Shown: in pieces, positions 1 to 64,000 of the stretch
Position numbering within the stretch: the first letter of the stretch is position 1
Layout: each line of letters opens with the position of its first letter
Assembly (NCBI GenBank): GCA_964019695.1
Contig: OZ026530.1
Location: forward strand, 28,346,108-28,410,107
Source: Loripinus fragilis
Lineage: Eukaryota; Mollusca; Bivalvia; Lucinida; Lucinidae
Length of the DNA stretch: 64,000 bases
Reading direction: 5' to 3'
Program-made: the position numbers and the translations under genes
The notes under the pieces: generated by a model
Seen by the model: the letters and a program-made list of their open reading frames with translations, nothing else
Databases searched by the model: none
Told to the model about the DNA's origin: nothing

Positions 1-13
1 ATTTGTATTTTCT

Positions 14-69
14 AAGCGCGCCAACATGCAAACTGTGTTTGTTTTCTTTGTTAGAGTAAAGAATGGACT
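14..69. repeat. 56-bp direct repeat, copy 1
   Basis: This 56-bp segment is repeated without a mismatch at 535-590, 521 bp away. The flanks differ immediately on both sides. The 465 bp between the copies hold an open minus-strand frame (about 313-522) that I do not recognise. Perfect identity suggests a recent duplication or the paired ends of a short insertion. Confidence 0.85.
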
Positions 70-534
70 TAACATTCTGCTCGTTTCATCGAATAGAGCA
101 GAATATTTGTCTAGTCTGTACTAGCATTAACAAAGGTTGTGCAGTATATTATTACTCAGTCGTCATGCACGGACTGAGAATAATCAGGTATTTGTGAACG
201 AAGTGTCGTGAAAAATCAGTTCTAAGGCGGCTTCACAGACGTGAGCAACACACAAAATTTTGTATAGATTCGAGCAAGCGATCTTGCCGTGTTGATTTGC
301 ACGTCGTCATTGCTATGTGGTATACTGCACTGTTAAAATCACAGCAAGTTTTCGCCAAACAAAAAATAGAAAGTTTGGTGTCATGTGGGCTGGACGGCAG
401 GTACTTCGGCAATGAGAAGATCTAAGGGTTAAGTAAGCTGTGTTACTGGCAGGGCTTTTACAAGCACTTCTTAAATAGATCTCATCAAGGTCTACAACGT
501 CCTTCCATGTCACGCTGCTCATATGCTCACATTA

Positions 535-590
535 AAGCGCGCCAACATGCAAACTGTGTTTGTTTTCTTTGTTAGAGTAAAGAATGGACT
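535..590. repeat. 56-bp direct repeat, copy 2
   Basis: Identical partner of the repeat at 14-69. The sequence diverges right after it, ggtatg here against taacat after copy 1. Confidence 0.85.
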
Positions 591-702
591 GGTATGTCTC
601 ATTTTGCGGCATTTCATCTGGGACCTCACTGTTTGCATAACTAGCCGTTTTGATAAGGATATGGCCAATTCATTTTATATAAGGCCCAAAGGGTTATCAG
701 TC

Positions 703-996
703 ATGTGCGGATCCAGAAAAGGGGATAAGGGGTCAAGACCCCCCCCCCCCTGGAAAATCACAAAATTATAGTTTGTTTTTAGCAATACTGGTCCTAGTCC
801 CATTAAAATCGTAAAGTTACCAAGCCAGCATTCAATATTGGGCCATAATCAGCACGGCAGCGAAACGCTATGTAAATATTGCCCGCTTATAGCCATATTT
901 GGATCATTCCTCCCCACATCAAAAAAAAAAAAAAAAAAAAAAAAAAAACTTGTCAAAACTTGACCACCCTGACAACATTTTCTGGATTCGTGCATG
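703..996 (+). mobile_element. GGATCC-ended MITE, copy 1
   Basis: A non-autonomous element of about 0.3 kb that starts near tgcggatccag and ends near tctggattcgtgcatg. Inside are a C-run followed by tggaaaatcacaaaa and a poly-A tract. The same arrangement recurs at 6316-6536 (inverted), 12061-12383 and 42187-42512, and its right end recurs at 57808-57977. No coding capacity is seen. Confidence 0.7.
919..948. repeat. Poly-A tract inside MITE copy 1
   Basis: About 30 A residues lie in the A-rich part of the element. Other copies have A-rich runs at the same place, so this is a hypermutable homopolymer and not a retrotransposon tail. Confidence 0.85.
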
Positions 997-1102
997 CTCA
1001 GTTACTCGTATGCCACTTACTAATACTCTACATCGTTTATAGGGCTCACTTTCAATTTGTTTAGGGTTTTGCAAATATTGATAAATTTTTCGGTGCAATA
1101 TC

Positions 1103-1126
1103 AACACACACACACACACACACACA

Positions 1127-1170
<44 letters not shown>

Positions 1171-1171
1171 C
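1103..1171. repeat. (CA)n-(CGCA)n compound microsatellite
   Basis: A CA dinucleotide run passes directly into a CGCA tetranucleotide run. Open frames across it are low-complexity artefacts. Confidence 0.97.
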
Positions 1172-1509
1172 TATAACATTTCAAACATGACAACCATATT
1201 ATTTGTTGGGACTTAAGCCCATAAACAAACTAAACCGCCATAAAGTCTCATAGAATTTTTTAGCCAAATCCGACATGACGACGCCACTTGCTTAAAGAAC
1301 CTATACAATATCCATTCTTAGGTGATGATTGTGTTGCTGTTAAATGAGTTTTTGTTGCCTCCATCTTTTGCATCTGGTTCATGTGTTAGGATATAGTTCT
1401 GTTTTGCAATTGCCATGCAGATGAAGCTTTAACCTTCTGTCTCATAGAGACGCCTTTTAACGCTTGATCATATTCACTTGATATTATGATGTACTCAAAA
1501 CTTCAGCGC

Positions 1510-2330
1510 GATCCGATTAGGCCTTGAGCTGGCTATAGACCCCCCTCCCCCCAGGGGGAATTTCGTACACTATGATTTTCTAAAACTACATTATATAAGA
1601 CACAAAATAAAAGATGTTAGCCCTCTGAGAGTGGCAGCGTTAACGTTTAACATCACGTTATATACGTTACCCCCCAAAATAGCATTAAACGTCCCTGACA
1701 ATGTCTCAACCATGACATGTTCGTACATATTTGCATGCTGACACAGGTTTATGAACTCCTTATAACACAGTTACATATTTTTAGTATTAATTTTATAAAT
1801 GTCTTGAGTTATTACCGTTATATACGTTACTTAGTGTTTCCTGCCTTATTTTCGAGTAGCAGTATGGTATTTATTGACTATACGTGTATTACATCTGTCA
1901 CAGAATACAGTAAATCTATAAGGCTGCTACTTAAATGATTTAAAGTTCTTTATCATGGTCGCCTACACTATTTTTCAGGCCCATGTTATGTATGTTACCT
2001 TCAAAATAGCTTTAAACATTCAAGTTTATGTCTCTAGCAAGCCCTGTTTATACTTATTTGCATGCTGGCACAGGTTTATGTACTTCTTTTAACAAGGTTT
2101 ACCTATTTTAAGTATTCATTTAATAAATGACTTGAGCTTTACGTGTTATGTGTGTTACCAAATGATACATAAGTTATTCTGAGTATCTGTATAGCAGTTG
2201 TTGACTATACATGTATAAAATCTGTCAGAGAATTTAGAAAATTTATAAGGCTGAAATAAATTGAAGTTCCCTATTAATTTATGGTGACATGAACTAATAA
2301 TATAATGCGATCTATCAACATTCGCTGTTT
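1510..2330. mobile_element. Left inverted arm of a 3.8-kb repeat element
   Basis: A C-rich block followed by ttagccctctgagagtggcagcgtt reappears inverted at about 5150-5300. Inside the arm are two sub-units of about 300 bp, each with gcatgctg(g/a)cacaggttta and tgactatac(a/g)tgta. Their inverted equivalents lie at about 4600-5150. Short gttacnnatgtaac-like motifs punctuate the units. The layout suggests a DNA element whose terminal inverted repeats consist of tandem sub-repeats, with 2.4-4.5 kb as its interior. Confidence 0.6.
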
Positions 2331-2469
2331 GCTCACATAAACAGTAGATACCATGTATTCAAACAGGAAGTTCTGAAAGACAGTCACTGTGAAAAAGCTC
2401 AGTTCTGGGCAAGGTATATGGATATAATTCAGATGGTGTTGACACTGATTAGGGCTACAAGGAAAACAA

Positions 2470-3600
2470 CTTTGAATTGCATGTCAGCTCTATCTGTATG
2501 CCTTGTTCCCAATGTTCATTGCAAACGATAACACTCATAAATTTGTCTGATACACATCGCAGATGCAGAGAACTTCTCGAACAAAGCGGGTTTAGTGTTT
2601 CACAACCATTGGTTCTTACCTTGAAAAATGCTTTTGACATAGCTATCAGGCAAACAATAAAGAGTTATTATAGGCTTCAGCAACTAGAACTACGCTTCGT
2701 ACTACAGATGGAATGGTGTATTACTCATCACATCAGAGCTCAATATATTGAAACAACTCTTCAATGCACTGAAATGAAATATTCAATCTGCTCATATGCA
2801 AAGTAGAAGAGTACTTGAGGCAGTTTCAGGCTTCACCTATCCCTTTAGTTCTAGTTTTGAAGACAATTAACTGTACTTTTTGTCTTACGGTGTTCCTGCT
2901 AAGCCTGGCATAGCTAAGGAGCTTATTGGGGCTGATGACATTGGCAGGAAGGCTGTTGCAGACTTCATTGACTCACTTTTAGTTAAAAATCCATAAAATG
3001 CTACAAGCTAATAAAGTTTTGAGGCTTGCGAGATGAAGCAAGAAGAAATTGTCTAATATACAAAATATACAAAACGTAAACAGCCAGATGAAAGCTTGGT
3101 CAGCATGACCTTTTCTCTATTGGACATAGTGTTGACCTTGAGTTGACATTGTTGTTCCTTCTGGTACAATGGTCACTGTCAACTCCTGATAAAATTCCCA
3201 TCAAAACTGACATGTCCAAACTTCAGCATGGCTTGCAATCACACATTGAATCAACATTAGATTGGCCATGTAGTGCTTCACTTAACTTTGATGTTAATGC
3301 CTTAACTACAGAGCATAATAGCTTTTCCTGTCACCTTCAAGGATCTGATTGCACCAGTATTCAACCAGGCACTAAAGGCAGGGCATGTTGGTTTTGTCAC
3401 TGATACATATATACAATGTATAAGCAGTAGTCTATTAAGTCTTACAAACGTTATCGCAGAGGATAACCTGAGTGTTTTGTTCAACAATGGTGTATGCAAC
3501 AAAAGATGCACCCTCTGAATGTCATCAACATTGGCCAGAATATGGGGGAAGAGATCTACAGTAATACACTGTTTAACACATTGTGACTCTACCAATGTGC
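2470..3600 (+). pseudogene. Degenerate coding relic of a dispersed repeat protein
   Basis: Several short plus-strand blocks look once-coding but shift frame or meet stops. One lies at 2477-2806 (INLSDTHRRCRELLEQSGF). One lies near 2881-3000 (YGVPAKPGIAKELIGADDIG). One near 3325-3415 reads TFKDLIAPVFNQALKAGHVG and then FVTDTY. A comparable block, on the minus strand, lies at 63360-63560 in another copy of the repeat (VTEIVSDGLPKPSRVNIVTK). I associate the pattern 'F..V.....L......V.FVTDTY' with an unnamed protein family common in mollusc and cnidarian repeats, from memory only. No intact gene remains. Confidence 0.45.
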
Positions 3601-4559
3601 TGATGTGTTAGTACCATGGAAAGGTTATTCCTATCAAACTGATAGAGGACCCCTCCCCCATTAGTTCATCAACATTCTAAGCAGGGTAGGAAAACAAATG
3701 AAGAATTGCTCTAAGCACTCATCAGTGATATGAAGCCCTAACATGTGCTATTTATGTAATTGTGAATAAGCTGCAGTACGACATGTTTCTGAAAAAAGTA
3801 CCAAAGCCATACACATAAACTGACTATTTCAAATGGCATGACATGAGCTTACCTCCACCCAGCTTTTCTGTCCTTAAGCTGTACGTACAAAGAATGAAAT
3901 ATTTTAAAAGTCTTTCCCATGAAAACAAGTGAGGCTTTCCAGATAGGGACAGATGTGTGGAAAATAGATGGGAAGGAAATCAAGTACCTCTGGGTGAAAG
4001 AAAACAAACTTGATTGTACCCTAACAAAAGAGCCACAGATTATATTTCACATTTTGTGTGATATGGGGTTACCATGTTCAAAGCTCAACAACTCAAACCT
4101 TATAAAAGATAAAACATAATATTTGCAGTTTCCAAAAGGTACATAAACATTCTTTAATACAAAATGAGTTAGTAAGCACATTCACGTTAAAAATATCAAA
4201 CTACATTAGTTTCATAAATCATTTATATAGAAATAATGAAAAAAGTAACATACATAACACTTTAGGGTGCATATTTTTTTTCAAAGGTCCATACCTGTGA
4301 TCAAAAAAAGCTTACTTGGATGATATAGCCAATTTGGAAATCTTACCTTAAAGTTTGCACTTTTCAGAAGTCATGTCATTAACTAAAATTACCAAAGATG
4401 TTAATGGGTAATATATATAATTGGCTGTTACAAGGTAATGGTGCCATTACCTGAGTGCTAGCATATTGCAAAATCCTTGCAAGGTGAATCTGATAGAGGA
4501 TTAATATTGTGCATAGGAAAATTCTTTAAACCATTGGATAATATACGAAGATTTGCTCT

Positions 4560-5310
4560 ATAACTTCTACCTGATGGATTTTCTTTGATCTTTTAAGTTG
4601 TTACTCTCCCATTGCACTGTATGTTGCAAACTCTCTATGAGTATTATGTTAACTATATTTGATGTCTCTATAGAAGAAAAGAGGGTTTATGGTAGTTTAT
4701 GGTTTGAGTTACTTCCTCAGCAAATGAGCCAGAGTACAAAGAAGTACATGGACCTGTGCCAGTATGCAAATAAGTACAAGCAGGTGGTGTTGGAGACCAT
4801 ATCTTGAATGTTTAATGGTATTCAGAGAGTAACATATGTAACCTGGGCTGTAAAATAGTGTAAGACACCATAATGAGAAACTTTAATTAATTTAAATAGC
4901 AGCTTTATAGATTCCTATATTCACGGACGGATGTAATACATGTATAGTCAATGACTGCCATACTGATACTTGGAAATAACATATGAAACACTAAGTAACA
5001 TATACAACGGCAAAAACTGGAGACATTTATAAAATAAATGCTAAAATTATGTAACTGTGTTATAAGAAGTTCTTAAACCTGTGCCAGACCTCAATAAAAG
5101 TGTAAATATGTCATGTTGGAGACATTATCAGGAAAATTTAATGTTATTTTGCAGGTAACGTACGTAACATAATGTTACCCGCTAACGCTGCCACTCTCAG
5201 AGGGCTAACATATTTCATTTTGTGGCTTATATAATGTTGTATTTGGAAATCATAGTGTACAAAATTCCCCCTGGGGTGAGGTGGGGTCTATAGCCAGTGC
5301 GAGGTCTAGA
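4560..5310. mobile_element. Right inverted arm of the 3.8-kb repeat element
   Basis: Reads as the reverse complement of 1510-2330. It has ctgtgccagtatgcaaata, tgtatagtcaatgactgccat, then ctgccactctcagagggctaacat and attccccctgggg. Sub-unit order is mirrored. Confidence 0.6.
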
Positions 5311-5679
5311 GAATTACATTTTACATTTTTGTGTGATATGGGGGTACCATGTTCAACATCTAATAACTCAAAAAAAAAAGATAGAAACGTAATGCTAGCA
5401 GTTTTGAAAAGGTAAATAATTTTTTTTTAATATAATACCAAATTAATGAACATAAACTGGTTTCAAAAAAAATTAAGACAAACTATATTAGATGCATTTA
5501 TCATTTAAAAGAGGGTTCAATGAAAAAATGTAACATACACTACATCGGGGGTGACTATATTTGTTTTCAAATGTCAATATCTGTGGCCCAGTAATAGCTT
5601 ACTTAGAAAATATAACCAATTTGGAAATCTTACCTTATCTTTTGCACTTTTCTAAAGTCTTAAAAAGAATTTTAATTAT

Positions 5680-5860
5680 CAAATATTTTGTAGGGTAACA
5701 TATGTAACAGGCTGTTACAGCTTAACGCTGCCATTGTCAGAGGGCTAACATGTTGCAAAATCCTTGCAAGACATTGGGCTTCATGAAAAATATGGTCTAC
5801 TAAATTCCCCCTGGGGGGGGGAGGTAAACCATATCCAGCCAGTGGCCTATAACAACAGAG
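5680..5860. repeat. Extra partial arm of the gttac repeat family
   Basis: A further copy of the arm terminus, with taacgctgccattgtcagagggctaacatg followed by attccccctggggggg. It shows that the family is also present as solo fragments. 5310-5680 holds related diverged sequence, and 5860-6315 has nothing I recognise. Confidence 0.6.
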
Positions 5861-6315
5861 ATACAGACTCTACCAAGTTTGTTAAAATAATGATCTTGAC
5901 CTACCTAGACTATTTTAATGCAGGGCCAAACTTTTCTAACGCATTTAAATGGAAACATCTTAAAAAGTTGATTATTTAGAACTGTTCAACCAAAGTCATT
6001 ATAATTATTCAATATGTTTTACCTTATGCGACAATGGCTTTATCATATTAATCCCAAAGGTCAACCTTACAGCCAAGATTGCTCAAATATGACATATATT
6101 CTTAGAAAGCACAGGGTCAGTCGAAGTCAATGTCATGATAATACAACCTAGATATTACTATTTGGTCCAAATCACATGACCGCAGTGGATGTCCTGCCCA
6201 TAAAATTCTTCAAAAAAATAAAGAAGAAAGATTTTCTGGGAATACAAGGACAAATGACCTTCGGCTTTAAAGTATGTAGCATTTAGAATGTGTGTATTAC
6301 AAAATGTCTTCAAAT

Positions 6316-6536
6316 GCATGCCCGGATCCAGAAAGTTTTATAAGAGGGGGTCCAACTTTGACAACGTTTTTTTTTTAATTATTTTTTTAGTTTGATGGGA
6401 GAGGATTGATTCAAATACTACTATAAGCGGGACATCATCGGCCCGCCAGCGACCAGTATTGCTAAAAACCTATATTTTTGTGATTTTCCAGGGGGGGGGC
6501 CCTCTGTCCCCCTCTGGTACGCACATGAAATGGTGC
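6316..6536 (-). mobile_element. GGATCC-ended MITE, copy 2 (inverted)
   Basis: Same family as 703-996, in reverse orientation. It begins catgcccggatccagaaag, contains the gcccgccagcga block, and ends with a G-run and ccctctggtacgcacatg. Confidence 0.65.
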
Positions 6537-6539
6537 ACT

Positions 6540-7498
6540 TAGGCTGACATTGACCTAGCATCTATGTTTTGGGCCCCGCAAAATTTCTGTAAATGATCAA
6601 TTTTATCAAGTTGACATAGTAAATCCTTATATTCGGGACATTATTTTTGTGACCTAGTGTCAGGTGAGTGCTTCAGGACTCCACATGGTTCTCTTATTTA
6701 GTTGCATACACGTGTCTCTTCCTATTGAGGTCTTTGATTACTGTGCTATCAGGTTTTAAGAAACCCCCGTTTTTCTTTTATTTAAAAACTTTAATCCTTA
6801 CTCATATGCTCGACGTTTAGCATGTGGACGTAATGCACATCGCGTAACTAAAACTTATTTTTGTGGCAGCCCTTATTTTGAATTTAGGCCTAAATACCCT
6901 GTAAATTAGAATAACTTAATCTTTTTCCTTGATATATATACCTATGTTTGCCTCTATTATAGTTATTCTAAGCTTAATGTACGAATTTTACACCACTGAT
7001 CGGAGCTTATCTATATATCGATTAGGTACATGTACATTTGGGGAAAAATTCAAAGTTGAGGAACAAAACACCCCAACTTTTCATCTAATCACAGCCCATA
7101 TAAAAGATCATAGTTTTGTGAGAAAAATAAATCTAATTACGTGGTCTATATCTAAATCCATTTATTTACCTTCCTTTTCAATTAAAATCACCATTAAGGA
7201 ATAAACGGCAAAAATGGGGGTCACGTTAAGCCAGGAAGCACAATAGCAGTGATTCTGTTAATTCAGATATCTTTGCAAAAATAAACAGCTCGCAAAACGG
7301 CAAAATCATTCTGTTATATTCTATGTAGAAAAATCATGATTCAGTCGCGAATATTTAGCGTCGCAAATATGTCTTAAAGCGCTATTTTTGAATTAAAATT
7401 CTCCCAAAAATTAGTCAATATACAGTATGTAAGTGTGACATTTCTTGACTGCTTTATTATTGAATTGTAAATAAAAAAATAATAAAATATATACATAC
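6540..7498. other. Intronic sequence, nothing recognised
   Basis: AT-rich single-copy-looking DNA downstream of the last proposed exon (7499-7531) on the minus strand. A plus-strand frame at 6929-7204 has no start context, recognisable motif or splice context that I can support. Confidence 0.4.
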
Positions 7499-7531
7499 CA
7501 TTTTGCATAACAGTCATCTCTTGATCCATTG
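7499..7531 (-). CDS. Exon (33 nt) of the minus-strand micro-exon gene
   Basis: This is the last exon in this window of the phase-1 gene. On the minus strand the intron ends TTTCTTTTTATAG, and the exon begins CAATGGATCAAG and ends CAAAATG before GTATGTATAT. In phase 1 it reads (x)CA, then MDQEMTVMQN, then G. Its two leading bases join the G left by the 15-nt exon at 8850-8864 to give GCA (Ala). The same junction also works directly after the 117-nt exon (T+CA = Ser), so skipping of both 15-nt exons would keep the frame. The role is unknown. The gene continues beyond the left edge or ends in an exon I did not find. Confidence 0.5.
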
Positions 7532-7763
7532 CTATAAAAAGAAACAAATACAGAGTGAATACAGAGTGAATTACCCAGACAATGGTGTTTACAAAAGTTA
7601 AGCGTGGATAAATAAAAATTGAATTATGTTTGAGCATATGCTTTAATTAATTAAAGTTATTAAATATCTGCTGAAATGATGGTTTGATATGAAAGCGATA
7701 TTTGTATGTAGTTTAAAACCTTTACCTAATCAAGACGCCTTTTAACGCCTTTGCAACCAGAGC

Positions 7764-7811
7764 AGTCCCAGGTCAGGCAGCTTTTGTCAGGGCTGCCTGA
7801 TCAGGGTCTCC
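7764..7811. repeat. Short hairpin MITE of the 'ctgatcagggtc' family
   Basis: Inverted arms gtcccaggtcaggcagc and gctgcctgatcagggtc surround an 11-nt loop. It is one of about ten related hairpins in this window (15731, 16651, 18092, 36892, 41915, 42693, 54233 and others). Confidence 0.65.
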
Positions 7812-8346
7812 TATGTTTACTTATGGAAATATGATTAGATATGATCTTACACTAGTGTACCTGACAATTTATTTGTACAAACGTGAAATTATTCGTAGTG
7901 TGTAGAGCTTGGCATGGATATTCATGAAGGAAAGGGCTTATTTGATTTCTATGTACGTTGGAAGGGCACAAAACATGTTTCAACTGCATTATTCGCAATA
8001 CAAAATTGACACACCATCGGTTTATGAAGTTTTTCATCTATATCGAATCAGTCATTCCGAAAAAAAATGGTTGTCTCAATTGATTTTGTTTGTTTGTATT
8101 GTTGCTTTACGTCCCAGTCAAAAGCTATGGCCATTGCTGGACGGTCAGTTCACCTGACCACACTTTTCCTGGGCAAGCTTGAACAAGCGGTTAACCTGTA
8201 TTTCGTGCACATGCTTTCGCTTGTAACTGACAACAACCCTTCTTGAATGATTCAGCGGAAGGGAGGAGAATGACTTCAGAAATTATTTCATCATCAATCT
8301 CCACGAAAAAATGGGACCATTGAAGCAAACGTTGAGTCTAGAAACA

Positions 8347-8756
8347 GGTAGGTTCCAACACTGCTTAAACAGCCTGCACACCTGCCGCACAGTGCCCGGG
8401 AGGTAGGTTCGGACACCCCTTGATCAGCCTGCAGCCCTGCCCACAGTGTCCCAGAGGTAGGTTCTGGCACCACTTAAACAGCCTGCACCTCTGCCCCACA
8501 GTGCCCGGGAGGTAGATTTTGACACCGCTTAAACAGCCTGCACCCCTTCCATACAGTGCCCAGGAGGTAGGTTCCAACACCGCTTAAACAGCCTGCACCC
8601 CTGCCCCACAGTGCCAAGGAGGTAGGTTCTGACACCGCTTAAACAGTCTGCATCCCTGCCCCACAGTGCCCAGGAAGTAGGTTCCGACACCGCTTAAACA
8701 GCCTGCACCCCTGCCCCACAGTGCCATGGAGGTAGGATCTGACACGGCTTAAACAG
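8347..8756. repeat. 55-bp minisatellite, about 7.5 copies
   Basis: The unit runs roughly ggtaggttccgacaccgctt, aaacagcctgcacccctgcc, ccacagtgcccagga. Successive units start at about 8347, 8402, 8456, 8511, 8566, 8621, 8676 and 8731, and copies differ by a few substitutions. It is GC-richer than its surroundings. The open minus-strand frame across it follows the period and is not credible coding sequence. Confidence 0.95.
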
Positions 8757-8849
8757 CGTTTTAATGCGTTTTCAACGCGAATTCGACAAGGACAAATCCG
8801 CGATCGGTAGTGTAGATATCTCAGTTATGTAATAAATGTTAAATCTTAC

Positions 8850-8864
8850 CTTTAAATGTTGGTT
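8850..8864 (-). CDS. 15-nt micro-exon of the minus-strand gene
   Basis: Minus-strand context: ATATCTTTTACAG, then AACCAACATTTAAAG, then GTAAGATTTAAC. The acceptor has a pyrimidine tract and the donor is near consensus. In phase 1 it reads (C)AA CCA ACA TTT AAA G, giving Q-P-T-F-K. The leading AA needs a C from the upstream 15-nt exon. If spliced directly to the 117-nt exon, which ends in T, it would create TAA, so its use depends on the exon at 11220-11234. On its own a 15-nt exon is weak evidence. Support comes from agreement of length, phase and open frame with the rest of the chain. Confidence 0.45.
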
Positions 8865-8927
8865 CTGTAAAAGATATAGAAATACAGTAAATTATCAACT
8901 ACTAACATCCTGATAATTGTCAATTTG

Positions 8928-9717
8928 AGTTAAAAAGTAAAGAACTTCTAGGGATAAGGCGTATATTTTCCCTAGTTGAAATGATTACAAACACCAAATT
9001 TTCAAATTGCCCTAATGTTTTTGAAATTGGTGTAGTTCAGCAGTAAAATATGCATAGTAAGCAACAAAATACGTTTCAAAGCGATTCACCATTTACAATA
9101 CCGTGAAAACGTGCACTTTCTACTCCCACCCCTCATTTTACGTCTTTATACTGGGTGCCGTTTAGACCAGGCTTTGAGTTAATGCATTGCTAGTTATAAA
9201 AAAGTGAAAGTGCTAAGATGTTAAGGATAGAACTGCTCTTATTTTCCCAAACCTTACTGTATTCCTTCTGCGCATGCGTACGAAATACACCTAAAATTGT
9301 GACGTTTGTAATTGGAAAGATCAAAATTGCGTATTTCAGTTTATTTTTAGATGCTTTGCCCCCCTAGACCCAAGATGCCCTTTGGACAACGACATGTCGC
9401 TATAAACATTTACAACATATGTAAAGGGCATTTTGGGTCTAGGGGGGCAAAGCATCTAAAAATAAACTGAAAGACACCAATTTCATCTTTCTAATGACAA
9501 ACGACACAGTTTTAGGCGTATTTCGTACGCATGCGCAGTATTGTAAAATTAATGGTGAATCACTTTGAAACGTATTTTGTTGCCTGCTGTGCATATTTTA
9601 CTGCCAAACTACACCGATTTTAAAAACATTAGGGCAATTTGAAAATTTGGTGTTTGTCATCATGTCAACTAGGGAAAATATACGCCTTATCGCTAGAAGT
9701 TCTTTGTGGCTTTAACT
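8928..9717. mobile_element. Large foldback (inverted-repeat) element
   Basis: The left arm starts near agttaaaaagtaaagaacttctag and the right arm ends ctagaagttctttgtggctttaact. Arms match over several blocks, such as gccctaatgttttt, aaatacgtttcaaagcgattcacc and the centre-proximal gatgctttgcccccctagac. The left arm has about 160 bp missing from the right arm. The loop (about 9385-9420) is short, so the transcript would fold into a long hairpin. No coding frame is seen. Confidence 0.8.
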
Positions 9718-9825
9718 GTTTTGTATTTATTTTAACGTCACTGTCAACAGCTACAATGTATGTTCATGTCGAAACGGTCAGTTACATGTAACCTAACCAC
9801 ACTTTTCTTGGGCAAGCTTACTGTC

Positions 9826-10040
9826 CTGCCAGCCAAGAGGGACAGTGACGTCATGTTTTGTTAACTAAGTAATCAGGGACTTATAATCGATAGATCACAT
9901 GTGTATTAATACTATCCTTTGGATAGGATTAATACACAAGTGATCTATCGATTCGCGCTCGCGCAAGTGGAGTGTACAAGTTATTGTTTACTTAACAATT
10001 GTAAACAAAATACTACGTCACTGTCACTCTTGGTTGGCAC
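9826..10040. mobile_element. Palindromic MITE, about 215 bp
   Basis: Terminal arms tgccagccaagagggacagtg and cactgtcactcttggttggca are inverted. The centre is a near-perfect palindrome around tatcctttggatag, flanked by aatcgatagatcac and its complement. A half-copy with gtgacagtgacgtactactttg lies at about 43635-43725. Confidence 0.8.
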
Positions 10041-10050
10041 GAAAGTAGAT

Positions 10051-10320
10051 AAGAGTCCTTCAGCGTTATGCTGGCTATGTTGACATTCTTTATTTACAAT
10101 AATATTGCCAATAACAACGTTATTTTTAGAACAATATATGTATTTTATTATATGCACATACCAATCACAAGGAGATATGAGAGTCCTGCAGCGTTATACT
10201 GGCTATGTTGACATTCTGTATCTACAATAATGTTTACCAACAACTTACTGTTTTTAACAATACATGTACTTTATTATAATTAAAATGTTATATGCACATA
10301 CCAATCACAATGAGATATAA
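10051..10320. repeat. 138-bp tandem duplication
   Basis: Two head-to-tail copies start with gagtcct(t/g)cagcgttat at 10053 and 10191 and end with tgcacataccaatcacaa. Moderate divergence indicates an older duplication. Confidence 0.85.
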
Positions 10321-10400
10321 CTAGCATAGTGGATGAATCGCTTGTATACAGTCATGGAGGTTGCGAATTCGAACCCCGTCACCGTATCTCGTTTTTATAT
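10320..10400 (+). repeat. tRNA-like SINE head (degenerate)
   Basis: A box-A-like tagcatagtggatgaatcg is followed about 45 bp later by a box-B-like gcgaattcgaacccc. Stem pairing is poor, so this is a tRNA-derived repeat and not a tRNA gene. A second tRNA-like block on the minus strand lies at about 10640-10725, where GATAGCTCACTAGGTAGAG precedes TGTTCGAATCC. Confidence 0.45.
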
Positions 10401-11029
10401 ATTTATATTTTTATTTATGTATACAAATGTTTGAATATAATTCATAATTATTTCCTATCATTTAGGTTGCTGAATATCAAACGGTCCATATCCTATGGGT
10501 ATGCATGTTCATGTTTGCTAATGTTCCATATAAAGGACACTTTGTATAAATGTTAAAAACTGTTGTCCAAACATGATTAAAGGGTGCATATCAAACTAGT
10601 ATACAACAAACATGACGAAAAAGAAATTAAAGCATAGATTGGATTCGAACATGTGCATAATTAAAGAAAAAGAAAATATTTACTGCTGACGGAGACTCTA
10701 CCTAGTGAGCTATCCATAACTGACAACAAATAGTTTTCAGATTTAAATAGTTTTACCATTGATTGAACTCCGTGACCACAAGTTTAATTGATTATTGAAT
10801 TATGTAAGCAAATAGTGGAGATACTGATTAGATACCGCATTCTGCAGCGTCTGATCTGGATTGGCACTGTTTGTCCATGTCCCATAAAAGGAACGCTAGG
10901 CTTATATGGGTTAATGTAAGGAACTTAATGCCACATAAGTTAAGCAGCAGGTTACTTGTTACTGTTTGCTTGCTGGGCATTTTCTCACGTTCTTGCTGGG
11001 ATCTGCTGACTTTCTCAATGTTAAGTTTT

Positions 11030-11030
<1 letters not shown>

Positions 11031-11062
<32 letters not shown>
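11031..11062. repeat. Poly-A tract (32 nt)
   Basis: An uninterrupted A run with no recognisable retrotransposon body upstream. Confidence 0.95.
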
Positions 11063-11064
<2 letters not shown>

Positions 11065-11219
11065 TCAAGAACACTTTCAGTGTGTCAAATGGTTTAAATC
11101 CAGAACAGGACCGGTCCTGATCTGGTTTCAAACAGTTTACAAAGGTTATCAGCAAACAATAAAAGTCGCCGCTAGCAAGGAAAAAGTTAAAATTAATACT
11201 CATTACTTTCTCAACTTAC

Positions 11220-11234
11220 GACAAGCAGGGTACC
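11220..11234 (-). CDS. 15-nt micro-exon of the minus-strand gene
   Basis: Minus-strand context: CTTGTTTTTTCAG, then GGTACCCTGCTTGTC, then GTAAGTTGAG. Both splice sites are strong. In phase 1, T (from the 117-nt exon) + GG gives Trp, then Y-P-A-C, leaving C. That C with the next exon's AA gives Gln. The chain therefore reads W-Y-P-A-C-Q-P-T-F-K across two 15-nt exons. Without this exon, the downstream 15-nt exon would put a stop in frame. It contributes one Cys and two aromatic residues. The function is unknown. Confidence 0.5.
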
Positions 11235-11309
11235 CTGAAAAAACAAGAAAAAACATTTTGTTAACCTGTTTGCACTTCCTCTTGCAACAATTTATATCAT
11301 TTAGCTTAC

Positions 11310-11450
11310 TTACAATCAGGACTGCCTCAGCCAATTCCATGGAATTCCGTGGACTCAGACATTGGTAGAACATCGAGGATCTACTTTGATAACGTGACGC
11401 TGGCGTTACATAACGTGACGCTGACGTCAAAGAAACCATGCTATTAAAAT
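11310..11450. repeat. Dispersed repeat with gtgacgctgacgtca motifs, copy 1
   Basis: Shares cc(a/g)cggatgtacatcgaggatctac-like sequence and ttatataacgtgacgctgacgtca with 16190-16330, 26463-26600 and 28080-28200. No termini or coding frame were defined. Confidence 0.6.
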
Positions 11451-11511
11451 AACGTGATTGCAGCAAAACGAACGGTTTTAAAATAAGAAATAGATCAGCT
11501 ATAGCAGTGAA

Positions 11512-11638
11512 TTGTTGAGTAATAATTTACTGTTTGGAGGTCAGTTGTGTTGTAAAGAAGATCAAATCACGAGCGCGTAGCAAGAGTGATTTATCTCCAT
11601 AAAACTGACCCACAAACAGTGAATTATTACTCAACAAT
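11512..11638. mobile_element. Foldback MITE, about 127 bp
   Basis: Inverted arms ttgagtaataatttactgtt and aacagtgaattattactcaa enclose an inner stem aaatcac / gtgattt. No target duplication was identified. Confidence 0.7.
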
Positions 11639-12060
11639 ACACGCAACAGAGCTAATCTATTACGATTCTAACACACAATAAACGATGAAAACACATTTGA
11701 AGCATTCAGCTTCTTCCAACTTACCGCTATTGCACTGAGGAAATCCCACCAATAGTTGGACTGTGTCACATACGCTTTCATGTATTTGTAACGTCATTCA
11801 AGCATAAAAACGAAGTTACAACGTCTAACGTCATGACTGTCGTCATTTTGCAGCTCTACAAATGACGTCAGCTAGCGCGCGTTTTCCTCGCGCTTTCAAA
11901 ACTGTGTTTGATTAATCACGTTTGTTTAGCATTGACTCTATGGGCGAGGTGTGTTAGAATGAAGTTTAACATATTGCTGGGGAAGAGAAAGCTGATTGCT
12001 TTACTTCATTACTTTCTTGTTGTCTTGTGCCTGTCTGTATTCTGTGTCTCCCTCTCACGG

Positions 12061-12383
12061 TGCGGATCCAGAGGGGGTGGGGGACAGGGGGTCTGGGCCC
12101 CTCCTAAAAATCACAAAAATATATGGTTTTCAAGCAATACAGGTCCGGATACCCTGAAAAATCGCAAGTACCAAGCCAGCATTCAATGTTGGGTCAACAA
12201 CGGCACGCCAGCCGAACGCCATTTAATGGCGTTTCGCTGGCGGGATGATGATGGCCCGCTGATAGCGGTACTTGGATCCTCCTTCCTCTCATCAACTAAA
12301 AATCAAAACAAAAAACAAAAAAAAAAAAAAACGTTGTCAAAGTTGGACCCACTCTGACAAAACTTTCCGGATCCGCGCATGCT
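12061..12383 (+). mobile_element. GGATCC-ended MITE, copy 3, with target duplication
   Basis: The most complete copy. It starts tgcggatccagaggg and ends ggatccgcgcatgct. The direct repeat tctcacggtgc flanks it at 12053-12063 and 12384-12394, of which at least 8 bp would be a target-site duplication, the size produced by hAT-like transposases. Inside are an inverted block (gccatttaatggcg, ctggcggg / cccgctgat) and an A-rich run. It carries no transposase. Confidence 0.75.
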
Positions 12384-12549
12384 TCTCACGGTGCCTTTGG
12401 TAGTTTGTGGTCCGATACATTTCCTTGTCACATTGATTGTTGCATTTCCTAGTCATACTGACTTGTTTTTTGTAGTTCAGTTTTAACCTTGTTTTAAAGT
12501 AATAAGCCTTCCGGCATAAAAATAGATCCTACTGTAATTGATTATTTGA

Positions 12550-12819
12550 GCCCAAAATTACAATGCCTTCTTAAAGTGAAGTATATGTACAACCTTAGTT
12601 AAGTATTGGTTTTTGAAGATACGAAAAATAATGTTTCAAACGTCTGAAAATCAAATTTGTTTCAGGCATTCTGTAGATCATAATGACATCTTTGACCATA
12701 TGTACTGCCAAGAGCCTGGCAATTTACGAAACATTCAAAATTGTTGTGTTTAAATATCAATACTTTAGTTAACTAGGATAGTACTTAACTTTAAGGAGGC
12801 ATTGTAATTTTGGGCCTGG
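12550..12819. mobile_element. GGGCCC-ended MITE, copy 1
   Basis: Terminal inverted repeats gcccaaaattacaatgcctt and aaggaggcattgtaatttt surround about 200 bp that includes cgaaaaataatgtttcaaac. Further copies lie at 14216-14480, 14481-15611 (interrupted) and 38983-39239. A half-copy lies at about 12851-12900. Confidence 0.8.
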
Positions 12820-13257
12820 ATTTAGATCAAAGTTAGGATTAATTCTAAACCAGGGCCCAAAATTACCATGCTTCCTTAAAGTTAAGGATGACTTAAAGAC
12901 ATAAGCGGCTAATTCTCGTGCGCACCTTTCCTGCGTTGGGAAACAACTCAAGTTGGCCTGGGTCCTGTCTTTCAATCATTTATGAATTCGGATCAATACA
13001 GATTTCAAATACTCTTATTTCAGATCAATGTTCCGGCGTTATCTTGACAAAATGAAGTAACTAAAATGTGTCCGAAGTATCTATTTAGCATTTCATCAGT
13101 CTTAATCGTCTATTAGTAAGCACCAAAACAGATAAATAGATCAAAGAAAAACAAACTATGTACATAATATTCAAGCTTTGATCCTGATTACAAATAGGAA
13201 ATTGGCCGAGACTCAAATTGTATCTTCTACATGTACGGCTATTTTGAACCGCACACG

Positions 13258-13985
13258 ACCTGATGTCGTGGCCTAGTGTTTAGAATGTTGGCCTATGAAA
13301 CCAGAGACCCTGGCTCGATTCCCAGGCTGGGCACCTATTTTCAGTTTTTTTTCTTCTTCCCTTTTAGCATTTTAACGCTGAATTACTTCATAGAAAAGAG
13401 GCATCATCAAAATGACTGAAACGGCCAACTTTCAACTTTTTATATAGGATAATGCATGGAGGTGGGGTCATATTTGGCCCTTCAGAAAGATAATTAGTTC
13501 GGTGACCCCACATTTTTATTCTTTTTTTTCTTAAAGGTCTTATAATAGCCCATGTAATAAAAATAAATTTTTTAGATTTTCAACATCAAATTTCCTTATC
13601 TATAATTTATTCTAAAAACAACTTCCAAATTTCGACAAATTGCCAAAATAGATCATGCAGTATCTTGTCACAGCATGAATTAACAAATAAATTTGCATAT
13701 TTTCTAGAAGGTTTGAGGTGGGGAACAATAATTTAAAGTAAAAGAAAGAAGCTGTCTGAAGAGTTCAACTATTTTATCTTGATATTTAGGACTAATGTTA
13801 TGCTTTCATCTGTTTATAGATTTGGTCAAATGCTTAAAATTTAAATAAGAGATTATGAAGAACTAAGCACTGTGACATATCTTTTTGACTTCATAAATGG
13901 ATAGTCCATGCTAAAGCAAACTGTCTGCAAAGTATTGAACAGATTTCAACTTGGGGAGTATTTAGTAGCATATGTCCTTAAGTTA
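13258..13985 (+). mobile_element. tRNA-headed repeat, about 0.7 kb, copy 1
   Basis: The head resembles a tRNA (gtggcctagtgtttagaatg as box A, ggctcgattcccagg as box B). It is followed by tgggcacctatttt, a body with tttggccct...ggtgaccccacattttta, and an end at gtatttagtagcatatgtcc. The whole arrangement recurs at 31735-32462. The tRNA head indicates a SINE-type origin, though the body is unusually long. Confidence 0.65.
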
Positions 13986-14215
13986 AGTATTGATATTTCA
14001 ACATGTTACAATAAATGTGTAATGAATTGCCTATATTGGTTTAATACATTGCCAAGATCGGTGCAGTACGTATGGTCAAAGATATCATGCTGATCTACAG
14101 ATGAAGTGAAAACTATTTTGATTTTAATAAGTTTGAAAACGTTATTATTCGCATCCTAAAAATCAAAGCTTAACTTAAGTAATCAAAAACGTTCAGGAGG
14201 TATTGTAATTCCAGG

Positions 14216-14480
14216 CACAGGGCCCAGAATTACAATGCCCCCTTAAAGTTAAACAAGACTTAAGTTAAGTATTGATATTTCAACATGCTATATTAAGTGC
14301 TAAATAAACTGCCTGGATCGATGTGGTTTTTGTGGTCAAAGATATCATTGTGATCTTCAGAAAAAGTAAAACTATTTTGATTTAAATCAGTTTTAAACGT
14401 TATTTTTAGCATCCTGAAAAATCAATACTTAACTTAAGTCTTCCTTAACTCTCAGGAGGCATTGTAATTTCGGGCCCTGG
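14216..14480. mobile_element. GGGCCC-ended MITE, copy 2
   Basis: Starts cagggcccagaattacaatg and ends aggcattgtaatttcgggccctgg. An older end of the same family abuts it at about 14195-14217, so three copies lie almost end to end here. Confidence 0.75.
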
Positions 14481-15611
14481 GATTTTTCAGGATGCGAAAA
14501 ATGACGTTTCAAACTGATTAAAATCAAAATATTTTTTTTTCTGAAGATCACAATGGTATCTTTGACCACAAGTACTGCGTCGATCCAGGCAATTTATTTA
14601 GCATTTAATATAGCATGTCGATATATCAATACTTAACTTAAGTCTTGCTTAACTTTAAGGAGGCATTGCACGAGGGTCATCAAATAAATAGAGAGAATTA
14701 CCTTATAATATAAGAGTTTGTATCACTTTAACATCACAAATATAACCATAAGGTGGCATAACTTGTTGTGCATGAAACAACATATATAAAAATTTGACAG
14801 AATGTGATTTCGCTTGTTGCTTAGCAACGCAAACACGTACTTAAAGCGTACCTGGCCGGATGCCTTAAATTGGTTGCCATGGTTACTAGCATGTGCAGAT
14901 CAGTTCCAAAAAGCATATTTTCTATTAACTACAACATAAGGCAATTACTCTGTAAAATTCATTGACTTCTTATAATTAATGTCAAATTGACAGGCACATT
15001 TAGCATAAAAAAGTGACAAAAATGCAAAATTGTGGAACCAGTAATGGGGTATGGGTCATGAATTTGCCCTTGAATTATTGTTGGTTGGTGTATAAGTTTT
15101 TAATCACCCTAAAATTATTAAATATATTCTCTTTTTTAAAACAGTATCGTTAACAAACATGTATTCCATGTGACCATTGTTGCCTACCAACAGAAAAATA
15201 TAGACTTAACAAATAGTGAATTTTTCACAATTGTCTGGTTGCTAGTCAACCAAGACTAACTGGTACATGTTAATGACCATATTTTATATGAAACATTGAG
15301 AACAATTAAACTATAACAGATTTAAGGACAACCTATGGTCAGATAAATAATAGTAATTAAATGTCAAACTCTGTTTCTATTGCATTAGGTTTTTGTTGGT
15401 GGAAAATCCGGCCAGGCTAGCTTTAGTATCACTTTTTCGTTCTAGGCAACAAGCGACCTCACTTTCCAACATTATTTTGGATATGCTCTTGCATGCCCAA
15501 CATGTTATGCCATCCAATGATTACATTTGCCATGTTCTAATGGTACAAACTCTTGCATTATAAGAAAATTACCTCTATTTATTGGATGACCCTCGTAATT
15601 CCGGACCCTGG
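14481..15611. mobile_element. GGGCCC-ended MITE, copy 3, split by another element
   Basis: The left part (14481-14668) ends aaggaggcattg, and the right part resumes at 15596 with taattccggaccctgg. The two halves join seamlessly around the insertion at 14671-15595. Its own left terminus is missing. Confidence 0.7.
14671..15595. mobile_element. Mariner-type non-autonomous element (925 bp)
   Basis: Long terminal inverted repeats begin cgagggtcatcaaataaatag on the left, and the right end (reverse complement) begins cgagggtcatccaataaatag. Similarity extends into the element through the ataagagtttgta blocks. It sits at a TA in the GGGCCC MITE, with TA at the right (15596-15597) and a mutated CA at the left (14669-14670). 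Size, TIR start and TA target fit the Tc1/mariner superfamily. I see no transposase frame. Confidence 0.75.
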
Positions 15612-15730
15612 TCAGCAATAACTTTTGTTAAGCTAATCTTTCCCTGACACTTATACAATTAGTGTAATTGACAGTTTCTGACGAAGGTATGTACTTCTAC
15701 TAACCTATACAGGAACAACTGGCAGCAAGG

Positions 15731-15794
15731 CAAACAGTGTAGATCCAGATCAGAAGCCACAGAGCGCAGCTTCTGATCAGGGTCTCCACTGTTG
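15731..15794. repeat. Hairpin MITE ('ctgatcagggtc' family)
   Basis: Inverted arms caaacagtgtagatccagat and cagaagc / gcttctgatcagggtctccac form a compact stem. Not coding. Confidence 0.75.
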
Positions 15795-16006
15795 TTTTTT
15801 TTTACAAATTATTCTATTAAGATATAAATAAAATATAAAAATACCATCCAAAGACCCTTAAAACGGAATAAACTGGTCGAATGAATAAAAGTGGGACTTC
15901 CATTTGGCTTAAATGGGTTATAATATATTTGAAAATGTGTTGACAAGCTGGTTAAATCTTAAGCAAACAAAGAGTAAACAAGTCGATGTGAATGAAAAAT
16001 GCTTAC

Positions 16007-16123
16007 AATTGTCCGAATTTGCTAACGCCCTCTCCTTCAGCTTGTCATAGTTGACTTCAACCGTGGCCATTTCCTGGAAATACCTATCCCATGACCAAAA
16101 GTTGTCCGAGTCCTTATTGTAAC
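16007..16123 (-). CDS. 117-nt exon of the minus-strand micro-exon gene
   Basis: One of the best-supported exons. The minus-strand acceptor is GATTACTTTCAG and the exon starts GTTACAATAAGG. It ends TCGGACAATT before GTAAGCATTTTT. In phase 1 (A+GT = Ser) it is open for 38 codons and reads YNKDSDNFWSWDRYFQEMAT and on to LKERALANSDN. It is rich in aromatic and acidic residues, with a likely helix in VEVNYDKLKERALA. I see no signal peptide and no family that I recognise. Its final T completes TGG with the exon at 11220-11234. The next exon upstream, at 16848-16901, is about 0.7 kb away, the shortest intron between confident exons here. Confidence 0.72.
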
Positions 16124-16159
16124 CTGAAAGTAATCTTTATATTTTTCACTTGATATCTC

Positions 16160-16330
16160 TGTCCGGTTTTTGATTGTGGTATCAGGGTCAATCGGAACTG
16201 CCTCGGCCAATTCAGTGGAATTCTGTGGAATCAGACCGCGGATGTACATCTCGAGGATCTACTTTGATAAAGTGACGCTGACGTTACATAACGTGACGCT
16301 GACGTCACAGAAAATATGCCAACACAATAA
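16160..16330. repeat. Dispersed gtgacgctgacgtca repeat, copy 2
   Basis: Matches 11310-11450 and 26463-26600, including ggaatcagaccgcggatgtac and the paired acgtgacgctgacgt units. It lies in the short intron between the 54-nt and 117-nt exons. Confidence 0.6.
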
Positions 16331-16650
16331 CAAGTGTGAAACATAAATGTATGGCTTTAGAATGCGTATAGTTTCAGACTAACTTCATAGTAACTTTTTC
16401 TGTATTACGAATTTCACGACTCTATTCTTTGTAGGTGAGAAGAATTCTTTGAGTCTTGAATTGTCATTTAATCTAATAGCAGGGTTTCAGACTTATAACA
16501 AGGGTTGGTGTAGTACAAATTCCATGATTGTTTATATAATTTGTAGTTGACGTTTATAATTCAGTCTTGATTTATCATAAAAATGACAGATTTTAAGACT
16601 GCTTAGCCCTGTGTGGACCGGAAACCCCCAAACGGGTACATGTACTTTGG

Positions 16651-16716
16651 CAAACAGCAAAGACCCAGATGAAATTCCGCGTAAGACGGCATTTTATCAA
16701 GGTCAGCGCTGTTTGC
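16651..16716. repeat. Hairpin MITE ('cagatgaaattccgc' variant)
   Basis: Inverted ends caaacagcaaagacc and ggtcagcgctgtttg, with an inner gatgaaattccg / cggcattttatc stem. A close relative is at 41915-41987. Confidence 0.7.
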
Positions 16717-16847
16717 TCTACAGAGAAAGAAATACAATATTTTTGGATAACCTGTTACCCCTCATTGCATACAATGGGCCATCCGGACTGTATTGTGTGT
16801 AGCTTGATAGAAAAATTCCATTTGTCTAAAAAGGGTTAAATACGTAC

Positions 16848-16901
16848 TTTTGTTAGCATGGTTTAAAACTTCTTCCACTTCTTCCTCTACGTTTGTGAAA
16901 A
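16848..16901 (-). CDS. 54-nt exon of the minus-strand micro-exon gene
   Basis: The minus-strand acceptor TTTATTTCAG precedes TTTTCACAAACG. The exon ends GCTAACAAAA before GTACGTATTT. In phase 1 it reads FTNVEEEVEEVLNHANK, an acidic segment likely to be helical. The junction with the last live 18-nt exon (A+TT) gives Ile, and its trailing A gives AGT (Ser) with the 117-nt exon. Length 54 is a multiple of three and equals that of the exon at 52928-52981. Confidence 0.7.
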
Positions 16902-16934
16902 CTGAAATAAATAAAGAATACTGGGTGAGTGTCT

Positions 16935-17430
16935 TTTGATATCAAGTTCACTGGGTGGAAACGTACACAGGATATTGCTCCAAAATGAGCCGATGTTTAC
17001 ATTGAATTAGGAAAACACACACAACGAAGGTAAGGAAATCTGGAATTTCTCCTATTTAATTCTTTTTTCGGTACTTGGCGGGTGTCGATTTAGAATCACT
17101 ATATGTATATTTAGCAAATTGTATGCATGATTTGGCATGAAACACTGAACTTGATAGTGAAAATTACAAAATGAAAGTCGTGCTCACACCAAAATTTAGA
17201 CACCTATCCCCAAAAAGGAATTATATTGGACATAGAAAGCAAACTATTAAAATTCTGAATCGCCCAGTTTTTTGCAATGGCATTTAAATATCAATGCTGA
17301 AAATTTCAGCCTCGTAGGTTGAAACTTGATGGAGATATGGCTCAAAACTAATGGTCAGTTAGTCTTGAAAAGGGTACTGGGGATTGGGAAAAGGTGTACT
17401 GGGTAATGCATATTGTCTAAATTTGGTGTA
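16935..17430 (+). repeat. Dispersed 0.5-kb repeat, copy A
   Basis: Carries gatatcaagttcactgggtg, ttctcctatttaattctttt and ctatccccaaaaaggaat, ending near ggggattgg. An inverted copy lies at about 23225-23725, and a 160-bp excerpt lies at 21634-21797. No termini or coding frame were identified. Confidence 0.8.
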
Positions 17431-17837
17431 CTGAGGATTGGCAGGTAATTTCTAGGCCTTTTTAGCACACTGCTAATCAAAGTCAGTTTTAAGTACTATA
17501 GAATTGCTTGATTCCATCCGTACGTCTCTCTGCCATTCTACCTTTCAGTCCTGACAAACTAACAATTGACTTTACGCTCCTCTAAGACTCAGAACAGACT
17601 AAATGTTTGCTCTAATCTGCTGGTGTACTTTGGAAGCCTATTTGCAAACATTATGTTTCCAGATAAGACTTATCTTTGGAGCAGTCTGGTAAGGATCCAT
17701 AGTGTTTGCTTTGGCAATAAAAGCAGTTTGAAGTACATGTATATATACTGACCCACACTTCCATTGCTAAATGTTTCAGGAGTTTAATTTAGTTACAAAC
17801 TAGGTCTTGCCTAAATGATTGTATTAATAGACTTTTC

Positions 17838-18392
17838 GCTTACTGTAAAGGCGGCAATTTAATATTCATATCTGGGCTAGGTTTGGCTATTTCATCTGCT
17901 AAGGAAGGGAAATCACCTTTTATCTATAGTTTGGTAAAGAGTTAATCAGCTTTTTGGGACACGCAAGCAAGCGTGCATTTCATGAAAATCCTAACCGTAT
18001 ACACACTGAACTCACATTTTTTAACCCTTAAAGCACATAATCACAAAATGTATGTTTTTGCCATCCACTAGAATGTTTGAAGCCTCACTGACAAACAGTG
18101 TGGACCCAGATCAGACTGCTCCTGTAAGACCCAGATCATACTGCTCATGTAGGAGCAGTCTGATCTGTGTCCACAATGTTTGCCCCTATGCTTATGTTAA
18201 ATAGACATTTTCAGATGCAGTTATTTTGCTGGCGTTTTAAGGACCAAATAACGTGTTTTGCGTCTAATCTGAGGCAATGGCGCAATATGATAGTTACTTT
18301 TTAATAAAACCACGCCTCATTTTCCGCTTTTACCTATGTGTAAGGTTGACCAGTCCTTATTACGTATTCATGAGGTGCCGCCTTTACAGTAA
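17838..18392. mobile_element. TIR element with TTACTGTAAAGGCGGC ends
   Basis: Ends ttactgtaaaggcggca and tgccgcctttacagtaa are inverted, 0.55 kb apart. A 'ctgatcagggtc' hairpin (18092-18183) is nested inside it. No coding capacity is seen. Confidence 0.7.
18092..18183. repeat. Hairpin MITE nested in the TTACTGTAAAGG element
   Basis: Arms caaacagtgtggacccagat and gatctgtgtccacaatgttt are inverted. The interior repeats agactgctcctgtaag-type sequence. Confidence 0.75.
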
Positions 18393-18594
18393 CAAAAAAG
18401 TCACATAACACCGTTTAGAGGTTATGACAGACATTCAACCAATCCAGTTCTGATAGGAAAAAAATATTAATTGATCAAGTTCTACTTTCATTTTCATAAA
18501 TAATAAGTGTTTTAATTTTTGATAAAATTATGTTACAATGGGTGACATAGTATATGGAATAGTTCTGGTTCAGATTGATTTTGCGTTAGAAAAA

Positions 18595-18725
18595 TAGTGA
18601 GTATGATCAGGAAATACCACAATCACAAACTGCAGACAATCCCATGGCACTGCAAGGAAGAGCCACACAACAATCACAACACACCAGGAAGACAAACTAA
18701 GCAAAGCAACCAGCCCTCTCAAAAT
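18595..18725 (+). repeat. Fragment of a widespread 'atgatcaggaaataccacaa' repeat
   Basis: The sequence atgatcaggaaataccacaatc opens it and is followed by tcacaacacaccaggaag. The same opening recurs at 32612-32650, and a similar gtatgaccaggaaatgcc at 28807. From memory, conceptual peptides of this repeat turn up in predicted proteins of many animals. That is unverified, and there is no intact gene. Confidence 0.45.
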
Positions 18726-19318
18726 CAATTATGCTGGCTTATTTGATTTATTTTTCACATTAAATCCAGCCAAATTAGACATGCTGTGATAAAAATAGAT
18801 GATGACTATAGGCGTAGGCATGAAGGTTGTCAAACGTGCAATGAATTTTTATGACTCAGATAAACAATTTCATTAACCATTTTATGAAAAGTAATTTGAC
18901 CATTAAAATTAGCAGTTCTTTTAATGTTGGTTACATTTTTGATACAAAAAACTTCTATGGTAGTTTATGTGCTATAAGTTCAAGTATCTTACTCTAAATC
19001 ACCCATGCTTCAATCAGTTTATTTTCAGTAATATGCTTTATACTAATAAGGACACTATTCATCATATTTCGCATAAGTGGGCCTTCAAATGGCAGCAATT
19101 TATACCAACTAGTAGTTTAAACTCATATAGTGTTTTTATTACACTTAAATGATAAATATAAAGGAAAGATACATATGTAACTGTAAAATAGATGCATTTT
19201 TCTAGTCCTTTGTTTTCAATAAAAATATATTGACATGTAAAAATAAGAAATACTTTGATATTATCACTAAAGAAGTTCCTATCTTACTATAGAAGCTCCT
19301 ATCTATTAGGGTAGCATA
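18726..19318. other. AT-rich intronic stretch, nothing recognised
   Basis: No repeat boundary, splice pair or credible coding frame was seen. Confidence 0.4.
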
Positions 19319-21462
19319 GTAATCTTTGATATTGCAGGGTAATCCCCAAACTGTGTATGAGCTAACGAATATAATTTGTGGTTTATATAATGAGTTTGTA
19401 GCAAACTATAATGAACAAAGCTTCGGAGGTATTATGAAAGTCAATAGTCAAGTGATAACACTGTACTTAATACAGCTGTGGTATCATATATTTGATATTA
19501 AGTAACGTGTACAACAGTTTTATCATAAATGTAGATTGCTTTGTTGCATACTGGCTGTTGGCTGCATTTATTAACACCTTTCAATGCAATAAGCATGTCG
19601 TTAAATAAGAATTAGATTAAACTTTGTATTTGTACAATAGATTTAGATACTATTATAGAGTAACAGAGTTACCATGGCTGTTACACAGTGAAGCCCAAAC
19701 TGCCAGAAGCTAACATGAGCCATTTTGTATCTTATATTCTAAAAAAATATTTAATGCACTTTAAGGATATCATATTGTGCTAAATAACTACTTAATGGGG
19801 GGAGGGCTTCCATAAGCTTATTTTTTGGATGTTATGTATGTAACTATTTGCTCTATGGTTTCAAGATAAGCATGCCATTTATGTTTAATTTACTGCTGGT
19901 ATCTAATCTCATAACATGCCAGCTGAATATATTTGTTTTTACTCTGCATGACTTTATTCCATGCTTTTTAGCCAAAAAATGTGCGTGTTATTATTGTAAA
20001 CTTATCAAGTCAAATGTCTACAAAAAATATTCTATAACAGCTAGGGAGCTGGTCTTTACAATTTTGGATAGGTCAGTTAGATGTCTTATTGATAACACCA
20101 AAACCTTGACCCTTTTGTCAGTAATAAGAAGAAACGACAGGCATAATAATTTCCAAGAAATAGGGTAGCAATGAAAAATGGCACGTAACATTGTGGATAG
20201 CATAATTTTGTTTAAAATAATAAGGTTTTGTTGCTAAATGGTTGGGCTATATAGAAAAGTTAAACTTTAATTCATTTGAATGTCTCATAACATTTTTGTC
20301 TTTTTAACAGTCCATGTAATTTGAATAGATTTTGGAGAGTAACGTACGTGACAGGTGTTACATGGCTTACGCGACACTTGTCAGAGGGGTAACATATCTA
20401 AAAAAACTGGTAACGCATTCGGCTATATGAATAACATAGTCTGCAAAATTACCCCTGGGAGAGACAAAGCCATATGTATCCCATGGCCTACATTACTTTG
20501 TGGCTTATATAATGAGTTTGTAGTGAATCATAATGAACAATGCTTTGGAGGTCTTTTGGCAGCCAATGGTCAAGTGAAAGCACTATTCTAAATAGTAATA
20601 TATTTTATTAAGTAAAGTATATAACAGTATTATCATAGCTGTAGATTATTTTGTTGTATACTGGCTGTTGGCTGCAAGTATTTAAGAGCCTTCGATGCAA
20701 TTAGTATTTTGATGAATAAGAATTAGATTCAACTTTGCATTTGCACTATAGGATTAGAGATTTTTAAAAGGTAACAGAGTCAACGTGACCGTAACAAAGT
20801 AAAGCCCTAACTGCCAGAACCTAATTTGGGCCATTTTGCATCTTATATTCTTCTAAACATTTAATATATCATTGTGTACAAAAAAAAACCTAAATGGGAT
20901 GGTCCATGCACAGATATTTTTGGATGTTATATATGTTATTATTTGCATTATGTTTTCAAGATGAGCACGCTACTCAAGTATAATTTACTGTTATTAATCT
21001 CTCTCATAACATGCCAGCTGAATATATTTGGGCTTTTTTTTAACTGCATGACTTAATCCATGTTTTTTAGCAAAAAATGTATTTGTTTTTATTGAAAACT
21101 AATACTATGGTAGCCATTTTCAAATGCCTACAAAAGATATTTTGTAAAGAAAAAGCTGGTCGTTGGAGTTTGGATAGTTCAGTTTATCGTCTTTGTGGCA
21201 GCATCAAACCCCAGACCCAATGAACAATAATAAACATTTCAGAAGAAACGACAGCCACAATAATTTCCAAGAAATAGGGTAGTAATGCAAAATGTCACAT
21301 CCGTAACATAGTGGACCGTGTAATTTTGTTTTAAATAAAAAGGTTTTGTTGTTTATGATTGCGCTATATAAAAATTTAAACTTTAACTCATTTATATGCC
21401 TCTAATAACATTTTGACATTTGTACATTTCATGTCATTTTAACGATTCTTGATAGGTAACAT
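19319..21462. repeat. 1.1-kb tandem units of the gttac repeat family
   Basis: Two diverged units with a period of about 1.12 kb. The landmark tttatataatgagtttgtag recurs at about 19383 and 20500, and actggctgttggctgca at about 19550 and 20660. Each unit contains gtaac-type motifs and gacacttgtcagaggggtaac-like sequence, which links it to 1510-5860 and 61500-62700. A third partial unit resumes after the SINE at 21843. Confidence 0.7.
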
Positions 21463-21471
21463 GTGTAACAG

Positions 21472-21833
21472 AGGGAGCACAGTGGTTCAGTGGTAGAGTG
21501 CTTGACTCAAGACCGAGGGGCCATGGGTTCGAGCCTCACCAGCTTCACTGCATTGTATCCTTGAGCAAGAACATTAATCCTAGCTAAGTACTGGTTCAAC
21601 CAAGAAAGACCCGTCCCTATATAACTGAAAGACATGCTGGAATTTCTCCTATTTAATTCTTTTTTCGGTACTTGGCGTGTGTCGATTTAGAATCACTATA
21701 TGTATATTTAGCAAATTGTATGCATGATTTTTCATCAAACACTGAACTTGATAGTGAAAATCACAAAATGAAAGTCATGCTCACACCAAAATTTAGATGG
21801 AATGTAAAGAATCTAAACAAACAAAACAAACAC
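21472..21833 (+). mobile_element. tRNA-derived SINE, copy 1, with 9-bp target duplication
   Basis: A tRNA-like head has box A tggttcagtggtagagtgc and box B gggttcgagcctc. A body with tggttcaaccaagaaagacc and a tail atgtaaagaatctaaacaaac follow. The direct repeat gtgtaacag at 21463-21471 and 21834-21842 supports retrotransposition into the gttac repeat. About 160 bp (21634-21797) is a foreign segment matching the 0.5-kb repeat at 16935-17430 and is absent from the sister SINE at 22148. Confidence 0.82.
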
Positions 21834-21842
21834 GTGTAACAG

Positions 21843-22147
21843 GATGTAACAAGCTTAAGTGACCTTTGCCAGAGGGCTAACATGTTTCAAAAAACAATTG
21901 AAACATATTAGGCTTTATGGAAATCATAGTCTACAAAATTCAGCCTGTAGGAGGGTGGGGTTAAACGACATCTATCCCAGGGCGTAACAGCTGTAGCATC
22001 AAACTAAATCACAATCTGTTGCATATGCGTATTAAGTCATCCCTTAAAACACATGCACGGCCATCAAGTGAAACCAGACGCCTTAATTTCAGCATGTGTG
22101 GTTACCCAAGTCCCTATGTTTTATGCAAGCAGGAAAGCCTCACTCAA
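21843..22147. repeat. Continuation of the gttac repeat after the SINE
   Basis: Contains gtgacctttgccagagggctaacatg and attcagcctgtaggagg, the same block as at 20370-20460. Confidence 0.6.
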
Positions 22148-22349
22148 GAGCGCAGTAGCTCAGTGGTAGAGTGCTTGACTTGAGAACAAGGGACCACAGG
22201 TCCAAGCTTCACAGGCGTTTCTGCATTGTGTCCTTGAACAAGAACATAATTCCTACCTTAGTACTGGTTCAACCAGGAATACCTGTCCCTATATAACTGA
22301 AATATTGTTGATGGGATGTAAAGAATCAAATCAAACAAACAAATCAATC
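22148..22349 (+). mobile_element. tRNA-derived SINE, copy 2
   Basis: The head gtagctcagtggtagagtgc keeps box A, while box B (cacaggtccaagcttc) is decayed. The body and the tail atgtaaagaatcaaatcaaac match copy 1 without its internal insertion. Confidence 0.78.
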
Positions 22350-23220
22350 AAGTTTGAACATTTCTGCAAGCTCCCCAGAGCCATCCTTGTTTGCGTACCA
22401 GCATTTCGGCTTTTAGAGGCTATATTGGCCCATGGCAAAAAATAACATCCTGACTTTGTGCATGCCCTCAACATAGGTGCAGACAATCTTGTGAATGCGC
22501 ACAAACTGATCAACACCTTTGATGTTCAATCTCTGGAAAGTCAATGTACTAGTCTCTGAAGCCAAACAGACTCGCCTGATCACTTACCTTGAAGATAGGC
22601 TTTCTCGCGTCCCAATCCAATTATTATTTAGGTCATGCATGAATCCCTAACTTAATCCCTTAACAATACATGTACAAGGGCAGATATCCAGTGAGATCAG
22701 ACCCATAACTTTCGACCCATGCATCAATTAAAGTCTTTCTTTTATGTTTGCAAACAGCAAATATATCGAATAAATTGTGCATTTTTTTAGCTTTGACAGG
22801 TTCTTCAACGCTCTTATAGCCATAAACGTGTATGGCTTTTGGACGCTGTATTATATGTACATGTATAAAGCTCATCTTATGTGACCTAGTGTATATTTAC
22901 GTAAATACATCCCTTAAAATACATGCGCAGCCAGCCAGGGGTACCAGACGCCTAAATTTATGACTGTGTGTCCATCCTAAATTGTAATTTGTATATGCAT
23001 GCAGCAAATAATCTGAAAAAGTAATGCCTTTGCACAGAGTCAGTTGAGCCTCCGTTGCTTGCGTTTGTGCATATAAACAACTAGTACTATAAGATTTAGT
23101 GATAAATTGTGGGTGATGGAGGTTCAGATTCGGTAAGGGATATAATTGGAACAGCATCCCATATTGGCACATAATGAAGAGCTCCAATTAGCAACCAAAC
23201 TCTGTTTTATCCTTTAATCT
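22350..23220. other. Intronic stretch with a short coding-like fragment
   Basis: The minus strand at about 22535-22600 is open as DWDARKPIFKVSDQASLFGF and overlaps a chance strong donor (GTAAGTGATC). I find no partner acceptor. It is probably a fragment of an old repeat protein. The rest shows nothing recognisable. Confidence 0.3.
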
Positions 23221-23224
23221 TCAA

Positions 23225-23725
23225 TTCAATACCCAGTACACTAAAAAACAATACTCCCGTACACTAAAACTGAGATTTCCCAATCCCCAGTACCCTTTTC
23301 GAGACTAACTGACCATCAGTTTTGAGCCATGTCTCCGTCAAGTTTCAACCTACGAGGCTGAAATTTTCAGTATTGATATTTAAATGCCTTTGCAAAAAAA
23401 TGGCCGATTCAGAATTTTAATAGTTTGCTTTCTTGGTTCAATATTATTCCTTTTTGGGGATAGGTGTCTAAATTTTGGTGTGAGCACGACTTTCATTTTG
23501 TGATTTTCACTATCAAGTTCATTGTTTGATGCCAAACCATGCATACAATTCGCTAAATATACATATAGCGATTCTAAATTGGTACACGCCAAGTACCGAA
23601 AAAAGATTTATATAGGAGAAATTCCTGATTTCCTTACCTTCGTTGTGTGTTTTTTCCTAATTCAGTGTAAACATCGGCTCATTTTGGAGCAATATCCTGT
23701 GTACGTTTCCACCCAGTGAAGTTTA
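23225..23725 (-). repeat. Dispersed 0.5-kb repeat, copy B (inverted)
   Basis: Reverse complement of 16935-17430, with landmarks cctttttggggataggtgtc and cacccagtgaag. The two arms are about 5.8 kb apart and could pair in a transcript. Confidence 0.8.
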
Positions 23726-23734
23726 CCAAGCAAG

Positions 23735-23840
23735 GCTTTGAGATTGCTTGTTGACATCGCGAGGTTTGCCGAGTGATTCAACATGCGTTCTCAAAGCTGA
23801 GTCTGGTGAACTTGATATCAAAGGACGCGAACCTGGTATT
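23735..23840. repeat. Foldback repeat around gacatcgcgaggtttgccga
   Basis: Arms accaagcaaggctttgaga and tctcaaagctgagtctggt are inverted. The same structure recurs at 25675-25785. Confidence 0.65.
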
Positions 23841-24589
23841 CTATTTATCAGTTTACCCATTGTTTAACTCTCCAAACTAGCAATTATGACGTAATTTTCG
23901 ATTTTTGTGTTTATTCAGTTATTGCCGTTATTCAAAAAGTGCAACGTGATCATGACCTGATAAAGGCACATGCCGTGAGAAAGACAACGTTTATATCAGG
24001 CAAAGTGCAACAATGCAGTTAATATGAGAGGTAACTGATAAAATAATAACAAATATTCAGAGGATGTTTTAGTCGAAGTTCACTGTAAAGAAATGTTTCA
24101 CGTCTGAACAGCCTAAAATTTACAAGTGGCCATGTCGGAAAGTTTGTGATACTCTTTTGAAAAATTGATTTGGCTCGAAATTGTATAGACAGACTGTAGG
24201 TACCAGGTATTCCAATGCACTCTTGATGCAGATGTGTTTTTGTTTTGCTATGAGTGAGGCTTCAAATTGTCTTTTTCTGAAAATAATCAAGCTGATTTGG
24301 GTAAAATCCGGTAAATTCGGACAGTCAATTAAATTCGGACAGCGACCTTGTTTCTTTCATATTTATAAATTATTGGAATACAAAAATAAATTGACTAAGC
24401 AAATAGTGAAATTCTGATGAGACGGGTCATTAGTCTCATTGCCCGTGTATTACGTATCTCCACGGATAGCAGCCAACGCCACTGGGGAGCTTAAATGCAT
24501 TTAACTGGTACCAAATCTTCGCCCTAGATTCTGCCTTGTTGAATCACAGAAAATGTAAAGTTCGCATTGAGGATTCCTAACTATTGCAA

Positions 24590-24640
24590 TGTATCATCAT
24601 AGAGCATTAATATAATCAAATTAATGCACTATGATGAGCC
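24590..24640. repeat. Short palindrome
   Basis: Arms catcatagagcattaat and attaatgcactatgatg are inverted, separated by a few bases. Confidence 0.7.
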
Positions 24641-24729
24641 AAAAAAGTTTGAGTATTTCTCATTTGATATACAGTAAAATATTACTCATATAAATAAATG
24701 AGCTTACACATGTACATGAGTGCTCACGT

Positions 24730-24830
24730 TTTATTGAATTTATTAAACGAGTTGAGTATAAGAGACAAAATGCGAGGCTTTCCGAGCATTTATCTCTTTT
24801 TCGCAACGAGTTTAACAAATTCAATAATAC
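24730..24830. repeat. Foldback, ttattgaatttattaaacga arms
   Basis: Inverted match between ttattgaatttattaaacga and tttaacaaattcaataa. It marks the left part of the duplicated micro-exon block, with an echo at about 27775-27885. Confidence 0.6.
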
Positions 24831-24899
24831 AGGAGCACGAATGTTAGATTCTATTTATAATATGACATTAACATTATTTTGAAATCATATTTTTGGCGT

Positions 24900-25330
24900 G
24901 AAAACGTTAGGGTTAGCCATATGCATGCGTGACGTTAAAAGCGTCATTTCATAACGTTTCCAGAAAATCTGCAAACCACTAGTGGTTTATCGATTTTAAT
25001 GCATGGCGTTACTTTTCTCCCAGACGCGACGTCAAATAATTATATGCAGGAAACAATGCATATACATAGAAGCAATATTATTTTGTGTCGAATATTGTAC
25101 AACATGGATCATAAGCCCAGAAAGGCTTTTATTTCGACAATCAATAGAAAACAAATATTTGTAAAAAAAACACACGTATCACAGCATGTTACATATTTAA
25201 GCAGTCAATACATACTTGTGACGTTGGTACAGCATGAAAAAAAAGATTAAGAACACTATCTAAATATACACACTATAAACATTTTATGGCGGATGGCGTT
25301 TCAAACAATAAGTAGTATAATTTGGTTGGG
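24900..25330. repeat. Duplicated micro-exon block, copy A
   Basis: Matches 27890-28075 (copy B) through tatcacagcatg, catacttgtg(t/a)cgttg and tatacacac, and matches 28850-28960 (copy C) through aaaccactagnggtttatcnattt and cccagacgcga. In copy B the flanking sequence is contiguous. In copy A the minisatellite and mariner relic separate its two halves, so copy A received later insertions. Confidence 0.7.
25216..25233 (-). pseudogene. Dead copy of the 18-nt micro-exon
   Basis: Minus-strand GCTGTACCAACGTCACAA is followed by GTATGTATTG, so the donor is intact. The acceptor CAG of the sister exon at 27944-27961 is CAT here. The phase-1 reading remains open as C-T-N-V-T, with Cys in the same place as in the live copies. 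The loss of AG should prevent its use. Confidence 0.55.
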
Positions 25331-25366
25331 GACAGTTCGTTATTTAGTTAAATGAGTTTCATTGCT

Positions 25367-25612
25367 AGTGTTACATGCCACGTTTATCCCTAGTGTTACA
25401 TGCCACGTTTATCCCTAGTGTTACATGTCACGGTTATCCCTGTTGTTACATGCCACGGTTATCCCTAGTGTTACATGTCACGTTTATCCCTAGTGTTACA
25501 TGCCACGTTTATCCCTCATGTTACATGTCACGTTTATCCCTTGTGTTACATGTCACGTTTATCCTTAATTTTACATGCCACGTTTATCCATAGTGTTACA
25601 TGCCATGTTTCC
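25367..25612. repeat. 25-bp minisatellite, about 10 copies
   Basis: The unit is acatgccacgtttatcccta plus gtgtt, with c/t variation at the sixth base. A single unit (acatgccacgtttcc) also occurs at about 28531. The plus-strand frame across it repeats every 75 nt and is not credible as protein. Confidence 0.95.
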
Positions 25613-25664
25613 ATGCACTTCTTCTCTAATAAATATCCAGTTGAAAAATAAATTGAGAATACTA

Positions 25665-25790
25665 GGTGAGCATCTTTTGATATCAAGTTTACCAGGCAAG
25701 GCTTTGAGAACGTTTGTTGACATCGCGAGGCTTGTCGAGAGATCAACATGGGTTCTCAAAGCCAAGCCTGGTAAATTTGATACAAGGAGT
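25665..25790. repeat. Foldback repeat, second copy of the gacatcgcgagg palindrome
   Basis: Arms tatcaagtttaccaggcaag, ctttgagaac and gttctcaaag, agcctggtaaatttgata are inverted around tgacatcgcgaggcttgtcg. Confidence 0.75.
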
Positions 25791-26019
25791 GTTACAAAAA
25801 TAATGTCACCTGTGCTTTATTTCACGGAAATCGTGTAATTTATGCACAAAACCACCTCTTGTCGATTGAATGATCACTGGCTCGTGACACAGGTTAATAT
25901 CTCGTCCATACGTTCACTGGCCTCGGTACAGTGTACATCGTTTCAGAGCCTATTCGTTAGACTATACACAAAATGACAGTAAAATGAGCTGAAAAAGTTC
26001 TTGATATTAGGGCCTATAT

Positions 26020-26466
26020 AAAAAGTAGGTCATTACTTGGCATAAAGGCTGTAGATATTCACCGTGAGGTGTGTGACATTTATGGGGAGGGCCAAATGTC
26101 TCACAGGGCTGTTTGTAGGTGGGTAGCTAAATTTAGTGCTGGGCAGCAGCAACCGAAAGATGGTCCTCGCCCAGGTCGTCCTGCAACAACTACGACCAAA
26201 AGTAACATAGATTAAAATTCGAAATATCCTCAAAACTGATGCTCGATTCACCGTAAGACACTTGGCTTGAATAACAAACTCGTCGTTAGCAAGAATTCAT
26301 GCAATTTTGAAGAAACACCCAAAAGTGAGAAAGATAAATGCAAGATGGATACCCCATTTGTTAACGGATGAGCAAAAGAAGTCATGTGTAACAATTGCAA
26401 AAAACTTCTCAAAATGTACCCAAAATATAGTAAAAAGGCTTTTGATAATATAGTCACTGGTGATTA
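26020..26466 (+). pseudogene. Mariner-type transposase relic (N-terminal half)
   Basis: Translation on the plus strand gives VCDIYGEGQMSHRAVCRWVA, a helix-turn-helix typical of the N-terminal DNA-binding region of mariner transposases. The linker GPRPGRPATT follows, then ARFTVRHLA, ARIHAILKKH and ARWIPHLLTDEQ, the usual block before the catalytic domain. A frameshift follows KSNI, a TGA occurs after RHLA, and a second frameshift precedes NIVTGD, the start of the first catalytic-Asp block. The catalytic core and both TIRs are missing. It ends where the gtgacgctgacgtca repeat begins. Confidence 0.78.
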
Positions 26467-26740
26467 ATTCCGCAAAATTCCGTGGAATCAGACCACGGAT
26501 GTACATCGAGGATCTTATTTGATAACGTGGGTGATAACGTGACTCTGACGTTATATAACGTGACGCTGACGTCAATAAACCATGTTTACACAATAACAAG
26601 TGTGATTGAAGCAAAACAAAAGGTTATAAATGAAGTTTATATTTTTTTCAAAAAAATATCGCTATAGCCATATTTTAATGGAAAATACATAAACTTCATT
26701 TATTCTGCTGATTTAACTTTTCAGATAATCAGAAATCTAA
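26463..26740. repeat. Dispersed gtgacgctgacgtca repeat, copy 3
   Basis: Shares ttccgcaaaattc, acacaataacaagtgtgatt and tacataaacttcatttattct with 28078-28350, its tandem sister, in the same order. It forms the right half of duplicated block A. Confidence 0.7.
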
Positions 26741-26879
26741 TAGAACTTTGTCTAGAGACCATGAATAACGTCGATTTGTTTTATCTTTCATTGTGCGACA
26801 CTCTTATTCATGAAATGAATGATTTTGTACCATAGTTTGATTGCGCTATGCCAGTATGGAAGCTCCTTTAATCCTTCAA

Positions 26880-27710
26880 GCCATACTGGATTGACGATTT
26901 TGATAGACAATAGAACGAAATGTGCCCAAAGAACGAGCTTCCGTAAAACACAAGGGGACCAGAGCGTGAGGGTTCGTTTAAAACAAGAGGTTTTTTTTAT
27001 ATCAAGAAATAAATTTGATAAACTTTTACGATCAACAGACCATGAATACAGACGGGGGCTGATGATTGTCATTGAGGCACAAACAATCCTAGGGAATTCT
27101 GGGACCACCTGAAATCACTCGGACCAAAGCATAAACAAACTGTTCCTTGTGAAGTGTACGACGAGGATGGTAATATTCGTACAGACAGATCGTTTGTCGA
27201 CAGCATATAAACGCGGGATTTCTCGAACTTGTACCAGAATACACAAGATTTAAATGATCAGTTTTATAAGGACATGTTACAGCATAAAACGTTACTCGAA
27301 GACAATATGAAAGACCCCTAATATAACGAAGCAAGGTCTCTTAACTCACCAATTAGCAAGTCTTATGTAAATTACATTTTGCTATGTACATTATTTCTCC
27401 GGAGATCAATTGATAAACTGTTCGATAGGCGAGTGCACGCTGGACAACATTGCATCTTTTTTGCCGTGAAAAAAAACCATGCAAAATTGTCCAGCATGCA
27501 AAGAACTTGGAAAAGCAGTATTCTGAAACTTGTGATAAAGCATGGCATGTTTTAAGTAATATCGACACAAAAAACTTAATAACTTACATTACAAAACGTT
27601 TCTTGTGCTTAGAGTGACTTATAGGCCCATGTGGACCGGTGTATAGTTAGGCATTTTTGTTTATACATGTTACACAAGTCACTATAATAAAAGATTACTT
27701 ACTTACTTAC
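26880..27710 (+). pseudogene. Internally deleted LINE relic
   Basis: Plus-strand fragments fit the region between the endonuclease and reverse transcriptase of a non-LTR element: KFDKLLRSTDHEYRRGL, FWDHLKSLGPKHKQTVPCEV, then VYDEDGNIRTDRSFVDS, after frameshifts and stops. After SLNSPIS, where the RT domain should begin, the sequence passes to an unrelated block. It ends in a 3' UTR-like tail ataataaaagattacttact, (tact)n at about 27685-27710. The RT core is gone. It is a different family from the LINE at 29014, judged by its tail. Confidence 0.6.
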
Positions 27711-27769
27711 CTACAATAATATACTACAGAATAATTCTAACGTCATACGATATACAGACTCTAGCACTC

Positions 27770-28350
27770 GTGCCCCATGTATTTTTGAATTTATTTAACT
27801 CGTGAAAAGGCAATAAAATGATCAGCAAACCACGCATTTTTATCTCTTTTTAAAAACTCATTTAATTATTTCAATACGGTAAGATCTAGTTTTTTTAAAA
27901 AAAAGAGTATCACAGCATGCACATTAAAGCAGTAAATACATACTTGTGTCGTTGTTGCAGTCTGAAAATAGAGTAAGAACACGATTTGAATATACACACA
28001 TTAACAATTTTAATGCGGTATAAAACAACAGTATGAAACAATAAGTGTGTTTTAATTTGGGGACAGTTCAGTATTTAATAGGAACTACCTCAGCCTATTC
28101 CGCAAAATTCTGTGAAATCAGACCACGGATCAACTTTGATAACAAGAGTGATAACGTGACGCTGGCGTCAAGAAACCATGTTTGCACAATAACAAGTGTG
28201 ATTGCAGCAAAACAAACGAATATAAATGAATTTTATATTTTTTCAATAAAATATCGCTATAACGATATTTTATTGTAAAATACATAAACTTCATTTATTC
28301 TATTGATTAAACTTTTCGGATAATCAGAAAAATCGATTTTAATAGAGCTG
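27770..28350. repeat. Duplicated micro-exon block, copy B
   Basis: Contiguous version of the sequence that in copy A is split by a minisatellite and a mariner relic. It contains the live 18-nt exon at 27944-27961. Confidence 0.65.
27944..27961 (-). CDS. 18-nt micro-exon of the minus-strand gene (C-N-N-D-T)
   Basis: Minus-strand context: ACTCTATTTTCAG, then ACTGCAACAACGACACAA, then GTATGTATTT. Both sites are good. In phase 1, G+AC gives Asp, then C-N-N-D-T, leaving A for the next exon (A+TT = Ile). It is a paralogue of the exons at 28976-28993 and 43355-43372, with Cys at the same position. It adds a six-residue, Cys-containing module that can be skipped or included without a frame change. 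Confidence 0.62.
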
Positions 28351-28547
28351 AACCCACATGCTACAGAGCTAATTTTTCCACACGCCAGTTCTGGCTAACA
28401 AAATGGAACTTTTTGGTACATTTGTACATAGTACTATGCGTAATATACACCTGAGACATGATTCAATTCTGGAAATGTGACAGACTTTCCTGAATGTTCA
28501 GTATTTAGTTATTCAACTAAATCTCTAGGTTTACATGCCACGTTTCC

Positions 28548-28748
28548 AAAGTAAGAAAGAGGGCAAAGATCAGGAATCGATACAATCAAGTACCATACCT
28601 GATCCAGGATACCAATGGTAAAGTAACAAACTCACACTTAGACATCACAAACGAGAGCCAAGAGGTCAGCCCTTTCCCAGCAGGTGACCACAAGGCACCA
28701 ATGGACAGACACGCACGAAAGCATAACAAACACAAGACAGAAATAACA
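28548..28748 (+). pseudogene. Fragment of a widespread dispersed repeat
   Basis: The plus strand is open as PYLIQDTNGKVTNSHLDITN and then SQEVSPFPAGDHKAPMDRH before a stop. The peptide pattern, from memory, recurs in predicted proteins of many unrelated animals and therefore marks a widely dispersed element. That is unverified. Not a host gene. Confidence 0.45.
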
Positions 28749-28799
28749 TGAACGATCAAGTCACTACTTCTTTAACAAATATACAGTCGTAAAAACAAT

Positions 28800-28975
28800 C
28801 CCAAAAATATTTAGGGATGTAAGTGAGTATGACCAGGAAATGCCATTTATGCAACGTGTTGTGGACGTCATAACATTTCCCGAAAATCTGTAAACCACTA
28901 GGGTTTATCAATTTATTGCATGGGGTCATTTCATTCCCAGACGCGAGGTCATATGATAAAATGAAATAAACATAC
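28800..28975. repeat. Duplicated micro-exon block, copy C
   Basis: Shares aaaccactagggtttatcaat and cccagacgcga with copy A (24935-25030). It leads directly into the micro-exon at 28976. Confidence 0.65.
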
Positions 28976-28993
28976 CTGTTTTGCCTTCGCAAT
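28976..28993 (-). CDS. 18-nt micro-exon of the minus-strand gene (C-E-G-K-T)
   Basis: Minus-strand context: CTACATTTCTTTTCAG, then ATTGCGAAGGCAAAACAG, then GTATGTTTAT. In phase 1, G+AT gives Asp, then C-E-G-K-T, leaving G. Only about 20 bp of original intron, which includes the pyrimidine tract, separates it from the 3' end of the LINE at 29014. Confidence 0.62.
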
Positions 28994-29248
28994 CTGAAAA
29001 GAAATGTAGAAATCTATACTATACTATACTATACTTTTATTTCAGCATTAAGCAAATATATCTATGCTTATAGCCTACAATAACATATATAGAGTAGTGA
29101 GGACAATACATACAGTTATCAAGGAGCTTTACAGACAAACAGCCTGGTGTAACAAATGATTTCAGAAACTCCTGAGGGACATTGTCCCTTATTAGCTGCT
29201 GATATCGCCATACTATTTTGATGTAGAATTAGTAAACATCAGGGATAA

Positions 29249-31510
29249 TCATGTCACTTGGCTATTTCTCCTTAGCTCAGAAGCATAATATATATATTTT
29301 GCAAGACTCAAAATTGTTCTTTTGTTATCTGCTGACATCAAACTGTCAAATTTATTAAGTGTTGGCCAACGGCAGTAATATGACTTCATATATTTCTGTC
29401 GTAGTTCCCTGTAGAGCGGGCAAACTAGTAGAAAGTGATACTCACTCTCTACAAGTTTGCCCGTACAGAAATTGCAAATTCTTTCCTGTCGATCTATATT
29501 TTGATATCGACCTCGTTCAATCGCCAAATCATGTGAAGAGAGCCTAAACTGGGTTAATGCCTTTCTATATTTATTTTCTGTGACAATGTCTAAATATTTT
29601 TCATGACAAAATTCGTGTTTAAAGCGTGCATACGTTTCTAGTCTGTTTGAATTATTAACAGATGCGTACCAGGTCTGCTGGTACATATCGATTAATCTTT
29701 GTTTTATTAACGTGAATGGCACTGTATCTAGGAAAAACTGGTCATTCCAAATATAGCTGAGTCCGATACTATCTAAAATGCATTTAATTTGATACGCCCA
29801 GTTTAAGCCATTATATGTTATATTATTATCTGCATCATTCTTTAACATAATATATACTTTCTTTGGTATGAAATTATCACCAGATATAAGAAGCTTTATC
29901 CAATATCGGATCATACTGATTTTCCTGTAGATTAAGAGTGGTACCCTGCCCAGTTCTCCATAAAGGCCAGATAAATTTGTAGATTTTCTTACATTAAGTA
30001 CCCATCTGCAAAATTTCGTGTGCAAGATTTCGATGTCTTTTGCCTCATGTATACCCCAGACCTCAGCACCGTATCCGAGTATGGAACCAACGAGTATATC
30101 GAACATTTTACATTTTTCTGACACTGGTAATTCAAGTTCCCCAAATAGTGAAAACAGGTTATGTAAAGCAAAAGATGCATGTTGAGCTAACAGTTTTTGA
30201 GTTCTGTACCAGTTACCGTTTTTGAAAAAATGAATTCCCAAATATTTAAAGGATGTAACAAGTTCTAGTTTTGTGTTGTTGAGGTAAAAATCGAAATGAC
30301 TATGTCTCCCTTTTTCAAATATCATTGCTTTCGTTTTTTTCGTGTTAATTTTCAAGCCCCATTGTGTACAATATGTTTCGATATCATAAAGCATAGATTG
30401 TAAAATTTCTGGTGATTTGGCAAAGACTACAGCATCATCACAGTACAATAGTAAAAATAATTGCATATTATCCACAGTGAATATATCATTGGAATCAGAC
30501 TTAATATTTTGCACAATATCGTTAATGAACAACATGAAAAGTATTGGTGAACATGGATCCCCTTGTTTTAGGCCAATATACGAATGGAAAAAGCGTGAAT
30601 AGGCAGATCTATGTCGTACGCACGATTTTACCACTGAATACATGGCATTTAGTGTCTTGACCAATTTAGAACTTACTTTTTCAAGTATAAGTTTTTGCCA
30701 TAGGAAAGATCTATCTACTTTATCGAATGCTTTTTCGTAATCAATAAAAACACAGTATAATTTTTCTTTTGAGCCCAAAGTTTTTGCTATGATTGAATAA
30801 AATGTAAAAATGCAATCTACCGTAGATTTACCTTTCTGGAATCCAAATTGATTATCTAATATTTTTTCTTCCTCTTCTGCCCATTTATTTAACCGGTTAA
30901 GTAGAATTTGAGAATAAATCTTCCCCATTATGTTAATTAATGTTATACCCCTATAGTTGCTAGCTTCATCCTGACATCCGCCTTTGAAAATTGGTACAAT
31001 AATACCTTCTCCCCATAGACGTGGATATTCTGCATTTAAAAACAATCTGTTATACAATTTGAATAAAAAAGGTGAAACAATATCAAAAGAGGCTTTGAGT
31101 ATCTCTGCGCAAATCTGGTCTGTACCTGTACTTTTATTATTTTTTTGAGCAAAAATAGCATTTTTTATTTCGGTTAGGGATATTTCTGCATCAAGCTCTT
31201 CGTTAACTACCTGTTCAGGGTTTACATGTAGGTCTCGGTCCTCTTGGCCTGTTGAATTCTCATCTTCGCCATAAATGGATTTAAAATGATCAAACAAATC
31301 AGTGATCGTTATTTTTTCAGACTGTTGTGCTTTTTTCTTAAGTTTTTTCTTGATGGTTTTCCAAAATTTTTTGGGTTGTTTTTTTGCCAATGCAGAAACC
31401 TCCCTGCCTTCTTTTTGCTTTTGTTTTTTCTTTGCAATCTTTTTAATTCTGTTGTACCTGGTTCTCATTGAAACAAAATTCCTTCTGTTCGTATCAGATT
31501 TGTTGCGCAA
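29249..31510 (-). CDS. LINE reverse transcriptase ORF2 fragment (about 753 aa)
   Basis: Target-primed reverse transcription protein. Within the open frame, a Lys-rich linker occupies residues about 20-65 and the RT domain about 150-430. RT motifs seen: IIVPIFKGG (170-178), NYRGITLIN (185-193), GFQKGKST (223-230), FIDYEKAFD with the first catalytic Asp (255-263), GLKQGDPCSPILFMLFIND (313-331) and YCDD (356-359), a variant of the usual YADD. Near the C-terminus (679-697) C-x2-C-x9-H-x4-C forms the Cys/His motif common after LINE RT domains. There are no internal stops. The frame has no natural start: the TTG at its 5' end is preceded by a 20-bp tandem duplication (31521-31560) that puts stops in frame, beyond which linker sequence (KNAWFDNNCAEASNN) continues in another frame. 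The copy is young but not autonomous. Confidence 0.9.
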   Translation of the reverse strand: MRNKSDTNRRNFVSMRTRYNRIKKIAKKKQKQKEGREVSALAKKQPKKFWKTIKKKLKKKAQQSEKITITDLFDHFKSIYGEDENSTGQEDRDLHVNPEQVVNEELDAEISLTEIKNAIFAQKNNKSTGTDQICAEILKASFDIVSPFLFKLYNRLFLNAEYPRLWGEGIIVPIFKGGCQDEASNYRGITLINIMGKIYSQILLNRLNKWAEEEEKILDNQFGFQKGKSTVDCIFTFYSIIAKTLGSKEKLYCVFIDYEKAFDKVDRSFLWQKLILEKVSSKLVKTLNAMYSVVKSCVRHRSAYSRFFHSYIGLKQGDPCSPILFMLFINDIVQNIKSDSNDIFTVDNMQLFLLLYCDDAVVFAKSPEILQSMLYDIETYCTQWGLKINTKKTKAMIFEKGRHSHFDFYLNNTKLELVTSFKYLGIHFFKNGNWYRTQKLLAQHASFALHNLFSLFGELELPVSEKCKMFDILVGSILGYGAEVWGIHEAKDIEILHTKFCRWVLNVRKSTNLSGLYGELGRVPLLIYRKISMIRYWIKLLISGDNFIPKKVYIMLKNDADNNITYNGLNWAYQIKCILDSIGLSYIWNDQFFLDTVPFTLIKQRLIDMYQQTWYASVNNSNRLETYARFKHEFCHEKYLDIVTENKYRKALTQFRLSSHDLAIERGRYQNIDRQERICNFCTGKLVESEYHFLLVCPLYRELRQKYMKSYYCRWPTLNKFDSLMSADNKRTILSLAKYIYYASELRRNSQVT

Positions 31511-31520
31511 AAACTGGTTT

Positions 31521-31560
31521 CTGACCTGCTTAAAGTTATTCTGACCTGCTTAAAGTTATT
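31521..31560. repeat. 20-bp tandem duplication breaking the LINE frame
   Basis: ctgacctgcttaaagttatt occurs twice head to tail. With one copy the linker would read through in frame into the RT ORF. With two, the frame shifts (20 is not a multiple of 3) and TAA codons appear. Confidence 0.93.
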
Positions 31561-31734
31561 GCTTGCTTCGGCACAGTTATTATCAAACCACGCATTTTTG
31601 GCCTTAGCTTTATTTGTTGGATGTGCATAGAAATGAAAGTTTATGGTGTCCCTTAAAGGATCATTAAGTGATTTTTTTTATTTTCATCTCGTAAACCTGT
31701 TTCTATTCTGTATGTACGTTCATTGTAAGCCGCG

Positions 31735-32465
31735 GACGACTTGGCCTCCTTGCCTAGGGGTTAGCATGTTGGACTATAGAACAGACGGACTAGGGTCGAT
31801 TTCCCAATGGGCACATATTTCACAGTGTTTTTTTACCGTTTTTATATTGAATTACTTCAGACTAGTTATATGGGATTATAAGAAAGGAAAAATGTTTACT
31901 CTTTACTTTTTACATTAGATTATGCACGAAATCTATGGGGGTGGGGGTAAATTTGGCCCTCCTGAAATATAACTAGCATGGTGACCCCCATTTTTATTTC
32001 TTTTTTCTAAAATGTATTATGATAGTTCATGACATAAAATCAAAATTTTAAGATTTTCAAATCTAAGATTTTTAATAAATAATTTACTCTAAAAACAAAA
32101 TCAAGTTTTTTTGATGAATTACCAAAATATGTTACGCAGTTTCTTGTTATGGCTTGGTATTACATATACATTTTCACATTTTCTTCAAGGCTTGAGGTCA
32201 TTAGCAATAATCAAAATTAGAATAAAGAAGCTGGGTGGAGATTACAACTATTTAGCTTGATGTTTAGGACTTAGGTTATTCCTTTAAAAATTGTTCAGAA
32301 AATTGGTCAAAGGCTGCAAACTTGCACATGAGATTATGAAATTTTTTGCACATTGACATATTCTTTTTATTTCATAAATTGAGAGTTCATGCATAAAACA
32401 TGCGTTATGCGAAGTATTGAAGAGATTTCAATGTGAAAAGTATTTAGTAGCATATGTCCTTAAAC
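31735..32465 (+). mobile_element. tRNA-headed repeat, about 0.7 kb, copy 2
   Basis: A head with ttgcctaggggttagcatgttggac and ctagggtcgatttccc is followed by tgggcacatatttcacag and a body with ggtgacccccatttttatt, ending gtatttagtagcatatgtcc. It is colinear with 13258-13985. Confidence 0.65.
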
Positions 32466-32684
32466 AAATTAGGGTATCATCTGAACGAGTTAAATTTCAT
32501 ATGATGATGGTGTAACCCCTCGTTTGATTTGAACAAGATTATTGTCTTGTGAGTACAAACTTTTAACCAGACAAGCTTTTTATTCATTTGCTAGTATGTA
32601 CAAAAAGTAAACGCGTATGATCAGGAAATACCACAATCACGCCCTGCAGACCTGAAAACGCTGACAAGATAGTTTGAATTTTAC

Positions 32685-32700
32685 CTGCGTCGTTTTTGCG
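32685..32700 (-). pseudogene. Truncated relic of the 18-nt micro-exon
   Basis: Minus-strand CGCAAAAACGACGCAG before GTAAAATTC resembles the 3' part of the micro-exon cassette. The acceptor side has been replaced by the satellite region that starts with gcaggtctagtag. The Cys codon appears as CGC. Weak on its own. Confidence 0.35.
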
Positions 32701-32714
32701 AAAGCAGGTCTAGT

Positions 32715-32768
32715 AGTGGGTCCAATCCGTCCGCCCGTCTGTCCGTCCGTCCGTCCGTCTGTCTGTCA
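32715..32768. repeat. (GTCC)n/(GTCT)n microsatellite
   Basis: Repeated gtccgtctgtccgtccgtcc at the left border of the satellite below. Confidence 0.9.
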
Positions 32769-32789
32769 GTCAATCCACAACACTTTATG

Positions 32790-34130
32790 TGTGCCAAGTT
32801 TGTGTAATCTGTAGCTCCAAGAGTTTTCATTCTTTTTCAATCAAACTTTGCCTAATGATTGTTCACATATTATATTGAAGATGTACAACCCTTATTTTGT
32901 GCACGTTTCCTAATTGTTTTCTTATTTTTGAGGGGTGTTGAACTTAGACATTTTTTCATCCGAAATGCTTAGGGGGTGCCTAGTTTGTGTAATTTCTAAC
33001 TCCAATAGTATTCATATCTTTTTATTGAAACTTTACAGAATGATTGTTCACACATTAAAGAGGTGCACCTCCTTTATGTGCATGTTTCATATTGTTTTCT
33101 CATTTTTGACGGGTGTTGAACTTAGACATTTTTCAATTCGAAATACTTTGGGAGTGCCTAGTTTTTGTTATCTGTAACTTCAACAGTATTAATTCCCTTA
33201 TCTTCGAACGTTGCATAATGATTGTTCACACACTGAAGATGTGCACCTTCTATCTTATGCACATTTTGATGGGTGTTGAACTTAGACATTTTTCCTTTGG
33301 AAATGTTTAGGGGTGCCCAGTTTGTGTAATCCGTAACTCCAACAGTATTCATTCTTTTATAATCAAACTTTGCATAATGATTGTTCACACTTTGAAAATA
33401 TGCATCTTCTATTTTATTCACATATTATCATGAATAATTATCATTCTTCGGGTGATCTGAACATAGACATTTTTTTTTCGTTTGAAATGCTAAGATAATT
33501 TCTGGCTTGTGTAATATGTAACTCCAAGAGTTTTCATTGGTGATATTCAAACTTTGCCTAATGATTTTTCAAACAATGAGCATGTGCCTCTCTTTTTTGT
33601 GCAAATTAAATAAACATGTTTTTATTTTTAGGGCTGCTTAACTTAGACATTTTTCAATCCAATATGCTTAGGGGTGTCTGGTTTGTGTAATCTGTTACTC
33701 AAGTAGTTTTCTTTCCTTTACATTCAAACTTTGTATTATGATTGTTTACACAATACACATGTATACCATACATTCCATAAACTGTGGACTAAACTTTGTA
33801 AGATAAACCAAAATTTTCATGAAGATTTGATCAAATTTTTGATATTTTCTCAAAAATCACTTTGGAACGTCCCCAAAACAACCTCCTAAGTGCTTTTATT
33901 TTAAAGTAAAACAAAATTGATATAAACACAATAAAGTGTGATTTGTGATTACACATGTATATATTTATAAAATGTGTTTTTAGATGGTCTAAAAATTCTT
34001 TAAGATTTGAAAATCTTATGAGAAAATGTTTTCAGAAGGGCCAAATTCTGTTAGATATTATCTCACAGAGGTTTGTCATGTATGGTACACCCTATATTTG
34101 TGCACATTTGATAATATATTTTTGAGCGTT
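32790..34130. repeat. Degenerate satellite, 165-180 bp units
   Basis: The landmark aacttagacatttttc recurs at about 32939, 33117, 33281, 33460 and 33640, each followed by agtttgtgtaat, taactccaa(c/g)ag and atgattgttcacac. Copies become more diverged to the right. 34130-34520 holds only faint echoes. Confidence 0.85.
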
Positions 34131-34539
34131 TAACTTAGAAATTGTTACGTCACCTACTGTAGATAACATTGTGTAATTTGGGTGTAATCTTATTTCATTC
34201 CTGTATATTAAACTGTGAATATCGACTGTTCACACATCACCAGTCAGAACTGACATGGAGATATCGCATTTACTTTAAGATGTCCGCTCAAAAACAAACA
34301 ACTTTCAAAACGCTTCCTATCTTTAAGGCTTAAATTAGCCACAAACTATAGGGAAAGGCACGGGCACAGTGCTAGACCCAACTTTAAAACACATTGGAAA
34401 CGTACTGAAATTGAACTGCAGTGAATGTTCAATTCTTAAGTTATTTATGAAGACCTCTGCATGTCCGAAAACGAACTCGAAAAGACTGACTGTTCACACA
34501 TTGAAAATGTGCACGGACAACGCAGGTCCAGAGTAGAGT

Positions 34540-34665
34540 TTGGTCTTGTTTGTTTGTTTGATTTGTACATCCCAGTCAACATTTTGTTCAGTTATGTTGG
34601 GACGGGTCTTCTTGAGTTGAACCAAGTTGAGTACTAAGCAAGGATTACAAGATAATTTATGAGAA
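34540..34665 (-). mobile_element. SINE fragment (body and tail)
   Basis: The minus strand reads GTACTCAACTTGGTTCAACTCA, AAGACCCGTCCC and then GGGATGTACAAATCAAACAAAC, matching the 3' half of the SINEs at 21472 and 22148. The tRNA head is missing. Confidence 0.65.
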
Positions 34666-34721
34666 GTGCTGATATCTTGACAAATAGGGTCAAAGAAAAA
34701 AATGAGAAAAAAAAAAAATAA

Positions 34722-34918
34722 AAACCTGTCTTAAGCTGCCACTCAAAAAGATGACCAGAAATTGATTTCCAAGACCAATTATCGCTTAATACAGGTCAGA
34801 GGTACTGCAGACTGCTCCAAAAGAGCATTCTGCAATACTTTAGATATTCATTAAGCAACCATTTGCCTTTAAGACCTTTGATTTGTCTATTTTTGAGTGG
34901 TCGCTTAAGACAAGTTTA
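34722..34918. mobile_element. Foldback MITE with CTTAAG-containing arms
   Basis: Arms cctgtcttaagctgccactc and gagtggtcgcttaagacaag are inverted over about 200 bp. Confidence 0.7.
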
Positions 34919-35129
34919 CCTGTTATAAGTTATATTAAGGGATTTAGTTTAATGACTCTGCTTATGCATTCGTCGTAATACTAAATTTTCGACCGTATAT
35001 CCGCCAAATATACCTTTTAAAATTAAAAGCAGCTATTCCTTAATTGAATGGCATATGAATAACAAACAATGACGTGATAAACATGTAAGTATAGACTGAA
35101 TGGTCACTTCATTATGGTGGCTTGTTTGT

Positions 35130-35333
35130 GCCATTTCGTTATTTCGTCTTTTCGCCTGGCATTATGGCGCGGCGCCATGACGAAATAACGCCAAGCGAAA
35201 AGACGAAATAATGAAAAAACGCCAAGCGAAATAACGAAAAGACGAATTAACGCCAGGCGAAAAGACGAAAAAACGAAATGCGCCACGCGAAATGACGAAA
35301 AACGAGCGCGAAAAGACGAAAAAACGCCATTTT
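35130..35333. repeat. cgaaaagacg foldback, left outer arm
   Basis: Palindromic array of cgaaaagacgaaataacg and cgtcttttcgcctggcg modules folding about gcgcggcgcc (near 35170). Frames across it give low-complexity Phe/Arg peptides and are artefacts. Confidence 0.85.
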
Positions 35334-35335
35334 AA

Positions 35336-35690
35336 ATTACCCCGCCCATCCCCATCTTCAACCATCATCGTAAGGAGAGGGTATGCTTCTATATTTACAT
35401 TATATGTGGTATCTACAAAAAGAATTTCTGGGTATTTGTTGTATTGTTCTCTCATTTCACCTGTTTGAATATAAACCAAATCTACATTTTGCCTACCATC
35501 TACCTCAACAAGTGTAGTTGCCTGTCGTTTTACTGTTAATTCCTTTAGCATGTTTCCTAAAATATCGCCCTTACTTAAACCACCATCTTTTTCTTTTACT
35601 GCTTGAAGTTTGATGTTATTGATATCTTTTGTTTGAATTGATTTGCCCGTTTTCTCTTTAATGAATGTTTTGATATTTTCAGTTCATAAC
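35336..35690 (-). pseudogene. Mutator-like / ZSWIM3-like transposase relic
   Basis: The minus strand is open over about 118 codons: ENIKTFIKEKTGKSIQTKDI, then LSKGDILGNMLKEL, then VYIQTGEMREQYNKYPEILF and VDTTYNVNIEAYPLLTMMVE. The block KYPEILFVDTTYNVN...YPLL contains the Asp of the first catalytic strand of an RNase-H-like DDE domain, as in MULE transposases and ZSWIM3-like proteins. The frame runs straight into the foldback array after GDGRGNLKW. The other catalytic residues and the SWIM zinc finger are missing. Confidence 0.65.
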
Positions 35691-35709
35691 TTTCTATACA
35701 CACTACAAT

Positions 35710-35870
35710 AAAAATACTGAAGCGAACTGGCAGCAGCGATTTCACGTTAAAATGGCTAGAACCAGTTAACTGGCAGCAGCCATTTTACGTTAAAATCGCT
35801 GCTACCAGTCAACTGGCAGCAGCCATTTTAACGTAAAATCGCTGCTACCAGTTAACTGGCAGCAGCCACT
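35710..35870. repeat. Inverted repeats of cagttaactggcagcagc
   Basis: Three near-identical blocks of ctggcagcagccattttac alternate with their complements (gtaaaatcgctgctaccag), so several alternative hairpins are possible. Confidence 0.8.
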
Positions 35871-35871
35871 C

Positions 35872-36250
35872 CGTTTTTTTTCGTCTTTTCGCATGGCGTG
35901 TTTTCGTTATTTCGTCTTTTTGCCTGGCGTTATTTCGTCTTTTCGTTATTTCGCGTGGCGTTTTTTCGTTATTTTGTCTTTTCACCTGGCGTTATTACGT
36001 CTTTTCGCCCCGCCAGAACGCCAAGCGAAAAGACGAAAAAACGCCACACGAAAAGACGAAATAACGAAAAAGGCGCCACGCGAAAAGACGATATAACGAA
36101 AAAACGCCAAGCGAAAAGACGAAAAAACGAAAGGACGCCATGCGAAAAGACGAAATAACGAAAAGACGCCAGACGAAAAGACGAAATAAAGAAAAAAAAA
36201 GCCATGCGAAAAGACGAAATAACGAAAAGACGCCAGGCTGAAAGACGAAA
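35872..36250. repeat. cgaaaagacg foldback, left inner arm
   Basis: Palindrome of the same modules centred at cgccccgccagaacgcc (about 36010). Its inverted counterpart is 42835-43137, centred on gcgttctggggg. Confidence 0.85.
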
Positions 36251-36634
36251 TTTAGAGGGCAAAACACGATACCATCCCATTGTTGGTACTCAACTGATCG
36301 GACGCCATAATATCTATGCAATTTATTGGGTTTATTCTGAATGCAAATTCAAGTGCAGAATATGATAACAAGTTATTATTCCAAAAAGAGGGGAACATGA
36401 AACCACCACATGATAGTTTTATGAATATTGCAAAGACAATCCACGCAACCACATGATCGTTTTATAAATAACGAAAAGGCACAAACAGATCTACATGTAC
36501 GTGTACGCACAGCTCTCTCAGAGGCATGTTTTCTCACAAACATAAAATAGGGAAGAAGATGAAGGAATGTCAAAAGCTGTATAACTGGCTACATTTGGCA
36601 GCTGGACATGCTATGATTTTTGCTAACATTAGTT

Positions 36635-36850
36635 GGGCCTCGACGCGACAAAACCTGTCTTCGGGGTTTCAGACAAAGCGAGACTCAAACCAGTCTCCTC
36701 ATCTACAAAGACTGCCTACAAGATCACAATTACGCGTAGCTAGTTTAAAGAATGCGATTGACGAAGGTGCTGATCAGTCTGCGCGGAGCATGCGCAGGCT
36801 GGTATGCGCCTTTGTTGTTCGCAAACCACCGAAGACAGGGTTTATCGCGT
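36635..36850. mobile_element. MITE with ctgatcagtctgcg hairpin, copy 1
   Basis: Carries gtcttcggggtttcagacaa and ctgatcagtctgcgcggagc. An inverted relative is at 43430-43632 and a partial one at 61030-61150. Confidence 0.6.
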
Positions 36851-36891
36851 CAAGGCCCAGTTGACTTACGTAAGTATTGGGACAAACAGTG

Positions 36892-36951
36892 TGGACCAAA
36901 ATCAGAATGCTCCTATACTGTACATTAACTGTCTGATCTGGGTCTACACTT
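36892..36951. repeat. Hairpin MITE ('cagtgtggacc' variant)
   Basis: acaaacagtgtggaccaaaatcaga is inverted as gtctgatctgggtctacac. A SINE-like box A (ggctcagtggtagagtgcgt) follows at 36978 without a box B. Confidence 0.6.
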
Positions 36952-37539
36952 CTTGTAAAAAAGCTACTGTTAAAGACATGGCTCAGTGGTAGAGTGCGTA
37001 ACTCAGGATCGTTTGCATGTACTCACACGACTAATTGTTTGTGAATATGTTTTATCTCCCTGTCGATTTAGCTGTGTGATTATGTGCGTGCGTGCGTGTC
37101 TGTCTGTCTGCAGTTTTTGAGGGGAAAATTGAAGAATGTCCAAATCACATGCAAATCAGCTTATGCACGAAACATATGCAAAGTTTTTTTTAAATGGAAT
37201 AAAGAGGAGTTGAGCTCACAAAGCACAGTTGAACCGCAAATTTCACATTTCGCAAATTTCACACTGCGAAGAATTGGTACCAATTCTTCACAGCGCGTGA
37301 AGAATTGGTACGAATTCGTCACATATTTCATACCAATATTTCACATTTTGTGAAATTTGCGCACGTAGTGAAATTATATGTAGCATACATGCGCAATCTT
37401 CACATCGATAAAAAAACACCCCAAATCTGCTGCATTTTGCAATCGATTCCAATTCTTCACATATGTCAGGATTTTATAACGTGGTTCAAACAGATAAAAC
37501 TTTTAAAGGGTCATAATGAAATTTTGTTATAAGGATATT

Positions 37540-37930
37540 TCATAAACTATAACAGCTAGGAGCTTCAAACTTGGTCAGCTTATAGAAAATAATAAGTTGA
37601 TTACCTGGTGAAAATTAAAAAAAATCATTTTTTAGTTACTGCCCTTGTAAATTTGGACATAGAAAACTTGATATCTCAAACCCCGTTACAGCTAGGAGCT
37701 TCAAACTTGGTCAGTTTATAGAAGATAATGAGTAAACTACTTGGTGAAAATTTAAAAAAAATCATTTTATTTTTTGAGTTATTGCCCTTTGCAAATTTTT
37801 GACATAGAAAACTTGATAGCCCAAAAACCGTTACAGCTAGGAGCTCCGAATCTGGACAGCTGATAGAGAGTAATGAGTAGATTAACTGGTGAAAATCAAT
37901 AAAAAATATATTTCATTTTTAGTTATCGCC
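37540..37930. repeat. About 140-bp tandem repeat, three copies
   Basis: acagctaggagct(t/c)c(a/g)aa recurs at 37552, 37688 and 37832, each followed by a ttggtgaaaat...tttagtta block. The array resumes after the inner element at about 40242. Confidence 0.85.
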
Positions 37931-38982
37931 TAGGCTTTCGTACCTTTGCATTGTTTTAAGTTAATGCCCATTATAAAGGGCTAGGTTCACGAAGGGGTGA
38001 AATCGGCCCTGCCATAGAAATGCAAACTGACTTAAAATATGTTTATATGGTTTATTTCATCGAGAAAAATCGAAATTTTATCTGCCTAGTGCTTAAATTG
38101 TGAAAACTATGGGTTATTAAAGACAATGTCTCCCTGTAAATTTTGCGCAAAAGTAACGTCATTTATATTGCAATGTAACGCCAAAGACGGCGCTAAGTTT
38201 GGCTAACAAATCCGTTCACCCCACAGATTGCTCGTGCTGATGTTTCAAAGATGCAAAATAATCAGACTATACACCACATTGTATTGTTTCCATTGAAACG
38301 GGTAAATAACGGTCAATGAAATACTGCAGTTTGAGGCAGTTAATGTTATATACCTGTATAAAATACACATTACCTGGATTATAGTTCATATTTTTGTTTA
38401 CAACGATTCTCATCTATCTTTGAATCAACTGTACGTCTTGCCGAACGTATGTGAAACATGCGTCATTACCGATTATTGAACAAAAAATCCCCAGTTCTTA
38501 ACACATGGGGTACACGGGGACAATGAGGGACATAAATATTGTAAACCTATCACCTTATCCGAACAGCCGTACATCGCAAATGCCCAATGCGATTTTTCTT
38601 TCAAAATGGTCTCCAACTGTGTCACATTTCTAAAGATACGCATGCATATTGGCGATCGAATACGTTAGGAAAATCAGTGCAATACAGACTAAACTTAACT
38701 CATGATTAAGACATGAAACACAATCATTTTGTGAGGGATCAGACAGAGAGGAGTTGGGGGGGGGGGGGTAACAGGTGGCCCGGACTCACCTTGTAAATCA
38801 CAAGTTCTATAGGGAATAAGCAATTGAGTTCGACCCCCATCCCTGGAAAATGTTGGACCCCCTTTGGAACCAAAAATTACATTTTTAGTGAGCTTATGGA
38901 ATACAATGAAGGCATGTCGAATATGCTTGGCGTAAGTAGGCCTATATACTGGACAGTGGAAGATTTCTGAAACAAAACGACC

Positions 38983-39239
38983 AGGGCCCGGAATTACAAT
39001 GCCTCCTTAGAGTTAAGGAAGACTTAAGTTAAGTATTGATTTTTCAGGATGCGAAAAATAACGTTTCAAACTGATTAAAATCAGAATAGTTTCATTTTTT
39101 CGATAGATAACAACGATATCTTGACCACAAGTACTGCATCGGTCCAGGCAATTTGATGAGCATTTGATATAGCAAGTTGAAATATCCATTCTTAACTTAA
39201 GTCTATCTTAACTTAAGGAGGCATTGTAATTCCGGGCCC
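38983..39239. mobile_element. GGGCCC-ended MITE, copy 4 (innermost level)
   Basis: gggcccggaattacaatgcc at the left, and ggcattgtaattccgggccc at the right as its exact complement. The cleanest copy of the family, with agttaagtattgatttttca and cgaaaaataacgtttcaaac inside. Confidence 0.85.
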
Positions 39240-39353
39240 AGTACATGTGGTTAATTGCTATCAGATAAACCTCAAAACTTGCAATAATATATAAACTAGC
39301 ACTTTGAGAGGTATTAAAGAGAAACGAGACAAAAAAAGGAAAGAAAAAAAGTT

Positions 39354-39432
39354 GACGTCGCTGAGGATTGAACCCAGGACCTCTTGCAAAATATAGTATA
39401 CATTCTTGGACTTAACCGTACGGCCACGTAGA
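39354..39432 (-). repeat. tRNA-like sequence (pseudo-tRNA or SINE head)
   Basis: On the minus strand, box A TGGCCGTACGGTTAAGTCC and box B GGGTTCAATCC are correctly spaced. The T-stem CTGGG/CTCAG pairs, and a T-run follows. The acceptor stem pairs badly (four of seven mismatched), so I do not call a functional tRNA. Confidence 0.5.
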
Positions 39433-39900
39433 TGTTGTATTTAAGTTGTAGCGCACTTAAAACTATATACTTTTGAATACGAACAAAACAACAATAGGCT
39501 TTTAGAAATATACAAAAATAAACAAGCTGACACTCAATAATTGTAAAAATATGACCCCTGTATTTTTCTAATAGCGATTTATGAATAAATTCACATCCCG
39601 TTAACCAAAAACGGTAGTATATACCTGTGAAATCAGACAAATACTAACGGTAGCACGACGAGCGTCTCTTACTGAATGATAATTTCGGATGTAACATTAT
39701 TTCGGCATCGGCATTGTTTACACTGAAAGATGTGAGAAAGTAGGCGTATTTTCGGCTTCTAATATAGTCCAGCCCTGCTTTTATGAGATAATGAAGTCAT
39801 ATCTGTATATTTTAAGCCTTAGAACATGTATAAATGGCCTGAAAAGACCAAACACTGACAAAATATCCAAACGTGATCGTTTAGATTACGTAATATTACA

Positions 39901-40012
39901 TTATGAAGCCATAATTTCGACACCTTTAAATCTTTAGTCATGGGTTCTCAATGTTAATTTGCACAGCTAAGCCAAAAATTGTGGTGTCGAAATAATGGCC
40001 TCATGTTTTGCT
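39901..40012. repeat. Hairpin with ggtgtcgaaataatgg arms
   Basis: atgaagccataatttcgacacc is repeated inverted as ggtgtcgaaataatggcctcat, 70 bp apart. Confidence 0.65.
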
Positions 40013-41019
40013 ATGGATATATTTACACTTAATCCCCACAATATCAGCCATTTTGGGGAAACTGGGGGTCATAATATGGATTTTTACGGTATAAGGGAAG
40101 CATCCAAGAAATTGTTTGGTATGTATTTGAAGAGAGGGAAGATCGTCTTCTTCAGAAATAATGTCATTTATATTATATTCATACATTTCTAAAATAGGAT
40201 TTTACAGGGCCGATTTTACCCCTTCGTGAACTTAGCCCTTTGGACATCAAAACTTCCAATAAAGATATCTTGAAAACTATTAAGCTAAAGCTAGTAGCCT
40301 CAGATTTGGTCAGCTGAAGGAGGGTGGTGAATAGATTATCTGGTGAACAGGATGGTGGACAAGCTAATGGATGGGGGCATAGTGTTTCATAAACACAATT
40401 TCTAGTTTTAGATTAAGAATCTTTGGAGATTTTTCAATCAGTGCAGGAAAATTTTCAATCTGTATAGCAGAGAAACATAGGCCCTGATCCAGCTTTGTAT
40501 TTACAGAGCTCATCTGCGCCTTTTGGCATATGCAAAAATAATATTTTCTCAGTATATAGCTAAAGGAGAACTAGATTCAGCTTTTCAACAATTTCATATA
40601 TCTTTGAATAGTGGATCCCTTTTTTTAACTCACGTTGTGGTCATAGGATGTCGGTCCTGCCAGCTACCCATCCTTCCTTCCGCCGTGCGTCAATAATAGC
40701 TTCCTTCTACATGTTCTAAACCTCTACATTATGTGACATATGCACCTATTTTGAGGTTGCTACGTCCAACAGCTTAAGAGGAGGTGCATTCGTAAGAAAC
40801 ATTAAGAAAGCACGGATGAACTGACGGATATATGGCCGAATTTGGTAAATTATTGGTTTATGCTTTTTTCTTATAGAAAAAGCGGATAAAATGTGACAAA
40901 GCGATCAACTCTCATTGTAAGCAATAGCTAAAGGAAACACCTTGGGTCCAACCGAAGTCAGTGATAAAAAGAATCTTTCACATGTGACTAGATATTACAA
41001 ATTCTGTCATTGACATCTG

Positions 41020-41420
41020 TGAAGATTAAGTACCAATTCTTCACATCTGTGAAATTTTGTTCCCAATTTTTCATATCTGTGAAGAATTGGTACCAATTAT
41101 TCACATCTGTGAGCATTTGGTACTGATTCTTCACATTTGTGAAAATTGAGTACCAATTTTTCACAGGTGTGAAGAATTGGTACCAATTCCTCACATTTGT
41201 GAAAATTGAGTACCAATTCTTCACATCTGAGAAAAATCGAACCAGTCCTTCGCAGATGGCACGGATGCGTACCAATTCTTCACGGTTAAAAATGAGAAAG
41301 ATGAGAAATTTGAGCACAGATGTTAGGCCCCCAAAATTATCGAAATTGACCATACGCAAATTTCACATTTTCCAAAAGTGAAGAATTGGTACATTTTTTT
41401 ACCAATTCTTCACGCGTTGT
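41020..41420. repeat. 33-bp subterminal array (accaattcttcacatctgtg)
   Basis: About 11 units of ggtaccaattcttcaca(t/g)ctgtg. The minus-strand frame reads an 11-residue period (NWYQFFTDVK) with no biological support. It is the right subterminal region of the 4.2-kb element. Confidence 0.9.
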
Positions 41421-41914
41421 GAAATTTGCGAAATGTGAAATTTGCGGTTCAACAAAGCACACACCGGTGGACGCTCTGATAGACAGACATTCCGACACAC
41501 GGGCGGTAAACTCCATTTTAATGCACCAGTCATTTGTATGTCCCGCCCCCTTTGGGCCGGGGATACCGGATACATAGCGAGACTTAAGTACCGGGATTTG
41601 ACCTACGATATGTCCTCGCAGATCATTGGATGTGTCGGGGTTTTAATTCCCCGCTTAAATACATGTAGGCCACTATTGAAAGAACTTGTCTGAAAGGTCC
41701 TTTTAACAGCGCACCTAAACATCTATATGCCAATATAAACCGAAAGGGGTGCAATTTATTTGGCTTTGAAAATTGAAAAGCTTAAAGTTCCGATATTCCC
41801 AGGCCCCGAGTGGGGATACAAATGACTGGTGCATAATAGTCTCATTTGACTAAAATGTCGGGAGCACCCGGTTAGTCTAAGTAATATTGTAGGAAGCTCC
41901 ACGAGCTGCCGTCT

Positions 41915-41987
41915 TTTACAAACAATGAAGACCCAGATGAAATGCCGCATCATTCGGCATTTCATCAGAGTCTCCGTTGTTTGTAAA
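41915..41987. repeat. Hairpin MITE (tttacaaacaatgaagacc arms)
   Basis: Inverted ends tttacaaacaatga and tccgttgtttgtaaa, with gatgaaatgccg / cggcatttcatc inside. Close to 16651-16716. Confidence 0.8.
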
Positions 41988-42186
41988 GGTAAAAAAAGAA
42001 AAAAAGGCCCTCCATCATGTCCATAGTAGAGGTATGGATATAAACACATAAATTAACTCTTTGCCGCTAGCGGTGAATTTTGTCATCAACTGATGATCTT
42101 TGTAAACTGTACGGACCCAAGCTGTTTGACACTCTGGCGCTATCCCCCCGCCAGAAAAAAATCGATAAAAAGTAATGCTTGCAAAT

Positions 42187-42512
42187 GGGCGGATCCAGAG
42201 GGAGGACAGGGGGTCCGGACCCCCCTGAAACATCATAAAAAATATAGAGTTTCCCAGCACTATTGATATGGATCCCCTAAAATCACTAAGCTATACCAAG
42301 CCAGCATTCAATGGTGGGCCAATATCGGCACACCAGCGAACCGCCATTTCAATGGCGTTTCGCTGGCGGGCCGATGAAGGCCCACTTATAGAGGCATTTT
42401 GATCCTCAATCCATCCCATCAACTAAAAAAAGAAAAAGAAAAAAGAGAAGAAAAAAAAAAAACGTTGTCAGTGTTGGACCCCCTCTGAAAAAACTTTCTG
42501 GATCCGCGCATG
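42187..42512 (+). mobile_element. GGATCC-ended MITE, copy 4
   Basis: From gggcggatccagaggg to ttctggatccgcgcatg, colinear with copy 3 including the gccatttcaatggcg palindrome and A-rich run. Confidence 0.75.
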
Positions 42513-42692
42513 TTGAAAATAATCTTCAAATGTCAAACACGCAAAGGGTTTTTAATAATCCTTTAATAGCCTCCTGTCAATAAGTTAGTGACTAATAGTT
42601 TTTTTCATCTTTAAAGCGCCAATCACAACAGAAGTCGCCTGTTTGTCCTCTACTGAAATGTTAGATACCTCTTGGTTCAGCTGTGTATAGAA

Positions 42693-42750
42693 ACAGATCA
42701 GACTTCTCTCGTAGCCCAGACGAGAGCAGCCCGATCAAGGTCCACACATT
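42693..42750. repeat. Hairpin MITE (gatcagacttctctcgtagc)
   Basis: aaacagatcagacttctctcg is inverted as cgagagcagcccgatcaaggt. Another member of the hairpin family. Confidence 0.65.
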
Positions 42751-42834
42751 TTACCTTTACATTTACATTATCAATAATGCAGCAAACGAGAAACCAGCGA
42801 TGCATTTTTTGGCAAACGCGTTAAGGGTTTAATT

Positions 42835-43310
42835 TCGTTTTGGCGTCTTTTCGCCTGGCGTTTTTTCATTATTTCGCATGGCGTTATTTCGTTATTTCGC
42901 GTGGCGTTATTTCGTCTTTTCGCGTGGCGTCTTTTCGTTATTTCGTCTTTTCGCGTGGCGTTTTTTCGTCTTTTCGTCTTTTCGCTTGGCGTTCTGGGGG
43001 GGCGAAAAGACGAAATAACGCCAGGCGAAAAGACGAAATAACGAAAAAACGCCACGCGAAATAACGAAAAGACGAAATAACGCCAGGCGAAAAGACGAAA
43101 TAACGAAAGGACACCATGCGAAAAGACGAATTAAAGAGTTTAAAATGGCGTTATTTCGCATGGCGTTTTTTTCGTCTTTTTGCGCTCGTTTTTCGTTATT
43201 TCGCTTGGCGTTATTTCGTTATTTCGTCTTTTCGCTTGGCGTTATTTCGTCTTTGCGCCGCGCCATAACGCTAGGCGAAAAGACGAAAGAACGAAATAAC
43301 GAAATGGCAC
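42835..43310. repeat. cgaaaagacg foldback, right arms
   Basis: Two palindromes, 42835-43137 and 43141-43310, mirror the left arms in order and orientation. They end 45 bp from the next micro-exon. Confidence 0.85.
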
Positions 43311-43354
43311 AAACAAGCCACCATACTTCATGTATGTAAGAGAAAAAAACTTAC

Positions 43355-43372
43355 CGACTATTTCGTTGCACT
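43355..43372 (-). CDS. 18-nt micro-exon of the minus-strand gene (C-N-E-I-V)
   Basis: Minus-strand context: AATTTTATTTTCAG, then AGTGCAACGAAATAGTCG, then GTAAGTTTTTTT. Near-consensus donor and good pyrimidine tract. In phase 1, G+AG gives Glu, then C-N-E-I-V, leaving G, so Cys sits as in the two sister micro-exons. The donor lies 30 bp from the end of the 8.2-kb composite transposon, which therefore lies in the following intron. Confidence 0.62.
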
Positions 43373-43429
43373 CTGAAAATAAAATTTACACGTTATTAAC
43401 ATTTGGGCTTGACATGAGAAAACCTGTAT

Positions 43430-43632
43430 TCTGATGTTTGCGAACAACAAAGGCACAGACCAGCCAGCACATCCGCGTAGTCTGATCAGCGCCTTTGCTA
43501 ATGACTTTTTGGAAAGAACTCTATCTGAGCTTGCTAAAAGCGAAATTTCATTTTTCTAGCTAGTCTCTGTAGCTGAGGAGACTGGGTTGTCTGAAACCCC
43601 TAAGACAGTTTTTCTCGCAACGAGGCCCGTTT
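43430..43632. mobile_element. MITE with ctgatcagtctgcg hairpin, copy 2 (inverted)
   Basis: Inverted relative of 36635-36850: cagaccagccagcacatccg, then ctgaggagactgggttgtct and gaaacccctaagacag. Confidence 0.6.
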
Positions 43633-43634
43633 AC

Positions 43635-43730
43635 TGTCGTGTCAGCCTAGAGTGACAGTGACGTACTACTTTGTTTACAATTGCTAAGTTTAACGCTAAA
43701 GTGCTCACTTCACTTGCGCCACTGTTCATT
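43635..43730. mobile_element. Half-copy of the 9826-10040 palindromic MITE
   Basis: gtcagcctagagtgacagtg and ttgtttacaattgctaagtt match one arm only. The palindromic centre is missing. Confidence 0.55.
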
Positions 43731-44501
43731 CACGATATTTTTGCTCAGAGAAACCGTTAGGTAGATTTTACCATTAAACAGCCACCAGTTTTTTTTGCCG
43801 CACCAGAATTTGGCAAAATCACATCACATTTCTTGTGGAGCAAAAGAATCAAAACCACTTTAATACATAAATGCATACTTAAATTAGTAAAACATATGCA
43901 TTTAGACCCCAAAATAAAAATTCAGTCAAAGTGTAAAAAAGGTCGAAGTTAAAAAAACAACAACACATTTTCAAAAGTGTTTTTTTCAAAAAAATAAATA
44001 TTAAAACTTGTTCAAGAAATAAATTTGATTGGTAGTTTAAAGAAATAAGATGGCAGGCTCTCAAGTCATTTAGCTTTCTATTTTCTACTTGTTACAAAGG
44101 TATGGTGAGATTTAAAAGAAAAGTATTACTGGAATGTTTTCACTCTGACATCTAGCTGATTAAAGGTAAATTGATCTTGCCTTTTCAATTAGAATTAGCT
44201 ACTTTCAATTTTGCCTACAAGTTCCCCACCCCTGGTCCTACCTCTGTAGACAGAAAATAACCAGTGATTAGCTGCGATTTGCAAATAAATTTGAGTTGAG
44301 GTGAGTGAAAGTGTTGACTACTGGCGAGACAATACAGTCAAAGGGCTGTTAATAACAATAACATCTTACATGAACTTTTGCACTATAACATTTTTTAAAC
44401 AACAAGGCAGTACAAAAAACATGGGCAGAACCAGGGAACAGAAATTGGTTGTGTAAAAGTCAATTGTGACGGTACAACTTATCGATATAGGCGTAGATGT
44501 G

Positions 44502-45371
44502 CACTGAACCAAAGTTATAAGTGGCCACCTACACATTTTTTGCGCCTGTTCAGAAAGTAGACATCGCTTTTACAAAAATTTTATTCCATAGAAAAATTAG
44601 ATATTAGATGAAAAAGAATCAAAACATTTGTAACAATTTAATTTTCTGTTTCTCTTCTACGTTAACATGAAGCCAACCCCTATCAGCAGCTAAATCAAAT
44701 AGTTTTAGCTTTAACCATGCAATTTTCATACTTACTTGGTATTGCTCTTCATGCTTGATTATCTGTGGCACGGCATTGAAACTTTCAGCGATTATTCGTT
44801 ATGGATACTAGGCTTTACTGTTTTATTTACAAAATCAAAAATACCTTTGGCATGTGCCATTTAAAAGACCATTTAAGGTTTACGTTAAAACCGTAAGTGG
44901 ACACCAGTCTTGAAAAAAAAATAACCGTTTAAATTTGCGCTAATCAAGCTGTATTGTGTTTGCTCTAACATGTTCACATAAAATAAATTGCAATTGATTT
45001 TAGTCTGTGCAGTTGAACATTTTCAAAAAATATAGGAAAATGCTGAAAATGACATATAAAAAAAATATCATTAAAAAAACGTTCACATGCATACATTCAA
45101 GTGTTTGGTGTTTTTCAAGTTGGCTAGACGGGTTTGAAATCACCTGTACTTCAATCCGAAAAAAAACCCTGCAAAACTCTCATTTCCTAAAAAATTTGAT
45201 TTTTGCATTTTTGAACCCATAAAATGTGAAGAAATAGAAACCTCTTTCAAAGCACCGATTAACTTTAGTCTCTTGAAATGCACATATTTGGCCAAAAATT
45301 CATTTCAATATCATAAGCGTTAAGTCAGAAAAATTAAATTGAAAAGTGGCCACTTACAATTCGTTTCAGTG
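44502..45371. mobile_element. 0.87-kb TIR element (CACTGAA ends)
   Basis: The left end cactgaaccaaagttataag and the right end, reverse-complemented, cactgaaacgaattgtaag agree and run into gtggccac. A TA adjoins the right end, with TG at the left. The Tc1/mariner type is only inferred. No transposase frame. Confidence 0.6.
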
Positions 45372-45759
45372 TACAGTCGAAGAAGAAGAAATGATAATGC
45401 ATTACACAGGCTGAGAGCTCTCAGACATACAGAATTACCTGTATTCGGAATGAAAACTTTTTCGTGGCTTACAAACATTTGGCAATGCTGGAGTCCCTCT
45501 TAAGCATGTGTTTTTTTAAATCAGCACTTGTTAAAATTCAAGTAGCTGAGATAAATAAACACACAGAGAGTTCAAAAGCCCTTTGATTCTATCGTGACAT
45601 GCTGATAGTCATAAGAGGAATTAACTGTTCTTGATCTTTGATGACGAATCGTATGTTTCAGGTGGTGAGGCAAAGTGTGAATGGTGATTGGCAGAATTAC
45701 TGATATGCAGCCTATAGCTCTATATTGGAGTCTAGGCATACAAAGAAAACCATATGTCT

Positions 45760-46620
45760 TTGGCGCTCAGAGGTGCCGGCTCAGGGAGACGGTTCTTTTG
45801 GGCACCCAAAACGGGTGTTAAAATTGATCGATGTGAGAAATGTTCTGATTGTACATTAGTTGGTTTCCTGCCTATGAGCGAAAACAAATGTTGGTGGTAC
45901 TTGGGAGAGGCGAGATTTGAGCACCCTGAACAAGTTTTGAAGTGGATGAATGGGAGAATTTACCCAACTTTATGCTCAACCAATCGATGTTAGAGTTGGT
46001 AGATAGGAGAGTTTCCCTATTTCTAAGTTAGAAAGGTTGGTCTAGTTATTTAAGTAATTGTAAATGGGCTTTCATTTAAATTTATGATTTAAAACATGTT
46101 GTGGGAGCAAGGGTATCACCTCAGTGGGACGGGTCTTTTGAGCGCCCACAAAGGGTGTTTGAATTGATGGACAGGATAATTTCTCCAGGTTGTCTGATGT
46201 CGAGTCAGTTTTCTTGTTTGCGAACGAAAACATGAGAGCTGTCTCCTTTGAAACGATTCTTTTGAACACACATTACAAATATTAAATTGGATGGATTTGA
46301 GAACTTTTCTAATTGGTAGATTGAAGAATAGCTAAAAAGAAAGGTCTATCTGTTCGAGTAATAGAAATTTAGCTTTCATATTTATGATTGAAAACATGTT
46401 GTGGATGCTCAAAGGGATCGCCTCATTGAAAAGGTTCTTTTGAGCACCCTTAACAGGTTTTCAAGTGGATGAACGGGAGAATTTTCCCCAATTTTACGCT
46501 AAACTAATCAATAAATAAAACATAAAAAGGAACTTGTCCTAGAATAGATTTTCTCCTTTAAAAAGTCATTTCAGTGAGAGGGTTATTTTGAGTATCTACA
46601 ACATGTGCTGTAGTTTGGTA
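45760..46620. repeat. Degenerate repeats of about 220-330 bp
   Basis: ggttcttttgggcaccc and related ggtcttttgagcgccc recur near 45792, 46133, 46432 and 46582, each followed by aaagggtgtt...gatgga. Units are strongly diverged. 46620-47280 has aagatggcgtcca motifs like those at 50770-51120. Confidence 0.65.
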
Positions 46621-47289
46621 AAAGGAAAGGTGATTTTGCATCTGGCACTTTTATCAGGGGTTCTGGTGGATGTTTACTTGATTTATACTTAAGGAATAAA
46701 GAAACGGAACAAACACTTCGAGTCATTGTAAGCATACAATATGGTGCAAGTTTTTAGTGCAAATGATATTAATTCATGGGAGCAGTATGTGTCCGTCAAA
46801 TTACAGCTGGCTCAACGTAATAGTCCAGCAGAATTTGGGCGAATTTTAGGAGGACCTGGAACTTGATTTTAAACCTTTTTTTCTTTATGGATTCTGGTAG
46901 TGCATATATTTGCCTTGAAAAATCTGAGTGATGCCACTCTGGCATCATTGAGCATTTCGATATATTCAAGATGGCGTCCAAGATGGAGGCCAATTACAAG
47001 TTAAACAATTGTGTGATATGGAAAAATGTCTCAACCAAATTACCTTAAATTTTTAGCTATGACATTGGAATCTAGTTCAAAACACTAAGCTAATAACAAA
47101 AATATATAAAAAAAATAAAATTTAGACAAAATGGCCGCCAAAATGGCAGTTTATTACAAAAAATATAAGAAAATTTTCACTGAGACCGGCAAACTCCACA
47201 GATTTGCATGTGAAATGCTGACTTTACTGATTCTTGAGTTACAGACATCGTCCTTGTGATGCAGCTAATGCATCACTCAAAATTTGATA

Positions 47290-49140
47290 TACTCAAAATG
47301 GCGTCCAGGATGGTTTACAAACCCGTGGGAGCTGCAACTAACCTGTAGACATGTCTGGTGGATTAATAACATTCCTTGTCTGATGGAGAAACACTTTACA
47401 GACATGTGTATCTGAATAAATGAACCCAGCATGCATGTCTGATAGAGTTGCACTGTACAAGCAGGCATATCTGAGAGTGGCACCGTATCAGCAAACATGT
47501 CTGATGTAATTGCACATCTGAAGACTAGCACCAGACTTGTAGCTACCCCCTTCGGTCTGCACTCAACTAGTCAAAATGTTGATTGAAGTGCAAAACGGAC
47601 CAGCAAGCTTGGCCTATAGTGAAGTACCACGCCAACAGGCATGGTATATAGTGAGGCAGCACACCAGAAGACATGCCCTACAGTGAGGCACCACACCAGA
47701 AGACAAGCTTATAGTGAGGAATCACACCAACAGGCATGGCTTATATGGATGTACAAAACCGAAAGGCATGACCTATAATGATTCACCACAACCACAGGTA
47801 CGGCTGATAGTGAGACATCATACCAGCAGACACGGCTGATAGTGGGATACCATACCAGCAGGTATAACAGACAGAGAAGCACAAAGCCAGGATACATGCA
47901 ATATTGAGTGACAAAAGGTCAGCAGGCTTGCTGATTGAGTGGCCACAGTCCAGCAAGCATCTGGTTTGCAGCAGCACTCAACCAGTAGGCATGTTCGAAC
48001 AGCAGTGGTGTTTGTGACAGTAACACTAGGCCAGCAGGCATATATGTTGCCTGCTGGGCAACATCATACCAGCAGTCTTGGCTGATAGTGGGACACCATA
48101 CCAGCAGGTATAACAGATAGATAAGCACAAAGCCAGGAGACATGCAATATTGAGTGACAAAAGATCACCAGGCATGCTGATTTAGTGGCCACAGTCCAGC
48201 AAGCATCTGGTTTGCAGCAGCACTCAACCAGTAGGCATGTTCGAACAGCAGTGGTGTTTGTGACAGTAACACTAGGCCAGCAGGCATATATGTTGCAGCT
48301 GCAGCGACATAACAACTCTCTACACGGCATGTTTGTTGTATTGACAATGTAGCAGTCTTGGCTGATAAAGTTTCACAGTGTTATTTGGCATGTCAGATGG
48401 AGGGGCATCAGTCAAGTAGCTTTTCTCTTTGATTTCCAATGGACCAGGAGGCGTGTTTGATTGAATAGTACCAAGTCCGCAGGCATATCTGTTGAAGTTT
48501 CACTGAACAGCAGCCATGTCATGCCACCAGCTCATCATATCCGACATCCTTAACATCACACATATTTAATAATGTGGTACTGAACCAGCACACATGGCAT
48601 TTATTGAGACTCAGCACCAGCAGTCATGCGTGCTAGTTACATCGAACCAGCAATAATGTATGTTACAATTGAACCAAACTAACAGGAATGCTAGGTACTG
48701 TTGCACTGGATCCGCGGGCATGTCTTTTCAAGTATTATCTGGCCAGTGCTCATGTCTGTTCTACTTTCTTCCGACCAGCTGACCAGGCATCATTGCTACA
48801 GGGTCAGCAGACATATTTACCATTACGCATGTTTGATTATGCGGCACTGAACCAGCACACATGTCTGAAACCAAGCAGTTATGTCTGAAACCGCTTCACG
48901 AGACTAGCAGGCATGTTGCAGTATCGATGTTTTAAACGTTGCTTTGAACCAACAGGCATGTTTGTTGCAGTTGCTCCCGACCACCTGGCACGTCTGTTAC
49001 AATTAAACTCGACAAACATGCATGTCTGTTAGATTTGCATCTACCAGCTGATATGTTTGAATCAGTTGCAACTGACTTACAAGCACATCTGTAGTTGTGT
49101 GGCTGAACCAGCAGGTATATTAGATGGTAACGAACATCTG
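47290..49140. repeat. Irregular satellite based on accagcaggcatgt
   Basis: Units of about 35-45 bp, each containing an aaccagcaggcatgtctg-like core and a gttgcactga-like spacer, fill 1.8 kb. 47834-48050 and 48080-48296 are two nearly identical 217-bp stretches 246 bp apart, so part of the array was duplicated recently. Minus-strand frames here follow the repeat and are not credible. Confidence 0.85.
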
Positions 49141-49149
49141 CAGCATGCA

Positions 49150-49675
49150 GATACCTTACTCAGGGGTTGTTTTTGTGTTGATACACTACAGTCCTTAAGT
49201 ATTTTTTTGTAAATTTATCCATCTATCCAGCTGACTATTTCCGCATATTGATTCAAAAAAGGTTTGAACTTTGATCAAACACTCTTTTACAAAGTTTTCA
49301 GTAATATCGTCTGTTCAGTGAACCCTGTCATTCATCACTTAATTTTTTGAAGAAATGTTTTCCCAAAGTAGGAATTTTTGTGAGACTAATATGATATTAT
49401 GGTATTATCAGATCCGGCCAAATGTGGTCTGAAAAGTGCATGGTGCATGGATTGATACGATTCCCAGAACAAAGACAAAAACATTACCATTACGAAAATA
49501 AGAGTCTGTTATTTTTTCTGTGCAGTGTATCATAGCAAAAACCATGCGATTCCCCATCGTGTTATTGCTGTCATCTTGGATGTTATCTTAAATATTTTAC
49601 AATGCTGAAAAACAACAATAACATGCTAGTCAAATTTATCAAAGTCAACTGAAAGCTATTAAGAATAGTAACTAA
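49150..49675. other. Spacer with gtcatcttggatg repeat edge
   Basis: Nothing recognised except tgtcatcttggatgttatctt at about 49570, which resembles the unit of the 50770-51290 array and suggests that the array was split by the element at 49676. Confidence 0.4.
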
Positions 49676-50732
49676 TACCCCTATTCCACACAGGCCCCAA
49701 ATCCCACGAATTGACACGAATTGACAAATATTTGGATTCGTGGCCGAATCGTACTCAGTTCGTGAAGGTCTTAACTGATTCGCATAGTCCGTAGTGAGTT
49801 CTTGCAATTCGTAGGTCTATCGGGAATTCGGCTAAAAAGTTTTGAACTGTTCAAAACTTTGGCCACGAATTCCCTGATTCGAAAAATCGTGCGTGATTCG
49901 TACCAAATTCCTAAGGCATTCTTGGATATCGTAACTGAATCGTAATCGATTCGGGGGCGTTTTTGCATTGTTTTGGGCATTCGTAGCTACTCTTAGCTCA
50001 TTCGTGGGGAATCTGGAGATTAAGCCAAGCAATAAAACCAAGGAAGAGATATCAGAAGGATTTTCCCTAAGGTTAATTACCCCGTCTCGCGCATGTGAGC
50101 AGTCCTAGAAGTTGAAACAGATTTGGCAGATTCTGGAGCACAAACAGGGTCAGTCAGTAGCTCCTGGCTGGCAATTTTGCCAATGGCGAACTGCCATATT
50201 TTTCCAAGTCAAAGAGTCTGGGTCAGGGCCTCTCGACTTTAACGTAGTTGTTTTCTTCTAGCTATATAAGAAGCCGTTTTCAACATTCAAGTTGCAGGAT
50301 CAATTCTACTGCTGCTTTACGAGGAACATTCATTTTGGAACTGATGCCCCAAAGTATGTACGGGCCTTTTTTATAGCTATCGTGAGAGAAAATCTCGCGA
50401 ATCGTGTCGAATCGTCGCGGATTTCTGTTAATTCGTGCCCAATTCGTGCTGCGTTCCGCATATTCCTAACTGATTCGTAATTGATTCCTTAACTTTCGTG
50501 CAGCATGTTCTAATGTTATTTTCTAATCGTAATGAATTCTTGCGCGATTCCAGCCGAATTGAGCCGATTGCCCCGAATATTCGTAACGACATCGTATCTG
50601 AATCGGGAATGACTCGTAGCTCATCACGATTGGAGAAAAAAATAATAATGAAACCTCACGAATCCCCCTGAATAAGAAAAAAATCAATTCGTGGCGATTC
50701 GGGCGATTCGTGGCCTGTGTGGAATAGGGGTA
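49676..50732. mobile_element. 1.06-kb TIR element with TAA target duplication
   Basis: Ends tacccctattccacacaggc and its complement are exact inverted repeats of 21 bp. TAA lies directly outside both (49673-49675 and 50733-50735), the 3-bp duplication typical of PIF/Harbinger elements. The interior is dense in cgaattcgt/attcgtgg words (more than 20). No transposase frame. Confidence 0.8.
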
Positions 50733-50769
50733 TAATTGTGAATGTGATTTCATGTTGAATTTTGCTTTA

Positions 50770-51290
50770 AATGGTGGCCATCTTGTACGCCATCTTTAAT
50801 ATTTCAACCTTGTGAATCAAACCTGTGAATGCTTTATTTTGATCGTTTGTATTATCAGGCCTCTAATCATCGATAAAAAGTCAAATTTGAAATGCTTTAT
50901 ATTGATTTTTCAGTCAGATAGGTCTTCTAAGGAACCTAACTGGCGGCCATCTTCGACGCCATCTTTAAATTTCAACCTTTTGAATCAAAACCATGTTCTT
51001 ATTTAATCGTTTGTATCATTTAGACTCTTAACATCCATAAAAAGTCCAAATTAAAGTGTTTTTATTGAGTATGTTGGTCATATAGGTCTTAGAATCCTAA
51101 CTGATGGCCATCTTGGACGCCATCTTTAATATTTCAACCTTCTGAATCAAAATAATGTTTCATTTTAATTGGTTGTAACATTTAGCCTCTGAAACGTCCA
51201 TGAAAAGTCAAAAATAAAGTGCTTTTGATAGAGTATGTTGGTCATATAGGTCTTAGGAGCCTAACTGACGGCTGATATAGTCAAATCAAT
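50770..51290. repeat. 163-170-bp tandem repeat, three copies and a part
   Basis: ggccatcttggacgccatc recurs at 50775, 50945 and 51108, followed by tttaatatttcaacctt and ggtcatataggtctta. Confidence 0.9.
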
Positions 51291-51547
51291 TTCAATGTCC
51301 ATCACTTGAATAAGGTTGGGTCTTTGATATGGCAGTTCAATGTCATATCTTTTCTTGTTATGGTACATAAGCAAAACGTGCAGAAACGGATCAAACGCCA
51401 CAGGACTCGGCGTCTCTTACATAATTGGGTTCTAAAAAACGAATGAAGTTCAAACTTACCACCCAATAATTCCTAAATGATAAGGGTGGGAAATTCCATC
51501 AGGCATAAATGGATAAAATACCAAACTTCAGACGCCTGTGCTATATA

Positions 51548-52749
51548 TACTGAACGAAACTTCTAAACCGCCAGTTAACAAAACACATTTTTTCAATAAA
51601 GCTCATTTATTATCAAACCGTTTGAAATCATATTTGACACAGTATATTTGGGCACATGTATCCGTCGAATGAACATAACAAAGTTTGATTCAATAGGGAT
51701 GTTCATTAATGCGTAACGAAAGAGTACTAATACTGGTTTTGCACGTGGCACACGATGCTAAATGTTTTTTGCCCTGTGTATACTCGTATTTTCATCGACA
51801 ACTATCCGACAACTTTATTTTATCACAAAAATGCCAATGTTTGAGCTGTATAGGTATAGAGTAGAGGGGTCGGGCTGTGGGTTCAATCGAAAATGGGACC
51901 TCACTGAGACTGATTCATAATTCATCATAGAGTTTGGTCTGTTTTGATAGAGCCGAAAGTTTACACAACAACCTGTCGGTCATTTTTCATTTTTGCACTC
52001 GTGTGATGAGAAAAATCAACAAAAACTGAGTATTACGTATGTCAATAAATGTCCTGTATTGTCCACCATACTTTGGTGCGGTGATGCACAAATGCTGCTT
52101 TGGAACGTCGGACGTGTCGAGATTGACGTGTAGTACACGGTTAATGGGTGACGGATGTTTCAATAATATTGTAAAACATTTCATCACCATAAACACATTT
52201 CTGTGTTCTTTTAGGCCATATGGGCCTCCATACAAGCACTGAATTGCACGAAAAGTGCTACTTTATTACAAAATAAACACGATAGTGCTTAATCATGTCC
52301 ATTAACAGCACCAGAAAGTTTCAATAATATTGTGGACAAAAACATGTCATCTCCATAAAGCATTCTTGTGTTGTTTATGTCATATGGGCTTCCATAGGAA
52401 CATTGTGGATTACCTGAAAATTCCTACTTGATAAAAGCGAAACCCAAAAATGTTCAATAATGTCCATTTATAACACCATAAAGTTGGTATTTTTCACTTT
52501 AGGTCCCTGGAATACTCAGTTTTTAACAAGGGGTTCAAATTTAAGCGTTTGTGTGAAAATGAAATGCGATGGTGCCTTTATACAGTCTATCAATTTAGCA
52601 TGTTTATTTCAATTTATGAAAACGAAATTTTGACAGGTTCCGTTCAATTGATTTTTCTATATTGAGTGTAAATTGTAGCCGTGTATGTATCATATATGTA
52701 AAGATATATGAGAAAATATCGAGTGGCGGTTTGGAAGTTTCGCTCAGTA
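51548..52749. mobile_element. 1.2-kb TIR element (TACTGARCGAAACTTC ends)
   Basis: tactgaacgaaacttctaaa at the left, and tttggaagtttcgctcagta at the right as its near complement. Arms match for about 27 bp, with TA on each side. An internal tandem pair of about 160 bp contains gtttcaataatattgt...catatgggc(c/t)tccata (52155, 52318). Probably Tc1/mariner-like by target and ends. No transposase recognised. Confidence 0.7.
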
Positions 52750-52927
52750 TATTATAGTAATTCGGTCACTGTATCGCCAAGCGGTATGCAATGTCCGGGT
52801 CTCTTGTAAAGCTAATGGAGATAGGAACCAGTTGCGGGCGTGGCTAGACAGTGACCCAAAATCCGATTAATATCAAGACATCATGGATAAGATTTTCATG
52901 TCAAAATTGTATAAAATTTTATCTTAC

Positions 52928-52981
52928 CGTTAGAGAGTTCCAGCATAAACCGAAGAATGACTTTCTGTTGTATAAGTATTT
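52928..52981 (-). CDS. 54-nt exon of the minus-strand micro-exon gene
   Basis: Minus-strand context: GTTCTATTGCAG, then AAATACTTATAC...TCTCTAACG, then GTAAGATAAAA. In phase 1, G+AA gives Glu, then ILIQQKVILRFMLELSN, leaving G. The peptide is amphipathic and probably helical, and too short and charged to be a membrane segment. It follows the 273-nt exon and precedes the Cys micro-exons. Confidence 0.68.
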
Positions 52982-53195
52982 CTGCAATAGAACAAAATGC
53001 AATTAAAATATTGAGGACCATGACATACCATTGATCTATAAACAAGAACACAATTGCTGCAAAATGCGGCAAAATGCACGGCCCAAAATACAGTATGCTA
53101 TTTGATTGTTCTGATTACTGTCACAAACACGACGTTGCAAGTTTGAATGTACACATGTCATGCATTCGATAACATTTCCTTTATAAATTCCACCT

Positions 53196-53362
53196 AGGGG
53201 CAGATCCAGGAGTTCTTGATAGGAGGTTCAAACTTACAAAGGGGGTTCGATTTGTTTATTTCAACTGTTTATTTATTATTTTTTCTGAAAATTCGCCATG
53301 AAAATGAAATAATTTTGTCTCAAAGGGGGGTTCGAGCAAGCTCCCTCTGGATCTGTCACTGC
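53196..53362 (+). mobile_element. Short GGATCC-like MITE
   Basis: From ggcagatccaggagttc to ctccctctggatctgtcactgcc, inverted at the ends, 167 bp. It holds two ggggttcga blocks. Related to, but distinct from, the 0.3-kb family. Confidence 0.6.
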
Positions 53363-53369
53363 CATCATA

Positions 53370-54232
53370 GAAAAAAACGACACATATCACAGCATACAGT
53401 CACTGATTACAAAAAGCATAGGGAAAATGGAAATGATTTTTTTTATCAATCAGTTAAACATTTGGTTATGGAGCTCAAAAGAACCGTCTCAATAATTTGA
53501 CGCCCATGATGACTTGTTTTCTCTTGCACATTGCACATGCCACTGTTGAAAATAATTCATCGTCTGTGCGCTGCTCTCAAATGGTATGAATAAGTACCAA
53601 AAACATTCCGAACGCGAAAAGATGTATTCATACGAAAGAAACATTGTACAGGAAATTACATTTGAGCATACGGTAAAAAGATTCTGCCATAAAGAAACGA
53701 TTCTGTCGCGATAAAAAATAACTATTTTTGCTGGTTAGCACAACAGAGGTTGTGTAGAACACAAGAGTTTGTTATGGGCCAAGATGCCCAGTTACCGCTA
53801 GAAAGTGCAATTTCGTTCTTAAGCTTTTCCTTACCACCCGTATTCACGGCTTTGCATAAAAATAGAATAAAAACATTCCTTCAAATCCGAAAATATAACG
53901 ATAAAATAACCATTTGTTTTGCTAAAAACGTGCACCGTATTTATTAACTCTTATGCAATGAATTTATTCATTAGCACCCATTTTGGCCATTACAGAATAA
54001 ACAACAAATTCAACTTTTAATAATTGTTTTACGTCAAAAACAAAACAGCCAAACCGGAAGGAAAATTCGGAGATGAAAGACACAGCAACAATTTGAAAAC
54101 CACCAAAGTAAGCACGGCGTGAACGCTATGCTTATAATGGTAAAATTATTATCCCTTCGACTGCTACGCTGCATATAAAAGTGTCTTCTGTTGCATCTAG
54201 CTACTAAAAACATACTAATTGCAGTAATCGGA
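53370..54232. other. Intronic stretch, nothing firm
   Basis: cacatatcacagcata (about 53382) echoes the tatcacagcatg of the duplicated micro-exon blocks, but no splice pair is preserved. No credible coding frame. Confidence 0.35.
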
Positions 54233-54340
54233 CACACTGTGTGGTTCCAGACCAGACTGTTCCTCTATTGAGAGACAGTCTGATCAGGGTCCACACGACT
54301 TGCTAGAGAAGCAGTCTGATCTGGGGCCACACTTTTTGCT
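54233..54340. repeat. Hairpin MITE, double version
   Basis: cacactgtgtggttccagac, then gagacagtctgatcagggtc, then gcagtctgatctggggccac: two overlapping hairpin units of the common family. Confidence 0.7.
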
Positions 54341-54440
54341 ACAAAGGCGTTTAGACAGTCATCTGAGGGTGATCCAACGGTATTGTCCCATCCACGAGAC
54401 GTGAATCTGAACGCCAGATCAAATTACTATTATAATAATA

Positions 54441-55755
54441 CGAGGGGCATTTGGAAAGTTCTAAGCATGGCATCATAACTCCACAATGCGTTGATAAAAT
54501 GCCATCAAATAATACATTTTTGGAAACTAGAATTCTACGGCTACTTGATGGTTTATTTTTTGTCGAAAAATCACTTGGCGTGCTCAAAATGAGTAGGTTT
54601 GATACACTGGCAAAATATTGGTAAAAAAAACGAAGGGAAATTGGAGACCTTATATACGATTATGGTTTGACAAATCAACGATTCGGTGCCAACTTAATTT
54701 TTATTAGATTATATTATGCGATCACTGCTTGCACGACTTACACCTCTATATTTGGAAAATTTGACTAATAGAGAAATGGTAAACTTTCAAAAATTGAACT
54801 TTTTCGATTTTTCTTAATAATTTTACTATAAATTGTATCGCTACAGGAGCATGAAAAATGCCTATTGAGTATATGTTTTGCTTTATTTGTAAAGAGCAAT
54901 GAATAAAAAATAATAAGTTGTGCAATAAGTGTGGCTTGTTTAGTTCTGTATTCAAGAAAAACTATTCCTAATTCCACTACCCCCACTTTTCAATAAGTGG
55001 GTTGGGTAACTTAACCACTCACATTTTATCGATGGCACAAGAACTTCTCATGGTATCGCGTTAACCATCACACAATTGATTGATTTGTACTCTCGAGGTA
55101 GTCTTATTTTTTGTTTGCCACCGTTTTCAATTGAAATGAGCTAGAACGTCAACTCATAGCTAAACTTACTCTCCCCCATGGGAAGATTATAAGAGTTATC
55201 TTCCCTTTGTTCTGGTTTACAAAATTTCTTTTGGTTTCAATACAAAGAGCATAAATTGTGCTTGACAAAAATTCCAACGTACAGCATTTTTTTCAAACTA
55301 CTTTCGTTTATATTTTCAAAATATGTGCATTGTGATATGCGAGTTTAAGTCGAAATAATTAGCGAATTGCTTTGCTTTCTAGATGGTTTTGGTATTCATG
55401 TTCGGGTATTTAGTTATTAGAAACATCGCACTCGGTCATCAATTGTATAATAACTGTACCAGAGTGTGGCCTACCAAATGGTAAAAATATCTAGTTTAAT
55501 CAATTATGGGTAATGTTCTGCACATATTTCAAAAGGTAAAATGTTATAATTTCCACTGAAATTTTGCGTTTTCCAGTATACAAACAGTACATGTATTCAC
55601 AATAATATTTTTCGTGTCTTCATTATAATATCCTTATGAAATTTGTTTCATAACATAGAGGAAGGATAGCTCTTTAAAATGATACCAAACATGATATGGT
55701 TTGTAAATCGGTTACTGAGATAAAAACATGCAAAGAACTTTCCAAATGCCCCTCG
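54441..55755. mobile_element. 1.3-kb mariner-size TIR element
   Basis: Both ends carry cgaggggcatttggaaagtt (right end inverted), and the match continues as c(t/-)aagcatg / catgcaaag. TA flanks each end (54439-54440 and 55756-55757). Length, TIR and target suit a mariner element, but I cannot recognise a transposase frame inside, so it is non-autonomous or decayed. Confidence 0.78.
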
Positions 55756-56099
55756 TATGTTTATTGTATACCCCTTTCTGAAATTATTCTGATTTATAAC
55801 TTGTTTTGGTCTTTAATAGCGATAGTTTGCGAGGACGTTTGTCATTACGGTATGTTTCTTGCCGTTACGTCAGCATTGGTTCCATGCTTGAAATTTAATT
55901 TACGTAACGTCGCAACAAAAACAGGTAATCGACGCTAGCCTCGTTTTATAGGATAGCGATACGAAATCAGAGAGCCTAAGTTCGTTGGTCCGGCTTTCTG
56001 TATCAGATAGTCAGAAAACAGTTGTTGAGTTAGCTGCAAACAAACTATATGGGAAAGTACATTGCTCAAAAATGGTCAATGTTTTCTATGAGAATTCTG

Positions 56100-57810
56100 A
56101 AAAATCACAAAGCTGTAGGTTTCCTTACAACACTCTGGTTTGTACCCCCTGGAAAATCACAAAGCTATAGGTGTCCTTACAACAGCCTGGTCCGTACCCC
56201 CTGGAAAATCAAAAAGCTATAGGTTTCCTTACAACACCCTAGTCTGGACCCCCTGAAAAATCACAAAGTTAAAGGTTTCCTTACTATACTCTGGTCGGTA
56301 CTCCTGGAAAATCAGAAAGCTATAGGTTCCCTTACCATACTCTGGTCTGCAACCCATAGAAAACCATAAAACGATAGATTTCTTACAACACGCTATTTTA
56401 TACTCCCTGGGTAATCACAAAGCTGAAGGTTTCCTTTCAACACTCTTGTCGGTATCCCTTAGAAAATCATAAAACAATGGATTCCTTACAACACTCTGTT
56501 CTATACCCCCTGGGTAATCACAAAGCTATAGGTATCCTTACAACACCCTAGTCGGCAACCCCTGGAAAATCACAAAGCTAAAGGTTTCCTTACCAAACTC
56601 TGGTCTGTTCCCACTGAAAAATACAAAAAAACTATAGGTTTCCTCACAATACGTTGGTTGTACCCCTTGGAAAAATCACAACGCTATAGGTTTCCTTACA
56701 GCACTTTGTCCGTATCCCCTGGAAACTCACAAAGCTATAGGTTTCCATACAACACTCTGGTCTGTACCCCCTGGAAAATCACAAAGCTATAGGTTTCCTT
56801 ACAGCACTCTGTCAATATCCCCTGGAAAATCACAAAGTTATAGGTTTTCTTACGACACCCTAGTCTGGACACTCTGAAAAATCACAAAACTATTGGTTTC
56901 CTTACAACACTCTGGTCTGTACCCCCTGGAGAATCACTAAGCTATAGGTTTCCTTACCATACTCTGGTCTGTACCCCTAGAAAATCAGAAAGCTATAGGT
57001 TTCCTTACAACACTCTGGTCTGCACCCCCTGGAATATCATAAAACGATAGATTTCTTGCAACACTCTGTTTTATACCCCTTGGAAAATCACAAATCTATA
57101 GGTTTCCTTACATCACCCTAGTCCGTACCACCTGGAAAATCACAAAGCTATAGGTTACCTTACAACACCCGAGTCCGTACCCCCTGAGAAATCACAAAGA
57201 TATAGGTTTCCTTACCATGCTCTGGCCTGTACCCCTGGAAAATCAGAAAACTATAGGTTGCCTTACCATACTCTGGTCTGTACCCCCTGGAAAATCACAA
57301 AGCTATAGGTTTCATTGCAACACTCTGGTCTGCAACCCCTGGAAAATTATAAAACGATACATTTCTTACAACACTATGTTTTATATCCCCTGGAAAATCT
57401 CAAAGCTAAAGGTTTCCTTTCAACACTCTAGTCTGTACCCCTTGATAAATCATAAAACGATGGATTTCTCACAACACTCTGCTCAGTACTACCGGGGTAA
57501 TCACAAATCTAATGGTATCCTTACAACAATCTAGTCGATACCCCCTGGAAAATCAGAAAGCTATAGGTTTTCTTACCATACTCTGGTCTGTACCCACTGA
57601 AAAATCACAAAGCTATAGGTTTCCATGCAACACTGTGGTCTGTACCCTTGGAAAATTACAAAGCTATGGGTTTCTCTACAACAATTTGGGTTGCACCCCC
57701 TGGAAAATTGCAAAGGTACATGTTTCTTTACACCATTCTGGTCTGTACCCCCTCAGAAAACCACAAAGCTATAGGTTTCCTTACCCCCTGGAAAATTATA
57801 AAGCTATTTA
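56100..57810. repeat. 52-bp satellite, about 33 copies
   Basis: The unit reads roughly aggtttccttacaacactct, ggtctgtaccccctggaaaa, tcacaaagctat. Starts at 56118, 56170 and 56222 give the period. Substitutions and a few short indels separate the copies. The half ccccctggaaaatcacaaa is the same as in the GGATCC MITE (around 745), and the array passes directly into the right part of that MITE at 57808. Long frames across it are artefacts. Confidence 0.95.
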
Positions 57811-57977
57811 AATTACGTTTCGGTGGCGGGCCAATGATGGTCCAATTTTAGTTGTATGCTGGGTTTTTTATAGGAATATTGGTTCGGACCCCCTCGCGAA
57901 GCAATCTGATCCCTATGTAAATGAAATTGATGACTTGTCACTGAAGGACTAATACTCTTCTAGATCCGAACATGCCT
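57808..57977 (+). mobile_element. Right end of a GGATCC-type MITE, fused to the satellite
   Basis: cggtggcgggccaatgatgg corresponds to the ctggcgggatgatgatggcc block of copy 3. The end tctagatccgaacatgcc is a diverged terminus. No left end was found before 56100. Confidence 0.6.
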
Positions 57978-57999
57978 AGAGGATTCACTTTAAACTCAC

Positions 58000-58272
58000 C
58001 ATCGTAATAGTCTGATGTTTTTGCATCTGGACCTAGCTTCTCCATAACATGGTCAAAATATACCACCCAAGGCTCATCCTCATACCACTCCGTGCCGTCA
58101 CGAAGTTCCTGGCGTTTAGTACGTTGATGTTCACCATGACTTTGCAGTTGTCTAGTGTTGTGCGTTGGTTGTTCACGAGTCTGTTGTTGTAGTTGCTGTT
58201 GTCCTTCAGCAGTCTGTTGTTGTTGTGCCTGTTGTTCTTGGTCAGTATTCAAGTGACGTTTCAAAATATCCA
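58000..58272 (-). CDS. 273-nt exon of the minus-strand micro-exon gene (Gln-rich)
   Basis: The largest exon. Minus-strand acceptor TGTACCATTGTAG, then TGGATATTTTG. It ends GACTATTACGATG before GTGAGTTTAAAG. In phase 1 (G+TG = Val) it is open for 90 codons: DILKRHLNTDQ, a Gln-rich tract (15 Gln in residues 11-30), a basic part QRTKRQELRD, then EWYEDEPWVVYFDHVMEKLG and PDAKTSDYYD. The Gln tract uses both CAA and CAG, so it is not a recent pure CAG expansion. The C-terminal part is acidic and aromatic, as in the 117-nt exon. I recognise no domain. The open frame continues past the donor, but splice logic favours the exon end given. Confidence 0.7.
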
Positions 58273-58363
58273 CTACAATGGTACACCCAAGTTATGACGT
58301 AATCAAGTAGGCACATGACGTCGAAATTAACGTTACGTTGTTTGACGTCATGAGTCTGATGGG

Positions 58364-58541
58364 AACCCAGCAGGCTCAAAACCTTAAAACAACGTTGTAT
58401 GATGTTGTTTTGACGTAATGTGCCTGCAGGGTAGCAACGTTTATTGAGCTAACAAATGACGTCAAACACGTCATGTCAACGTCGATGTGACGTCATTACG
58501 TTGATAAGACGTTGTTTTAACGTTTTGTGTCTGTGGGGTAT
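58364..58541. mobile_element. MITE with TGACGTCA-rich interior
   Basis: Ends acccagcaggctcaaaacct and cgttttgtgtctgtggggt are inverted, and each runs into aaaacaacgtt or its complement. The interior and left flank hold several TGACGTCA-type octamers and near matches (58318, 58344, 58457, 58489). It lies about 90 bp upstream of the 273-nt exon's acceptor in gene direction. Confidence 0.65.
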
Positions 58542-58685
58542 GCGATAAATAAAATGATAAGTATTATAAGATAATCATTTGGGGTATAATTGCGTGGAGT
58601 CTTTAATCATATAACGTCGCGTCTGAGTGAAGTAAGGTGAATGACCTTACAAGAATACATGAGATTTTAGCCAGGCCTCACGGAA

Positions 58686-58881
58686 ATAAAAAACTTTTTT
58701 CATGCTCAACTCAACTGAACATGGAATTTGTCCTGCTCATAAATGTTAAAATGCCATCAAGCAGGATAAATACAACGTCTGAGAGTTTGAAAGCAAGAAA
58801 AGTTTTTATTTTTCAGCGTTTTAGTTTTATGAGCAGTTGAAATTTCGTGCTCACTTTAGTTGAGCATGAACAAAGTTTTAT
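58686..58881. mobile_element. Foldback MITE, ttcatgctcaactcaact arms
   Basis: aacttttttcatgctcaact is inverted as agttgagcatgaacaaagtt, 0.2 kb apart. Confidence 0.7.
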
Positions 58882-59149
58882 AACCTCGGGGCCTGGTTTA
58901 GAGATTCTTTTCTTGCACAACGGATAAGGATATCTGAGATTTTACCCTGGGATAGAAAATCTTATTTTACCCATGCTATCTTACCCAGGCTGTCACGTGA
59001 GGGCTTCATACATTGGTTGTCAAGTGACGTCATTGTTATGTTAAAATGACGTCATCATTTTAAATTGCTTCTTAGCTTATTCAGGGACTTCTGGAAGCTA
59101 ATTTTATAGTAAAACCAGTGGTGAGCAAGAAACAGAATCCTTTATTCGT

Positions 59150-59265
59150 GTGAGGGTTGGATAGAAAAATCAGTCCCTCGGGATCATCGTTTGTCACCAC
59201 TCGGCAAGCCTCGTGATGCCAAACGGTGATCCTCGGGACGGATTTTTCTATCCTACCCTCACACT
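59150..59265. repeat. Long hairpin around caccactcggcaagcctcgtg
   Basis: Arms gtgtgagggttggatagaaa, atcagtccctcgggatcatc and the complementary cctcgggacggatttttcta, cctaccctcacac fold into a stem of about 50 bp. A decayed relative is at about 60885-60970 (gttgccaaacggttatcacc). Confidence 0.8.
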
Positions 59266-59299
59266 AATGATAGATTCTTATAATCTTACCCATGTGTAT

Positions 59300-60880
59300 T
59301 TTACTCAGACTGTCACGTGTAGACTACACATACATTGGTAATTTCGTATTTTTGAATGAAAAGAATAAAAGAGAATAAACTGACTGTAATGAGCACGAGC
59401 GGTGGTGAACGTACAGACGGCGTGCACAGTATTGGCGTACAAAACGTATCGTCGAATTGTAACGTCGCGACGCTAATTTCTTTCTTCTTCTCCTTATATT
59501 TAGCTAGATGTCTTGCTTCTGGAGACTGTCATTCGCTGGTAAAATATATGAAAACCATTTTCTAGCTTTCAAACATCAATAAATTCTATTTCATACACGT
59601 CATAATCAGTATTTCTAACTTAGTGTTCACGCATAAACAACAGAACTGAGAACGGCAGCTTATTCTCAAATGCCTCGTTTGACGTTTCTTTGTTTAACGT
59701 CATTTTTACTGCCGGTAACAAAATTTAAGACTGGGGTTAATGTTCACATTTTCTTTATTTTTCGGCGGATAAACTTCATATACCGCATTTTAAGTGAGCA
59801 AGCAAAGTACATTGTGGAGATATAAATTTTTAGTGAGTTTCATTGTCAACATTAAAGCTATGCTAAAATTTCAAGAGTATGTGTATTTATTTTAATGAAA
59901 ATTGTGTTTTGGTAACAAATTTTAAGACTTGGGGTTTTGTTAAACATTTTTAAATGGAAAGCGGCAAGGCAAATATTTTTCGATTAACTTTCACAACGGA
60001 AAAAGTACATTTTTAACAAACAAATATTTTGTCAATAAAACGCCATCAAGATTACAAAATTACTTACCGAAGAGACCATGCCTGTATTTTTCGCGCGTTT
60101 TTTGTAACAAGTTACAGATATTATTTTTCAAAATTTAACTTTCTGAGGCGTCGTTGTAGAGAAATAAACAACAAACTGGATATGACGTTGATCGGTGACG
60201 TTTCAGGTTTGACGTAGACTAAATCCAGTAATAATCGGCGTCAAAATGCTGTTGAAATACGCATTCGCGTATGCCTACCACAGCGCTATTGTTACAGAGT
60301 TACAGACGTTTTACTCCCAAATTTTGAGTTCTTGGGCTCCCTTTTAACTGTTTTGATAAACAAAAACTAAGAATCAATAAACTCTGAACAAGGCAAACGT
60401 ACACCTCTAGTTTTGAAACAAAAAAAAATGACCAGAATATCAAAATTCGGTTCCTGTAAATAGAAAAAATGCAAAACCCCGTTTTGTACGCCAACACTGT
60501 GCGCGACGTCAGATTAATCAGTATCCGTTGCCCATGTTGGCAGAAAGGAATTTGTGGAAAGCAAATTGAACGGACAGAATTAATCACACAGATTTAATGC
60601 ATGTAGTACACAGGCGGGTCATGAAACATTTTGATACCAAGTCTATTAAATATAAATGTTATTGGTATTATTTCGATTAATTTGCATATTTTTCTGTTTT
60701 ACATAGATTTTGCGATTTTCGACAGAGGTCTATGATTTATATCCTCCTAGCAACCTCGTCACCCTTTTGCATACTAGTAGCTGGACAATGCTAAAATAAA
60801 TAAGTATGCAAAATTTGATCCAAATATATTATGTGGTTCAAGAGTTATAATCATTCCTCTAATTGACACGATGGACGGGC
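59300..60880. other. Intronic stretch, nothing firm
   Basis: Two stretches share aacaaa(a/t)ttttaagact(t)ggggtt (about 59715 and 59910). At 60064 a strong minus-strand donor (GTAAGTAATT) follows a 14-nt interval from a possible acceptor, but the length breaks the phase pattern. No supported gene. Confidence 0.35.
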
Positions 60881-61029
60881 TCACACAGTGATATAGTGCA
60901 CACCATAATTTGTGTGAGGTTGCCAAACGGTTATCACCGGGAGAGTTTTTTTCTCTATCCCATCCACAAACTCATGATACTTTTAATTGCATTAAACCTT
61001 TGAAGATCAGAATCCCCTAAACGGGTGTC

Positions 61030-61150
61030 TTTGATGCGTGCGAACAGCAAAGGCGCAGATCAGCCTGCACATAAGGCTTAGTCTGATCAACGCTTTGTCG
61101 ATCACTATTCGGAAAGTTTAGGCACGCAAAATTTCAGTTTTTTAACCCCG
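61030..61150. repeat. MITE fragment with cagatcagcctgc hairpin
   Basis: gcgaacagcaaaggcgcagatcag and gtctgatcaacgctttg resemble 43430-43502. Confidence 0.6.
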
Positions 61151-61286
61151 GATTTTAACATTTCTCTGTCATTTAGCAGTTTGGTTTTTGTCAGGCTTTC
61201 TTCGTTGGAAAACCCCGTGGAAAGGTTTTCTGGCAAAATAACACAAACAAATAACTAGAGCATAAGCACTTAAAATTCTTAATTAC

Positions 61287-61355
61287 CCAACGTTTTGAGT
61301 TCATCCACCACACTCGGCCCCTCGTGATTTTTCTTTGTCACGTCAAAGTCCCTTC
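61287..61355 (-). CDS. 69-nt exon of the minus-strand micro-exon gene
   Basis: Minus-strand context: ACGTATTTCTACAG, then GAAGGGACTTTG...AAAACGTTGG, then GTAATTAAGA. In phase 1 it reads RDFDVTKKNHEGPSVVDELK-TL, leaving G, which with TG of the 273-nt exon gives Val (K-T-L-V-D-I-L). The joined junction looks like one continuous amphipathic helix, which supports the splice. It is the most upstream exon found. The gene must begin beyond the right edge or in an exon I missed in 61.4-64 kb. The donor's fourth to sixth bases (ATT) are weaker than average. Confidence 0.65.
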
Positions 61356-61489
61356 CTGTAGAAATACGTGTAAGTTACACAAAAAGAAATGGCAGCTGAG
61401 CTGCCATCCTTATACTCATTTGTCCTACTAAAACAACTTGGAGTCATGTTAAATATTTCTACCTACTACTGTTAGACTTCGAGCTAAAA

Positions 61490-63000
61490 AAGGTCCTGCT
61501 CCCCCCCCCCTAGGGAATTTTGCAGACATATCCTATCTTGAAGAAAATTTCAAGCCGCATCTTTTAAGAGATGTTTGCACTCTGTGCTCCGGGGCGTTAG
61601 TCTCTGACAGCCTGTTACATATGTTACTGTAACAAACTAAGGAAAAAATCAAAATGAAAGTTTAAGCTACAGATAGAAGACATCAAGCCATCTAATTATT
61701 CAAATTTCTTATGTAGTTTGCAAGCTGAATGCCTAAGCTGCATAAAAGCAGCAGTTTAAACAAAATTACAGCCTTCAATGGTGTTATATGCGTTACATAG
61801 ATTAAATTTCCCTTTGAAAGTTGAAATCGTAACTAACATCATTCATTTTACAGACAATTTGTGCATTTTTACAAGTGTTTTTAATCTTAGTTTACTAAAA
61901 TACTCATTTGACTAATAGAAAAAACAAAGTTTGCTTTTCTATCTCAAATACACCGTTTTATATGAGCTATTAAACAACCCTACCCCCAATTTTAAGTACC
62001 CAATTTTGTTATCTATTATTGAAGAAAAATATTTGAAAATATTTGACGCTCGTGGATATCTTACATTTTTGGCACTGTCTTGCTAATGCAATAAAGAATC
62101 ATACATTTGCAAGTTTGACATCAGGATCAGAGCACTTATTAAAGTATGTAACGTATGTTACATGGCATAATGAATGAGCTAGGAAATTTTTTTGGAAGTA
62201 AGAGATGATATTCCAGGAAAATACCGTTTTTCACATGTTTTCCTATTAATCTGGTGCCTTAGTCTTAGTAATTACAGTCATTGCTGATAACAAGCCCATG
62301 GAATTGTGTTACCTATGTTATATATAACCTTTTTAATCACATATTTCCTTATGCCTATAATATTAAAATATATAGACATATAGATAGAAAATAATAGTTC
62401 TCATTTAAATGACACAATTTAACAAATATTCCTATTAAATAAAATTATTCAAAAACAATCTTATTCAAGTCACCCTCACAATGTCTATCATTGTGTCTGC
62501 TTCTATGGCAAAATAATCACCCATTTCATCACAACCAGCAGAATCATGGCATTGTATTAGGACTGCAAACTGAGTACAATCCTGTTCTTCTCCACCCCTT
62601 TGGGAATTGTGCAGACATATCCTACCTTAAAGAACAATTCAAGCTGCAACAAATAAGAGATGTTTGCACTCTATAAACCAGGAGGTTAGCCTGTAATGGT
62701 ATGATACATATGTTACCATATCAATTTAAGAATAAATGAATTGAAAGTCTGAGAAACAGAAAGAAGACAAAAACTATCTATTTATTTGAATTATTCATGT
62801 AGTTGGCATGCTGAATACCTTTGATACATAAGAAAAGATTTTCTAACAAATATACAGCTTCCTCTGGTGTTATATGTGTTACATTAATTAAGATTACTTT
62901 TTAAAATTGGTAATTGTGACAAACATCACTTATAAGCATTTCATGCGATCCTCCTCTTTTGCCATCAAAAGACTTAATTTTCTTTGTTTGTGTGACCAGT
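61490..63000. repeat. 1.09-kb tandem units of the gttac family
   Basis: ttgcagacatatcctatcttg, then aagagatgtttgcactctgt and the gttag block are at about 61530-61600 and again at 62610-62690. Each unit contains ttacatatgttac motifs. Orientation matches 1510-2330. Confidence 0.7.
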
Positions 63001-63600
63001 GCCAGCGTCAAACAACTAGACTCAGCCAAACTTGAATCCTTAGCATTCTTCAAAAGCAGAAACAGCATGTCAGTGTCATGGGATCAAACACCTGATTAAA
63101 TATGGGTTTAATGCCATTTCACATATATACATACAATGGAGTATGACTCTGGTATATATATCTTCCTGTGAAGTGGCTAGAGCAATCTAACTGCAGCTGC
63201 ATCTTTATCTGTGCTAGTCAAATGTAACTTTGCTCTGATTTTGCAAAATCTATGTCTCTACCGTGTACCTCTAAGAATACTTAAAGATTTCTGACATTGG
63301 TCAAACAGAAATTTGATAGGCTGCTTTTTTGCATCATTTGCCATGGAACCTATCTAGTCTTTTGGTGCTTAAGTCCTCAGGTCTTAGATCAATAGTATTT
63401 TGATGCGCCCAAAGAACTTTATAAGTTTTCTTTAGTTACAATATTGACTCTTGATGGTTTTGGCAGACCGTCTGAAACAATTTCTGTTACACCTTGAAAG
63501 TTATCTGGTATAAGAGAAAGAATATGAAGTTGGACATTGCCATCAATTATGTTTGCAGTAGGTTGTTTTTTGATGTCAGTACATTGAAGCATGTCTTAGA
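63000..63600 (-). pseudogene. Second relic of the repeat-encoded domain
   Basis: On the minus strand at 63360-63560 the frame reads PTANIIDGNVQLHILSLIPD, then NFQGVTEIVSDGLPKPSRVN, then IVTKENL. It parallels the plus-strand block at 3325-3415. A second open piece (LLLLKNAKDSSLAESSC) lies at about 63000-63070. Frameshifts separate them. The C-terminal VTDTY-like step is decayed to VTKEN. 63600-64000 shows only diverged repeat sequence. Confidence 0.4.
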
Positions 63601-64000
63601 ATAATGTAAAACCTATGATTTCTCAGTTTTTGCAACCATATCATTAGCTGTTGCATTCAAAAGAAGGAAAGTGGACTATTAGGTAGAATGGGATAACCAG
63701 TAGTTCTATATTATGCTCTATGGAAGATTTATACAGAGTAAACAAGTTGATAAGGTGCCTCATTTCATGATCCATTGAAAACATTGAAATTGAAAACACT
63801 TGCCTCTGACTGTGTAATCAAAAAGGATGTCATGACAATGCCCTTGCTCATTTATAATGATGAGTTATATATGTTACATCCTTTAATAAGCGCTCTTATC
63901 TTAGAAACTTAGTGAATCATTGAATTGAAAGGGTCTATTTGCGCTCTGTTCATCCTGCATTTCATTGCTTTACCTGCTGTGATACATCTAAATCGTTTAT

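Follow-up and report, generated by a model that had tools for sequence, protein, structure and literature searches.

A tandem pair of genes with symmetric phase-1 microexons, predicted to encode small secreted proteins, in the bivalve Loripinus fragilis

Genes that build a secreted protein from symmetric microexons are described from schistosomes and from aphids and their kin, both of them host-dwelling (PMC10526429, PMC4350168, PMC9168663). Schistosome micro-exon genes (MEGs) are defined by a coding region consisting mostly of very small symmetric exons (PMC4350168); a signal peptide, long introns and alternative splicing are reported for them, with 15 bp as the commonest exon length (PMC10526429 and PMC4350168), as is a hydrophobic FL..F......W motif after the signal peptide (PMC10526429). 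The bicycle genes of aphids, phylloxerids and coccids number 476 in one aphid and average about 17 exons; their internal exons are many and small and almost all begin at codon position 2, i.e. behind phase-1 introns, and some homologues are without a clear CYC motif (PMC9168663). Our search of the literature on microexons and micro-exon genes in bivalves and molluscs returned titles mostly on schistosomes, other flatworms or unrelated subjects, and no molluscan microexon gene was found among them; a duplicated exon is described for the oyster alternative oxidase (PMC5589949).

The locus analysed here lies on the minus strand of a 64,000-nucleotide stretch of L. fragilis DNA (the window), in which an initial annotation had listed eleven exons of what we call gene 1. 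All eleven were re-found by script with AG..GT borders and lengths that are multiples of three, their junction codons were as listed, and together they form a single open frame of 227 codons. In gene order they are E1 (61287..61355, 69 nt), E2 (58000..58272, 273 nt, a Gln-rich part followed by WYEDEPWVVYFDHVMEKLG), E3 (52928..52981, 54 nt), three 18-nt exons named m18a (43355..43372, ECNEIV), m18b (28976..28993, DCEGKT) and m18c (27944..27961, DCNNDT), E7 (16848..16901, 54 nt), E8 (16007..16123, 117 nt), two 15-nt exons named m15a (11220..11234, YPAC) and m15b (8850..8864, PTFK), and E11 (7499..7531, 33 nt, MDQEMTVMQN), each of phase 1-1. Two acceptors are weak (1.1 for E2 and 2.2 for E8, scored by consensus matrices not trained on this species). 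Homologues of E2 were found in two ORFs of other public contigs, P0002 and P0003 (41% of the query aligned, at 71% and 70% identity), and searching proteins a third time, with the E2 alignment as query, added nothing to P0001-P0003. Because similarity to the window continues beyond the E2 donor, for about 14 residues in P0003 and about 9 in P0002, a longer E2 or a retained E2 intron has to be allowed for; gene 2, described below, diverges shortly past its own E2 donor.

Exons this short arise easily by chance. Across 264 kb, one strand holds 568 other 18-nt AG..GT stretches open in phase 1 and the opposite strand 640, so lone 18-nt cases mean little, and an independent test was therefore sought. 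A second gene (gene 2) lies 19 kb upstream of gene 1 on the same strand and has counterparts for all eleven exons, alike in order, strand and phase; together the two genes take up 28352767-28466398 of the contig. Exon lengths are identical in eight of the eleven pairs, and the other three differ by multiples of three (E1, 72 nt in gene 2, 64% identity over 22 aa; E2, 237 nt; E8, 108 nt, found by blastp with E 3e-5). Among the equal-length pairs, E3 is identical at 38/54 nt and E7 at 33/54 nt; the counterparts of m18a, m18b and m18c encode DCNEKA, DCKGKE and ECSNEI (13/18 nt each), those of m15a and E11 encode YPVC (11/15 nt) and MDKEMSDMHR (26/33 nt), and that of m15b, alike in length and order, encodes FTIE (7/15 nt). 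Aligned codons are identical at 100 of 212 positions, with an NG86 dN of 0.42 and dS of 0.96. The nine exons of equal length (these eight plus a 55-nt exon discussed below) are identical at 197/280 nt, and the flanking introns at 96/315 and 118/315, that is about 70% in exons versus 30-37% in introns, the flanking introns taken together being near background. For m15a, exon conservation does not rise above the flank, because the intron directly upstream is itself well conserved (26/35).

Seven of the eight equal-length exons are the best AG..GT phase-1-open candidates in the corresponding interval, with scores reached by only 0-2 of 500 Markov simulations. The peptide of m15b is not above chance (rank 4 in its interval, score reached in 432/500 simulations); what argues for this exon is its splice strength, length and order. 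When short candidates were ranked by splice strength with frame ignored, using consensus matrices not trained on Loripinus fragilis and omitting for gene 1 the tandem array at 56.1-57.8 kb, m15a, m15b and m18b of gene 1 came 2, 3 and 4 among 176, and m18c, E7 and m18a stood lower at 15, 26 and 28; in gene 2, m15b', m18a' and m15a' took ranks 1, 2 and 3 among 93, with E7' and m18c' at 32 and 37. A reading of the short exons as chance AG..GT stretches, open by accident, is very improbable, despite the abundance of such stretches and the peptide of m15b: the ordered counterparts, the simulations and the excess of exon over intron identity all speak against it, and for the exon set as a whole the sequence comparison leaves a chance origin refuted. 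Nearly every exon of gene 1 is tested by the paralogue, and since an adjacent, diverged copy repeats the exon series, the gene is, on this comparison, real. Genome searches with the peptides of E2, gene 1 and gene 2 (E <= 0.003) gave, among the matches listed, only this pair, the match counts being lower bounds with the best candidates scored. An ORF with a C1q domain was seen 16 kb upstream of the gene pair, and the repeats have a bivalve appearance.

No extra pair of conserved phase-1 exons was detected at the cut-offs used in the ten E1-E11 introns of both genes. Beyond the window edge, where further phase-1 exons had been thought worth seeking, two exons were found at the 5' side, but neither is symmetric phase 1. 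Under strict cut-offs, the search for end exons on either side returned a lone last-exon pair, rejected as repeat-derived in look; the two 5' exons emerged with repeats masked and looser cut-offs, and the last exon by DNA match. The 55-nt exon (phase 0 to 1) is present in both genes, the gene 1 copy beyond the window. The signal exon, also present in both, ends in phase 0 and scored highest among 7 pairs (46, the runner-up having 35); in gene 1 it places the hydrophobic N-terminus MNQPLILFALIGIVAAYP on a separate exon, and gene 2 has a similar one. N-terminal hydropathy reaches 3.2 and 3.6 in the two genes versus at most 1.3 elsewhere, and by this measure of a signal the gene 1 product is probably secreted. 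At the 3' side, a probable last exon that the initial annotation did not list, E12 (6660..6721, minus strand, 62 nt, RDTCMQLNKRTMWSPEALT, TGA stop), was identified by a low-copy 73% DNA match (84 bp) to a stretch 3' of E11 in gene 2, and its borders and stop were read in both genes. Its acceptors are weak (-2.5 and 2.1, again by matrices that are not species-trained) and an 8-nt gap between the genes gives differing C-termini; E12 is the least certain exon of the model.

With these ends, both frames are complete from ATG to stop, with predicted products of 284 aa (gene 1) and 273 aa (gene 2), signal included. The layout would comprise the signal exon, the 55-nt exon, eleven symmetric phase-1 exons and the 62-nt last exon; the claim that every exon is symmetric therefore holds for the internal E1-E11 but not for the two 5' exons and the last one. 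Taken as a whole, the best explanation, and one we hold with high confidence, is that genes 1 and 2 form a tandem pair, gene 1 downstream, encoding a small secreted protein, with a 14-exon model for each gene. At the curated cut-off the products have no match in Pfam (below threshold: DUF1493, E 0.017-0.027; DUF5327, E 0.68; CdaS_N, E 0.002-0.003; DUF1373, E 0.015) and no sequence match in the PDB, and Rfam at gathering cut-offs gave 0 matches on the window. Viral and prokaryote contigs yielded 600 and 109 pattern matches, none of them a relative by tblastn.

Four cysteines are conserved in both genes, one each on m18a, m18b, m18c and m15a. Each of the m18 exons specifies a hexapeptide of the form [D/E]-C-x-x-x-x, and [D/E]C forms the first two residues in 6/6 m18 exons versus 17/1208 of the other 18-nt AG..GT phase-1-open stretches on both strands. 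A decayed duplicate of m18c lies at 25216..25232 (minus strand), its acceptor AG lost and its gtatgt donor kept; it sits in the next intron, and the sequence around it (25346-25129) is 72% identical over 225 columns to 28077-27866. Most likely, the three 18-nt exons were born by duplication of one 1-1 microexon. The phase would have stayed uniform because a 1-1 exon is the only kind whose duplication, loss or skipping leaves the frame intact, and recognition of the 15- and 18-nt exons, which fall below the size needed for normal exon definition, may be aided by strong splice sites. As each conserved cysteine stands alone on one microexon, adding, losing or skipping such an exon would alter the protein by a single short module and a single cysteine, and with them the disulfide options. 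A TGC motif upstream is a mark of neural microexons. Within 50 nt upstream, TGC was absent before m18a, m18b, m18c, m15b and E11 of gene 1 and m18a' of gene 2 and present before the other six exons tested, with no pattern overall.

Whether these exons are chosen or always joined is a closely balanced matter. Counted from the 55-nt exon onwards, 76 of the 78 possible forward junctions stay open in each gene and two make a stop; these open junctions are permissive, yet largely because of phase alone. That normal use includes skipping of at least one microexon is plausible at somewhat under even chances. Secreted proteins habitually use phase-1 introns, and the gene could, with even odds, be constitutive, its exons always all joined, its cysteine pairing fixed and its phase no more than a leftover from exon duplication and from this habit. 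Several of the smallest exons have very strong splice sites, the four cysteines are kept in both genes, and skipping m15a (11234-11220) alone creates a TAA at the join with 8864-8850 in gene 1, all of which suit a constitutive gene; nothing direct opposes it, the open junctions being permissive only. Strong splice sites and conserved cysteines favour constitutive inclusion no less than choice.

How far the locus resembles MEGs had been put as a likeness of design, with no homology claimed, and no such homology was found. As a description, a MEG-like secreted-protein layout stands, because the completed model starts with a signal-peptide-like exon and continues in a real gene with the symmetric phase-1 exons E1-E11; the definition of a MEG does not fit. 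In common with MEGs are the signal peptide (by hydropathy), the very short symmetric exons, including 15-nt ones, and the long introns, and these features would also suit a true MEG family member of flatworm type, present by contamination or shared descent. In contrast to MEGs, only a minority of the coding sequence lies in small symmetric exons (13.7% in those <=36 nt, 34.4% in those <=81 nt), a pattern search found no FL..F......W in the product of either gene (motif from PMC10526429), and the gene sits inside a 72,209,172-base contig of a 2.0-Gb genome, which makes such membership highly unlikely. The symmetric-microexon design may have originated separately here, in a lineage for which no description was found, with each conserved cysteine on a skippable 15- or 18-nt phase-1 exon and splicing able to set disulfide number and pairing one cysteine at a time; this is a tentative proposal that we rate as less likely than not. 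A further unrelated case would point to repeated emergence of the design, probably via duplication of 1-1 microexons. Two questions become testable here: whether one-cysteine exons act as a combinatorial switch, and how cells recognise 15-18-nt exons set amid introns as long as 14 kb. The locus also shows that splice strength, taken together with a tandem paralogue, can reveal such genes where transcripts are lacking.

Bicycle genes share with this pair the N-terminal signal, small phase-1 exons (in each gene of the pair, codon position 2 is the start of 11 of the 12 internal exons), the lack of known homology, and cysteine-bearing units whose number tracks protein and exon length. Unlike them, the pair has no CYC motif in either product, large exons E2 and E8, 14 exons versus about 17, and, among the matches listed, one tandem pair versus 476 genes in one aphid; the published bicycle gene-structure classifier, run with its printed coefficients, assigned p 0.0001 to gene 1 and 0.002 to gene 2 at a cut-off of 0.72. 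The layout works like that of bicycle genes and MEGs, but defining features of each, when tested for, were lacking. Class 1-1 exons of secreted modular proteins are likewise symmetric phase-1 exons that follow a signal peptide and grow by exon duplication, their modules being whole domains. The L. fragilis genes resemble these in having symmetric phase-1 exons behind a signal peptide and in apparent expansion by exon duplication, but their repeated unit is an 18-nt exon with a single cysteine instead of a whole domain.

Each of the eleven predicted internal exons of gene 1 was placed by script through sequence that occurs once on the window's minus strand, and all eleven in the initial annotation (69, 273, 54, 18, 18, 18, 54, 117, 15, 15 and 33 nt) were present, bordered by AG before and GT after and joined through the codons GTG, GAA, GAG, GAT, GAC, ATT, AGT, TGG, CAA and GCA in a single reading frame of 227 open codons. 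The acceptors of E2 and E8 have low splice scores. The presence of the short exons alone is little proof, since they had been selected by phase and length and the two strands of 264 kb offer a further 568 and 640 phase-1-open AG..GT stretches of 18 nt. A search of public proteins with the concatenated peptide revealed two ORFs on other contigs, P0002 (71% identical) and P0003 (70%), whose matches span 41% of the query and lie entirely within E2. A search of the genome that contains the window (1,987,113,829 bases in 685 contigs) revealed a second copy of E2, 53 kb from the first on the same strand.

Extending the window by 100 kb per side, with coordinates above 64000 continuing its numbering, placed this copy in a tandem paralogue upstream (gene 2), in which all eleven exons have a minus-strand counterpart: E1' (114931-114860, 72 nt), E2' (111629-111393, 237 nt), E3' (109906-109853, 54 nt), the 18-nt microexons m18a' (109402-109385), m18b' (108615-108598) and m18c' (107771-107754), E7' (102910-102857, 54 nt), E8' (101533-101426, 108 nt), the 15-nt microexons m15a' (99209-99195) and m15b' (97013-96999), and E11' (89915-89883, 33 nt). 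Order, strand and phase agree in 11 of 11, and length in 8 of 11, with E1, E2 and E8 differing by 3, 36 and 9 nt. The m18 hexapeptides pair as ECNEIV/DCNEKA, DCEGKT/DCKGKE and DCNNDT/ECSNEI (gene 1/gene 2), the m15a peptides as YPAC/YPVC and the E11 peptides as MDQEMTVMQN/MDKEMSDMHR. Over 212 aligned codons the genes share 100 identical residues (NG86 dN 0.42, dS 0.96). Genome searches matched the pair; among the best candidates, neither of the two matches to the E2 peptide lay elsewhere, two of eight to the gene 1 peptide did (E 4.4 and 9.4), and so did one of seven to the gene 2 peptide (E 1.3, with stops).

The 5' exons were sought by comparing the repeat-masked regions upstream of E1 and E1'. 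Both genes have a minus-strand 55-nt exon (68805-68751 in gene 1, 118949-118895 in gene 2), which starts in phase 0 and ends in phase 1. Before it lies a putative signal exon with an ATG and a hydrophobic stretch, ending in phase 0 (70694-70641, MNQPLILFALIGIVAAYP; 120291-120229, MNRLLVLVVLTILIGIVVAYP; minus strand). The first two exons of gene 1 thus fall beyond the window. Low-copy DNA matching after E11 and E11' provided modelled 62-nt last exons with a stop on the minus strand (E12, 6721-6660, and 89789-89728), the least certain exons because of an 8-nt gap between the two, diverging C-termini and weak acceptors (-2.5 and 2.1). The full predicted frames measure 855 nt (284 aa) across 64,035 bp for gene 1 and 822 nt (273 aa) across 30,564 bp for gene 2, with 19,033 bp between them. 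On this sequence we take the pair as two genes and do not prefer a single gene with an internal repeat, because each has its own signal exon and phase-0 55-nt exon and E11' ends in phase 1. Upstream of gene 2 lies a C1q-domain ORF (L010, 137077-136532), whose best solved-structure match is a cerebellin-1 fusion (E 1.5e-28).

As a chance control, the eight equal-length exons were each scored for the best peptide match among same-length AG..GT stretches open in phase 1 in the corresponding gene 2 interval. The named counterpart was the best match for seven, and few of 500 Markov simulations reached its score (E3 0, m18a 2, m18b 0, m18c 0, E7 2, m15a 0, E11 0). For m15b the counterpart ranked 4th and 432 of 500 simulations reached its score; the case for m15b is made by its splice strength together with a counterpart of the same length at the same place in the exon order. 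E1, E2 and E8, of unequal length and outside this control, were found by tblastn or blastp (E 2e-4, 3e-13 and 3e-5). When 176 short candidates in gene 1 were ranked by splice score alone, with matrices from a general consensus, the 55-nt exon, m15a, m15b and m18b came 1st, 2nd, 3rd and 4th; among 93 in gene 2, m15b', m18a', m15a' and the 55-nt exon came 1st, 2nd, 3rd and 7th; no prominence was seen for m18a (28), m18c (15) and E7 (26) or for m18c' (37) and E7' (32). Across the eight exons and the 55-nt exon, 197 of 280 nt are identical between the genes, whereas the flanking introns give 96 of 315 on the upstream side (26-60 nt away) and 118 of 315 on the downstream side (11-45 nt away); the intron upstream of m15a is the exception among the flanks (26 of 35).

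Mean hydropathy over 11 residues reaches 3.2 and 3.6 at the N-termini of the two products and at most 1.3 elsewhere; with the strongly hydrophobic part confined to the N-terminus, the product is probably secreted. No Pfam family reached the curated cut-off (DUF1493, DUF5327, CdaS_N and DUF1373 were weak matches), and a PDB search gave no match. Cysteines stand at 170, 176, 182, 248 and 269 in gene 1 and at 162, 168, 174 and 237 in gene 2; all but the last of gene 1 are conserved, and m18a, m18b, m18c and m15a each carry one of these four. All six m18 exons begin with [D/E]C, compared with 17 of 1208 other such 18-nt stretches, and we therefore read the three as probable descendants of one. The intron after m18c holds a segment (25346-25129) 72% identical to the m18c region, in which the copy of m18c has an intact donor and has lost its acceptor.

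Several other repeats and coding fragments lie nearby. One repeat of ~120-270 bp, either a mobile element or a duplicated intron part, has four copies in the same orientation (11482-11314, 16339-16190, 28201-28077 and 26735-26467), three of which end upstream of the m15a, E8 and m18c acceptors, ~67-116 bp away. The E2-E3 intron carries a tandem array of ~33 copies of a 52-bp unit (56097-57784), many with acceptor-like and donor-like sites 19-20 nt apart, so that it looks like a series of microexons whose length does not fit. A 55-bp tandem repeat of 7.5 copies (8346-8757) separates m15b and E11. In the m18a-m18b intron lies a same-strand reverse-transcriptase ORF of 766 codons (31549-29252). 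A fragment with a ZSWIM1-3 RNaseH-like domain (35683-35165, E 5e-16) is adjoined by CGAAAAGAC-type arrays at 35.2-36.3 kb, and similar arrays occur directly downstream of m18a at 42.8-43.3 kb.

The initial annotation held that exons could be skipped without breaking the frame, apart from a case at 8850. From the 55-nt exon on, 76 of the 78 possible forward junctions per gene make no stop and two do: E8 to m15b (TAA) and E8 to E12 (TGA) in gene 1, E8 and m15a to E12 (both TGA) in gene 2. The sequence permits wide skipping, and the stop upon skipping of m15a is thus a particularity of gene 1, the only one with the E8-m15b TAA. The similarity of P0003 and P0002 to the window continues ~14 and ~9 residues past the E2 donor; both are close relatives, so this likeness may be intron DNA, but it is possible that the intron after E2 is retained and brings in a stop codon.

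Among the papers listed by the literature search on microexon genes, none dealt with such genes in molluscs. According to PMC9168663, nearly all internal exons of the bicycle genes of aphids begin at codon position 2, and these genes share with the pair phase, small exons, a signal sequence and multiplying cysteine units. Membership was rejected by these measures: the classifier published there, applied with its printed coefficients, gave 0.0001 and 0.002 compared with a cut-off of 0.72, and the CYC motif is absent from both products. Schistosome micro-exon genes (MEGs), as described in PMC10526429 and PMC4350168, have most of their coding region in short symmetric exons, most commonly of 15 bp, and resemble the pair in such exons, long introns and a signal peptide. 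The MEG-like design proposed initially holds for the layout and not for membership, which was rejected because short symmetric exons make up 13.7-34.4% of the coding region here compared with most of it in MEGs. In layout, the pair works like bicycle genes and MEGs alike.
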